Shown here: piece after piece, positions 1 through 64,000 of the stretch
Numbering within the stretch: the stretch's first letter is position 1
Layout of the letters: each line of letters opens with the position of its first letter
Source of the DNA: Haliotis asinina
Lineage: Eukaryota > Mollusca > Gastropoda > Lepetellida > Haliotidae
NCBI RefSeq assembly: GCF_037392515.1
Contig: NC_090281.1
Span: 1,242,501 to 1,306,500, forward strand
DNA: 64,000 nt
Direction: 5' to 3'
Position numbers and translations under genes: made by a program
The notes under the pieces: generated by a model
Told to the model about the DNA's origin: nothing
Database searches by the model: none
The model's input: only the letters and a program-made list of their open reading frames with translations

Positions 1-119
1 TACAAGCATTGCCCTCAGGCGTGAACAACATGGATCCAGTTACATCACGTATCTCCCATAACCAGTGCCAGACTCGGGGAGAACCACTAGTACTGATGCC
101 CAACAAGTGAACGGTTTCA

Positions 120-350
120 GTCAATCCTCACAATAATCCTTTTCAACCATCCCGTGCAATATGTCGCATGAATCAGCCTCTTCAATAATCCTTTCAATCA
201 CCACTATGATGCTTATCAACCATGCTCATCAATAATCCCTATCAATCACCACTATGATGCTTATCAACCATGCTCATCAATAATCCCTATCAATCATCAC
301 TATGATGCTTATCAACCATGCTCATCAATAATCCCTATCAATCATCCCCT
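120..350. repeat. 48-bp tandem repeat, about 4 copies
   Basis: TATGATGCTT recurs at 205, 253 and 301, a strict 48-bp period, in the intron upstream of gene 1 exon 1. No coding signal is seen in 1-450. Confidence 0.9.
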
Positions 351-450
351 GCAATAAGCTGTATACATTACCACTGACCCGATTTCCGCACACGCCATAT
401 TGTTAACAACCCTGTGATCGACCGTGTCTTCTTGTATATTGCGTGTCCAG

Positions 451-534
451 GCGGCGGGGCGGTACCTGGACAGCAGCCTCGGTGTCCCCATCCACGTCAC
501 CGTCATCAGACTGATGGTCCTGCAGGAACACACC
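451..534 (+). CDS. Gene 1 exon 1 in window: metalloprotease domain, start
   Basis: An AG acceptor ends at 450 and GTAAGT follows 534. The 28 codons end in [13 protein letters not shown], matching the early beta-strand region of ADAMTS catalytic domains. Phase is 0 at both ends. Upstream coding exons are outside the window. Confidence 0.85.
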
Positions 535-3500
535 GTAAGTTCCCGGATGTAATGCTGGCATGGCGAGACATCCACAGCACCTACACGGCAGCTGCCCAGT
601 CAGTGGGTCTCATCTTAACTGTCGTGATGGTTCATTCTGATTCGCAGATTGAAACGTGAGGGTACACCAACAACTCCGCATAGAACTGATCTGTGGAATC
701 AGAACAAATTGTTTACAAATCAGTGAATAATGAACAAAATATAATGACTGCGCAAGAGTTCGAAAACTATTTTGCAATACACGTACAATGGTTTCAATTT
801 GTGTCACCAGCAGTCTCAGACCGTATTACAAGACGGAGAACTCCGGCAAATATTCTGTGTCACGGTTGAATATTCCGTGTCACTGTTGAATGCGCTATGG
901 CGGAGAATGGGACACAGTGAAGGTCATTGCCTACGCAATCAGATTGTTGCCACCTACAATATGCAGAGACACGACCAGGATACATCCTGATACAAAACAC
1001 ATATAAACCGCTGTCTACGAGCCTAACATGTAGACCATGTTGTTTTCCTAGGACGGCCTCAACATCACCTCTGATGCTGATTACACCCTCAACAGTTTCT
1101 GTCAGTGGCAGGAAAAGTTTAACCCTCATGACGACACAGATCCCCGTCACGTGGACGCCGCAAGCCTCATGACAAGGTGAGCTAATTCCCCCAATCATGA
1201 CAAGGTGAGCTAATTCCCCCAATCATGACAAGGTCAGCTAATCCCCCCAATCATGATAATCATGACAATCATGACGTCCTTGTCCTCTCCCTGACAGGAT
1301 CATGGGACATGAATACACCTTGTACTCTTACTGCAATGTGTACCGATACAAATAAGTTACCGTAAGCACTCATGTACGGTAATTATCACGATGAGCCTCA
1401 CTCGGTACGTGTGTACTTAGTCTATTTAATATCAAGAAAGATGTGTCATTCGGTTGCACAACGGCCTGTGTTCACTCTATGTATATGTCTATCACGGGGT
1501 CAATAAAGACTGTTTCAAGGAGAACCTGGTGCACAAAAGTGTGACGGGATCGGTATCAACACTGATTGTTTCAGGGGGAACGTCGTCCAAAAGGGGGTGA
1601 GGGGGTCAATATAAACAATGACTGTTTCAGGGAGAACCTCGTCCACAAGGGAGTGACGGAAACCACAGGTCTGGCGTCCTTGGGGGGAATATGTGTCAAG
1701 GACATGAGGTGCTCAGTGCTCGAGGACAACGGCCTTGACATTGGTCTCACCTTGGCCCACGAGACAGGTCACAGGTACAAAAAGTGTTTTACAGCTAAAT
1801 ATTTGACCTTTCCATGCTTCATGATATTTAATCATGGGGATGTTATTTAGCCACGTAGTATCATAACGTTATCCTAGGCTAGCTAATGTCATTGTTGTTA
1901 TAGCTGTAGGTGTGGTCTGCCTGTACAATTGTTGGCTCATGCCCTGGCGGACACAAGTCTGAACATAACATACTGATTGAGGAGGGAGGGTGGACAGAGT
2001 ACCCGTATAACGCCCCCTGTCTTACAGTTTGAACATGCAGCATGACAGCGAGGGCAATATCTGCGACGACAAGACCAACATCATGTCGACAGGTGGAGGA
2101 GGGGGGGCACCTGCGTTCAAGTGGTCCTCCTGTAGTAGAGACGCCCTCTTCAACTTTCTCTAGTGAGTCTATGCAATACCTGTATATAACTGTCACATGT
2201 TGACGTATCTTAATGTTTCATTTATTTGACGGTTTCTCCACATTCACCAACAGACAGAAGGTAATCATGTTTATCAATGTGTGTGCTTGGTATATATGTG
2301 CCGAATGCACAAACGGGAAAAGTGTGTCATTCAGTGTTTGTTTTTAGAAGTTACCATAGCATCAGATGGAACACTGGAAAAATGTTTGCCTGAAAATCTT
2401 TCTAAATATGCATATCCACAGAATGTACGTAGATATAGTCATTCAGTGAAAGGTGGATGAGAGTTGCAAGCAGATCATAATACCAAGTCTGTTTTTGTAG
2501 CGAAGGTAAGGGAGCCTGTCTACTGGACTCGCCTTCGGCAGTCGGCATTCCCCTTCCCAAAGATCTACCAGGAGTTATCTACCCTGGTGACAAACAGTGC
2601 GAGTTGTTCCTGGGTCAAGGGTCAAAGATCTGTGAGGGAACGTCACTGGTAGATGACTTTGGCGGGGTAAGAGGCAGCGTGTTGTGTAAACTGCACCAGT
2701 CGAAGCTATTTAAACTATCATGACGAGACGCTTTTCTGTAAAGTAACTGTAATTCTCACCGATTTTTCAAAGACAAATTGTAGCAATCACATGTCATTAA
2801 GCAAAATTATACAAAAGTATGAATAGTTTGAATGTTTTACGTCAGATAAATCACTAAAATCTACCGATTCCTTTTTCGATTCGTTGAGTCTTCTCCTGGC
2901 ATGAATCCATTCTTGTGACTTCCCTATTACCTTTATCGGTAATCCAGAGGGTGGGAAACCAGGGATTGACAAGATGAGGATTAATCGATGAACATCAGTG
3001 ATGACACACTGTTATTGGGCTAGTATACAGAAGTTATGGTATGGCCGATCCGCAGCTATTATCCAGTTATGATTGTCTGTTACAGGACGAGTGCAGCAAG
3101 CTCGTCTGTTTTGATCCGAATCTACCTGGACAATGTTCCGGCAGCCAGGCACCAAGAATGGACGGCACGGAGTGCGGGCACAGAAGGGTAGGCATCCGTA
3201 ACAGACAGAATAGACACCAGTCGCAGACAAGTAGGCATCAGTCAGAGAGGTGCTTGATTCTTGTGGAATTGAATGAATGTCACCAGTTACCAGTTCAAGG
3301 TAGATCTCAATTATGTGTTACAGGTTATGACGGGTTTTCCCTGTCAGCAGCGTTCCGATAGTCGTCACCTTATGATGGGCCGCTATTTGATCTTGACTCC
3401 TTAGACGTCGCGCCTTGTAAGCTGACCGGTGTCCTCACTGTATCGTCCTATCATTTCAGTGGTGCATCAGAGGCCGATGCACGGACATAGGGCCTGATGG

Positions 3501-6500
3501 ACCGCCACCCCGAGACGGGGGATGGTCAGAGTGGGATGCTGAATGGTCGGTATGTTCCCGCACGTGCGGGGGCGGAGTCAGGGTGAAGACGAGGAAATGT
3601 GACAGGCCCAGGTCAGTACAGGAGCGAATAATGATGTTTGGACGCGGTTAGGGTTAACACAAGTGGATATGACAGATGGTTGAACGGGTTGTGTCATGAA
3701 GGGGGTGAATAAAGCTAGAAACAGACCAAGGTAAGGATGGGCAAAGACGTGCCTGGCGATTAGTAAGCGAAAATGCCTCCAAATATTGTTAATTTGTGAT
3801 GTAATATAGTTTTTAATTTAAGTTGTTATAAGGTTAACATTTTCTTTCATTTTTTATTTTCATATTTATCTAGACCTCTGTTCGGGGGAAAGACATGCGA
3901 AGGGACTGATGCTAAAGCGAAGCTCTGCAACGTTGAGGTGAGAACACTTTGAGCGTCCTTTACAAGCTGTGTCAATGAGTAATGTATTCTACACAGTGCG
4001 GTGTACTGATAGTAATTCAATGAAAAAAATGTTTTAGGAGAAGGAAAACACATTCCACAGAAAATATGTTGCTGTGTTAGGATGTAAAACAAAACAACAT
4101 GGTGGTGTGTTAACTCGCCTTTCCTCCAGCCCTGCAGCACTAGCCAGTATCGCTACAAGGAGGAGCAGTGTGCTGCCACTGACGTCTACCCCGTGGACGG
4201 GCGTCGCTTCCATTGGCTGCCAGGATATACTGTAGGTAAGGTTGCTGTTGTTGACGGGCGACGCTTCCACTGATTGGCAGGGTATCCACTTGTTGTCATT
4301 GATAATTTAGGTAAGGTAACTGTTGTCGACGTGTAAGGTATCCACTGGTTGTCGGGGATACTCAAGGTAAGGATACTGTTGTAAATGGACGAGGTATCTA
4401 CTTGTTGCAAGGGGATACTGTAGGTAAGGTAACTGTTGTCGACGAGCGAGGCCTTCACTGGTTGTCAGGTGATACTGTATGTAAGGGTACTCTTATCGAC
4501 GAGCGACGCCTCCACTGGCTGTCAGGTGATACTGTAGGTGAGGTGACTATAGTCGATGGAGGATACTTCCACTGGTTGTCAGGTGATACTGTATGTAAGG
4601 GTACTCTTATCGACGAGCGACGCTTCCACTTGCTGTCATGGGATACTGTAGGTGAGGTGACTATAGTCGATGGAGGATACTTCCACTGGTTGCCAGGGGA
4701 TACTTTAGATAAGGTTACTCTTGTCGACGGGCGACGCTTCCACCGGTTGTCATCGGATACTGTAGATAAGGTTACTGTTGTCGACCTACGACGCCTCTAG
4801 TAGTAGGCAGCAGATACAGTAGGTAAGGTTGCTGTTGTCGACCTACGACGCCTCTAGTAGTAGGCAGCAGATACAGTAGGTAAGGTTGCTGTTGTCGACC
4901 TACGACGCCTCTAGTAGTAGGCAGCAGGTACAGTAGGTAAGGTTACTGTTGTCGATGGGCGAGGTATGCTCTGGTTGATAGAGGATACTTTAGGTAAGGT
5001 AACTGTTGTCGACGAGCTAGGTCTCCACTGGTTGCCAGGGGATACTGTAGGTAAAGGTACTGTTGTCGACGGGCGAGGTATCCGTGTTTGTCATCGGATA
5101 CTTTAGGTAAGGTAACTGTTGTCGACTGGCGAGGCCTCCACTAGTTGTCAGGGGATACTGTATGTAAGGTGAGGACTCAGCTGGTTGTCAGGGGATACTT
5201 TAGGTAAGGTAACTGTTGTCGACGGGCGAGGTATGCCCTGGTTGCCAAAGGATGCTTTAGGTAAGGTAACTGTTGTCGACGGGCGAGGTATCCACTAGTT
5301 CTCAGGGAATACTTTAGGCAAGGTAACTGTTGCCGACGTGCAAGGTATCCACTAGTTCTCAGGGAATACTTTAGGTACGGTAACTGTTGTCAACGGGCGA
5401 GGCCTCCACTGGTTGTCAGAAGTATCCTATAGGGTTTATGGCCTGTGAGCGTTCTTGTTATGGAAGAACCTGGATATTCTGGGCGTTCAAGAAGTCTTGG
5501 ACAATTCGCGGTGTGTGAGGCCTTGCGTTGTCATGCTAGAGGTGCTGAGGTGTTCCCAGCGGAGAAATGGTATTGCCACGAGCTGAAGAATGTTATCTCT
5601 ATGTCACTGAGTCTCCACATATCACGACCAACTGTGTTGCTGCCTCCCACAAATATCTCCCCACACTATCACACCGAAGGGTGCTCGTTTTGGATGAAGT
5701 CCGACGCTGGTCTTTCTCCCCCTGCAACGGTATACTCGCATCCGACCATCATTATGGGACGTGCCAGATCGACTTTCGTCTGGAAACAACACTCGCTACA
5801 AATCTCGTACCAGCCACCGACGTACAGTCTTTAACCACTGTATCCGCCGACGGCGATGTTTCTGGGTCAATGTAGACGTCATAACACGGTACGTTGACCG
5901 ATGACATGTTCTAGAGCCTTTGCTGCTATTTCCGTTGCTGGGAAACCCGGTTGTGCAGATGAAGAGTACACAGATGGCGTGTTCGGTCGTCACACGCCAT
6001 ATGTCTGATCAGCATGCCCATCTAAGATGTGTGCATTTTCATATTGAAATACTTTAACAGAAAACAGAAAAAAAATGTGTTAGCTTTCTTTGGTCCATGT
6101 GTTTAGTTCCCTTATGTCAGCGGTCTTGTGTGTGGACAGGTGACAGCGTGTGTATGCTGTACTGCAGTCCGGTTGGGGACGAAACCATCCACCTGAGGGG
6201 GGTCGGGATGAGCACTGACTACAAGGATGGTACAGAGTGTGACTCTGATGCCCGTGGCACCTACAACCGATGTGTGTTGGGGAAGTGCAGGGTAAGTGTT
6301 TGTGCGTTTGTGGTTTTGTATAGGGAGATGGAATCCAGTTTTGCTACTTGACAGGACCACAAAGACGTGAAGTAACATGTGTGCATACATCCCATGTTCC
6401 ACGGTCTCCCTGTATTGTACGATGCCACAATGATATTTTGCATATATAATATATGTATAATGTTCTTCCACCTTAACGCTCCGCAGTCGTCTGGCATTCT

Positions 6501-9500
6501 ATAGCGTGTTCAACTTATCCGTCCCCGCACATCCGTTCAGTCATTCAAACTGACCTTAATTTTAAGTATTTAGTGCTGTTAGTTTTTTCACCATTCTTTA
6601 TGTGTGTACAAGTATGTTCAAGTAGCTGACATTTGGTGCGGACCTGGTGATATGTTTAGCTTCCTGTGTGTAGCTCCATATGTGTTCACAAAGTTAGCCA
6701 GTGCAGGTTGACCAGAAATTGTTTTATTGTAGTTAAAAGGTCACACTGTAAGCATGTGTACATGGAATAGTTATTGACAGTCTGGAAGATTTTGAACGTG
6801 ATGGAGCACAGCCTACAATGTCGGGAGGAAAATGTCTGACAGGAATTAAATGCATAAAATTAAATGAATAAGCGCCTTGGTGTGTTCTACTACGTGTTGT
6901 GTTGGGGTAACGAAATTAATCTTTGGTTTTTCTGAGGTTTCTGGTTGTTTTTGTTGTTTTCCAATCTGGATCATGCAGTTCCAAATATTGAGCCACATAC
7001 ATCATTTCTCCTCCATGTATAATTGAATGATAAGGATCTCCTTTCCCTTCACACTAGAGTATGTAAATCGTGTCTATTTATGGGCATCTGGCACATAAAA
7101 TTTGAATTGTGGGTTATTCATGATGAAAACCAAAAAGGGAGCGGATTCCGGTGAAATGTCACTGTCATCGGTCCACAGATACACGAAGTTAGATTGGTCA
7201 TTCATACAGATATCCATAGATCTTTCCGGTTTCCCATGAGACATAAATGTGTGAGTAAAGTTTAGTTTGTCCAATATGTGATGTATGGCACAATGGAAAA
7301 TAGACATATATGTCACAACGTTCCAAAACAGCATGACAAAAACTGTAATATCAAAGGGAAATTCACTTATTTTAATCTTTGTTCAATGTGGTCTCCATTC
7401 TTTTCCACAACTTTCTTTCACGCTGAAATCCTTTTACATATTTCTTCTTCTGATATCTCCTCCCATGACATAATTATCGTGCCTTTTAACACCCGCGTGG
7501 TCAATTTGTCTGTCACTCTTCAATAAACTTTCTCCTTTTGAGAGTCCCATATGGCATTGCATTTATTGGCAACTGACAATACTCGCATGATCATGTGTGT
7601 CTGGTTCAGTTAGGTCACGTCCAAACTGCAACCCCAGACAGCATGTTATAATCCATTGTGCTATTTCTTGCATTTCGACCTTATACATGTACCTAGTTTA
7701 ATACATGCATGGCTGATCTCTGTACACACTTAAGATTTCTGTTCTGTGTGCAAGGCGTTTGGGTGTGATGGAGTCAGCGACACCACCGCACGTCTCGACA
7801 TCTGTGGCATCTGCAGCGGCAGCAACAACACCTGTGAGAAGAAGACGGGGAGTTTCTTCCGAGGGGAGGAAAAAAGTGAGTTGGGCGATCGCACATCCTT
7901 GACTTTTTGTGTTAGAGACGTCAGACCTGCATCTCAACAAATCATTACAGGTCAATTAAATTTCAAGAAATGGAACAGAAGTTGCAGTAGTCTTCCAGTA
8001 CAGATCAAACCATAGTTAATGGTCTGTTTCAGGCTACGTGACGTTTCTGACAATTCCTAGAGGGTCAACAGGAATCAAGATGACCAACGACAACCGTTAC
8101 ACCTGGATGAGTGAGTGGTACTTGTAGCATCAAATGCCTCAGTCGAAGAGACTGAAAAGGCAAATATCAGGCAGTGATTACCGATTTCTGAAGGTTTCCG
8201 TTCTGCCTTTTCCAGCAGGTGCACTTGTCACCTATTTCTGCATGTTTTCATCTTTATTGTTCCCGCAGGTATACGTGTGAATGGCCGACGTCTGTTCAAC
8301 ACAAACGGACGCCAAAAGGACAAGAAAGACGCATACAGCAGGGAGGGTGTTAAAGTGTTGTATGCCCCGTACGGCCCTGAGAGTATCCAGATCCAAGGAC
8401 CAGTTCCCATGCAGCTTGAGGCACAGGTACCAGATGTGTCAGGTCATGCACAGCTGCAGGACCTGGCACTTGATGAATTGTCCCACTTCACGTACAGCTG
8501 TAGTACTGGGGACATAATTAATTACTTCACTTCTTACTACAGCTCTAGGATACAGCCCCTTATTAATTGTCTCACTTCCTGTAAGCTGTATGACCGGGTA
8601 CGTTATCAATTCTCTCACTTCCCATACAGCTGTAGAACACGGCACTTTAGTGATTGTATTTTTTCCCGTTCATTGGGAACCGGGCATTACACTAACTGTC
8701 TCACTTCCCGTACAGCTCTAGGAACGGGCCCAGCCGTCTTGTATTGTCATCACCAGAGTAATGATGGTAAATGTGCTTGAAGCTGTTTCATCATAACACC
8801 AGGACACCGCACACAACACCATCCATCACAACACCAATCCACAGCACAGTCCACCCTATGCACTATGTCAAAACAACACCCACTTACCACACCAACAACC
8901 ATTAACTATAGCATCCACCACAACACTCTTCCTCCACACAACACAACGACCGCAGCCTATCACAAGCCCACTACATCATGTACAGGTTTACCGGCTCTTT
9001 GGCTACACCTACTCTGACGTCAACCCAGAGATCTACTACGAGTTCTACCAGCCCCTGTCTACTCCCCTGCAATACACGTGGACGATCCAGGAGGGACCTT
9101 GCAGCACCACTTGTGGACACGGTATGTCACGGGGAAGGACGGACCGAGCGACCGACGGACTGTTGATGAAAAGACGCCTATTCTGACACCAACAGGTGAT
9201 GAAAGAAAGACCTAGGTTTTGAAGTCTTCATGCTGGCACCCTATCACCCTACTTGCGTTTTTCTCTGTCTCTCAGTCTAAGTAAACTACATCCTCAGTAC
9301 TTTTCGTTACACTCCACTACTGAGTCTAACAAAACCTTAGGGGAGGTTGCGTCAGGTAACCTTTGAGATTGACCAATCAGAACACAGCTTACCAAACCGC
9401 AAAAGTGGACATTCGCACATACCTTTCGAACATTTTATCTCAAAAAGGTTCGTACCCGAACGATTCCGAATGCTATTTTGCTCGGAACGCTCGCTTCCGA

Positions 9501-12500
9501 GTGATGCACACGCCGTACGTACAACCATGACAACGGTGAGTACACAGTCGCTACAAATAGTGTTTTTGACAATATTCAAGGACGTCATCTTGCGGAAATA
9601 TTAGCTAATGGAAACCATGTCAACAGAAAACCCAAAGCGTATATAATGCAGGTCAAATAACTGTGTTATATGCGGTTTTTTGTTAATGAAGAAATCTGTG
9701 TCAGTGACCTGAATATTTTGAAAGCCCCTCCGATCCCTAGATAGTAGCCGTTGTCTGTTTGGTTAAATCTATTTAACCGTCTCGCGTTTGATTGGACGGT
9801 CATTGTTCGCTCAAAGGTTACCTGACGCGACCTTCTACTAGGTTTTGTTAGACTCAGTGGTGGAGTGTAACGAAATACACTGAGACTAAGTTTACTTACT
9901 TATCTGTACAACATTATAAGACTGTGTTTGTCACTTTGTATATGGCAACCTGTGACAATATACGACTGTATTTCCAGTGTACCTATCTGTTTCGGACAGC
10001 ATGTGGCCGTTCATGGATTCTACTGTATGTTGCTGTGTTTATTTGTATGGGGGCGCGCGGTGAGCGAGCTGTCTAAAGCGCTAGGCTAGAGATCCAACGA
10101 GGTTAAGGTGTCAGGATCGACCCTACCTATGACCGGGTGTAAAAACCTTGGAGTCAGCTTCGTGTGCAGACTCTTTCCGTTTTCTCACAACCCCCCACTG
10201 TACAGTACACGCACCTGTGCGTTCAAAAGAACCCACGAATTCGTTTCTATATGACCAGATGGTGGGCACGTTTATAGGTGCAAACACCTTGTTGAGGGTA
10301 CAGCAACGTGCAGTTAACTTGGTCAAAGTACTTTGACTAATCTTCTACCCAGCTCTGAATTAGGTAGCTAGCTAGGATGAGAGAGCCACAAAAAACTCGG
10401 TGCACCTGTGTACTCCCCTGGGAGTTGAAACTGACAATACGGTGTGACGCTGAGACATCCAATGATCGTGGGAACAAGTACCAGAGCCTCGAACAAGCAC
10501 TAGTTGCATGGATCTGTGTGCTATATAAATATCCTATAATATGTGGCTGCATATGACTGTATATCTGACGGTATATGTGACTGTGTATCATCGAGGGTGT
10601 ATCTGGCGGTGTATGTGAGTACATCTGTCGGTGCATATGGTCCTGTATATCTGACGGTATATGTGACTGTGTGTCATCGAGGGTGTATCTGGCGGTGTAT
10701 GTGAGTATATCTCTCGGTGCATATGGTCCTGTATATCTGACGGTGTATGTGAGTATATCTGTCGGAGCACATGGCTCTGTATATCTGACGGTGTATGTGA
10801 CTGTGTATCATCGAGAGTGTTTCTGGCGGTGTACGTGAGTATATCTGTCGGTGCATATGGCTCTGTATATCTGACGGTGTATGTGACTGTGTATCATCGA
10901 GGGTGTATCTGGCGGTGTATGTGAGTATATCTGTCGGAGCATATGGCTCTGTATATCTGACGGTGTATGTGACTGTGTATCATCGAGGGTGTATCTGGCG
11001 GTGTATGTGAGTATATCTGTCGGTGCATATGACTCTGTATATCTGACGGTGTATGTGACTGTGTATCATCGAGGGTGTATCTGGCGGTGTATGTGAGTAT
11101 ATCTGTCGGTGCATATGGCTCTGTATATCTGATGGTGTATGTGACTGTGTATCATCGAGGGTGTATCTGACGGTGTACGTGAGTATATCTGTCGGTGCAT
11201 ATGGCTCTGTATATCTGACGGTGTATGTGACTGTGTATCATCGAGGGTGTATCTGACGGTGTACGTGAGTATATCTCTCGCTGCATATGATCCTGTATAT
11301 CTGACGGTGCATATGGCTCTGTATATCTGACGGTGTATGTGACTGTGTATCATCGAGGGTGTATCTGGCGGTGTATGTGAGTATATCTGTCGGTGCATAT
11401 GACTCTGTATATCTGATGGTGTACGTTACGTTGCCCAGGCTCCAGACCGGTTGAAGCTGTGTGTGTGCGGGTCGACGGCGGGGCCAGGGTGGCGAAAAGC
11501 AACTGTGACGAGGGGTCGAAGCCTGACACCAAGCCGAGAGTCTGTCAGCAGCCGCCGTGCCCACCCAGGTCGGTGTAGTGTGAAGACATACGTAGACCAC
11601 GTGAAACAAATAAACACGAAATGTGTACAACCCTTAATACTTTCACGCAGAGGGGAACTGTAGCATACGACACATACAGAACTCATAAAGAACATGTGGA
11701 GAACACTTACAGACGTGGAGAATGAAAAGGGCATTTGCAGAACACATGAAGACGTGTTGAATACGCACTTGGCATTTGGCAGAACACAAGAGTATATCAG
11801 AAGTCTATGTAGCGTGTAGATTGGCATTATCGGGGACATTAATACACACAACGCCTATGTAGTGTGATAGAGGACATCAATACACACGACGTCTATGTAG
11901 TGTGTAGATTATCATTATTGAGGAGATCAATACACACGACGTCTATGTAGTGTGTAGATTGACATTATAGAGGACACCAATACACATGACGTCTATGTAG
12001 TGTGTAGATTGACATTATAAGGGACATCAATACACACGACGTCTATGTAGTGTGTAATTTGACATTATAGTGGACATCAATACACACGCCGTCTATGTAG
12101 TGTGTAGATTGACATTATAAGGGACATCGATCAATACACACGACGTCTATGTAGTGTGTAGATTGACATTATAGAGGACATGAATACACATGACGTCTAT
12201 GTAGTGTGTAGATTGTCATTATAAGGGACATCGAATAAATACACACGACGTCTATGTAGTGTGTAGATTGACATTATAGAGGACATCAATACACACGCCG
12301 TCTATGTAGTGTGTAGATTGACATTATAGAGGACATCAATACACACGCCGTCTATGTAGTGTGTAGATTGACATTATAGAGGACATCAATACACATGACG
12401 TCTATGTAGTGTGTAGACTGACATTATAGAGGACATCAATACACACGACGTCTATGTAGTGTGTAGATTGTCATCATAGAGGACATCAATACACACGCCG

Positions 12501-15500
12501 TCTATGTAGTGTGTAGATTGACATTATAGAGGACATCAATACACACTCCGTCTATGTAGTGTGTAGATTGACATTATAGAGGACATCAATACACATGACG
12601 TCTATGTAGTGTGTAGACTGACGTTATAGAGGAGATCAATACACACGCCGTCTATGTAGTGTGTAGATTGACATTATAGAGGACATCAACACACACGCCG
12701 TCTATGTAGTGTGTAGATTGACATTATAGAGGACATCAATACACACGCCGTCTATGTAGTGTGTAGATTGACATTATAGAGGACATCAATACACATGACG
12801 TCTATGTAGTGTGTAGATTGATATTATAAGGGACATCGAATAAATACACACGACGTCTATGTAGTGTGTAGATTGACATTATAGAGGACATCAATACACA
12901 CGCCGTCTATGTAGTGTGTAGATTGACATTATAGAGGACATCAATACACACGCCGTCTATGTAGTGTGTAGATTGACATTATAGAGGACATCAATACACA
13001 TGACGTCTATGTAGTGTGTAGATTGACATCATAGAGGACATCAATACACATGACGTCTATGTAGTGTGTAGACTGACATTATAGAGGACATCAATACACA
13101 CTCCGTCTATGTAGTGTGTAGATTGTCATTATAGAGGACATCAATACACATGACGTCTATGTAGTGTGTAGACTGACATTATAGAGGACATCAATACACA
13201 CGACGTCTATGTAGTGTGTAGACTGACATTATAGAGGACATCAATACACACGAAGTCTATGTAGTGTGTAGATTGACATTATAGAGGACATCAATACACA
13301 CTCCGTCTATGTAGTGTGTAGATTGACATTATAGAGGAGATCAATACACACGCCGTCTATGTAGTGTGTAGATTGTCATTATAGAGGAGATCAATACACA
13401 CACCGTCTATGTAGTGTGTAGATTGTCATCATAGAGGACATCAATACACACGCCGTCTATGTAGTGTGTAGATTGACATTATAGAGGAGATCAATACACA
13501 CGCCGTCTATGTAGTGTGTAGATTGTCATTATAGAGGACATCAATACACACGCCGTCTATGTAGTGTGTAGATTGACATTATAGAGGAGATCAATACACA
13601 CACCGTCTATGTAGTGTGTAGATTGACATTATAGAGGACATCAATACACACGACGTCTATGTAGTGTGTAGATTGACATTATAGAGGACATCAATACACA
13701 CGCCGTCTATGTAGTGTGTAGATTGACATTATAGAGGACATCAATACACACGCCGTCTATGTAGTGTGTAGACTGACGTTATAGAGGACATCAATACACA
13801 CTCCGTCTATGTAGTGTGTAGACTGACGTTATAGAGGACACCAATACACATGACGTCTATGTAGTGTGTAGATTGTCATTATAGAGGACATCAATACACA
13901 CGACGTCTATGTAGTGTATAGATTGTCATTATAGAGGACATCAATACACACGCCGTCTATGTAGTGTGTAGATTGACATTATAAGGGACATCGATCAATA
14001 CACACGCCGTCTATGTAGTGTGTAGATTGACATTATAGAGGACATCAATACACACGCCGTCTATGTAGTGTGTAGACTGACGTTATAGAGGACATCAATA
14101 CACACGACGTCTATGTAGTGTATAGATTGTCATTATAGAGGACATCAATACACACGCCGTCTATGTAGTGTGTAGATTGACATTATAAGGTACATCGATC
14201 AATACACACGACGTCTATGTAGTGTGTAGATTCACATTATAGAGGAGATCAATACACACGCCGTCTATGTAGTGTGAAGATTGTCATTAAAGAGGACATC
14301 AATACACACGCCGTCTGTGTAGTGTGTAGATTGTCATTATAGAGGACATCAATACACACGCCATCTATGTAGTGTGTAGATTGACATTATAGAGGACATC
14401 AATACACACGCCGTCTATGTAGTGTGTAGACTGACATTACAGAGGACATCGATCAATACACACGACGTCTATGTAGTGTGTAGATTGACATTATAGAGGA
14501 GATCAATACACACGCCGTCTATGTAGTGTGTAGATTGTCATTATAGAGGAGATCAATACACACGCCGTCTGTGTAGTGTGTAGATTGTCATTATAGAGGA
14601 CATCAATACACACGCCGTCTATGTAGTGTGTAGATTGACATTATAGAGGACATCAATACACATTCCGTCTATGTGGTGTGTAGATTGACATTATAGAGGA
14701 GATCAATACACACGCCGTCTATGTAGTGTGTAGATTGTCATTATAGAGGACATCAATACACACGACGTCTATGTAGTGTATAGATTGTCATTATAGAGGA
14801 CATCAATACACACGCCGTCTATGTAGTGTGTAGATTGACATTATAAGGGACATCGATCAATACACACGCCGTCTATGTAGTGTGTAGATTGTCATTATAG
14901 AGGACATCAATACACACGCCGTCTATGTAGTGTGTAGATTGACATTATAGAGGAGATCAATACACACGCCGTCTATGTAGTGTGTAGATTGTCATTATAG
15001 AGGACATCAATATACACGCCGTCTATGTAGTGTGTAGATTGACATTATAGAGGACATCAATACACACTCCGTCTATGTAGTGTGTAGATTGACATTATAG
15101 AGGACATCAATACACACGCCGTCTATGTAGTGTGTAGATTGACAATATAGAGGACATCAATACACACTCCGTCTATGTAGTGTGTAGATCGATATTATAG
15201 AGGACATCAATACACACGCCGTCTATGTAGTGTGTAGACTGACGTTATAGAGTACATCAATACACATGACGTCTATGTAGTGTGTAGATTGACATTATAG
15301 AGGACACCAATACACATGACGTCTATGTAGTGTGTAGATTGACATTATAAGGTACATCGATCAATACACACGACGTCTATGTAGTGTGTAGATTGACATT
15401 ATAGAGGAGATCAATACACACGCCGTCTATGTAGTGTGTAGATTGTCATTATAGAGGACATCAATACACACTCCGTCTATGTAGTGTGTAGACTGACATT

Positions 15501-18500
15501 ATAGAGGACATCGATCAATACACACGACGTCTCTGTAGTGTGTAGATTGTCATTATAGAGGAGATCAATACACACGCCGTCTATGTAGTGTGTAGATTGT
15601 CATTATAGAGGAGATCAATACACACGCCGTCTATGTAGTGTGTAGATTGTCATTATAGAGGAGATCAATACACACGCCGTCTATGTAGTGTGTAGATTGA
15701 CATTATAGAGGACATCAATACACATTCCGTCTATGTAGTGTGTAGATTGACATTATAGAGGAGATCAATACACACGCCATCTATGTAGTGTGTAGATTGT
15801 CATTATAGAGGACATCAATACACACGACGTCTATGTAGTGTATAGATTGTCATTATAGAGGACATCAATACACACGCCGTCTATGTAGTGTGTAGATTGA
15901 CATTATAAGGGACATCGATCAATACACACGCCGTCTATGTAGTGTGTAGATTGTCATTATAGAGGACATCAATACACACGCCGTCTATGTAGTGTGTAAA
16001 TTGACACTATAGAGGACATCAATACACATGACGTCTATGTAGTGTGTAGATTTACATTATAGAGGAGATCAATACACACTCCGTCTATGTAGTGTGTAGA
16101 TTGTCATTATAGAGGACATCAATACACACGCCGTCTATGTAGTGTATAGATTGTCATTATAGAGGACATCAATACACATGACGTCTATTTAGTGTGTAGA
16201 TTGTCATTATAGAGGACATGAATACACACGCCGTCTATGTAGTGTATAGATTGTCATTATAGAGGACATCAATACACATGACGTCTATGTAGTGTGTAGA
16301 TTGACATTATAGAGGACATCAATACACATGACGTCTATGTAGTGTGTAGATTGTCATTATAGAGGACATCAATACACACGCCGTCTATGTAGTGTGTAGA
16401 TTGACAATATAGAGGACATCAATACACATGACGTCTATGTAGTGTATAGATTGTCATTATAGAGGACATCAATACACACGCCGTCTATGTAGTGTGTAGA
16501 TTGTCATTATAGAGGACATCAATACACACGCCGTCTATGTAGTGTATAGATTGTCATTATAGAGGACATCAATACACACGACGTCTATGTAGTGTGTAGA
16601 CTGACATTATAGAAGACATCAGTACACACGCCGTCTATGTAGTGTATAGATTGTCATTATAGAGGACATCAATACACACGCCGTCTATGTAGTGTGTAGA
16701 TTGTCATTATAGAGGAGATCAATACACACGCCGTCTATGTAGTGTGTAGATTGTCATTATAGAGGAGATCAATACACACGCCGTCTATGTAGTGTGTAGA
16801 TTGACATTATAGAGGACATCAATACACATTCCGTCTATGTAGTGTGTAGATTGACATTATAGAGGAGATCAATACACACGCCATCTATGTAGTGTGTAGA
16901 TTGTCATTATAGAGGACATCAATACACACGACGTCTATGTAGTGTATAGATTGTCATTATAGAGGACATCAATACACACGCCGTCTATGTAGTGTGTAGA
17001 TTGACATTATAAGGGACATCGATCAATACACACGCCGTCTATGTAGTGTGTAGATTGTCATTATAGAGGACATCAATACACACGCCGTCTATGTAGTGTG
17101 TAAATTGACACTATAGAGGACATCAATACACATGACCTCTATGTAGTGTGTAGATTTACATTATAGAGGAGATCAATACACACTCCGTCTATGTAGTGTG
17201 TAGATTGTCATTATAGAGGACATCAATACACACGCCGTCTATGTAGTGTATAGATTGTCATTATAGAGGACATCAATACACATGACGTCTATTTAGTGTG
17301 TAGATTGTCATTATAGAGGACATGAATACACACGCCGTCTATGTAGTGTATAGATTGTCATTATAGAGGACATCAATACACATGACGTCTATGTAGTGTG
17401 TAGATTGACATTATAGAGGACATCAATACACATGACGTCTATGTAGTGTGTAGATTGTCATTATAGAGGACATCAATACACACGCCGTCTATGTAGTGTG
17501 TAGATTGACATTATAGAGGACATCAATACACATGACGTCTATGTAGTGTATAGATTGTCATTATAGAGGACATCAATACACACGCCGTCTATGTAGTGTG
17601 TAGATTGTTATTATAGAGGACATCAATACACACGCCGTCTATGTAGTGTATAGATTGTCATTATAGAGGACATCAATACACACGACGTCTATGTAGTGTG
17701 TAGACTGACATTATAGAAGACATCAGTACACACGCCGTCTATGTAGTGTATAGATTGTCATTATAGAGGACATCAATACACACGCCGTCTATGTAGTGTG
17801 TAGATTGTCATTGTAGAGGACATCAATACACACGCCGTCTATGTAGTGTGTAGATTGACATTATAGAGGAGATCAGTACACATGACGTCTATGTAGTGTG
17901 TAGATTGTCATTATAGAGGACATCAATACACACGCCGTCTATGTAGTGTGTAGATTGACATTATAGAGGACATCAATACACACGCCGTCTATGTAGTGTG
18001 TAGATTGTCATTATAGAGGACATCAATACACACGCCGTCTATGTAGTGTATAGATTGTCATTATAGAGGACATCAATACACATGACGTCTATGTAGTGTG
18101 TAGATTGACATTATAGAGGACATCAATACACATGACGTCTATGTAGTGTGTAGATTGTCATTATAGAGGACATCAATACACACGCCGTCTATGTAGTGTG
18201 TAGACTGACATTATAGAAGACATCAGTACACACGCCGTCTATGTACTGTATAGATTGTCATTATAGAGGACATCAATACACACGCCGTCTATGTAGTGTG
18301 TAGATTGTCATTATAGAGGAGATCAATACACACGCCGTCTATGCAGTGTGTAGATTGTCATTATAGAGGAGATCAATACACACGCCGTCTATGTAGTGTG
18401 TAGATTGACATTATAGAGGACATCAATACACATTCCGTCTATGTAGTGTGTAGATTGACATTATAGAGGAGATCAATACACACGCCATCTATGTAGTGTG

Positions 18501-21500
18501 TAGATTGTCATTATAGAGGACATCAATACACACGACGTCTATGTAGTGTATAGATTGTCATTATAGAGGACATCAATACACACGCCGTCTATGTAGTGTG
18601 TAGATTGACATTATAAGGGACATCGATCAATACACACGCCGTCTATGTAGTGTGTAGATTGTCATTATAGAGGACATCAATACACACGCCGTCTATGTAG
18701 TGTGTAAATTGACACTATAGAGGACATCAATACACATGACGTCTATGTAGTGTGTAGATTTACATTATAGAGGAGATCAATACACACTCCGTCTATGTAG
18801 TGTGTAGATTGTCATTATAGAGGACATCAATACACACGCCGTCTATGTAGTGTATAGATTGTCATTATAGAGGACATCAATACACATGACGTCTATTTAG
18901 TGTGTAGATTGTCATTATAGAGGACATGAATACACACGCCGTCTATGTAGTGTATAGATTGTCATTATAGAGGACATCAATACACATGACGTCTATGTAG
19001 TGTGTAGATTGACATTATAGAGGACATCAATACACATGACGTCTATGTAGTGTGTAGATTGTCATTATAGAGGACATCAATACACACGCCGTCTATGTAG
19101 TGTGTAGATTGACATTATAGAGGACATCAATACACATGACGTCTATGTAGTGTATAGATTGTCATTATAGAGGACATCAATACACACGCCGTCTATGTAG
19201 TGTGTAGATTGTCATTATAGAGGACATCAATACACACGCCGTCTATGTAGTGTATAGATTGTCATTATAGAGGACATCAATACACTCGACGTCTATGTAG
19301 TGTGTAGACTGACATTATAGAAGACATCAGTACACACGCCGTCTATGTAGTGTATAGATTGTCATTATAGAGGACATCAATACACACGCCGTCTATGTAG
19401 TGTGTAGATTGTCATTGTAGAGGACATCAATACACACGCCGTCTATGTAGTGTGTAGATTGACATTATAGAGGAGATCAGTACACATGACGTCTATGTAG
19501 TGTGTAGATTGTCATTATAGAGGACATCAATACACACGCCGTCTATGTAGTGTGTAGATTGACATTATAGAGGACATCAATACACACGCCGTCTATGTAG
19601 TGTGTAGATTGTCATTATAGAGGACATCAATACACACGCCGTCTATGTAGTGTGTAGATTGTCATTATAGAGGAGATCAATACACACGCCGTCTATGTAG
19701 TGTGTAGATTGTCATTATAGAGGAGATCAATACACACGCCGTCTATGTAGTGTGTAGATTGACATTATAGAGGACATCAATACACATTCCGTCTATGTAG
19801 TGTGTAGATTGACATTATAGAGGAGATCAATACACACGCCATCTATGTAGTGTGTAGATTGTCATTATAGAGGACATCAATACACACGACGTCTATGTAG
19901 TGTATAGATTGTCATTATAGAGGACATCAATACACACGCCGTCTATGTAGTGTGTAGATTGACATTATAAGGGACATCGATCAATACACACGCCGTCTAT
20001 GTAGTGTGTAGATTGTCATTATAGAGGACATCAATACACACGCCGTCTATGTAGTGTGTAAATTGACACTATAGAGGACATCAATACACATGACCTCTAT
20101 GTAGTGTGTAGATTTACATTATAGAGGAGATCAATACACACTCCGTCTATGTAGTGTGTAGATTGTCATTATAGAGGACATCAATACACACGCCGTCTAT
20201 GTAGTGTATAGATTGTCATTATAGAGGACATCAATACACATGACGTCTATTTAGTGTGTAGATTGTCATTATAGAGGACATGAATACACACGCCGTCTAT
20301 GTAGTGTATAGATTGTCATTATAGAGGACATCAATACACATGACGTCTATGTAGTGTGTAGATTGACATTATAGAGGACATCAATACACATGACGTCTAT
20401 GTAGTGTGTAGATTGTCATTATAGAGGACATCAATACACACGCCGTCTATGTAGTGTGTAGATTGACATTATAGAGGACATCAATACACATGACGTCTAT
20501 GTAGTGTATAGATTGTCATTATAGAGGACATCAATACACACGCCGTCTATGTAGTGTGTAGATTGTCATTATAGAGGACATCAATACACACGCCGTCTAT
20601 GTAGTGTATAGATTGTCATTATAGAGGACATCAATACACACGACGTCTATGTAGTGTGTAGACTGACATTATAGAAGACATCAGTACACACGCCGTCTAT
20701 GTAGTGTATAGATTGTCATTATAGAGGACATCAATACACACGCCGTCTATGTAGTGTGTAGATTGTCATTGTAGAGGACATCAATACACACGCCGTCTAT
20801 GTAGTGTGTAGATTGACATTATAGAGGAGATCAGTACACATGACGTCTATGTAGTGTGTAGATTGTCATTATAGAGGACATCAATACACACGCCGTCTAT
20901 GTAGTGTGTAGATTGACATTATAGAGGACATCAATACACACGCCGTCTATGTAGTGTGTAGATTGTCATTATAGAGGACATCAATACACACGCCGTCTAT
21001 GTAGTGTATAGATTGTCATTATAGAGGACATCAATACACATGACGTCTATGTAGTGTGTAGATTGACATTATAGAGGACATCAATACACATGACGTCTAT
21101 GTAGTGTGTAGATTGTCATTATAGAGGACATCAATACACACGCCGTCTATGTAGTGTGTAGACTGACATTATAGAAGACATCAGTACACACGCCGTCTAT
21201 GTACTGTATAGATTGTCATTATAGAGGACATCAATACACACGCCGTCTATGTAGTGTGTAGATTGTCATTATAGAGGAGATCAATACACACGCCGTCTAT
21301 GTAGTGTGTAGATTGTCATTATAGAGGAGATCAATACACACGCCGTCTATGTAGTGTGTAGATTGACATTATAGAGGACATCAATACACATTCCGTCTAT
21401 GTAGTGTGTAGATTGACATTATAGAGGAGATCAATACACACGCCATCTATGTAGTGTGTAGATTGTCATTATAGAGGACATCAATACACACGACGTCTAT

Positions 21501-24500
21501 GTAGTGTATAGATTGTCATTATAGAGGACATCAATACACACGCCGTCTATGTAGTGTGTAGATTGACATTATAAGGGACATCGATCAATACACACGCCGT
21601 CTATGTAGTGTGTAGATTGTCATTATAGAGGACATCAATACACACGCCGTCTATGTAGTGTGTAAATTGACACTATAGAGGACATCAATACACATGACGT
21701 CTATGTAGTGTGTAGATTTACATTATAGAGGAGATCAATACACACTCCGTCTATGTAGTGTGTAGATTGTCATTATAGAGGACATCAATACACACGCCGT
21801 CTATGTAGTGTATAGATTGTCATTATAGAGGACATCAATACACATGACGTCTATTTAGTGTGTAGATTGTCATTATAGAGGACATGAAAACACACGCCGT
21901 CTATGTAGTGTATAGATTGTCATTATAGAGGACATCAATACACATGACGTCTATGTAGTGTGTAGATTGACATTATAGAGGACATCAATACACATGACGT
22001 CTATGTAGTGTGTAGATTGTCATTATAGAGGACATCAATACACACGCCGTCTATGTAGTGTGTAGATTGACATTATAGAGGACATCAATACACATGACGT
22101 CTATGTAGTGTATAGATTGTCATTATAGAGGACATCAATACACACGCCGTCTATGTAGTGTGTAGATTGTCATTATAGAGGACATCAATACACACGCCGT
22201 CTATGTAGTGTATAGATTGTCATTATAGAGGACATCAATACACACGACGTCTATGTAGTGTGTAGACTGACATTATAGAAGACATCAGTACACACGCCGT
22301 CTATGTAGTGTATAGATTGTCATTATAGAGGACATCAATACACACGCCGTCTATGTAGTGTGTAGATTGTCATTGTAGAGGACATCAATACACACGCCGT
22401 CTATGTAGTGTGTAGATTGACATTATAGAGGAGATCAGTACACATGACGTCTATGTAGTGTGTAGATTGTCATTATAGAGGACATCAATACACACGCCGT
22501 CTATGTAGTGTGTAGATTGACATTATAGAGGACATCAATACACACGCCGTCTATGTAGTGTGTAGATTGTCATTATAGAGGACATCAATACACACGCCGT
22601 CTATGTAGTGTATAGATTGTCATTATAGAGGACATCAATACACATGACGTCTATGTAGTGTGTAGATTGACATTATAGAGGACATCAATACACATGACGT
22701 CTATGTAGTGTGTAGATTGTCATTATAGAGGACATCAATACACACGCCGTCTATGTAGTGTGTAGATTGACATTAGAGAGGACATCAATACACATGACGT
22801 CTATGTAGTGTATAGATTGTCATTATAGAGGACATCAATACACACGCCGTCTATGTAGTGTGTAGATTGTCATTATAGAAGACATCAATACACACGCCGT
22901 CTATGTAGTGTATAGATTGTCATTATAGAGGACATCAATACACACGCCGTCTATGTAGTGTGTAGACTGACATTATAGAAGACATCAATACACACGCCGT
23001 CTATGTAGTGTATAGATTGTCATTGTAGAGGACATCAATACACACGCGGTCTATGTAGTGTGTATATTGTCATTATAGAGGACATCAATACACACGCCGT
23101 CTATGTAGTGTGTAGATTGACATTATAGAGGACATCAGTACACATGACGTCTATGTAGTGTGTAGATTGTCATTATAGAGGACATCCATACACACGCCGT
23201 CTATGTAGTGTATAGATTGTCATTATAGAGGACATCAATACACACGCCGTCTATGTAGTGTATAGATTGTCATTATAGAGGACATCAATACACACGCCGT
23301 CTATGTAGTGTATAGATTGTCATTATAGAGGACATCAATACACACGCCGTCTATGTAGTGTGTAGATTGTCATTATAGAGGACATCAATACACACGCCGT
23401 CTATGTAGTGTATAGATTGTCATTATAGAGGACATCAATACACACTCCGTCTATGTAGTGTGTTGATTGACATTATAGAGGAGATCAATACACACGACGT
23501 CTATGTAGTGTATAGGTTGTCATTATAGAGGACATCAATACACACGCCGTCTATGTAGTGTGTAGATTGACATTATAGAGGACATCAATACACATGACGT
23601 CTATGTAGTGTGTAGATTGACATTATAGAGGACATCAATACACATGACGTCTATGTAGTGTGTAGACTGACATTATAGAGGACATCAATACACACGACGT
23701 CTATGTAGTGTGTAGACTGACATTATAGAGGACATCAATACACACGACGTCTATGTAGTGTGTAGACTGACATTATAGAGGACATCAATACACACGACGT
23801 CTATGTAGTGTGTAGATTGACATTATAGAGGACATCAATACACACGACGTCTATGTAGTGTGTAGATTGACATCATAGAGGACATCAATACACATGACGT
23901 CTATGTAGTGTATAGATTGACATTATAGAGGACATCAATACACATGACGTCTATGTAGTGTGTAGATTGACATCATAGAGGACATCAATACACATGACGT
24001 CTATGTAGTGTATAGATTGACATTATAGAGGACATCAATACACATGACGTCTATGTAGTGTATAGATTGTCATTATAGAGGACATCAATACACACGCCGT
24101 CTATGTAGTGTGTAGATTGACATTATAGAGGACATCAATACACATGACGTCTATGTAGTGTGTAGATTGACATTATAACGGACATTAATACACACGCCGT
24201 CTATGTAGTGTGTAGATTGACATTATAACGGACATCAATACACATGACGTCTATGTAGTGTGTAGATTGACATTATAACGGACATCGATCAATACACACG
24301 ACGTCTATGTAGTAAGTAGATGACGTGTACAACAGTCTTGGAATACGCGTGAAACAGGTTTAGGACACATGTAGGACAGTTTTAGGATACGTGCAAGACA
24401 GTTTTATATCATGTTTGTTTCAGTTTTAGAACATGTGTTGGACACTTAGAACGTGCGTCGAACGAATTTTATGAACACACATGGAATAGACTTTGAATAT

Positions 24501-27500
24501 GACTAGGACAGATTTAGAACATGTGTATTTCAGTTTTATAACGTGTTGAGCAGTTTTAGAACACGTGTAGTGCAGTTTTAGAACACGTTTGAACAGTTTT
24601 AGAACATGTGTAAGACAGTTTTAGAATACCTGTAGGACAGTTTTACAACACATATGGAAGAGTTTTAGGACACTTAGACAGTTATAGAACGTTTAGCACA
24701 GTTTTAGAACACGTGTATTTCAGTTTCAGAACATGTGTAGGACAATTTATAAAACACGTGTAGTACAGTTTTAGAACACGCGTGGACTAGTTGTAGAACA
24801 AGTGTAGGACAATTTTAGAACACGCGTGGAATAGTTGTAGAACAAGTGTAGGACAGTTTTAGAACACGTGTGAAATAGTTGTAGGACATGTGTAGGACAG
24901 TTTCAGGACACGTATATGACAGTTTTAGAGAACGTGTAGAACATTGTTAGAACACGCGTGGAAACGCTTTAGAACACGCGTAGGACAGTTTTAGAACATG
25001 TCTATTTCCGTTTTAGATCACGTGTAGGACAGCATCAGAACACGCTTGGGTCAGTTTTAGGACACGTGTAGGACACTTTTAGAACACGTGTATTACAGTT
25101 TTAGAACTCTTGCAGGACAGTACTCTCCACTTGGTAGTCAAGGTTCATAGTGGATGTAAAGCTTACCCGTGAGACGTGTGAGTGTGGAAATGTCCTTGTC
25201 GATGTCGTCGTTTTATTCCCGGGTCTGTTTACTGCAGGTGGCACACAGGGGAATACGGCCCCTGCTCCAGGTCGTGTGGACAGGGACTGGCTTACCGGAC
25301 TGTCCAGTGTCTACAGTATAAGGCCGGTCAGAGACAAGTGCTTGATGATAACCAGTGCAACCCGGACAGCAGACCTGTGACCAGCAAGTCTTGCGGATCC
25401 CAGCCGTGCCCTACCATGTGGAGGACTGACCCCTGGGCAGATGTTAGTATGGGGGGTCGATAAATGCATGTGTCATAACTGTACGTGCCTGCCATTTGTT
25501 TGGTATACTACGTAAAACTAACATGCAAAAGCATACAAATAAGTATTATTTTTTTAAATAAAAAAGACGTAAATGTGTTGGAAAGTGTTTAAGTATAGGA
25601 GTAAACACGCCTCCGAGGTTTTGGTAGACAATGTAAAACCGGAGGTAAAACCCGATGGTTTTACAATGTCTGCCCAAACCGAGGAGAAGTGTTTTCACTA
25701 ACACATATACCGTCAATGATGGGTAATTATAAATGCAGATGCTCACTTAATCACGCTAAATAACAATAATGGAAGCGCATGTAAAATCAGTTTAATAATA
25801 GTTACTATTAACAGATAATTCAAACTCGTTTCTTGAGAAGACAGGGTGGCTGTGTGGTGGAGCTCCTGCCTACACATATTAGAGTTACAGTTCCAATCTG
25901 GCAAAGGAAAACATTTAAACTTAAACATAAACGATATTTTTCAAATGATTTCAAACACTCATTTGAATGCTGACGTTCATATAGAGTTAGGAAAAGGTAA
26001 TTACACAAATAAAACCTGGGAAGAGGTCTTGTTAACAAAATAAGAACCTTAACTGTGGTTATTCTGTGAATACAAGAGATGACCTAATATATGGTGGGGA
26101 GCACACTTCAGGTATATATTTGTGTCATAGATCTCAAATTATATGTGCATGTTGTCGGAAACCAAAGACATTGTACCAACTTCCGACGTTGCTGTCGCAA
26201 AGTGTGTATAAGTGTGACGCCGTGTGTATACCTTCCTCTGTACGTAGTTCCGCCGACGCCGTGTGTATACCTTCCTCTGTACGTAGTTGCCCGACGCCGT
26301 GTGTATACCTTCCTCTGTACGTAGTTCCGCCGACGCCGTGTGTATACCTTCCTCTGTACGTAGTTGCCCCGACGCCGTGTGTATACCTTCCTCTGTACGT
26401 AGTTCCATCCACGACGTGTGTATACCTTCCTCTGTACGTAGTTCCGCCGACGCCGTGTATATACCTTCCTCTGTACGTAGTTCCGCCGACGCCGTGTGTA
26501 TACCTTCCTCTGTACGTAGTTCCGCCGACGCCGTGTGTATACCTTCCTCTGTACGTAGTTCCGCCGACGCCGTGTGTATACCTTCCTCTGTACGTAGTTC
26601 CGCCGACGCCGTGTGTATATCTTCCTCTGTACGTAGTTGCCCCGACGCCGTGTGTATACCTTCCTCTGTACGTAGTTCCGTCCACGACGTGTGTATACCT
26701 TCCTCTGTACGTAGTTCCGCCGACGCCGTGTGTATACCTTCCTCTGTACGTAGTTGCCCTGCCGCCGTGTGTATACCTTCCTCTGTACGTAGTTGCCCCG
26801 ACGCCGTGTGTATACCTTCCTCTGTACGTAGTTCCGTCCACGACGTGTGTATACCTTCCTCTGTACGTAGTTCCGCCGACGCCGTGTGTATACCTTCCTC
26901 TGTACGTAGTTGCCCTGCCGCCGTGTGTATACCTTCCTCTGTACGTAGTTGCCCCGACGCCGTGTGTATACCTTCCTCTGTACGTAGTTCCGTCCACGAC
27001 GTGTGTATACCTTCCTCTGTACGTAGTTCCGCCGACGCCGTGTGTATACCTTCCTCTGTACGTAGTTGCCCTGCCGCCGTGTGTATACCTTCCTCTGTAC
27101 GTAGTTGCCCCGACGCCGTGTGTATACCTTCCTCTGTACGTAGTTCCGTCCACGACGTGTGTATACCTTCCTCTGTACGTAGTTCCGCCGACGCCGTGTG
27201 TATACCTTCCTCTGTACGTAGTTCCGCCGACGCCGTGTGTATACCTTCCTCTGTACGTAGTTCCGTCGACGCCGTGTGTATACCTTCCTCTGTACGTAGT
27301 TGCCCCGACGCCGTGTGTATACCTTCCTCTGTACGTAGTTCCGTCCACGACGTGTGTATACCTTCCTCTGTACGTAGTTCCGCCGACGCCGTGTGTATAC
27401 CTTCCTCTGTACGTAGTCCCGCCGACGCCGTGTGTATACCTTCCTCTGTACGTAGTTCTGCCGACGCCGTGTGTATACCTTCCTCTGTACGTAGTTCCGC

Positions 27501-30500
27501 TGACGCCGTGTGTATACCTTCCTCTGTACGTAGTTCCGCTGACGTGGGTACTGAAGTAATAAGAAAGGTGGACCTCTCTATAATTCGTCCTGGAGTGAAA
27601 AGGTAATACTAACTTTATATGTATATATATATAATATGTAACAATGATTATGATAAACTACGGGGCTTTTTAGATTTACGTTTTCGAAATTACAGATACT
27701 GCCATAAGGTGAAATGTTTCAAAAAATATTCGCTAAAACACATTTTGTGGTGTCGAGTAGCAAAGTGTAAGTCTGTGATTAAGTGCATTTCGTGCTGGCA
27801 AGATTTCTTTTTAAAAAACTAACATAAATGGACCTAAAAGAACATCACAGAAATGCCGAGACTTATACAAGCCGAACGTGACAGAGCCATTGGTCAGCAG
27901 AGAAAACGAGAATTTGACTACTCAAAGGTACAGACACGAAGTCTTGTGATTGGCTGTTACCATTTGTGGCAACAAAGGGTTTGGTCTTACAACAGGACAG
28001 TGCACGTCCGTCCACAAACTGCCAGGCTCGCACAAGACTACCTCAACAACGTGAACATATTGCCCTGACCAGCACGATCTCCGGATGTGAATCCGATAGA
28101 ACGTCTCTGGGATAATCTTGATAGACAGTTGAGACAACGGCAACCTCCCTTAGCAAATCGACAGGTTCTCTTGCATCTGTGGAGTAGAATTGTGCCGACG
28201 TCATCCGGCGACTCATATCATCCATGACGAGAGGTGTTTTAGCATGTATCGATTCAATGGATCGCCACACACGCTACTGATGTTTTGGACAGTTCCTTAA
28301 TGTGACTTGAAACCCATTTTGTGAATGGTCTGTAACGTTTCATTTTGACCCCACATCTCTTGTGTTTGATTCCATGTTTGCTATCGATGGGGCATCTGAG
28401 ATTCTGTTTCAAGCTGGACAAATGGTTCAATTTTGTAAAACAAACATATTTATTTCATATATGTCTTGCTGCATTCTTTATGAACTACAACATCAGGTGA
28501 TAAGTTTCTTTTGCCCGGGTAGTGTATATTGATGAGTGAAATATACCAATAATTCCAGTGTTCGCGGACCTGTGGGATGGGGGTGAGGAGGAGAGCGGTG
28601 CGATGTGTCATGAATACGTCTCCACCCACCCAGGTACCCGACAGCTATTGTGAACCGTCAGACGAACCGAGTATCAGTGAGACTTGCCAGGAGGCCACAT
28701 GTTCCACATCCCCAGGTAACCCATCTGAACACCATATGTTCCACAACATCAAGTGCAAAACCGCATGTTCAACATCCCCAGGCACTCGATCTGAACACCA
28801 CATGTTCTACAAATCCGGGTACACGATCTTAACACCGCATCCTCCACAATCTCAAGTACACGATTTGAACACCACATGCTCCACAACCTCAGATACACGA
28901 TTTGAACACCGCATTTTCCACAACCTCAAGTACACGATTTCAACACCACATGCTCCACAACCTCAGGTACATGATCTGAACCCCACATGCTCCACAACCC
29001 CAAGTACTCAATCTGAACCCCAAATGTTCCACATCCTCAGGTACACCATCTGAAGACCACATGTTTTACAAATTCAAGTGCACGATGTGAACACCACATG
29101 TTCCACAACCCCAAGAACACCGCACGTTCCTCACTCAACTGTATGCTATTGTCAAAATGTAAAACTGTGCAAGAGTTACTCCACTTCCCACATGATTTGT
29201 AAATTTGATAAACCCGGACGTTATGAGTTGATTGTTAGGTGACATAACCTTCATGTGACGAATCACAGTTCACATTGACCCTATCATGAACACACAACCA
29301 TGACACCGCTGACCAGTCACATGATAGATCCACTTGTTTGCCACGTATTCTTTGTGAAGTATTGTTTGTCTGCAGAAGAGGACGAAGGCACACAACAGTG
29401 GGGAGATAGAAGTGTCTACGACCAGTCGGCATTCCAAGAGGAGTCTCATATGCGAGGTGGGGAGGTAACACCAGAAGAGGATGGGGAGAGGCAGAAGATA
29501 CGTGACGTCACAACAGACGCTGAGGGTTACCTCAGTTCTCATCCAGTCACCACCGATGGTGTCAGAGATGACATCACAATAGCAGAGAATGACGTCCAAC
29601 ACAGAGGAAGTGACATTTCACAAGGTGGTGAGGGGGACCTCACACGAAGAGGAGTAAATGGCTTAGCACAAAGAAGAGAAGATGACGTCACACAAGGAGA
29701 AGAGGTTACTGGCGAAGAATCTGATGATGAAGGGCTGCCATCAGAAGACGACAGAGAAGACCGGATATCGCTAACCAGAGGTTGTATGGATGTGTTAAGT
29801 AACTGCTTGCAGTACAGTGAGAGCGACTGCAGACAATTCCCAGACTGGGCCAGACAGAACTGCCAGAGACGCTGTAACTACTGCGGAGAAACCGATATTC
29901 AAACAACGACATCCACTACCAGTGACGATTCGGACTGTAGCGATGTAAACACGCAGTGCGTGGAATATCCAGACAGCGTGTGTAAGGAGTACGAAGTGTG
30001 GGCAAGAATCAACTGTAGACGTCGGTGTCACTACTGTGAACAGGTCATAGGTAAGACGAACACGGTCAGCTGGAAGGATGTATTTAGTTTACACATATTT
30101 TATTCACAATGTGATCAGGATTAGGGATTAGGTTCCATCCACTTGTAAAACACCTCTCCAAATATATTTACAATCACTAATGACATTACAAGAGATCATA
30201 AGAAACATAGAGATACAGAAGGATAGCAGAGGGAAATAATAATACGAAAGATGTTTTGAGAGAAGACTGCTGGAATCGTTTAGATTTGTATATGTACTGA
30301 TGCACAATTGTTTAATATAATTTCATTTTGTGATTTGTCAGATCTGCAATGCTATTTTAAATAACAGATAATGTCATCACAAAGTTACTACCACATATAT
30401 CATGAATAGCTTTAAGCATGACCTTTTTATGTTGATTGTATAAAGAACATTCTAAGAAATAGTGATGAACATTTTCACACGAATTGCCACATGCGCACTA

Positions 30501-33500
30501 TGGATCAGTGATTAGCCCTACTCTGTACAGATCGTAGCTTAATCTGCTAGTTTCATGACGTAACTGAGTATGTAAAATGTTACATTTTCTAATGTCAATG
30601 GGAAATGTACGATGGATCTGAGATATATACTATTCCCAAAAAGAAACGCACGCGGATTTGTAATTCTATAATCTATTAACTACCTATTGTGTTGCATATC
30701 AATCGAAAAAACCCTGAACATACTGATTATGATGAGATTTCTTAGAGGGATTAAAGAGGCATCTCCACAAGGTAATAGAAATCACTGTCCAGTTGAAATT
30801 GTGCAGTAAACAGCATTCACTGTCTGGTAAGAACAATCCAGATAACTTTCAGAAATTGGCATTCGTTTTGAAGTAGTTTCAAGGTCAAATCACTACATTA
30901 CGTCGTGACTCTGCGACTTGGAACATCGTCATTGAAAGAATATTCGCTGGAAATTACCAATCGTCAGTTTGGTAAGGTACTACCTGACGTCCGAATATTA
31001 GTCTGAGCAAGATATCATGGCTTGCTGTTCCTTGCAACCAAGCAGGCATCTCACATTGCCGTCCCCGTACAGGCAGACCTCGAGTTACAAGTTCGGTACA
31101 TCAGGGTACTACGGTTGCGTGATCGCACCACCATGGGTGTGAGTACAGCAGCCAGGGTGCCAGGACTTCAGAGGATATCCGGTCAAACTATACGGAACGG
31201 GTTGAAAGAGACTGGTCTGAGAGTCCAGGAAACCCGACGTCGGGCTCGTGCTACGTCGTCACCATCGCGCTCAACATCCCCTTTATCTGAAAGTATCCAC
31301 TTGGTTATATAGGCATTACCTTCTTCTAAACTGGTGTACAATTTCTTACATCTGTAGATAAATTGTTCCACAGTCTTATAGTCGATGGGAAGAACGACTC
31401 ATGAGATTTTCTTCTTCTTCTTCTTCTTCTTCTTCTTCTTCTTCTTCTTCTTCTTGGAGAGCAGATATTGCTAGATGATGATATTGACTGTTGGAGTCAG
31501 TGCACCGAGGAATTATTTCTTGTAGGTAGATTGGACTGTTGAATATTATAGAAGAGAGACAATTTTCATGTCCTGTTTCATGATAAAGTGAATTAAGAGA
31601 AGAACATTTTGGATTGCCTCTAATAATTCTCGCAGCTTCCATCTGGAGCCATTCCCATTTTGAACATAGTTCTTTTCCATCCCAACCTTCGCAGGCGTAC
31701 TCAAAGTGAGGTCTTCTAAAAACCATGTAAATATTTAAAAGTGTGTGTCTATTAAGAATATGTTTAAGTTTTCTCATCGAGTAGTATATGTAATAGGGGG
31801 TGGTCATAGAGACGGTGACAAGTGAGAGGGACAGGTGTGGGGACGAGTAGATGTACACGTGTTAGTTGTGTAACGCTGCACACAGCATTTCATAGTTGAG
31901 TTGGGAGCAGAAATTTACACCATGAACATCCATGCGGATACTCTGTTGAGATACGATGAGATAGAGACACTAACCATCCCACCCCACCCCAACCCATGAA
32001 GACACATACAAACGTTTTCCACTTGAGCCAAAACTGGAAAACACTCCAAGACAACTGGATAGCCCAGGGAGGAAACTGGCAAACCTTGGTGAATTCGTCG
32101 CTGACACATTCCTAGATGGGGAGCAATGCAGTTTTCGTGTGAGCGTCGTCAGAGGACAGGGCAGTAATCTCTTCAGTAGGGGTGTCTCCTCTGCGATGGG
32201 ACTGGTTACCTACAACAGTATATCACACGTCGCAGAGACACATGCCAATGTTTTTGGTGAGATTGGACTACTGCAGTGCGAGCCCGTCAAGATTACCTTG
32301 AAGAAGGATGCAATTCCCTACAGTCTTTCCACAGCTAGAAGAGTGCCGTTCCTACTCCTATAGAAGGTTGAAGAGGAATTGAGGCGTATGGTGAAAGATG
32401 GCATCATTGAGGAAGTGACACAGCCCACAGAATGGTGTGCACCGATGGTACCAGTTGTGAAACGCAACAAGAAGATACGAATATGCGTTGACCTAAAGAA
32501 ACTGAATGTCCCTGTCAAACGTGAAAGGTACATTCTCCCAACTTTTGAAGACATCATTCCAAAACTGAACGGCGCACGTTTCTTCTCTAAACTGTACGCA
32601 TCAAGCGGATTTCACCAAATCCCATTGGATCCAGACAGCAGTCTCCTAACGACCTTCATCACTCCCTTTGGTCGTTTTTGCTTTAAACAAGATCCATTTG
32701 GAATTACGTCCGCTCCAGAGATCTTTCAGTGGAAGATGCGCGAAGTACTACATGGGTTGGAGGGCTCGGAAGCCATAATGGACGGTGTCTTGATCTGGGG
32801 TAGGATTGTCGAGGAGCAAGACAAGAGGTTGAACAGTGTTCTCGAACGAGTCACATGCTCAGGCTTGAAGTTGAATCGAGAGAAGTGCGAAATCCGGAAA
32901 ACGTCCATCAGCTACTTTGGTCACATGATCAGTGAAAATGGAGTCCTGACCCAGGGAAGACACAAGCTATTAGAGACCTAGCGTTTCTCCAATGGTCTCA
33001 GCGTTTCTCCAATTAACACCAGAATGAAGGAACACCAGACCTCTGTTAGCAAACTCGACCAGAAATCGGCCATCTCTGAACACATTCTCAAGAACCCTGG
33101 ACATTCAATCCGATGGGAGGACACTAGGATACTATCTGCCAACAACAACAACTGGCGCCAAAGGAAACTGCAAGAAGCCATCGAGATCCGGAGACAGAAA
33201 CCAGCTATCAACCGTGACCAAGGAGTGTACCTACCAAGTGCCTGGGACTTATTGATAAATTAATTTCATCTACCCGTGTACATCCTTATCTACTTGTGTT
33301 TGCACATCATCAACCCCCATGTAAACATGCCCATCAACTCTCATGCAGTCATGTACATCATCCTTAATCACCAATCAAGTGTTATGTAAACATCACCCAC
33401 CATTGGCTTCCATCCTTTTCCCCTATCATGTACATCGTTCTTACCCCCTACCTGTGTTATGTAAACATATCCCATCATCTGTAATGTATTACCATTGGCT

Positions 33501-36500
33501 TCTATCATTGTTATCATAACTGTCGGGTTCCAATCCAATTTCCAATTTATACTGGCTTCCAGCTTTCGTTAAGTCATTCCACTTGTTACTTTGTTATTGT
33601 TTTACCTGTACATATAAATATAGCCCTGTACCCCATTCTCAATCACCTGATGAAGGAGTAAGCATTAACTCCGAAACGTTGTGTTCTCATATAAAGAAGT
33701 TGATATCCATAAAATCTTCATTCTTATGCATTTCACTTCTAAATGCCCTTCAAAGACTTATTAGAGACCTACCAGCTCCTTCGGCGAGGTATGGGCATGA
33801 TCAACTATCCGGTACGTTTTTTGCCAGACCTTTGATCAGTTCTTCGTCCAATGAGTAACCTACTCAAATCGGATGCAGTGTGGACATGGAGTCCTGCCCA
33901 AGATGCATCATTCTCCAAAGTGAAAGAAATGCCGACAAGTCCAGCGATCCCGCAGTTCTATGATCTGGAGAAAGCTACAGTTGTTAGTGCTGACGCAAGT
34001 AGTTATGGCTTAGGAGCTACGCTAATACAACAGCATGGTGACAAACCTTTGCCAGTAGCATTCTGCTCACGGACTTTAACTCCTATTGAGACCAGGTACT
34101 CTCAGATTGAGAAGGAATGTCTAGCGAGCGTGTGGGCTTGCGAGAAGTTTGCAAGATATCTGTATGGACTGGAGTTGTTCCGACTACTGACAGACCATAA
34201 GCCACTAGTACCCTTGATCAACATGTCAGATCTTGATAGAGCGCCAGTTAGATGCACTCGTCTCCTCATGCGGCTGATGAGGTTTAATCCGGTGGCAGAA
34301 CACGCAGCAGGGAAGAATATGATGGTAGCAGACATGCTCTCACGGGCACCACTGAATTACACAGAAAGCTCTAATGCAGCAGACATCCACAACCTGGTAG
34401 AGGAAGTAGAAGCCTACACAGAGTCTATCATTGAGACAAAACCTATGTCTGATCATAAACTCACAGAGATTCTGGAAGCCACGACACAGGATAAGACTCT
34501 TCAAATTGTCATGGCACTGACTAGGAACGGTTGGCCGGCGGCATACAGAGATGTTCCAATATCAGCACGAGCATACTATCCAGTCAGAGGCGAACTTTCA
34601 GTATCCAGAAACATTCTACTGTGCAGAGACAGGATTGTGATCCCCGAGGGTTTCATGAGGGACACCAGGGACTGACAAAGTGTCGTGAACGCGCCGGATT
34701 GAGTGTGTGGTGGCCTGAACTCAACCAAGTATACTCCTGTACATTTTGCCAGATAAAACAATCAGCACAGAGAAGAGAGCCATTACAGCCAAGTTCTCTA
34801 CCGGATAGCCCATGGCAAAGAGTCACGGCCGATCTGTATGCAGTCTTCAATACCTTGTGGGACTTCAATACCTTGTGGTGATTGACTACTTTTCACGATA
34901 TCTTGAAGTAGTGTATCTAAGGGATACTACATCGAAAAGTGTGATTGGCAAGCTCAAGTGCATATTCTCCAGATGGGGTATTCCAGAAGAGCTAGCTACA
35001 GACAACGGACCACAGTTCGTAGCTCACGTGTTGGTGCAGATTCAAACACACCACATTTTCACCCCACGTTTTCACTCAAGCTAATGGGATGGCTGAAGCT
35101 GGAGTGAAAATAGCAAAACACGCTCTAAAGCAGGCTAATCCATTCCTTGCTCTGTTAAGCTACAGGGACACTCCAATTTTGTCAACTGGGAAGAGTCCAG
35201 CATAGCTGATCATGGGGAGACAACTCCGCGGCACCCTTCCGATGTTAGAGAAGGTGTTGCAGCCTATGTGACCAGATTTCCATGATGTGTAAACCAGTGA
35301 TAAAATTCACAAGGAGTGTTCAAGGAAGTTCTTTGACCAACACCACAACGCGAAATCTCTCCCAGAGTTGAAACCGGTTGCCGAAGGTCGTCTCCAGATC
35401 GACTGGGATTGGAATACGCCAGGTGTTTTAAAAAATGTGCCTCAACGCCAAGATCATATGTGGTCAGAACTCCTAATGGTGACTTCCGGCGTAATCGCAG
35501 ACACCGCTCCTGACATCACTCCTGAGTATAAAGAGTATCCTCCTATCTCTCAGAAACAGAGAACCAGCCTCGACAATCTACAGAGTGCCGAACCAAGTGT
35601 CCTGTATGAAAATCTGGAATCACCAGCAGTTGCCAGTCCTCCTGTGTTGAGGACATCCAGTGGCCGAACTGCGAGGACACCACGACGATTCAATGACTAT
35701 ATTTAGGGCTTAAGTCATCATGAGATTAGGTTATCAAATAACCAAGCCCTCATATCAATGACTTTAAGTTTGCATATGCTTAAATGATAAGTCAGGAAGA
35801 ATTTCTATGGGACTTTATAAATGAGCATTTGAAGTTCAGTTAAAAGTTAATTGTTTAGCCTTACAGAGGTAAATCGAGTTACTGTTGAATTTTAGTTATT
35901 TATGTTGTGATCAATCACAGGTTTATAGGTCAAAGTAATAAGTAATGCTTACTTGTCACAGACATCTTTATTGGTTTGTTATGAGTTACTTGTTAACCAT
36001 GGTAACAAGTTATCTCAAAGAAAGGGAGATGTTACAGTCAAGCGCAATGATTACTCCCCAAGACAACCTCGTTTGGAAGCTCTCCTTGACACGAGCATGC
36101 GCAATACCTAACCACATGCGAAGAGCAGACGACATCTTTGCAATGTCACAAACATGGAACGTTGCAATAAAAGTTGGAAAATCCTGACTCATTGTCGTTC
36201 CATAACAGACTCTTCCCTCATTTCTAGGATCGTTTATGCAGAAATATGATATGTAAGTAATCAGAACGACTCTGACTGTCTGTGTGTTGTTATATGTTTT
36301 CATCGTTTTCACTGTAAGCAGCAGAAGACGCCAGAAATGATGATAATTACTGTGATTTTGCTTCTGGTATGGCGTCACGCTGCACGGAAATTTTGACAAT
36401 TACGAGGGGATGTCAATAAGTTTTTAGCCTTGCATAGAAAAACACAAAATATTGGTATGAACCACATTTATTTTTCAACCCTTGAGAGTCAAGACACTTG

Positions 36501-38817
36501 TTCCATCTTTTCTGCCAGGCGCTGATGCCATCTCTGTAGAAGGCGCCATTTTGGTCCTCAAACCAAGCCTCAGTAGCAGCAATAAGCTCATTATCATCCT
36601 GACATCTACGACCACGCAAGTGTTTCTTGAGATTTGGGAACAGATGGTAATCACTTGGTGCCAGGTCTGGAAAGTAGGGGGGATGCGGCAAGGTTTCGTA
36701 CCCGCATTCCTGGACAGCAGCGGCTGCAAAGCGAGAGGTGTGTACTGGAGCATTGTCTTGATGTAGAAGAATACCACGTCTGATCTTGCCCCGGAGCTTC
36801 TCCTTGACTGACTGTCGCACTTGCCTCAACAAGTTAGCTTAATATTCCCCATTCATTGTTCTTCCTTTTGGTAAGTAATCTATGTGGATGACGCCTTTGC
36901 TATCCCAGAAGACTGTCGCCGTTACTTTCTGCACTGATCTGGAGGCTTTGAACGTCTTGGTCCTGGGAGAAGTGACATGTTTCCATTCCATGGATTCTTG
37001 TTTGCTCTCAGGATCATAGTGGTGGATCCAGGTTTCATCACAGGTTACTAGCCTAAAGCGAAAATCTTCTGGATTCCTGTTGTATCTGGTTAGCGTGGAG
37101 TTGCTTATGGTGACCCTTGTTTGCTTCACTTCATCTGTAAGTATTCTTGGCACCCATCTTGCGCACACCTTAGACATGACGAGATGTTCATGAGGAATTG
37201 TCTGGATGGATCCGCGTGAAATGCCTGTGGTCTCCTCTAACTCGTGGAGTGTGATTCGACGATGTTCCAGCACGTCTATGCACTCTCTCAATGTTTTCCT
37301 GACTAGTGCTTGTTGTTGGGCGATCTGGACGGGGGACATCTTCAAGACACTCTCTACCATGATTAAATTCAGTGACCCATCGTTTGATGGTAGCAGATGA
37401 AGGGGAAGACTTCCCATAAACTGCTGAAAGCCTTTCTTCAATGTTCTTCGCCGAGTTTCCTTCAAGAACTAAAAACTTAATTACTGCTCTGTACTCAATT
37501 TTATTCATTTTCACTGCCGTGAGGGGGTCTCTTTCTGTCAATGCGAGCTGTTCAATAACTTCTGAGAGTAGGATACCAAAACTTATATATCACATCATCT
37601 ACACCCCAGGTTCAATGTCGTACCATAGCGTGTGACACTTGGGTATGAAAAATGCTCAAGGTTCAAAACTTATTGACCTCCCCTCGTACTTATGAAGTAT
37701 CGAATCTCTGAATTGTTTCTGTTTTTAATTTCCTCTTTCCTGCTATGATACTCTTTCCATGCATACAGGTATTGAATGCATTGAAGATCCGGTTGGATGT
37801 GGGAATTTTTTTATAAAGTGCTACACACTGTAAAATCGGAATTTGTTTGTTTACGTTTCAAATTAGCGCATTCTTTGCCTTCACCCCCCAGTATGTTTCG
37901 TTGTATTTTATCTCTGTTGGTATTGGTGGCAAAAAAACAGATGTAATATCATGTCAACATGTATCGGTAATTCAATGATGCATTTGTCGCAGCTGAGTAT
38001 GGAATGTAGGCGTTTCAATACCGGCCTTCGCTAAACGAGATTTTGTAAACTCTATCCAATATGGCGGAAAGCGCACTTAGGCGCTCGTGTGAGTGTAGTT
38101 TCGAAAGCATCCCAACCGATTCTAGGTCAATAGGCTGCGTTTCAGATTTATCATTGGAAATAACATGAAAAACTGATATCAGTGATCGTTATCATGTTAT
38201 TTTTTAAGTTAAATAATCATAGTAATTATCCGATTTTCGCATTTGAAATCATACTGTACATCAAATAATGCTGTGAATCTTCATTTCGTATTGTGTCAAA
38301 AGTTGTGGGTCTCTTGGAACATTCTGCACAGTTAGAAACCATCATGCCAAGATCATCCAGAGTGTCGAGCACGTTCGACCTGTCTCAAAATTTCGCAGCC
38401 CTTATCAGTTGGCGTGTTTTAATCACTTGCAGTAAAATAATCGTTGACGCCATCTTTGAACTAGCAGTGTTTACGACCCCCTAAAGCATTTACGACAGTT
38501 CAATCGGGGTCCTAAATTTGGGGATGTTTGCGACACAGTGTAAATGTACGAGTTCTTTGTGAAACGGGTTAAAAAGTAAGAGGTGATCTACGACCTGCTT
38601 TACGAGGTCGGACCGGTAAGAGTGCTTTGTGAAACGGGCCCCATGTTAGTTAAGGTGTGACGTTGTGTGACGTTTGCTGACGGTTTGTTCCCTTTCAGCT
38701 ACTGCGACCTGCATGGACGCATCCAGGGACTGTCGCGACTACGATCATTCCGTGTGTGTCCACTACAGAGACTGGGCAGAGGTCAACTGCCGGAAGTTCT
38801 GTCACATCTGTACATAG
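451..38817 (+). CDS. Gene 1: ADAMTS-like secreted metalloprotease with TSP1 and ShKT repeats (5' partial, 19 exons)
   Basis: Joined exons are 451-534, 1052-1176, 1631-1774, 2028-2162, 2501-2666, 3086-3187, 3460-3611, 3874-3937, 4130-4235, 6140-6291, 7755-7875, 8033-8110, 8269-8426, 8986-9121, 11439-11568, 25238-25442, 28559-28715, 29376-30050 and 38699-38817. They total 3009 nt, one open frame of 1002 codons plus TAG. Domains by residue of this partial protein: reprolysin metalloprotease about 1-218, with zinc motif HETGHSLNMQHD at 113-124 and a Met-turn IMST; disintegrin-like about 219-275; TSP1 about 280-326; Cys-rich and spacer to about 555; three TSP1 to about 738; acidic linker to about 885; ShKT modules near 890, 930 and 968. 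ADAMTS enzymes are secreted and cleave extracellular-matrix proteins; the substrate here is unknown. Signal peptide and propeptide must lie upstream. Exon calls rest on homology, phase continuity and GT-AG sites, not transcripts. Confidence 0.92.
535..1051. other. Gene 1 intron 1: nothing recognised
   Basis: Unique-looking intron sequence with only short scattered open frames on both strands. I see no repeat, exon or mobile-element signature. Confidence 0.6.
1052..1176 (+). CDS. Gene 1 exon 2: metalloprotease domain
   Basis: The acceptor is TTTTCCTAG and the donor GTGAGC. It encodes the typical NSFCQWQ segment and a DAASLMTR stretch seen before the active site in ADAMTS proteins. The exon leaves phase 2. 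The donor and about 10 exonic bases are copied in tandem just downstream. Confidence 0.92.
1166..1258 (+). repeat. 28-bp tandem copies of exon 2 end plus splice donor
   Basis: TCATGACAAGGTGAGC occurs at the true exon 2 donor and again 28 bp later; a third copy 28 bp on has GTCAGC. Each unit carries about 10 exon bases and 18 intron bases. A degenerate tail of CATGA repeats follows. Confidence 0.9.
1497..1660 (+). repeat. 56-bp tandem copies of exon 3 acceptor plus exon start
   Basis: TGTTTCA lies at 1511, 1567 and 1623. The last is the real acceptor of exon 3. Each unit also copies about 29 exonic bases (GGAGAACCTCGTCCACAAGG in the exon). The first copy reads CAAGG instead of CAGGG. Confidence 0.9.
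1631..1774 (+). CDS. Gene 1 exon 3: metalloprotease active-site exon (HETGH)
   Basis: It encodes [18 protein letters not shown] and ends in LAHETGH, the first half of the zinc-binding motif with its catalytic glutamate. The donor GTACAA is weak but phase-correct (2). Two extra copies of its acceptor and first bases lie immediately upstream. Confidence 0.93.
2028..2162 (+). CDS. Gene 1 exon 4: third zinc histidine and Met-turn
   Basis: The first base completes Ser of HETGH-S-LNMQHD, so an intron splits the zinc site. It then encodes NIMSTGGG, the Met-turn, and [13 protein letters not shown]. Donor GTGAGT, phase 2. Glycine, usual between the second and third histidines in snake-venom and ADAM members, is Asn here, as in many ADAMTS. 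Confidence 0.93.
2163..2500. other. Gene 1 intron 4: nothing recognised
   Basis: An AT-rich intron with no repeat or open frame worth calling. The intron at 2667-3085 is equally plain. Confidence 0.6.
2501..2666 (+). CDS. Gene 1 exon 5: end of metalloprotease domain
   Basis: It encodes ACLLDSP and [18 protein letters not shown], matching the CLLDxP and dxQCqltfG signatures that close the ADAMTS catalytic domain. Acceptor TTTTTGTAG, donor GTAAGA, leaves phase 0. Confidence 0.93.
3086..3187 (+). CDS. Gene 1 exon 6: disintegrin-like domain
   Basis: Thirty-four codons, [10 protein letters not shown] to [11 protein letters not shown], match the ADAMTS pattern CxxLWC...DGTxC. Acceptor TGTTACAG, donor GTAGGC, phase 0 at both ends. 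Confidence 0.9.
3460..3611 (+). CDS. Gene 1 exon 7: end of disintegrin-like domain, central TSP1 start
   Basis: It begins WCIRGRC (ADAMTS WCxxGxC) and continues [19 protein letters not shown], a TSP1 repeat with the WxxW and CSRTCGGG motifs. Donor GTCAGT, phase 2. Confidence 0.94.
3874..3937 (+). CDS. Gene 1 exon 8: central TSP1
   Basis: It encodes FGGKTCEG and AKLCNVE, the middle of a TSP1 module whose final PC comes from the next exon. Acceptor TTTATCTAG, donor GTGAGA. Confidence 0.9.
4130..4235 (+). CDS. Gene 1 exon 9: Cys-rich domain start
   Basis: It encodes [18 protein letters not shown], matching the ADAMTS FReeQC motif, and ends in HWLPGYTV in phase 1. The last 43 exonic bases plus the GTAAGG donor form the unit of the 57-bp array that follows. 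Confidence 0.92.
4178..5430 (+). repeat. 57-bp minisatellite derived from exon 9 and its donor
   Basis: About 20 copies, some slightly longer or shorter. The founding unit is the last 43 bases of exon 9 plus 14 intron bases including GTAAGG. Copies keep GATACTGTAGGTAAGG and GTCGACGGGCGA. Translated, units read like DTV-KVTVVD-RRFHWLSG. Confidence 0.93.
5440..5890 (-). mobile_element. Tc1-like transposase relic
   Basis: Reading the - strand from about 5890 gives [15 protein letters not shown], then FPDESRS with a catalytic-region aspartate, [30 protein letters not shown] and LNAQN-like text across stops and frameshifts. This order matches the middle of Tc1-family DD34E transposases. It is clearly broken and sits in gene 1 intron 9. 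Confidence 0.75.
6140..6291 (+). CDS. Gene 1 exon 10: Cys-rich domain
   Basis: It encodes [18 protein letters not shown] and CVLGKCR, matching ADAMTS CxLxC, DGTxC and CxxGxC. The acceptor GTGTGTGGACAG at 6139 is preferred because the nearer upstream CAG at 6120 gives an in-frame stop. Confidence 0.9.
6292..7754. other. Gene 1 intron 10: no recognised feature
   Basis: AT-rich sequence with only short open frames, for example a - strand frame at 7074-7334 that I cannot assign. No tandem array or transposon end is seen. Confidence 0.5.
7755..7875 (+). CDS. Gene 1 exon 11: Cys-rich domain end
   Basis: It encodes FGCDGV and [13 protein letters not shown], the ADAMTS GCD...DxCGxCxGxxxxC signature. 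It is 121 bp and phase 1, exactly like gene 2 exon B. Confidence 0.93.
8033..8110 (+). CDS. Gene 1 exon 12: spacer domain
   Basis: It encodes [16 protein letters not shown], the usual spacer opening. It is 78 bp, identical in length and phase to gene 2 exon C. Confidence 0.92.
8269..8426 (+). CDS. Gene 1 exon 13: spacer domain
   Basis: It encodes [10 protein letters not shown] and [16 protein letters not shown], the spacer beta-strand pattern. Donor GTACCA. It pairs with gene 2 exon D (155 bp), which has a donor-derived array that this exon lacks. Confidence 0.92.
8435..8735. repeat. Degenerate tandem repeat, about 65-70 bp unit, 4-5 copies
   Basis: CACTTC-CGTACAGCTGTAG-like segments recur with ATTAATTGTCTCACTTC between them, right after the exon 13 donor. 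Units are diverged. The CNNGTACAGCT text resembles an acceptor but no exon follows. Confidence 0.65.
8986..9121 (+). CDS. Gene 1 exon 14: spacer end, TSP1 no. 2 start
   Basis: It encodes IYYEFYQPL, the end of the spacer, then [16 protein letters not shown], a TSP1 start. Acceptor ATGTACAG, donor GTATGT, phase 1. Confidence 0.92.
9280..9896. mobile_element. 617-bp MITE with about 90-bp terminal inverted repeats and TA duplication
   Basis: The left end AGTAAAC and right end GTTTACT are flanked by TA at 9278-9279 and 9897-9898. Inverted arms share CGTTACACTCC, ACTGAGTCTAACAAAACC and CGTCAGGTAACCTTTGAG. No transposase is encoded. TA duplication suggests mobilisation by a Tc1/mariner-type enzyme (inference). 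Confidence 0.88.
10049..10380 (+). mobile_element. Probable tRNA-derived SINE
   Basis: GCGCGGTGAGCGAGCTGTC resembles a pol III box A region, and GTCAGGATCGACCCTACC about 50 bp later resembles a degraded box B. A unique tail follows to about 10380. Box B departs from GGTTCGAATCC, so the call is tentative. Confidence 0.45.
10510..11430. repeat. 86-bp minisatellite with internal subrepeats
   Basis: Units combine GTATATCTGACGGTGTATGT, ATCATCGAGGGTGTATCTGG and GTGAGTATATCTGTCGGTGC; for example ATCTGACGGT at 11041 recurs as ATCTGATGGT at 11127. About ten units end 8 bp before the exon 15 acceptor tract. The - strand open frames here are artefacts. Confidence 0.92.
11439..11568 (+). CDS. Gene 1 exon 15: TSP1 no. 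2
   Basis: It encodes AVCVRVDGG and [11 protein letters not shown], the C-terminal half of a TSP1 repeat. It is 130 bp like gene 2 exon F. A 12.5-kb satellite follows in the next intron. Confidence 0.92.
11800..24315. repeat. 50-bp satellite array, about 250 copies, with higher-order structure
   Basis: The monomer contains CGTCTATGTAGTGTGTAGAT, CATTATAGAGGACATCAATA and CACAC. Rare 54-bp units carry CGATCAATA. A marker unit with TAAATTGACACTATAG lies at 15997, 17101, 18705, 20059 and 21663, giving periods of 1104, 1604, 1354 and 1604 bp, that is 22, 32, 27 and 32 monomers. Outer thirds are less ordered. Each monomer can fold imperfectly, ATCAAT-ACACAC against GTGTGT-AGATTG. It fills gene 1 intron 15. 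No separate spacers exist, so it is not a CRISPR. Confidence 0.97.
24330..25125. repeat. Degenerate 22-bp minisatellite
   Basis: About 35 diverged copies of GACAGTTTTAGAACACGTGT with short indels, between the satellite and exon 16. Confidence 0.88.
25238..25442 (+). CDS. Gene 1 exon 16: TSP1 no. 3
   Basis: It encodes [20 protein letters not shown] and SCGSQPCP, a whole TSP1, then WRTDPWAD. It is 205 bp like gene 2 exon G. Donor GTTAGT, phase 0. Confidence 0.94.
25613..25684. repeat. Imperfect hairpin, 28-bp arms, 16-nt loop
   Basis: The left arm 25613-25640 ends GACAATGTAAAACC. The right arm 25657-25684 begins GGTTTTACAATGTCTG. About 23 of 28 positions pair. It may be part of a small fold-back element. 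Confidence 0.6.
26213..27545. repeat. 39-bp minisatellite, about 34 copies
   Basis: Units of GTGTGTATACCTTCCTCTGT followed by ACGTAGTTCCGCCGACGCC, with TCCACGAC and GCCCTGCC variants in regular order. Because 39 is a multiple of three and units lack stops, long open frames appear on both strands (up to 497 codons). They have no other coding support. Confidence 0.95.
27850..28527 (+). mobile_element. Internally deleted Tc1-like element
   Basis: The start reads [15 protein letters not shown], a Tc1-type transposase N-terminus. It jumps to [19 protein letters not shown] and then [20 protein letters not shown], the conserved SPDxNPIExxW end, after a stop. The 3' end shows AAGTTTCTTTTGCCCGGGTA, like a Tc1 terminal repeat. 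The catalytic middle is missing. It lies in gene 1 intron 16. Confidence 0.8.
28559..28715 (+). CDS. Gene 1 exon 17: TSP1 no. 4
   Basis: It encodes [16 protein letters not shown] and [11 protein letters not shown], closing a TSP1. It is 157 bp like gene 2 exon H. Its last 21 bases plus donor GTAACC seed the 37-bp array downstream. Confidence 0.93.
28695..29130 (+). repeat. 37-bp minisatellite derived from exon 17 and its donor
   Basis: The exon ends CCACATGTTCCACATCCCCAG and is followed by GTAACCCATCTGAACA. About 11 diverged copies follow, for example CCACATGCTCCACAACCTCAG at 28872 with a partner 37 bp on. Many copies keep CAGGTA. Confidence 0.9.
29376..30050 (+). CDS. Gene 1 exon 18: acidic linker and ShKT modules 1 and 2
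   Basis: This is the longest exon at 675 bp. The first 145 or so residues are low-complexity and acidic, rich in E, D, G, T and R, with recurring DVT/DIT. Then come two ShKT six-cysteine modules, from [10 protein letters not shown] to CQRRCNYCG and from [10 protein letters not shown] to CRRRCHYCE. Acceptor TGTCTGCAG, donor GTAAGA. Gene 2 lacks the linker. Confidence 0.92.
30340..31860 (-). mobile_element. CR1/L2-type LINE relic, 3' part, interrupted
   Basis: The - strand frame at 31376-31858 has [41 protein letters not shown] and [10 protein letters not shown], typical of the region after the reverse-transcriptase core. The next part has [18 protein letters not shown]. At about 30340-30600 a [19 protein letters not shown] cysteine/histidine end appears. 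The parts are separated by the Tc1 fragment 30636-31295. It also contains a TTC microsatellite at 31407-31455. Confidence 0.75.
30636..31295 (+). mobile_element. Tc1-like 5' fragment inserted in the LINE
   Basis: It starts CCCAAAAAGAAACGCACGCG, a Tc1-like end. Later codons read [36 protein letters not shown] and VQETRRR, the N-terminal DNA-binding part of a Tc1 transposase. The rest is missing. Confidence 0.75.
31900..36400 (+). mobile_element. Decayed Ty3/gypsy-type LTR retrotransposon
   Basis: Broken pol order is visible: protease end near 31910-32215 ([18 protein letters not shown]); reverse transcriptase 32225-32980 ([20 protein letters not shown]); RNase H 33850-34320 ([20 protein letters not shown]); integrase core 34860-35130 ([19 protein letters not shown]), with several stops and frameshifts. 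A polypurine stretch AAAGAAAGGGAGA at 36018-36029 precedes TGTTACAG, a likely 3' LTR start. The reverse-transcriptase active-site motif reads IMDG rather than xxDD, so it is inactive. A Penelope-like insertion splits it at 32981-33758. Confidence 0.88.
32981..33758 (+). mobile_element. Truncated Penelope-like element with 13-bp target duplication
   Basis: It is flanked by TATTAGAGACCTA at 32968-32980 and 33759-33771. The frame at 33024-33263 reads [32 protein letters not shown] and [13 protein letters not shown], matching the C-terminal GIY-YIG endonuclease of Penelope-like elements. The 3' part carries CCTGATGAAGGAGTAAGC and AACTCCGAAACGTT, common in such elements. Confidence 0.85.
36403..37686 (-). 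mobile_element. Mariner element, 1284 bp, with inactivated transposase
   Basis: TA duplications lie at 36401-36402 and 37687-37688. Terminal repeats begin CGAGGGGATGTCAATAAG on one side and CGAGGGGAGGTCAATAAG on the other. The - strand encodes an N-terminal HTH region (37541-37300), a middle part with [17 protein letters not shown], and a C-terminal part with [12 protein letters not shown] and [12 protein letters not shown], the mariner D,D34D layout. A frameshift near 37300 and a TAA at 36838-36840 break it. Lies in gene 1 intron 18. Confidence 0.93.
37689..38698. other. Gene 1 intron 18 remainder: no feature assigned
   Basis: AT-rich, non-repetitive sequence with short frames only. CTTTGTGAAACGGG occurs twice, at about 38556 and 38621, and resembles a MITE end, but no opposite end was found. 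Confidence 0.5.
38699..38817 (+). CDS. Gene 1 exon 19: ShKT module 3 and stop
   Basis: The acceptor is CCCTTTCAG. It encodes [10 protein letters not shown] to CRKFCHICT, a complete ShKT module, then TAG at 38815-38817. Phase 1 joins exon 18 correctly across an 8.6-kb transposon-filled intron. Confidence 0.92.
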
Positions 38818-39009
38818 TGCGTCCAGCTCGCCTGTATGTGCAAATATCATTACCCAGACCTTTTCCCAGATGTTTTTCCGTATGCCTCGTTTGTGTCTTG
38901 TGTTGACAGTGTGGCTTGTTCGTTGATTGTACACGTGTTAGAAGGAACAGGCGTTGTTTCTGTCAGATGTCTTTCAATGATCTTTGTACGTACATATTAC
39001 AGGTGTGAA

Positions 39010-39310
39010 TACACAGTGTCATTTAGAAAGTGGCCAAATATAACATCTGTTATATTGGGATTATACTTTCATAATAAAGTACAGATTCTTGTACTTTTGT
39101 TGGGTCGAGTTCCTTCCGGAATTCCACTCTCAGAGACAGGCACCACGACTTCCAAGATGGCTGAGTGGGTTAGGAACCTGATTTTGTGTTCTAGCTATGA
39201 GTTGCCCGATTCTGAGGATGTGGGTTTGAATCCCGACTGGGACCCAACACAACAAAAGCACTAGAATCTAAACTTTACTAAGAAAGTGTACTTCCAAATA
39301 GAGCACATGC
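39010..39310. mobile_element. Diverged tRNA-SINE pair in inverted orientation
   Basis: Plus-strand sequence from 39148 reads GATGGCTGAGTGGGTTAGG (box A) and GTGGGTTTGAATCCCGAC (box B), then a tail CTTTACTAAGAAAGTG. The preceding 39022-39140 is the reverse complement of a related tail and box B end. It is related to the 59.4-61.2 kb block but more diverged. Confidence 0.7.
39073..39078 (+). other. Candidate gene 1 poly(A) signal (AATAAA)
   Basis: This is the first AATAAA after the TAG, 256 bp downstream. It lies within SINE-like sequence, so it is only a candidate. Confidence 0.3.
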
Positions 39311-40442
39311 TACAGATGAAATGAGTTATAACTCCTTCACAGGCTACACGGCCCGCTATTTATGTCACACATCGAGATGCCAAAGTTTCAACAGGACCCT
39401 TCAGTGACACATGAAGATCCGGTTAGAACCGATCTTTAGTCGGTCGAGGCAACTCAAGGGATCGAGTGTACGACTTTTATAAATCACGTCATCGTATCAC
39501 AATAGGTCGATGCTCATGATGTTGATCACTGTCTGATCTAGTCTAGATTGCACGTGAGGCAGCCGACATGTTGCTGGCATATTGCTGAATCCGGTAAAAT
39601 ACGAAAAAAGCAAATAAATTTTCGGGCTGCGAATTGTAGGTACAATGTTATTTGTTTGTTAATTCTTTGCCTGTTTGCTTCAGATCGAATGACTCGCAAC
39701 TGTGTTCCAGGGACACTCCAATCACCAGAATACCAGATATCAGATCTTGTACTCAGATGTAAAACCTGTCTGTCGGACCTATGTCTAATCTATGTATGGT
39801 GACCTTCAAGACATTGGACTTCTATCGTGCCATGCACGGTTCAAAGAAACAGTTTAAAGAATGGCAAGTAATAAAAATTACACGATATGGTTTGCTGTGA
39901 TTACCTTGTAAATGTATATCCAGTGGATGGTGAGAGCCAGTGAATAGTGGTTTTTCACTGGGTTTTCTTCAGTTAAAGTTACACTTTACGGACTCCAGAT
40001 GAGAAAAGTATGAATGTGAGCGATTTTAGAATATCTGCACCTGTGAGTGGCCCAAAACACCCCTCGTGCATTACTTATACCTGGCGGTCAAATTGACCCA
40101 GGCTTCATCTAACACGGCCCCTTATTAAAGTGTTGTCTGATGGGAGGCGTCGGGATTCAACGCGCATGAGCAGTGGGCAGTGACAAGATTATTCACACGA
40201 GATACCTGTTTATTTAAAAATACGTCATGATCTGAAAACTGGTGTTATATGAACCAGATGGACAGCGCCACAAGCTTTAAACACCGTCAGACATGTAGAC
40301 AACCTGCTAACACCCTACACAGTCATAAAGCCTGCATCAGTACTAGTTGGACTTTCTATCCAGCCAGTCCTGCAAAGAGTGTGAACAAAATTCCTGTCAC
40401 AAAACGTTAATGGACAATTTAGCCACTGGAATCGTAGCAAGG
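39311..40442. other. Intergenic space between the two convergent genes
   Basis: No coding exon is seen. It must hold both 3' UTRs. Only short accidental frames occur. Confidence 0.6.
40209..40214 (-). other. Candidate gene 2 poly(A) signal (AATAAA)
   Basis: TTTATT on the + strand gives AATAAA about 230 bp after the TGA. No supporting GT-rich element was examined. Confidence 0.35.
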
Positions 40443-40604
40443 TCACATGTTATCTGTGATGGTGTACAGGGCTCTGTAGCCGTGACCGGCGCCCGAGCCG
40501 TCGGAGTGGAAGACCAACTTAATGTTGGGGCTGGATGACTCCCATATGAACCGATCGGTCACACCACAGTACGTCTCGTGTCCTCCCCCTCCCAGGTCGT
40601 ACAC
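40443..40604 (-). CDS. Gene 2 exon S: CUB domain 2, second half, and stop
   Basis: It encodes VYDLGGGGHETYCG and IKLVFHSDGSGAGHGYRALY, the canonical CUB ending, then TGA at 40443-40445. The acceptor TTGTCTGCAG and about 11 exon bases are repeated seven more times upstream. Confidence 0.93.
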   Translation of the reverse strand: MYDLGGGGHETYCGVTDRFIWESSSPNIKLVFHSDGSGAGHGYRALYTITDNM

Positions 40605-43049
40605 CTGCAGACAAAAACAAAGCCAGTACACCTGCAGGCAAACAACACAGCAAGTACACCTACAGACAGACAACACAGGTCGTACACCTACAGACAAAAA
40701 CACAGCTAATATACCTACAGACAAACAACATGGGTCGTACACCTGCAGACGAACACCACTGCTCGTACACCTGCAGAAAAACAACAGATCGCACACCTGC
40801 AGACATATAACACATGTCCCAGCATGAGAGCTAATAATTCCTTGATTAACCCAGCAATTAGCAATATTCCAGTTACATAGCGGTGCTCTGTACACAATCG
40901 AGTCTGGACGAAACAAGCCAGTGACCAACAACAGGGGCATGTGTGGGCGAAGTCAGCGAACCTGACCACCCGATTCCGTTAGCCTTAAGTTAAGCTTGAG
41001 TTCCCGAACGCTCGTTTTACCCTTGATGTTCACGGGTGTGAATTAATACGGAGCGTTCAATTATATACACATCATACATATCTTGTAGAAATATGTTATG
41101 CTCAGTGATAGCGCTTACTCTCTGCTAGACTCGTCACCAGCACATTAGTGATAGTGCTTACTCTTTGATCAACGAATTCATCATCGGAACGTTTTAGTGA
41201 TGACGCTTACGTTCTGATGGAAGAGCCACCAGTACCTTATTGTGATGGCACTCAGTTTCTGATAGGCTCATCACTAGTACGATATAGTGACAGTTCTCAC
41301 TTTCTGACAGACGCACTATCAGTACGTGATATACCCACCATCAACATCATGACACAGGGTGTTAACTGATGTACTCACTATTAATATGATGACACAGCGT
41401 GTCAACTAATATAAGCACCATCAGAATTGATGATACAGCACGTTAAGCGGTATACTCCCAGTACGATGACACTGGGTGTCAACTGGTATAGTGACCATTA
41501 GCATGACGACACAGAGTGTTAACTGGCATACTGACCATCGTATGATGACACAGGGTGTCAACTGGTATAGTGACCATTAGCATGACGACACAGAGTGTCA
41601 ACTGGTATAGTGACCATTAGCATGATGACACAGTGTGTTAACTGGTATAGTGACCATTAGCATGATGACACAGGGTGTTACCTGGCATACTGACCATCGT
41701 ATGATGACACAGGGTGTCAACTGGTATAGTGACCATTAGCATGACGACACAGAGTGTCAACTGGTATAGTGACCATTAGCATGATGACACAGTGTGTTAA
41801 CTGGTATAGTGACCATCGTACGATGACACTGGGTGTCAACTGGTATAGTGACCATTAGCATGACGACACAGTGTGTTAACTGGTATAGTGACCATCGTAT
41901 GATGACACAGGGTGTCAACTGGTATAGTGACCATTAGCATGACGACACAGAGTGTCAACTGGTATAGTGACCATTAGCATGATGACACAGGGTGTTACCT
42001 GGCATACTGACCATCGTACGATGACACTGGGTGTCAACTGGTATAGTGACCATTAGCATGACGACACAGAGTGTTACCTGGCATACTGACCATCGTATGA
42101 TGACATGGGGTGTTAACTGGTATACTCACCATCAGAATGATGGCACAGGACGTTAAGTGGTATACTCACCATTAACACGTAATGGCCCCAGGGCGGCCAT
42201 TTTTCGGATATATTCACCATCAGCATAATTGGATATTGTCACTAGTAACATGGTGTAATGACAGAATGTTTAACCACCTGATGTACGCACCGTCAGAGAG
42301 TCATGTTGACACGAGTCGTCAGCCTGCTCAAGATCCAAGTGGTCAAAGGCGATCTGGATCTTCTGGTCAGTGTTTCCCGTGATGTAGATGATGCAGTGAG
42401 AGTTAGCCGGGTACTCATCAGGGTACCCAGGGCTAGTGATGGTACCAGCTGAATCAGTCAGCTGTTGACTGCAACCTGTCGCAGAAATTAACAGGTTTAC
42501 CTGTATCGACAATACAGCTTTACCGACTTTAACTGAACAGCTTTACTCATTTCAACTAAACAAACGTATCTTCGTTACCTGTACAGCATCACTTACATCA
42601 CCTCTACACTTTCTACCTGCATCACAATTATTTATACCCCGATTATGACTTAATTTATACCCTGATTGTGACTTTATTTATACCCAGTTCATGACGAATG
42701 TATGATCCCTATTAGGATCCTTGTTTTGTCGTACTATAGAGAGAAAATAACTTAATGGGTACAGCATGTTTAAGGGAGTATGTGTGACAGCTCACTCACT
42801 GGTGTAGGGTCTGTCTCCAGGGATGCTGTGGTAGCGGATCCGGGCGCCATGACGTTGTCTGGCGATGGAGAAGTCCAGGACGACGATGCTTCCCACCGAC
42901 GTCCACCCATTTTCCCTGTTGTTTTCACACAATCGATGCGTGTTGGCCACGCCCACTTCGCTGAGGGTCAGGCGATCACCTGTAGTGTACAGGCACATCC
43001 TGACTGACATCATCCAAATATAATACACACACACACAGACAGACAGACA

Positions 43050-43143
<94 letters not shown>

Positions 43144-46100
43144 CATATATATAGACTGTCATGGTAGCTACCTATACATTCCATCCAGATTGATGTGGCC
43201 CCTACCTTTGCTGCATTTCATATCCATCTCCTCTACTTCCAGCTTTACCCTAGTTCCAAGAGGAGTCACTATGGTAAACCTGCACCCTGTGCTGTCTATC
43301 AACCTCCCCATCACGTCTATAACGCCATCGCTCCCTGTTATAACGCGGTTACACAGCTGTGGGATTGGTTCGTCCGCGGACCCTAAGAACAAGAACATAC
43401 TGGATCAAACACTCAAGATTTTATTAGGTATCAAATGCAATAAGGATTGGCGCTAGGTTTGTTCAATAGCATAGTCATCAGTAAACACAAACACTACGTT
43501 TAGAGTATCCGCCGCAACTCGCTGCAATAACCGGAAGAGGAGAATACCTGCTAGCTTCTCCAAACACTGGTGTCAGATGATACAAGCACCAATGTCTCAC
43601 AGCTTTATCAGAATCAGTAGTCACCAACACAAGCAACAATATCTCATAACTATGTCAGAATCAGTAGCCATCAACACGAGCGCCAATGTCTCTCAGCTTT
43701 ATCAGAATCAGTAGCCACAAACACAAGCACCAATGTCATACAGCTGTATCATCATCAGTAGCCACCAACACAAGCACCAGTATCTTGCAACTATGTCAGA
43801 ATCAGTAGCCACCAACACAAGCACCAGTCTCTTACTGCTAAACTGCGTCTCACAACTATCATAGAATCAGTAGCCACAAACACAAGCACCAATGTCTCAT
43901 AGCTATGTCAGAATCAGTACCCACCAACACAAGCACCAATATCTCATAACTATGTCAGAATCAGTAGCCATCAACACAAGCACCAGTTTCTTGCAACTAT
44001 GTCAGAATCAATAGCCACCAACACAAGCAGCAGCGTCTCACAACTATCTTAGAATCAGTAGCCACCAACACGAGCGCCAATGTCTCTAAGCTTTATCAGA
44101 ATCAGTAGCCACCAACACAGGCACCAATGTCTCATAGCTATGTCAGAATCAGTAGCCACCAACACACAGTGTCTTCATAGATATGTGAGAATCAATAGTC
44201 AACAGAAGCACCAGTGTCTTACAACTATGACAGATTCAGTAGCCACCAACACAAGCACCAGTGTCTTACAACTATGTCAGAATCAGTAGCCACCAACACA
44301 AGCACCAGTGTCTTCAGCTTTTTAGAATCAGTAGCCACCAACACGAGCATCAGTGTCTTACAGCTATGTCAGAATCAGTAGCCACCAACACAAGCACCAG
44401 TGTCTTACGACAATGTCAGAATCAGTACCCACCAACACAAGCACCAATGTCTTACAGCTATGTCAGAATCAGTACACACCAACACAAGCACCAGTGTGAT
44501 ACAGCTATGTCAGAATCAGTAGCCACCAACACAAGCACCAGTTTCTTGCAACTATGTCAGAATCAGTGGCCACCAACACGAGCACCAATGTCTCTCAGCT
44601 TTATCAAAATCAGTAGCCAGCAACTCGAGCACCAATGTCTCATAGCTATGTCAGAATCAGTAGCCACCAACACAAGCACCAATCTCGTACAGCTTTATCA
44701 GAATTAGCGGCCACCAACACAAGCAACAATGTCATACAGCTGTATCATCATCAGTAGCCACCAACACAAGCACCAGTATCTTGCAACTATGTCAGAATCA
44801 GTAGCCACCAACACAAGCACCAGTCTCTTACTGCTAAACAATTGTTTACCTGTAAGGCATTTAAAACACCACTGTGCACTGAAACATACACATGTGTTTA
44901 CGTATATTTCGCCTGTATACGCAACAGTGTTCGTATATGTAAGCACCGGTGTCTACTGATACAAGCAGTTTTCTCTATGTAAGCACCAGTGCCTCTATAT
45001 TTGTAAGCACCTGTGTCAGTGTAGGAGAAAGTCCGAAATCCGTCGATTAGTTTCGCTCGTGAGGCTACAGGTGCGAAACTAATCGAGGGATTTCGGACTT
45101 TCTCCAACTCAAAACAAAGTCAACTAATTTTCACAGTATATTAGTGTTCCGTAGTGTGTTTTGACTTGCTAAGTCTCGCTCGAACGCAACATTAAAGCGC
45201 AATGCACCCGCAAGTTGCGCACTCCACGAGGTCAACTAATCTAAGGGTTTTCCCTAAAATGGAGAATTGCTCTGTACATGGCTTGGTTAGCTGTTTACAA
45301 AGAAAGGTGGATCCCGATGAAAGGTTGTTTATAACGCAAAACAGTTTTGCCCTTCGCACGAGGGACAAGCACCGAGTGCTCAGGGTCGGGGAGTGTCCAC
45401 CAAATGATACGTAACTTCGACGGATGCAGGGATTTAGAGCGGAGCTTAGCATAGAAAATACAGGCGAAAAGCTGTCACTGTCAAAGACAACAAACTCCGC
45501 GCAGAACGATGTCTAGTGCGGCTGTACGACATGTCCCTTTGGTAAGTGAAACAGTTCATTTAATGCGGTAAGAGTCATTATGCAATCACATGTAATATGT
45601 TGCACATGAGTTGGGGTCATTAATAATAATGTTATATTTCACATAAGTGTAATAAAACAGTACTATTATTTTCAAGGCCTTTAAGGATATATGTATCTAT
45701 GGCACACGATACATTTGATTTGCTTTAAGTTACATTTAGAAAGTGATTATTATAATATTTTCTTGATATTACTTAGAATACGGTTTGTTTGGGATTCTTT
45801 TATTTATAATGCACATGATTGATTCAAGGCCACAGAAGGATTCGTGTACCAGTTTGTACTTGAGAAATTTCCACTGCCAGTTGGCTGATGCATGGTTTGC
45901 TGAAATCCCCATCAGTGGACACCCACTGACACAGACGGTCAGTCTGCTCCTTAAGGATGAAGGATTTTCTTAAAACACTCTCTATGGGCGACAACTGCGA
46001 CATGTCTATACGACTCTAATACTAAAGAACAGTTCATCACTGGACGGACCGGCCACATGTCATCGGCATTCCGTTGTTACAAGGTGCTTTGATTTATGAT

Positions 46101-49100
46101 AATTTGTTAAAGGTCACATGCAACCAAAAAATCAAACATAATTAAAACTTTATCACTTATTCGTGACATATATTATACATTGCCGCTTGTATAAAAAAAA
46201 CAACAAAATTATAAGCGTGCAATCGCGATTCAAAAGTGCAATATTTTGAACTTGGGCTTACTTCCCTCGAAACGGAGCCCTCGGGAGACTGAACCCAGTC
46301 ATAGCGGGTGGACGTGCACTCAAGTGTAACGACGGCTTCCGATTGGCGGGTTCATTGCTGATACGCTGAGGGCTCATTATGTGTACAGAGAGGTGATCTG
46401 TTTGATGGGCATTTTAGAAGTACGGCGAGTCACAAGAAAGTAAGATTCTATATGGATAACAACTTCTTTTATTATACTTGATACGTCGTTTCAGTTGGGA
46501 TTCATATACCGTTGTCAAACAAAATCATATTCACTAGAACAAATTGTTATCCTTAGAGAATGTATATAGAGATGTTGGGTTTTGTACATACATGTTCTCT
46601 GAATTTGCGTTCGATCCAATCAAAAATCATCTCGGTAGAGATGATAAACTGCTGTGGAAACTGTCATTCGTCCAAGCACAAAGCAGGACTTGAAACTGAC
46701 AAGAGGTTGAACCAGTTTCCGTCAGATCCAGTCATCCGAGAAAAAAGGGATGTAGTTACACATGTCATGTGTATAAGTATCACACCTGCTTAATTAGATA
46801 ATGTGGCACAGACAGGACTCGGGTGCACGAGTCATAAATCAATTTATTTTGTTTATGGCGTATGGTCTGAAACCACTTTTTCCCCCAGCGCTGGGGGAAA
46901 TTTACTGAATCGTTTGAACTCCGATTTCGCGGGGTTTTTTTCATCGCGTTTTATTTTCAACATTATAGGTTGAATTGGTATTTTTGATGATTTGTTTCGG
47001 TAACTGCATACCGCAAGGCATCAGAATCTGAGAATCTGCAAAATTGTGTTTTACGTTGCATGTGACCTTTAATAACTGACAAAACAGGGACGTTAATCAA
47101 ATGGACGTAAAATGATGTATACAGCTAACATTGAAGCTTTTAGGACATATTTCTTACATTTCATTAGACTTCGTAAACATTTCCGCAATTAGTGGGAAAC
47201 TTTAATATGAATACCAAGATTTACGGTTATATGAATAATATCTCTATCGTGTATTAATAACATTCTTTGAAGCTCACATATGTGTGTTTCTGAACAAATG
47301 ACATCAGTGATGTGTGATATACTTCCACACAATAAAAGAAAAGATTCTTTAACAACACTGGTGTTTCTTTCTGCGAACGTCCGAAGAGAGGCCAGAAAAG
47401 CCTGACAGCAGTAACATCGTCGGTATACTCACATCTAAGTCTTACAGCAGTAACATCGTCGGTATACTCACATCAAAGTCTGACAGCAGTAACATTGTCG
47501 GTATACTCACATCAAAGTCTTACAGCAGTAACATCGTCGGTATACTCACATCAAAGTCTGACAGCAGTAAAATCGTCGGTATACTCACATCAAAGTCTGA
47601 CAGCAGTAACATTGTCGGTATACTCACATCAAAGTCTTACAGCAGTAACATCGTCGGTATACTCACATCAAAGTCTGACAGCAGTAACATCGTCGGTATA
47701 CTCACATCAAAGTCTGACAGCAGTAACATTGTCGGTATACTCACATCAAAGTCTGACAGCAGTAACATCGTCGGTATACTCACATCTAAGTCTTACAGCA
47801 GTAACATCGTCGGTATACTCACATCAAAGTCTGACAGCAGTAACATCGTCGGTATACTCACATCAAAGTCTGACAGCAGTAACATCGTCGGTATACTCAC
47901 ATCAAAGTCTGACAGCAGTAACATTGTCGGTATACTCACATCAAAGTCTGACAGCAGTAACATCGTCGGTATACTCACATCTAAGTCTTACAGCAGTAAC
48001 ATCGTCGGTATACTCACATCAAAGTCTGACAGCAGTAACATCGTCGGTATACTCACATCTAAGTCTGACAGCAGTAACATTGTCGGTATACTCACATCAA
48101 AGTCTGACAGCAGTAACATCGTCGGTATACTCACATCAAAGTCTGACAGCAGTAACATCGTCGGTATACTCACATCAAAGTCTGACAGCAGTAACATCGT
48201 CGGTATACTCACATCTAAGTCTTACAGCAGTAACATCGTCGGTATACTCACATCAAAGTCTGACAGCAGTAACATTGTCGGTATACTCACATCAAAGTCT
48301 TACAGCAGTAACATCGTCGGTATACTCACATCAAAGTCTGACAGCAGTAACATCGTCGGTATACTCACATCAAAGTCTGACAGCAGTAACATCGTCGGTA
48401 TGCTCACATCTAAGTCTTACAGCAGTAACATCCTCTGTCTGCTCACATCTAACTCTGGCAGCAGTAACATCGTCGGTGTACTCACGTCTAAGTCTGACAG
48501 CAGTAACATCGTCGGTGTACTCACATCTACATCTGGTAGCAGTAACATCGTTAGTGAACTCACATCTAAGTCTGGTAGCAGTAACATCGTCGGTGTACTC
48601 ACGTCTAAGTCTGGAAGCAGTAACATCGTTAGTGAACTCACATCTAAATCTGGTAGCAGTAACATCGTTGGTGTACTCACATCTATATCTGGCAGCAGTA
48701 ACACCGTCGGTGTACTCACATCTAAATCTGGTAGCAGTAACACCGTCGGTGTACTCACATCTAAATCTGGTAGCAGTAACATCGTTGGTGTACTCACATC
48801 TATATCTGGTAGCAGTAACATCGTTAGTGTACTCACATCTAAATCTGGTAGCAGTAACACCGTCGGTGTACTCACATCTAAATCTGGTAGCAGTAACACC
48901 GTCGGTGTACTCACATTTAAATCTGGTAGCAGTAACATCGTTAGTGTACTCACATCTACATCTGGTAGCAGTAACACCGTCGGTGTACTCACATCTAAAT
49001 CTACATCTGGTAGAAGTAACATCGTTGGTGTACTCACATCTACATCTGGTAGAAGTAACATCGTTAGTGAACTCACATCTAAGTCTGGTAGAAGTAACAT

Positions 49101-52100
49101 TGTCGGTGTACTCACATCTAAGTCCGGTAGAAGTAACATCGTTAGTGTACTCGCGTCTAAGTCTGACAACAGTAATATCGTCGGTGTACTCAGGTCTAAG
49201 TCTGGCAGCAGTCAAATCGTCGGTGTACTCACATCTACGTCTGATAGAAGTAACATCGTTAGTGTACTCACGTCTAAGTTTGGCAGCAGTCACATCGTTA
49301 GTGTACTCGCGTCTAACTATAGGAGCAGTCACATCGTCGGTGTACTCACATCTTAGTCTGGCAGCAGTAACATCGTCGTTGTACTCACATCTAAGTATAG
49401 GAGCAGTAACAGCGTCGGTGTACTCACATCTTATCCTGGCAGCAGTAACATCGTCGGTATACTCACATCTAGGCCTGGTAACCGTAACATCGTCGGTGTA
49501 CTCACGTCTTGTTCTGTTAGTGGCACAGAGGCCGCAGTACTTCCTACAGTTGTCCATGGCCCATTGTCGGTAGTCCGAGCAGACCTGTTGCCCGTACACA
49601 GCGCAGTTGTCCAGGTGGTCCGTGCAATGGGGAACTACACCACACAGACAACACACATAAAGCTAGCACTGCCAGAACGCCGTCACTATCTGTGACACAT
49701 TTTGGAATGTGACATATCTCCCGTAAACCGATATCGTTACACTAGACAAAAATATTTGAGATCGTTACACTGGACAAAAATATTTGATATTGTTACACTA
49801 GACAAAAATATTTGATATCATGAATTGTTAAGATGTTTTAGAAACAGGCCTACCACCACACGTAATCTAAACAGACCTTGGCCGAATGCCATTGAACAGG
49901 ACACCCTCACCGGTTGTCACAGAAACAGACCCGTCACCAAAAGAAATCAAGCAGAAAGTCTTGACAACTCGAGCAAGAGACCCACAACCTTCTGTGAAGA
50001 ATGACATGAGAACCAACACCAGGTGTCATGACAACTTAGGCAAGAGACCCACAACCTTGTGTAATGGTAGGGAACAGTCAAGAAGTCCTTGGAATCATCA
50101 GTGCCCTACCGTCGGTTGGCATTGTATCCACGCATAGGCCACAGAAGCTCGGGCAGTGTTGCCACGCCCAGTCAGGGTATTTGTTGCAAACGTCAGTCCC
50201 GTAGCCGGGGCAGTCGGTGTTGTCCCTGCAGGCGGAGGCAACTTGCGCTGTACCTAGATGGCGAGGAAGGGATAGTACATGTTAATTCCAAACGGTTACA
50301 TGACAAGAAGGTTTGGTGCAGTTGTATGTAAGAGAGTCTGATGCCGAAATAAAATGCCAGAAACAGCAGTTTGTACTGAGAAGTATGCATATGTTCGGTA
50401 GGAATTGTTGTAAAAAATACACAACTGGAGTAATTCGCACAAACTGTTTGACTTTTTCTTCTGAGTAAATGTCAAACGTGTAAAAGTTAAACGCTGACGG
50501 ACAAACGAAGAATGGATGTTCTCCTAGGTCACCTAAAATGAATTGTTTGCAGAATGTAATATGAATGTTGCAAAAACAGCATGAATGTTTGTTTAATTGT
50601 ACTGGAGATAACTTCTACTTTTGGATCTATAGCCAAAATAATCCTCCAACAATATTCCATTCTTCCGTTCCCCACCTTACAGTGTTATTGAGTAACGGGT
50701 CTTTGATAGAAACACCGACCTTCACCTCCGCAGATCCCGCAGTATTTTGGGCAGTTCTTTGCTGCCCAAGGTCTGTAGTCTGTACACACACTCTCACCGT
50801 ACATAGCGCACGTTAGCGTATCTGTACAGAAACCGTCAGTAGACGTCCGGGTTGCCGGGGTTGTCTTGGTGATGCCTGAACACCGAACATTATGCGTTTA
50901 GGCAGGATGAGTTCCCGTGGCTTTACGAAATATAATAATCATATCATGGCGGGCTGGGGACTCCAAGACACATTATTCACATTTTACCCGTATGAGGAAT
51001 CGCCCCAGGAACTGCAGAGCGAGGAACAACAGTTGTTGTTGACGATGTTGTTGAATTACTCACCATCCTGTGACGCACTTGTTCCTGGTGTGCTTGACGC
51101 GGTGGATGCAGAGGATCGTGAAGTACCTGTCCTGGTCGTGGTGGTGTCAGAGGCGGTGACGTCATCACCACAATACCGGCAGAATCGCGGACAGTTCGTC
51201 TTGGACCAGCTGACCCAACCGGTGCAGACACTCCGGTCAAACGCCTGACAGTTCTCTGTGTCACGACACGTGGTGGAGGAGGAGGACACAGTGGCCGTGG
51301 TGGAGGTGTGTGAACCTGACACAGAAATGACAACTGTCATAGGCTGCGTGTGGGAGATCTGTGTCCGTACACACTTCACACATCAGACAGGAACAACTGT
51401 GACGTCTACCGATTACGACGTGCACCAAATGCGACGTATAGCGACTGTGACGTCTACCAACTGTGGGTCTACCAACAGTGACGTCTACCCATTGTGACGT
51501 ATACCAGCTGTGACGTCTACCAACTCTGACGTCTACCCACTGTGTCGTATACCAAACGGTGCCGTTCAACAAGACCCTCGCAGCTGTTCAACATAAACTG
51601 ACAGGCAAAAGAAAGTACACAAGGTTTTCAAAAGGTCATTAGCATTGACCTAGAGTTCTTAGACACACAAACTATAATTTAGTGGTGTTAACATCTTTAC
51701 TGAATCTGAGCTAAAAATCACACACATACTACAGATACACGTGGCGTCAGACAAATTCACTGAGGGCCCTTGTTACGAGTGTGTATTTTCGGCATATTTT
51801 GTTATTAATTAAGTAATCATTATTATTATTACCTGAACTTTCGGGAAATGACTGAGTATATATATAAAGGCTAGTTTCCGTGTTGAGATGGGGGGGCACA
51901 CATACACATTACTGGAGCATCATCATCAATCTCTGCCAACGTTTGATCTACATTAACGGTTGTCAGACCGATCGTTGTGTTACATTCTGCATGACTTTCT
52001 CTCTCGCACTAAGACTTTGGTGAGTTTGCTATATCATATTTTGTGGCCCATTGCCTTATATTTTGTCTCTTGTATTGTATTTGAAATCAGTGTTGTGAAA

Positions 52101-53404
52101 TTGACTTATGACCTAGTATAACTTGCTCTCTTTACCAAATAATAATAATAATATTTGAATGTTGTTTTTTTACTTGTTCTGTTACTTTGTTCTGTTTTTC
52201 TGGTTCACGGAGGGTTTCTTACATCGTTTGTCACGACAAATTCTTAACCGTAACACCCTGAAAAAACAGTTTTCAATCACATAGCGGTACTGACTTTCAC
52301 ACAGTAAATATTCACTACCATCACTTTATTAACCGCTATGTCCATCACTTGAATGAATACAGGCACGCAGTCCCCTTCTGTCTGAAGACTCCAAATGTCG
52401 GACAAGGTCACGTGGTATGCGACGCCATTCATAGTGGAGGGCCTGTGCAAGATTATGTCTATTCTGTGGTGAGCTTCTTTCAAACTGCATGTGTAGTCTG
52501 TCCACCCACTAACTGTTATACCCTGAGTACCCAGTTTACCACTTCGACGTTTTATTCACGACGAGCACTTTATTAATTTCAGTGCAGGTATCAAATTATT
52601 ACTTTGTTGCGACGTGTTTCAGTGTATAATTTACCAACAAAAGTATTTCTTTCAAATTTGAGAAATGGTAACTGTGGGTATACTTTCTTTTTGCCGGTCA
52701 GTTTATATCATATGAGTGATCACTTCATTTAGCCTAGTGATCTGCACGTACTTTCTTTACCTGTACACACGTCACAGAAGTGCGCGCAGTTGAGCGCTGA
52801 CCAGTCTTGATACTCCGTACATATCTCCTTCCCGTAGGTGGAGCAGTCGGATGTCGTGTCCACGCACGTGGAGACAGAGGTCGTAGTGACAACATCGCTG
52901 ACACCACTACCGACTACCGACTGGGTGCAGAACTTGCATGACTTCCTGCAGTTGACGCGACTCCAGTCCTCGTATTCGCTGCAGATGTTGCTGGCATAGA
53001 TGCTGCAGTCCTTGACATCCTCACAGACTCCATTACAGATGCCGCAGAACTTCCGACAGTTGGTCTGATGGCAAGTACAGCATGATTAATTCAGAACTGC
53101 AGCACCAGTAGCGAGCCTAGAGATGTGAGGCCACGGGAACTCTGGCGGTTAGTAGAGAGTAATGTCCCAGTAACTCTCCACGGAGAGCTAACGGGGATGA
53201 TACCCTACTTAATCAAACTACACTCAAAGTATTGGTTTGGTAATTTGATAAGCCAGATGTAAGACAAAGGGTACGAACTATCAAGGTCTTACAACTGAAA
53301 CTCGAACACATAGCTCCATCCTAGAAAAATATTGGAGCGAGCACACAATGGAATGACGTCACAAGTGTAATCTAACGCCCCCCCCCCCAACCCCCCGCCC
53401 TCCC

Positions 53405-53456
<52 letters not shown>

Positions 53457-56400
53457 GATTGCCTGCAATGATGCTAAACTGAACCCTATTCACACTGTAT
53501 CTATCCTCCTCGCGACTTACCTTACTCCACGCCAGGTAGTTGCGGCACACGTCACTGCCATACAGCACGCAGTCAACAGCATCGTCGCAGTCGAGGTCGC
53601 CGTTTGTGGTGTTGTTCCCTGTAAACGAAATTGCGATAAACACTGCACGAGTCAATGAATTGTCCCGATTATTTGCCGGCCTTCTTCACGAACTTAAATA
53701 TTGTCAATTACTGCATTAAAGAATAAACATAACTGCTCTCATATATAGACCGTAGGTGTTCTTACTTTATTTACCCCATAACGTATCCCGTGACCGCCCC
53801 CCTTTCATCCTCGATATCTCCAGGGTACACGTTCCGATAAGTCTCCACTATACCCTGGACGCATCTACGGCTCTGCCCGATAAATTTATTACCTCCCTTC
53901 GCTGGCTCCGCCTTCTCACAGTAGCCAATCAGCTAGGCCGCCGTTATAACTGATCTTGCCAGTGTCAACAAAGGCAGCGGTCGCAACTGCGAAGGTTTGC
54001 CCACAGTGCGTCCCAGATTTTAGGGAAATCATACTAACAAACTGACAGGTCCGAAACTTTAAAACAACATATGCGAGAACGCCTTCTACCTCTTCCAGAT
54101 AACCTCTGCATGGTTTCTGTTGCCAAGTATAATCGGTTAGATAATTCAAAAAACGAAAGTGAGTTGTGATTGGTTCGCTCAACTTCCCAGCGTAGACACC
54201 TGACTGGATGAAAAGACAGTCAAAGGAGGTAATAAATTTATCTGGCAGAGCCGTAGATGCGTCCAGGGTGTAGTGGAGACTTATCGGAACGTATACCCTG
54301 GAGATATCGAGGATGCCCCCCTTTGAGCACCACAGTTGTTTAGGTCTCAAACACTTCGTTAACTTCACGTCAGCTATAACAACCGAGTGAAAATGGCGGC
54401 TATTTAGTAACATATTTGTATTACACATCTTCGAAACATTATTTTTAAGATTTTCATGTTTCTAGTTACTATGGTTACCATGGCTACAGGTGTTGGAGCA
54501 AAAGCCACAATAGGCAGCACAATTAGTTTTGGACCATGCCTCGTACGTGTGGCAGATGTACGTCCCGTAAGCCGCGCAGTTGAGGGCGTTCTTGCAGCTG
54601 TCACCACAGCCTGTGGATACGAAAAGACAGGTGAGGTGAAGTCATGTTTAACATCGCGTTCAAGGTTAGTGTACGTGCGTGCGCGTACATGCATGCGTGT
54701 GTGTGTGCGTGCGTGTGTGTATTGTAGTTGTGCTGAGTAATGGTGGTTTCCTAGTGCTCACCAGCCAGGACCGAGAACCAAACCACCGGCATTCCAGTCT
54801 ATGGCATTCCAGACTTTGCGTGCTGGTGATTAGGTGCCTTAAAAAAGTACTAAGATTTGTACTTTACTAAGACGTTTAATCCCAAATATAACATATGTAA
54901 CATTTCAGATGTTCAACTGATTAATGATGTGTCTGTTCACGTGCAGTACTGCCTCAGACGCTGACACAAGCCTGACGTAAGGTTACGGATGTCGTTTTCT
55001 TAAACACAGATTTCAGATCATGCACGTGATTTTGACAACCATTTCATATAGGTAATAAACAGAACCTACTGCTTCCTCCCGTACACGCCCCCTCCATACA
55101 ATCCTTCTGTTCTGTTGGTTTCTGGACGGGGAGACAGTGGCTGGATTCAATCTCCTTCATGGAGTCACCATCTTTGTAACACGTGACCTTCCGCGTCTTC
55201 AGACCACGACCACACGTCTGTGAACACTAGCCAGACACAAAGCAGTGTCAACAGAAGGACAAACACACAGTATAAACAGGAAGGCGATACAGACGTCTCC
55301 AGAGAAGACTTCAGGAACAGAGACATCGGTGACACCAGACATAAATCGCAATTGTGAACCCCGCCAAGACCTCATATGTGTTGCGTGTATTTCTGCTTTG
55401 TGAGCTACCAAGGTTAAACTATATCAAAGAATCAATAGGTTTCATTAAAAAAACAAACTTCATAGACAACTGAGAACAGTGTAGATTATTTACAAGGTGA
55501 CCAAAACACAAGACTACCAGGTGCTGACAGATGTACTGACATTACTGTACCCACACAGATGTACTGACATAACTGTACCCACACAGATGTACTGACATTA
55601 CTGTATCCACACAGATGTACTGACATTACTGTACCCACACAGATGTACTGACATCACTGTACACACACAGATATACTGATATTACTGTACACACACAGAT
55701 GTACTGACATTAATGTAATCAGACAGATTTACTGGCATTACTGTACCCACACAGATGTAATGCCAGTACAGTAACCTGACAGATATACTGACATTACTGT
55801 AACCTGGCATATGCAGTGACAATATTGTAATCTGGCAAATGTGCTGACATTACTGTACTCTCACAGATGTACTGACATTACTGTACATTCACAGATGTAC
55901 TGATGTTACTGTACCCAGACAGATGTACTGACATTGCTTTATCAAGACAGATGTACTGGCATTGTCATAGAAACAACTGACGTACACTTGACCAGGATCC
56001 GGGTCTCCACACTCCTGGACATGACTCCGGGTTACACTCGCTCGCCTCGGCTGGTTTGACCAGCCTTGCACAGTTGCTGTGGGCCAACACCTCCACCACC
56101 CCTGACGTCTCTCTCACACACTGGACAGTCCGCTTCATCAGCCCCCCACCACAGGTGAGGGAACACGCAGAGTACGCCCCAGCCTTCCACCTGAAAATAA
56201 CATCATATCTCGCTCATTGTGGCCGCAGCTGTTATGGTGGTCAATGGTTGGGCAGGTGGTGTTGTGGTCAGTGGTTGGATAGTTGTTCTGGTGGCCAGTG
56301 ATGGGACAGGTGTTGTGGGGATTAATGGTTGGGCAGGTGTTGTGGTGGTCGATGGTGGGGCAGGTGTTGTGGTGGTCAATGGTGGGACAGGTGTTGTGGT

Positions 56401-59400
56401 GGTCAATGGTGAGGCAGGTGTTGTGGTGGTCAATGGTGAGGCAGGTGTTGTGGTGGTCGATGGTGGGACAGGCGTTGTAGTGATGGCTCACCTGGCTGGG
56501 CAGGATCCAGTGTTACAGGGTTCAGGGACGACATGCGGGCGACTGTTGACGTTGCAGTGATCATCATCCACAACAGAGAAGTCGTCGTCTCTAACACATG
56601 TCACCGCGTTCATCCGGGTTCCTGTCAGTATGATTCGTTCAGTAGGATTCAGTAATCAGTGATATCGTATCTGCATGACTTTAAACACGAGTCATATTTT
56701 GTTACACATCCTAATCCTACCCTAGCAGGTGTTGACGTACCTGTGTCTGACTTCACTAACCAGGTGTGGACACGCATGTACTATATGCCTGACTAAACAA
56801 GCCAGGTGACGACATACCTGTGTCTGACTACACTAACCAGGTGTGGACACGCATGTACTATATGCCTGACTAAATCAGCTAGTTGATGACGTACCTGTGT
56901 CACATTACTGACTACACTAACCAAGTTATGACGTACCTGTCTCACGTGATTACACTTACCCGGTGTTGATGTATGTATGCTACATGTCTAACTCCACTAA
57001 TCAAGTGTTGGTGTACCTGTATAACATATCTGTCCTCACCAACAAGGTGTTGACGTACCTGTGTCACAAACCTGACTGATGATAACTGTTAGTTAGTGTA
57101 ACATATCTAACTGCACCAGCCTGGTGATGACGTACCTGTGTCACAAATATGACCACATTAAGCATGTGATGATGTGACTGTGTCACATATCTGACCACAC
57201 TAACTAGGTGATGACGTACCTGTGCCACATGTCTGACTGCATTGACCAGCCTTGGTTTTCCACGTGAAGTTTGCTGGCTGTAGCGACGTCGTGGGAACGT
57301 AGTAGTCGTACGCCACACGTGCCATGACGTCAACGAAGCTGCTGAAACTGTCGCCCATGATCCTGTATACCTAAAACACATATACAGTATCTGTAATTTA
57401 CATACTCCCTCAACAATTGTGTGTAAATACATTTATACTGCTGTACACTAGGTCTGATGCACCTGTGCTTCCACATGTACTTCACGATCTGAAAATAGCG
57501 TACATGCGTTTCCACCTGTACACCACACTGGACCGGATGTACCTGTGCTTCCACCTGTACACCACACACTAGGCCTGACGTGCCTGTGCTTCTACCTGTA
57601 CACCATACACTACACCTGACGTACCTGTTTCCACCTGTACATCACACAGTAGACCTGACGTACCTATGTTTCCACCAGTACACCTCACTGGACCTGACGT
57701 ACCTGTTTCCACCAGTACACCACACATTAGACCTGGCGCACCTGTTTCCACCTATACCCCATACACTAGGTCTGATGCACCTGTGCTTCCACATGTACTT
57801 CACGATCTGAAAATAGCGTACATGCGTTTCCACCTGTACACCACACTGGACCGGATGTACCTGTGCTTCCACCTGTACACCACACACTAGGCCTGACGTG
57901 CCTGTGCTTCTACCTGTACACCATACACTACACCTGACGTACCTGTTTCCACCTGTACATCACACAGTAGACCTGACGTACCTATGTTTCCACCAGTACA
58001 CCTCACTGGACCTGACGTACCTGTTTCCACCAGTACACCACACATTAGACCTGGCGCACCTGTTTCCACCTATACCTCATACACTAGGTCTGATGCACCT
58101 GTGCTTCCACATGTACTTCACGATCTGAAAATAGCGTACATGCGTTTCCACCTGTACACCACACTGGACCGGATGTACCTGTGCTTCCACCTGTACACCA
58201 CACACTAGGCCTGACGTGCCTGTGCTTCTACCTGTACACCATACACTACACCTGACGTACCTGTTTCCACCTGTACATCACACAGTAGACCTGACGTACC
58301 TATGTTTCCACCAGTACACCTCACTGGACCTGACGTACCTGTTTCCACCAGTACACCACACATTAGACCTGGCGCACCTGTTTCCACCTATACCTCATAC
58401 ACTAGGTCTGATGCACCTGTGTTTCCACATGTATTTCACGATCTGAAAATGGCGTACATGCGTTTCCACCTGTACACCACACTGGACCGGATGTACCTGT
58501 GCTTCCATCCGTACACCACACACTAGACCTGACATGCCTGTGCTTCTACATGTACACCACACACTATTCCTGACGTATCTGTTTCCACCTGTACATCACA
58601 CTGGACTCGATGTGTCTGTGTCTCCACCTGTACACCACACACTAGACCTGATGTGTCTGTGTTTCCACCTGTACACCACACACTACACCTGACGTACCTG
58701 TTTCCACCTGTACATCACACTAAACCTGATGTACCTTTGCTTCCACTTGTACACCACACACTACACCTGACGTACCTGTTTCCACCTGTACATCACACTA
58801 AACCTGATGTACCTGTGCTTCCACCTGTACACCACACACTAGACCTGACTTACCTGTGTTTCCACATGTATATCACACTGGACCTGATGTACCTGTGTTT
58901 CCCCCTGTGACCACACTAGACCTGATGCACCTGCCTTTTCCCCTGCACACTACACTGGACTTAATGTACCTGTGCTTCCACCTATAAATCACACCGGACC
59001 TAATGTACCCTTGTCTCCACCTGTACAACACGCTAGACCTGATGTACCTGTGCTTCCACCTGTACAGCACACACTAGACCTTGCGTACCTGTTTCCACAT
59101 GTACATGACACTGGACCTGATGTACCTATGCTTCCATCTGTACATCACACACTGCACCTTGCGTACCTGTGCTTCTACCTGCACACCACACTGGACTTGA
59201 TGTACCTGTGCTTCCATCAGTACACCACATACTACACCTGACGTACCTGTTTCCACCTATACGCCACACAGTAAACCTGATGTGTCTGTGTTTCCACCTG
59301 AACACCACACACTACACCTGACGTACCTGTTTCCACCTGTATATCACACTGGACCTGATGTATTTGTGTTTTACCTGTACACCACACTCGACCTAACGCA

Positions 59401-62400
59401 CCTGTGCAACATATGTCATATTTGGGATTTCACTTTCTTAGTAAAGTACAAATTCTAGTACTTTTTTTCGGTTGAGTCCCATCCGGGATTCGAACCCGCA
59501 CCCTCAGAGTCAGGCACCTAATCGCCAGCACACAAAGTCAGCCGCCTAGCCCGCTCAGCCACCGCGACTTCCACAAAAATGAAAGTCGGACAACTGGTAG
59601 TCTAGACTGCGTACTTTGTGTACCCCTCTGATGAGTGTAAATTGGCACGGCTCCCACGGCCGAAAGCTATGATTACACGATGCCATTTAGAAAGTGGTCA
59701 AATGCAACATATGTCATATTTGGGATTTCACTTTCTTAGTAAAGTACAAATTCTAGTACTTTTTTTCGGTTGAGTCCCATCCGGGATTCGAACCCGCACC
59801 CTCAGAGTCAGGCACCTAATCGCCAGCACACAAAGTCAGCCGCCTAGCCCGCTCAGCCACCGCGACTTCCACAAAAATGAAAGTCGGACAACTGGTAGTC
59901 TAGATTGCGTACTTTGTGTACCCCTCTGATGAGTGTAAATTGGCACGGCTCCCACGGCCGAAAGCTATGATTACACGATGCCATTTAGAAAGTGGTCAAA
60001 TGCAACATATGTCATATTTGGGATTTCACTTTCTTAGTAAAGTACAAATTCTAGTACTTTTTTTCGGTTGAGTCCCATCCGGGATTCGAACCCGCACCCT
60101 CAGAGTCAGGCACCTAATCGCCAGCACACAAAGTCAGCCGCCTAGCCCGCTCAGCCACCGCGACTTCCACAAAAATGAAAGTCGGACAACTGGTAGTCTA
60201 GACTGCGTACTTTGTGTACCCCTCTGATGAGTGTAAATTGGCACGGCTCCCACGGCCGAAAGCTATGATTACACGATGCCATTTAGAAAGTGGTCAAATG
60301 CAACATATGTCATATTTGGGATTTCACTTTCTTAGTAAAGTACAAATTCTAGTACTTTTTTTCGGTTGAGTCCCATCCGGGATTCGAACCCGCACCCTCA
60401 GAGTCAGGCACCTAATCGCCAGCACACAAAGTCAGCCGCCTAGCCCGCTCAGCCACCGCGACTTCCACAAAAATGAAAGTCGGACAACTGGTAGTCTAGA
60501 CTGCGTACTTTGTGTACCCCTCTGATGATACTAAGAAAGTGAAATCCCAAATATGACATATGTTGCATTTGACCACTTTCTAAATGGCATCGTGTAATCA
60601 TAGCTTTCGGCCGTGGGAGCCGTGCCAATTTACACTCATCAGAGGGGTACACAAAGTACGCAGTCTAGACTACCAGTTGTCCGACTTTCATTTTTGTGGA
60701 AGTCGCGGTGGCTGAGCGGGCTAGGCGGCTGACTTTGTGTGCTGGCGATTAGGTGCCTGACTCTGAGGGTGCGGGTTCGAATCCCGGATGGGACTCAACC
60801 GAAAAAAAGTACTAGAATTTGTACTTTACTAAGAAAGTGAAATCCCAAATATGACATATGTTGCATTTGACCACTTTCTAAATGGCATCGTGTAATCATA
60901 GCTTTCGGCCGTGGGGGCCGTGCCAATTTACACTCATCAGAGGGGTACACAAAGTACGCAGTCTAGACTACCAGTTGTCCGACTTTCATTTTTGTGGAAG
61001 TTGCGGTGGCTGAGCGGGCTAGGCGGCTGACTTTGTGTGCTGGCGATTAGGTGCCTGACTCTGAGGGTGCGGGTTCGAATCCCGGATGGGACTCAACCGA
61101 AAAAAAGTACTAGAATTTGTACTTTACTAAGAAAGTGAAATCCCAAATATGACATATGTTGCATTTGACCACTTTCTAAATGGCATCGTGTAATCATAAC
61201 GCACCTGTGTTTTCCCCTGGACACCACATTGGACCTGATGTACCTGTGCTTCCACCTGTACACCACACTTGACCTGATCTATCTGTGCTTCCACTTGCAC
61301 AGCACAGACTACACCTGACGTATCTGTTTCTATCTGTACACTACCTGATGTACCTGTTTTTCCATCAGTACACCATACACTACACCTGACGTACCCATTT
61401 CCACCTGTACACCACACTGGACCTGACGTACCTGTTTCCACCAGTACACCACACACTAGGTCTGAAGCACCTGTGTTTCCACATGTACTTCACACACTAG
61501 AGCTGACGTACCTGTGCTTCCACCTGTACAGGCAGTGGTCCAGCGATGAGGATTTTCTCAGGCCGCGATCTGTACGCCACGAAGACACCGTCTTTGCTGT
61601 AGGTCCCTGACAGGTCGGGCGAATCACCAAACTTGCTGAACATCAGCTCTCCGTTCACCAGGATTGCTGGAGGGAGCAGAGATCAGTCAAAACCTCACAC
61701 TCAGTGACGTCACGCGTTGACACGTGCCATTCAGACGACTAACACCGACTCCTTGTTCATGTACGGGAGATAATTTCACCTGACAATTGCAGTAAAAAGC
61801 GATGTTTGCTTCCTGATAGAAAATGTTTCGGTGAGAGAACCGGGTAGAATCTATGACAATTCTGCTGTCTTTACCAGAATAGCATCGCCCAATCCGTCAA
61901 TCCCACCGCCTACGCCCCCCCCCCCCCCCCCCTATCCTCCCTCACACTACACCCACACCCACATATGGAGTGCCCCACGACTTACACATGTGGGTGAGGT
62001 AGTTCTTATTGATGATGCTGATGGATGTGGCGCCTTTGGGTAATGTGACAAAGGTGACATATTCTGGAATAAAAAACAAAATAATTATCTTGTCTCACAG
62101 CTTTAGCAAAGGAAACATTAACTGAACCGCGAGATAAACTTTCGTATCAATTACACCTACAGTCGGCAGGGGTAACTTACTGCTCTTCTTTCCTTGGTTG
62201 AACGTCCCCGTCCTCTTCACACACGTGTCGCCCTTCCCGTCACAAACCATACACCTGTCATACTGCCGTCCCGATTCGAGCTGACCGTCACAGCCAAACT
62301 CCTGGTGAACACAAACGTCACGGTGAAAATACGTCATACACGTGTCATACCACCGTCCTAACTCCACATGGCCGTCACAGCCAAACTCCTAGTGAACACA

Positions 62401-62753
62401 AACGTGAATATGTCTGGTCTATGTGACGATCTTTGCACTAAGACGACTGTAACGCTCATACTTTAACAGTCCTCAAGTTTTACACAAATGTATGAGGCTG
62501 AAGTTGAATTCACATTACGGCGAATATGGAATTGGAATCTACATACTTGTCAGTCTCTGTTCCATGTTTTTCTTCAAAATGAGTACACTCCAAAAGCTAC
62601 GAGAATTGCTCACCCGACACTGTCCTTGAAGACATCGATGATACGAGGTGTCTTCGTGCTCCTTCTGGCACAGTGTTCCGTCACGGTATTGGGAACCACG
62701 TCGGGTCAGGATGTTGGTGTTGTCACGGAGGCAGTACAGCTCACAAGGGGGCT
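40443..62753 (-). CDS. Gene 2: ADAMTS-like protein with TSP1, eight ShKT and two CUB domains (5' partial, 19 exons)
   Basis: Exons in transcript order (A-S) are 62614-62753, 62181-62301, 61986-62063, 61512-61666, 57220-57370, 56492-56621, 55986-56190, 55070-55226, 54479-54610, 53521-53618, 52761-53064, 51064-51315, 50726-50875, 50110-50253, 49506-49634, 43206-43382, 42800-42979, 42291-42475 and 40443-40604. All phases join, giving 1015 codons plus TGA. Order: Cys-rich about 1-86, spacer to about 190, three TSP1 to about 378, eight ShKT modules about 380-780, CUB 1 about 785-900, CUB 2 about 900-1014. Twin C-terminal CUB domains are known in ADAMTS13, but the ShKT block is not. The protease domain, if present, lies beyond 64000. 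Likely secreted. It is a paralogue of gene 1, with five matched exons of identical length. Confidence 0.92.
40593..40820 (-). repeat. 28-bp minisatellite derived from the exon S acceptor
   Basis: On the - strand each unit carries CTGCAGGTGTACGACC-like text. The + strand ACACCTGCAG/ACACCTACAG marks recur at 40601, 40628, 40656, 40684, 40711, 40739, 40767 and 40793. The first is the real acceptor of exon S. Confidence 0.92.
41130..42175. repeat. 39-40-bp minisatellite in intron R-S
   Basis: About 25 copies of ATGACACAGGGTGTCAACTG with TATAGTGACCATTAGC. On the - strand some units carry GATGGTGAGTATACCAG, which resembles the exon R donor GACGGTGCGTACATCAG at 42291. Earlier copies are more diverged. 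Confidence 0.9.
42291..42475 (-). CDS. Gene 2 exon R: CUB domain 2, first half
   Basis: It encodes GTITSPGYPDEYPANSHC, a classic CUB opening, then FDHLDLEQADDSCQHDSLT. Acceptor GCGACAG, donor GTGCGT, phase 0. Confidence 0.93.
42800..42979 (-). CDS. Gene 2 exon Q: CUB domain 1, second half
   Basis: It encodes DRLTLSEVG, RLCENNRENGW and IVVLDFSIARQRHGARIRYH, the LCG.../vxFxSDxxxxxxGFxxxY region of CUB in divergent form. Donor GTGAGT, phase 1. Confidence 0.82.
43024..43150. repeat. CA/TA microsatellite
   Basis: A long (CA)n tract followed by (TA)n, with interruptions, in intron P-Q of gene 2. Confidence 0.97.
43206..43382 (-). CDS. Gene 2 exon P: CUB domain 1, first half
   Basis: It encodes CNRVITGSDGVIDVMG and LKLEVEEMDMKCSKG-like CUB strands, actual text RVKLEVEEMDMKCSK. 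Acceptor GTTCTTAG, donor GTAGGG, phase 1. The hydrophobic strand pattern fits CUB; sequence is divergent. Confidence 0.82.
43565..44850. repeat. About 47-bp minisatellite, about 27 copies
   Basis: Units read ATGTCAGAATCAGTAGCCAC, CAACACAAGCACCAGTGTCT, TACAACT with many variants. It fills part of gene 2 intron O-P. No link to a splice junction is seen. The 148-codon + frame is an artefact. Confidence 0.92.
45024..45105. repeat. 33-bp hairpin with 16-nt loop
   Basis: Left arm 45024-45056 (starts GGAGAAAGTCCGAAATC) and right arm 45073-45105 (ends GATTTCGGACTTTCTCC) pair at 32 of 33 positions. It is the strongest simple hairpin I saw. It may be a fold-back transposon end. Confidence 0.9.
45106..46106. 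other. Gene 2 intron O-P segment: nothing assigned
   Basis: Two overlapping 70-86 codon frames near 45200-45450 run on opposite strands. Neither resembles a family I know. No tandem repeat is seen. Confidence 0.45.
46111..47068. mobile_element. 958-bp element with TTAA duplication and possible THAP-like remnant
   Basis: Ends AGGTCACATGCAAC and GTTGCATGTGACCT are flanked by TTAA at 46107-46110 and 47069-47072. Inside, the + frame near 46645-46750 reads INCCGNCHSSKHKAG and LNQFPSDPVIREKRD, which recalls a THAP zinc finger. A perfect 22-bp palindrome at 46879-46900 contains CCCCCAGCGCTGGGGG. TTAA suggests a piggyBac-like mode (inference). Confidence 0.75.
47395..49505 (-). repeat. 39-bp minisatellite starting at the exon O donor, about 54 copies
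   Basis: On the - strand units read GTGAGTATACCGACGATGTT, ACTGCTGTCAGACTTAGAT. The copy touching exon O includes the real GTGAGT donor. The half near 47.4-48.4 kb is very uniform; copies near the exon are diverged. All frames tend to stay open because 39 is a multiple of three, which explains frames of 692, 428, 318 and 250 codons. Confidence 0.95.
49506..49634 (-). CDS. Gene 2 exon O: ShKT module 8
   Basis: It encodes CTDHLDNCAVYGQQVC and CRKYCGLC. Acceptor GGTGTAG, donor GTGAGT, phase 1. The 39-bp donor-bearing array starts immediately after it and stays open in this exon's frame for over 1.1 kb. Confidence 0.92.
49635..50109. other. Gene 2 intron N-O: short triplicated motif only
   Basis: GACAAAAATATTTGA occurs three times at about 49745-49815. 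Nothing else is recognised. The intron at 50254-50725 is also plain. Confidence 0.55.
50110..50253 (-). CDS. Gene 2 exon N: ShKT module 7
   Basis: It encodes CRDNTDCPGYGTDVC and CPSFCGLC. Acceptor CATCTAG, donor GTAGGG, phase 1 at both ends. Confidence 0.88.
50726..50875 (-). CDS. Gene 2 exon M: ShKT module 6
   Basis: It encodes CTDTLTCAMYGESVC and CPKYCGIC. Acceptor GTGTTCAG, donor GTGAAG, phase 1 at both ends, so it is a symmetrical shuffling exon. Confidence 0.9.
51064..51315 (-). CDS. Gene 2 exon L: ShKT module 5 in Thr/Ser-rich linkers
   Basis: It encodes a Ser/Thr stretch, CRDTENCQAFDRSVC to CPRFCRYCG, and a second Thr/Ser-rich tail. The linkers look like O-glycosylated spacers (inference). 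Acceptor TGTGTCAG, donor GTGAGT. Confidence 0.9.
51395..51555. repeat. Short GTGACGTCTACC repeat
   Basis: About nine copies of TGTGACGTCTACCAA-like text with 14-18 bp spacing in intron K-L near the exon L acceptor. The acceptor itself is not part of the unit. Confidence 0.75.
51771..52255. mobile_element. Probable solo LTR, 485 bp
   Basis: It starts TGTTACGAG and ends CCGTAACA, with inverted TGTTACG/CGTAACA tips, and is flanked by CCCT at 51767-51770 and 52256-52259. TATATATAAAGG near 51857 would serve as a TATA box. No internal region is present. A 4-bp duplication fits Ty3/gypsy integration. Confidence 0.7.
52256..52760. other. Gene 2 intron K-L segment: nothing recognised
   Basis: Plain AT-rich sequence between the solo LTR and exon K, with only short frames. 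Confidence 0.5.
52761..53064 (-). CDS. Gene 2 exon K: end of ShKT 2, then ShKT 3 and 4
   Basis: It begins TNCRKFCGIC, then encodes CEDVKDCSIYASNIC to CRKSCKFC, a Thr/Val/Ser linker, and CVDTTSDCSTYGKEIC to CAHFCDVC. Acceptor GCCATCAG, donor GTAAAG, phase 1. Confidence 0.92.
53376..53453. repeat. Poly-C and CA microsatellite
   Basis: C-rich runs followed by about 23 CA units in intron J-K. Confidence 0.97.
53521..53618 (-). CDS. Gene 2 exon J: first part of ShKT module 2
   Basis: It encodes CDDAVDCVLYGSDVC and LAWSK. The module is split by an intron before TNCRKFCGIC in the next exon. Donor GTAAGT, phase 0. Confidence 0.9.
53806..54315. mobile_element. 510-bp MITE with 91-bp terminal inverted repeats and 9-bp duplication
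   Basis: Arms 53806-53896 and 54225-54315 are near-perfect inverted copies beginning CATCCTCGATATCTCC. CCCCCCTTT flanks both sides (53797-53805 and 54316-54324). Long arms plus a 9-bp duplication fit a Mutator-like (MULE) non-autonomous element. It lies in intron I-J. Confidence 0.9.
54479..54610 (-). CDS. Gene 2 exon I: ShKT module 1
   Basis: It encodes CKNALNCAAYGTYIC and CAAYCGFC, a six-cysteine ShKT pattern with the usual aromatic and W residues. Acceptor ATCCACAG, donor GTAACC, phase 1. Confidence 0.9.
54816..54905 (+). mobile_element. Partial copy of the tRNA-SINE
   Basis: GTGCTGGTGATTAGGTGCCT and TTTGTACTTTACTAAGA match the SINE at 60.7 kb, but the box B region is deleted. Confidence 0.75.
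55070..55226 (-). CDS. Gene 2 exon H: TSP1
   Basis: It encodes CSQTCGRGLKTRKVTC and DCMEGAC. It is 157 bp, donor GTAGGT, phase 1, as in gene 1 exon 17. Confidence 0.92.
55500..55975. repeat. 28-bp minisatellite
   Basis: About 16 copies of ACAGATGTACTGACATTACT plus GTACCCAC, ending close to the exon G donor. The units do not include exon bases. Confidence 0.9.
55986..56190 (-). CDS. Gene 2 exon G: TSP1
   Basis: It encodes YSACSLTCGGGLMKRTVQC and CNPESCPGV, then WRPGSWSS. It is 205 bp, identical to gene 1 exon 16. Donor GTACGT. Confidence 0.93.
56215..56480. repeat. 27-bp minisatellite next to the exon F donor
   Basis: About nine copies; the - strand reads AACACCTGCCCCACCATCGA, CCACCAC. It begins within 15 bp of the donor. 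Similarity to the exon end CCTGCCCAGCCAG is weak, so origin from the junction is uncertain. Confidence 0.88.
56492..56621 (-). CDS. Gene 2 exon F: TSP1
   Basis: It encodes AVTCVRDDDF and PCNTGSCPAR, the second half of a TSP1. It is 130 bp, phase 2, as in gene 1 exon 15. Confidence 0.92.
56690..57219 (-). repeat. 42-bp minisatellite derived from exon E end and donor
   Basis: The exon end GTCAGACATGTGGCACAG followed by GTACGTCATCACC recurs as GTCAGATATGTGACACAG plus GTACGTCATCACC, with TTAGTGTG between. Around twelve units become more diverged away from the exon. About 32 of 42 bp are exonic. Confidence 0.9.
57220..57370 (-). CDS. Gene 2 exon E: spacer end and TSP1 start
   Basis: It encodes VYRIMGDSFS, YDYYVP and FTWKTKAGQCSQTCGTG. 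Acceptor GTTTTAG, donor GTACGT, phase 1. About 32 exonic bases and the donor are repeated in the following intron. Confidence 0.92.
57430..59394 (-). repeat. 40-bp minisatellite derived from exon D end and donor, with 318-bp higher-order unit
   Basis: On the - strand the exon end CTGTACAGGTGGAAGCACAG plus GTACGTCAG is the core of each unit. A 318-bp block recurs nearly identically at about 57580, 57898 and 58216. The array resumes at 61210 after the SINE block. Confidence 0.93.
59407..61197. mobile_element. Palindromic block of six tRNA-derived SINE units
   Basis: Four - oriented units of 298 bp start at 59406, 59704, 60002 and 60300. At about 60529 orientation flips, and two + oriented units follow. 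tRNA-like heads are at about 59474-59568, 59772-59866, 60070-60164, 60368-60462 (-), and 60701-60795, 60999-61093 (+). Each has TGGCTGAGCGGGCTAGG (box A) and GCGGGTTCGAATCCCGGA (box B). TAACGCACCTGTG at 59394-59406 and 61197-61209 flanks the whole block as a target duplication. The acceptor stem does not close, so these are not functional tRNA genes. Confidence 0.93.
61210..61511 (-). repeat. Exon D-derived 40-bp array, proximal part
   Basis: These are the same units as at 57.4-59.4 kb, running into the exon D donor at 61511. The SINE block split the array. Confidence 0.9.
61512..61666 (-). CDS. Gene 2 exon D: spacer
   Basis: It encodes ILVNGELMFS and KILIAGPLPVQVEAQ. Donor GTACGT, phase 0. 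Its last 20 bases and donor are the core of the 40-bp array that fills the next intron. Confidence 0.92.
61667..61985. other. Gene 2 intron C-D: poly-C tract only
   Basis: A run of about 17 C residues at 61916-61932. No other feature is seen. Confidence 0.6.
61986..62063 (-). CDS. Gene 2 exon C: spacer
   Basis: It encodes YVTFVTLPKGATSISI, nearly parallel to gene 1 exon 12, with the same 78-bp length and phase. Confidence 0.92.
62181..62301 (-). CDS. Gene 2 exon B: Cys-rich domain end
   Basis: It encodes EFGCDGQ and RCMVCDGKGDTC. It is 121 bp, donor GTAAGT, phase 1, as in gene 1 exon 11. An 87-bp duplicate of its acceptor and start lies immediately upstream. Confidence 0.92.
62302..62390 (-). 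repeat. 87-bp duplicate of exon B acceptor and exon start
   Basis: CCAAACTCCT lies at 62294 (exon B) and at 62381, giving an 87-bp offset. On the - strand the upstream copy has CACTAG before GAGTTTGGCTGTGACGG, so a usable AG and 29 open codons precede the real exon in the same frame. Confidence 0.88.
62614..62753 (-). CDS. Gene 2 exon A: Cys-rich domain
   Basis: It encodes PPCELYCLRDN, YRDGTLC and CLQGQCR, matching the ADAMTS Cys-rich signatures and gene 1 exon 10. Acceptor CCCTCAG, donor GTGAGC. It enters with two bases of a split codon, so the gene continues outside the window. Confidence 0.9.
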
Positions 62754-62799
62754 CTGAGGGAGATGATACTATTATTATTTTATTATCTTATTTTACTGA

Positions 62800-63018
62800 A
62801 AAAGATAAATATGCAGCAGAGAGGGTTCGGGTGATCCTTGCATAGTCAGGCGGGTTAGACTTATCAGCCTGCCCCTCTGTACACAGCCCTGACAGCGAAT
62901 GGGACTTCTCCCAGGAAAGAAAAGAAGTACTTTCCTGAGTATATGATGGCTCCACATGGCATTCTCCAGACAGCCAAGAGATCAGGAGGTACCCAACCAA
63001 GGGCACCGAGAACAATGG

Positions 63019-63067
<49 letters not shown>

Positions 63068-63230
63068 GGGGCGCCTCATTCAAACATCATTTTAAATGAC
63101 GCTCTGGACATATTCAGGGTCGTAACTAGGACGGACTTCAGAGTCAAATCCACAGGCATGGCTAGCATGGCTATTATTTTTTTTTTTTTACAGATTGAGA
63201 TAGAAATGCAGCAGAGAGGGTTCGGGTGAT
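62800..63230 (-). mobile_element. Second, rearranged copy of the LINE 3' end
   Basis: Segments such as GCAGAGAGGGTTCGGGTGAT, CAGCGAATGGGAC, AAGAGATCAGGAGGTACC and GACATATTCAGGGTCGTA match the copy at 63.2-63.8 kb in the same order. A TG/poly-G microsatellite at 63023-63072 replaces the middle. Confidence 0.8.
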
Positions 63231-63990
63231 CCTGGCACAGTCAGGCTGGTCAAGCTCATCATCAGCTCAGGGCCCTCGCCCCCTCTACACGCAGCCCAGA
63301 CAGCGAATGGGACATCTCCCAGGAAACACTGCCTAGTCGAACCCACCAAGAACTTTCCGGAGAATATGGAGGCTCCCCAACACTGCAGCCTTCTGCATTA
63401 CCCAGATTGTCAGAAGGGCTGTGCTCCCGGTGAAGAACCCGGGCACTTTCCTCATCTGCGCCAAGAGATCAGGAGGTACCAAACCAAGGTCACCGAGAAC
63501 AATGGGGAGCCTGACGACAGTGTACTTGGGATGTAAGCGAGACATTTCAAAGGCGAGGTCCGCATATTTATCATGCTTTTCCTGAATCTTGCCAATCACA
63601 TTGCTGTCAAAAGGGACAGAAAATTCTATGATATAAATAATTTCATTGGCTTTATCAAAAAGGACAAGATCAGGTTTGTTGGCTGGAATTCGTCTCAGGC
63701 TGTATATTGGCCTATTCCAGAGAAGTTTGAAAGCATCATTTTCCATGACGCCCTGGACATGTTCAGGGTCGTACCATGGATGGACCTCGGAGTCAAAGCC
63801 ACAGGCATGGCGGAGAGGATAATAAAAGCAGCGAGCCATGCCATCATGTCTTTTGAGATATGCTGTTTGTGCCAAGGAAGGGCATCCACTAACAAGGTGT
63901 TCGACAGTCTCTGTAAATTGATTGCAAAGACGACATTTCATATTGATATTTTCTTTAAGAACAACATTCTGGCGATTGCGAGTGGGAAGT
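63190..63990 (-). mobile_element. LINE C-terminal region with cysteine-histidine motif and endonuclease-like domain
   Basis: The - frame 63333-63941 encodes CRLCNQFTETVEHLVSGC, a CxxC...HxxxxxC motif, then ANKPDLVLFDKANEIIYIIE, like the PD...(D/E)xK core of restriction-like endonucleases of early-branching LINEs (R2/Dong type). The upstream reverse transcriptase is outside the window. Confidence 0.7.
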
Positions 63991-64000
63991 GACTGGTCCT

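Follow-up and report, generated by a model that had tools for sequence, protein, structure and literature searches.

The 64,000-nt stretch of the Haliotis asinina genome analysed here (NC_090281.1; the window) raises the question of why tandem arrays in its introns so often contain the splice junction of the neighbouring exon, and whether junctions are hit more often than expected by chance. Two convergent ADAMTS-like genes lie in the window, with exon models that agree with NCBI proteins. Gene 1 has 25 exons, 19 of them inside the part of the window covered by the original prediction. By eye, its product comprises a metalloprotease, a TSP1 domain, a spacer, a further TSP1 and a ShKT-like end, with Pfam matches to Reprolysin, ADAMTS_CR_2 and TSP_1 in the first 323 residues. 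Gene 2, again by eye, reads as a spacer, TSP1, ShKT-like repeats and a CUB end; ADAMTS_spacer1 and TSP1_ADAMTS are matched in Pfam, and CUB (PF00431) is listed for its protein. Arrays make up 41% of 124 kb at this locus, and the introns are otherwise short, with a median of 272 bp for 26 array-free introns and of 336 bp for introns in which the arrays were collapsed.

Each 40-nt junction was aligned to its own intron and compared with shuffles. Tandem copies spanning the junction were detected at 9 of the 72 junctions in the window, with z of 11.2-22.8, the next best junction reaching 4.6 (Table 1). These are the nine arrays or duplications originally predicted, at the donors of exons 2, 9, 17, D, E and O and the acceptors of exons 3, B and S, all with z>11; a separate comparison singled out these nine again. 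An ungapped self-comparison of the window, which gave 0-1 matches at threshold in each of three shuffles, revealed 37 clusters, ten of which reach an exon; low-complexity repeats were left out of all cluster counts. Eight of the ten take in the exonic lengths given in Table 1 (30 nt at exon E), the exon D cluster takes in 6 nt, or 18 with the corrected exon end, and a weak cluster at exon 13 takes in 10 nt. The exonic content per unit of the nine ranges over 10-54 nt instead of 5-43, and exon D ends at 61512 (CACAG|gtacgt) instead of 61524. In the exon 3 array, the final copy is the real exon start. Weaker junctions, at the donor of exon 6 (z 4.6, 4.9) and the acceptor of exon 13 (z 3.3, 2.8), were not counted, and for the array beside exon R a tie to the exon R junction was looked for and not found. 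Two further junction arrays lie in the same two genes outside the window, giving a total of 11 (8 donor, 3 acceptor). Over both genes this amounts to 11/108 junctions when an array must overlap the exon by 6 nt or more, and to 10/108 at z>8.

Table 1. The two genes and the arrays at exon borders (candidate mirages) in the window; positions are those of the window.
Feature	Position	Strand	Unit	Exonic nt	Copies	z	Remarks
Gene 1, ADAMTS15-like metalloprotease	451..38817	+					Spliced product the same as NCBI protein P0001
Gene 2, ADAMTS6-like	40435..62754	-					Exons A-S of 31 modelled; equals NCBI protein P0121 from residue 45
Exon 2 donor	1167..1259	+	28 bp	10	3	18.9	AAG|gtgagc
Exon 3 acceptor	1495..1659	+	56 bp	29	~3	16.1	
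Exon 9 donor	4193..5419	+	57 bp	43	~21	11.2	
Exon 17 donor	28695..29121	+	37 bp	21	~12	13.0	
Exon S acceptor	40593..40815	-	28 bp	12	~8	15.3	
Array just inside exon R donor	41327..42177	-	40/79 bp			3.5, 4.9	Weak junction resemblance; not counted
Exon O donor	47397..49520	-	39 bp	15	~54	12.4	
Exon E donor	56726..57249	-	42 bp	<=30		13.3	
Exon D donor	57445..61529	-	39-40 bp	18 (corrected)		16.2	
Exon B acceptor duplication	62248..62405	-	87 bp	54	2	22.8	Absent from TRF list

The correspondence between the paralogues was read from exon lengths and protein alignment, exons O and S having no counterpart. Where compared, the lengths of flanking exons agree in both genes (exons 2 and 3, 125 and 144 nt in each; exons 17 and H, 157 nt), and the paralogous introns therefore predate the arrays. 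Matched junctions in the paralogue had been said to lack the array. This was the case in seven of the eight pairs having a counterpart; at the remaining one, the junction in gene 2 that corresponds to the donor of exon 2 (outside the window), we found an array with an unrelated 20-bp unit, so the events still count as independent.

Contrary to the initial assumption that no named phenomenon of this kind exists, such structures were named "mirages" in amphioxus, where they are known in Adh3, the globins BflGb6 and BflGb9, and troponin C, with PGBD5 compared with them (PMC3087553, PMC3902484), and where they apparently leave splicing undisturbed (PMC3087553). As in amphioxus, the abalone arrays are tandem, minisatellite-like copies over an exon-intron border, at donors or acceptors, which keep GT or AG in many copies but not all (PMC3087553, PMC3902484). 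GT is present in 18/21 copies at exon 9, 51/54 at exon O and 9/12 at exon 17, the true copy included, and AG in 8/8 extra copies at exon S. Unlike those of the cephalochordate, they occur in a mollusc, number 11 in two genes, and reach about 54 copies in the largest array counted. In humans, CBS carries both an insertion, 844ins68, and a 31-bp VNTR, c.1444_1467+7, with 16-21 repeats (PMC2630376). By our reading, the coordinates of the VNTR straddle a donor, with 24 exonic and 7 intronic nt; CBS has variants of both types, but as a polymorphism of a single human gene. Tandem repeats with splice signals at exon borders are also a feature of AG/GT duplication as a route to new introns (the Rogers model, as cited in PMC3087553) and of internal tandem repeats within human segmental duplications (PMC2812944). 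In those cases the repeat gives rise to an intron or changes one, whereas here the intron pre-exists and only lengthens: among introns with a compared paralogous counterpart (those at O and S lack one), no new intron was found at a repeat. In the accessible portion of a C. elegans paper on intronic minisatellites and splicing (PMC4039745), we found no mention of junction-spanning units.

Are junctions hit more often than chance allows? Under a strict null, in which each array is placed randomly within its own collapsed intron, 5.6-7.2 crossings are expected against the 11 observed (P 0.01-0.06, the window having been selected post hoc). Random duplication in introns this short would by itself produce roughly half of the cases. 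The units are spread uniformly in register with respect to the junction (KS P 0.64, n=11), and together these results speak against the proposed process acting at junctions. With present-day intron lengths the excess would appear larger (expected 2.1, P 2e-6), and with intron lengths capped at 1500-400 bp the expectation is 4.6-6.8 (P 0.003-0.055). A looser null, allowing arrays anywhere in the collapsed genes, gave 2.0-3.5 expected (P 4e-5 to 2e-3 in five settings) for a count of 10 in which the weak cluster at exon 13 is included and exon D still has its uncorrected end; it was not adopted as the main figure because the introns that hold the arrays are short when the arrays are taken out. 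The strict-null count with 5.6 expected and the threshold counts leave out the 298-bp repeat and units below 12 bp, and the counts with present-day or capped intron lengths leave out the units of 298 and 10 bp; the strict-null count with 7.2 expected keeps all of them.

The recurrence of both types extends beyond the pair. In L035, a myosin gene on another contig that was picked solely for its position near the contig end, the 14 junctions include two clear cases and two that are borderline; AG is present in 24/33 extra copies at its exon e. When L035 is added to the pair (muscle myosins left out), a 1.6- to 2.2-fold excess is seen in 18/18 threshold settings (P 0.0007-0.06). Where the sequence had been taken without regard to the effect, 4/19 arrays cross a junction against 3.2 expected, made up of 2/10 against 1.30 in the outside-window part of the pair and 2/9 against 1.87 in L035. 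In eight predicted muscle myosin genes, none of 498 predicted junctions was a true case; 217 of their 257 predicted exons match in length an entry of a list of recurrent lengths that we compiled, the rest being less sure. Two of five rows from these genes did cross, both representing one CA-rich cluster that touches a mispredicted 45-nt exon of m3 from two introns, and clusters touching predicted exons of m4 and m5, CA-rich too, were not counted. If the muscle myosin rows are retained, the whole of the sequence taken without regard to the effect has 6/24 rows crossing, with 4.25 expected (P 0.215). Junctions may carry a twofold excess.

We consider it probable that the abalone arrays are mirages, that is, minisatellites descended from short tandem duplications in which the unit chanced to lie across an exon border. 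Local tandem duplication is very frequent at the locus, whose introns are short once the arrays are subtracted. According to this model, a duplication straddling a junction would always leave one complete exon together with its junction, on the upstream side in the case of donors and on the downstream side in that of acceptors, and would for that reason be tolerated; it may have almost no fitness effect provided that splicing uses the site attached to the exon, while duplications within exons would be removed. This step follows from logic and from the human precedent, with splicing at this locus read only from protein models. Slippage or unequal exchange could then expand the intron side and lengthen the intron, coding constraint holding the exon-attached copy. 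The number of cases would be set mainly by geometry, namely unit length relative to the ancestral intron length that we infer. In favour of this reading, in four of the six in-window donor arrays (2, 9, D and E, not 17 and O; D measured from the uncorrected exon end) a stop lies 1-35 nt past the donor, so splicing at later copies would often truncate the protein. For both genes the NCBI proteins, which are protein models, equal exon chains without repeats, and in a by-eye alignment of gene 2 with H. rubra and H. rufescens relatives there is no insertion at mirage junctions. Mirages would in this way offer introns one means of growing without harm to the protein. They now extend to a mollusc, where a single assembly (159 contigs, 1.14 Gb) has them at high density on two contigs and in two gene families, and their origin, left open by the amphioxus work, becomes countable genome-wide with a proper null. 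A bolder version, which we regard as doubtful, is that junctions are favoured seeds of minisatellites, at about twice the chance rate, through an undeletable exonic anchor or because the copies help splicing, and so make introns grow where animal genomes are rich in arrays.

Alternatively, junction-founded arrays may be made no more often and simply be lost less, the coding copy being unable to decay or be deleted and so continuing to seed new copies. This is rather improbable in our view. The residual 1.6- to 2.2-fold excess would fit it, as would array O, where by eye the copies near the exon are divergent and the distant ones nearly identical, as if growing away from an anchor; but the excess is not significant in the sequence not chosen for the effect, and the exonic anchor may be just 6-10 nt. 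A mutational process aimed at exon/intron junctions, through R-loops, pausing or breaks there, is unlikely. In its favour, the donor and acceptor of one intron were both struck at exons 2/3, and likewise at exons c/d of L035 (the d acceptor being borderline), and the homologous exon 2 donor was struck independently in both paralogues. The uniform register, the absence of true cases in the muscle myosins and a strict null accounting for half or more of the cases all argue against it.

Slightly less likely still is selection retaining additional copies of the splice site, whether as decoys, to make splicing more efficient, or as variable in-frame tails (exon O). Conservation of the splice-site columns is high in some arrays and not in others. 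Ranked among the windows of its unit, the splice site stands high in exons 9 (1/57), O (2/39) and S (1/28) and in L035 d (3/24) and c (tied first of 41, with 10 ties), but low in 17 (30/37), E (26/42), D (36/41) and L035 e (21/33). The combined Fisher P of 0.026 is based on 9 of the 15 arrays; those at exons 2, 3 and B and at L035 b have few copies and were left out, and the set does not include the two outside-window arrays. The predicted selection on junction copies thus finds some support in the former group and none in the latter. At array O the frame stays open for 1133 nt beyond the donor, with a unit of 39 = 3x13; this was not accepted as evidence of a coding role, since a repeated stop-free 39-nt unit opens the frame by itself, and NCBI isoform X2, searched for three array-O motifs, contained none.

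An assembly artefact is highly improbable: such arrays are hard to assemble, and one amphioxus mirage was misassembled in the draft genome (PMC3087553), but copies within the examined arrays differ and the pattern occurs on two contigs, the copy numbers being those of the assembly.

The 298-bp tandem repeat, for which an Rfam search at the gathering threshold returned no match, contains a tRNA and interrupts the exon D array at 59405-61198.

The window (G000:C2:1242501-1306500) holds two convergent ADAMTS-like genes, in an assembly of 1.14 Gb and 159 contigs. In protein searches, gene 1 showed identity over the whole query to the NCBI protein 'ADAMTS 15-like [Haliotis asinina]', and gene 2 matched 'ADAMTS 6-like isoform X2', also from H. 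asinina. Exon chains built by exact spliced alignment, with 60 kb of flank added to the window, comprise 25 exons in gene 1, which reproduce protein P0001 completely, and 31 in gene 2, which reproduce P0121 from residue 45 onward. TRF returned 68 rows for the window; a self-comparison, more even than TRF, gave 37 clusters, nine of which clearly enter exons, with a weak tenth at exon 13. All nine lie where the original prediction had placed arrays. In an independent test, the 40 nt around each junction were aligned against its own intron, and z was bimodal, with 9 of 72 junctions at 11.2 to 22.8 and the remainder at 4.6 or below. These nine arrays are real.

With both genes counted in full, 11 of 108 junctions carry an array that includes 6 or more exonic nt. 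Ten of them exceed z 8; the eleventh is the exon 6 donor of gene 2, where z is 7.5 and 21 nt are exonic. Two of the 11 lie outside the window, in the flanking sequence L033. One of these sits at the gene-2 junction that corresponds to the exon 2 donor but has an unrelated unit, so this junction was struck twice independently. The imbalance between donors (8) and acceptors (3) is not significant (P 0.23).

Although this was first taken to be a phenomenon without a name, such junction arrays are called 'mirages' in amphioxus, where extracts of the literature describe the genomic mechanism as unclear (PMC3087553, PMC3902484). A full-text search of open-licence papers gave, among the matches listed, no report of mirages in molluscs. 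As far as we have seen, the abalone arrays are a new and unusually dense case of mirages.

The most likely mechanism is one of tolerated straddling duplications followed by growth on the intron side. A tandem duplication across a donor, probably arising by slippage or unequal exchange, would keep the original exon with its donor upstream and place a spare exon tail and donor in the intron, while one across an acceptor would leave the complete exon downstream. If the exon-attached site is used, such duplications would pass purifying selection because an intact exon and junction survive, and subsequent growth would lengthen the intron. The protein models agree with splicing at the exon-attached site. 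A similar case is documented in humans, a common 68-bp duplication of an intron/exon junction in CBS, where splicing strongly prefers the downstream site, joined to the remaining exon, and yields normal mRNA (PMC2630376). At exons 2, 9, D and E the frame read past the donor runs into a stop in 35 nt or less; it is open for 335 nt at exon 17 and 1133 nt at exon O, where an internal donor would lengthen the protein in frame.

Junction arrays are not confined to the ADAMTS pair, but are also found in L035, 9.9 kb around a myosin gene (C4:0.33 Mb) chosen solely for lying near a contig end in a myosin search. Its eight exons, read from the sequence, join in a single open frame (Myosin_head, E 5e-88), and a spanning tandem copy is present at 4 of 14 junctions. 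No true junction array was found in eight predicted muscle myosin genes on contig C5 (498 predicted junctions, 59 kb intron), in which arrays are scarce altogether; arrays cover 41% of the ADAMTS region and 5% of the muscle myosin region. The array-rich loci (C2 1.22-1.35 Mb, C4 0.33 Mb) lie near contig ends and the array-poor one (C5 73.6 Mb) about 6 Mb from an end, at three loci in all.

How far the arrays exceed chance depends on the null chosen. With array starts anywhere in collapsed introns, 2.0-3.5 crossings are expected. However, an array kept to its own intron may well touch a border, because little intron is left when arrays are collapsed (medians 336 bp for collapsed and 272 bp for array-free introns), and this null expects 5.6 crossings for 38 arrays (11 seen, P 0.011) or 7.2 for 41 (11 seen, P 0.06). 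Since the window was selected for the effect, sequence outside it carries more weight: 2 of 10 arrays cross in the stretches of the two genes that precede exon 1 or extend past exon A (expected 1.30, P 0.38), as do 2 of 9 in L035 (expected 1.87, P 0.64), or 4 of 9 at a 4-nt criterion (expected 1.99, P 0.059). Over 18 threshold settings for the ADAMTS pair and L035, window included, the excess is 1.6- to 2.2-fold (P 0.0007-0.06). We conclude that geometry explains about half or more of the junction arrays; a twofold excess is possible, not established.

The original prediction also offered selection keeping junction copies, which predicts the strongest conservation at splice-site columns. The splice-site window ranks high in exon 9 (1/57), O (2/39), S (1/28), L035 d (3/24) and L035 c (1/41, with ten ties), but low in exons 17 (30/37), D (36/41), E (26/42) and L035 e (21/33); combined over 9 arrays, P is 0.026. 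Such selection may thus act in some arrays and is unsupported as a general rule. The other suggestion, a process aimed at junctions, should start units at a preferred offset, but their exonic share is uniform (KS P 0.64, n=11).

Arrays and other elements at the loci studied
Feature	Location	Strand	z	Description
Exon c donor array	L035		17.3	41-bp unit, 23 exonic nt
Exon e acceptor array	L035		14.2	33-bp unit, 23 exonic nt
Exon d acceptor array	L035		9.2	just 5 exonic nt
Exon b donor array	L035		8.5	just 5 exonic nt
Exon O array, in frame	window 48373-49505	-		13-residue repeat (C/R)EYTDDVTAxRxR over 1133 nt
Giant array	window 11867-24321			50-bp unit, 12.5 kb, ~248 copies; most of gene 1 intron 15
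Second giant array	L034/L029, upstream intron			49-bp unit, ~14.8 kb; fills intron
tRNA-Thr-like repeat	window 59405-61198			298-bp unit, tandem, two opposed blocks, within exon D array
LTR-retrotransposon-like remnant	window 32000-35700			gene 1 last intron; reverse transcriptase- and integrase-like by eye
Polinton/Maverick-like element	L030 1891-9201	-		within gene 2 intron
Muscle-type myosin heavy chain cluster	G000:C5:73560001-73760000 (L009-L028)	both		tandem genes, eight modelled; more matches past modelled stretch

The 298-bp unit contains a tRNA-Thr-like gene, of which ARAGORN detects five across the repeat, and it matches no Rfam family at its threshold. The Polinton/Maverick-like element has a long frame with a YTDTDS motif, which by eye we take to be polymerase-like; it has no Pfam polymerase match, and its Pfam domains are an integrase core and a poxvirus A32-like ATPase.
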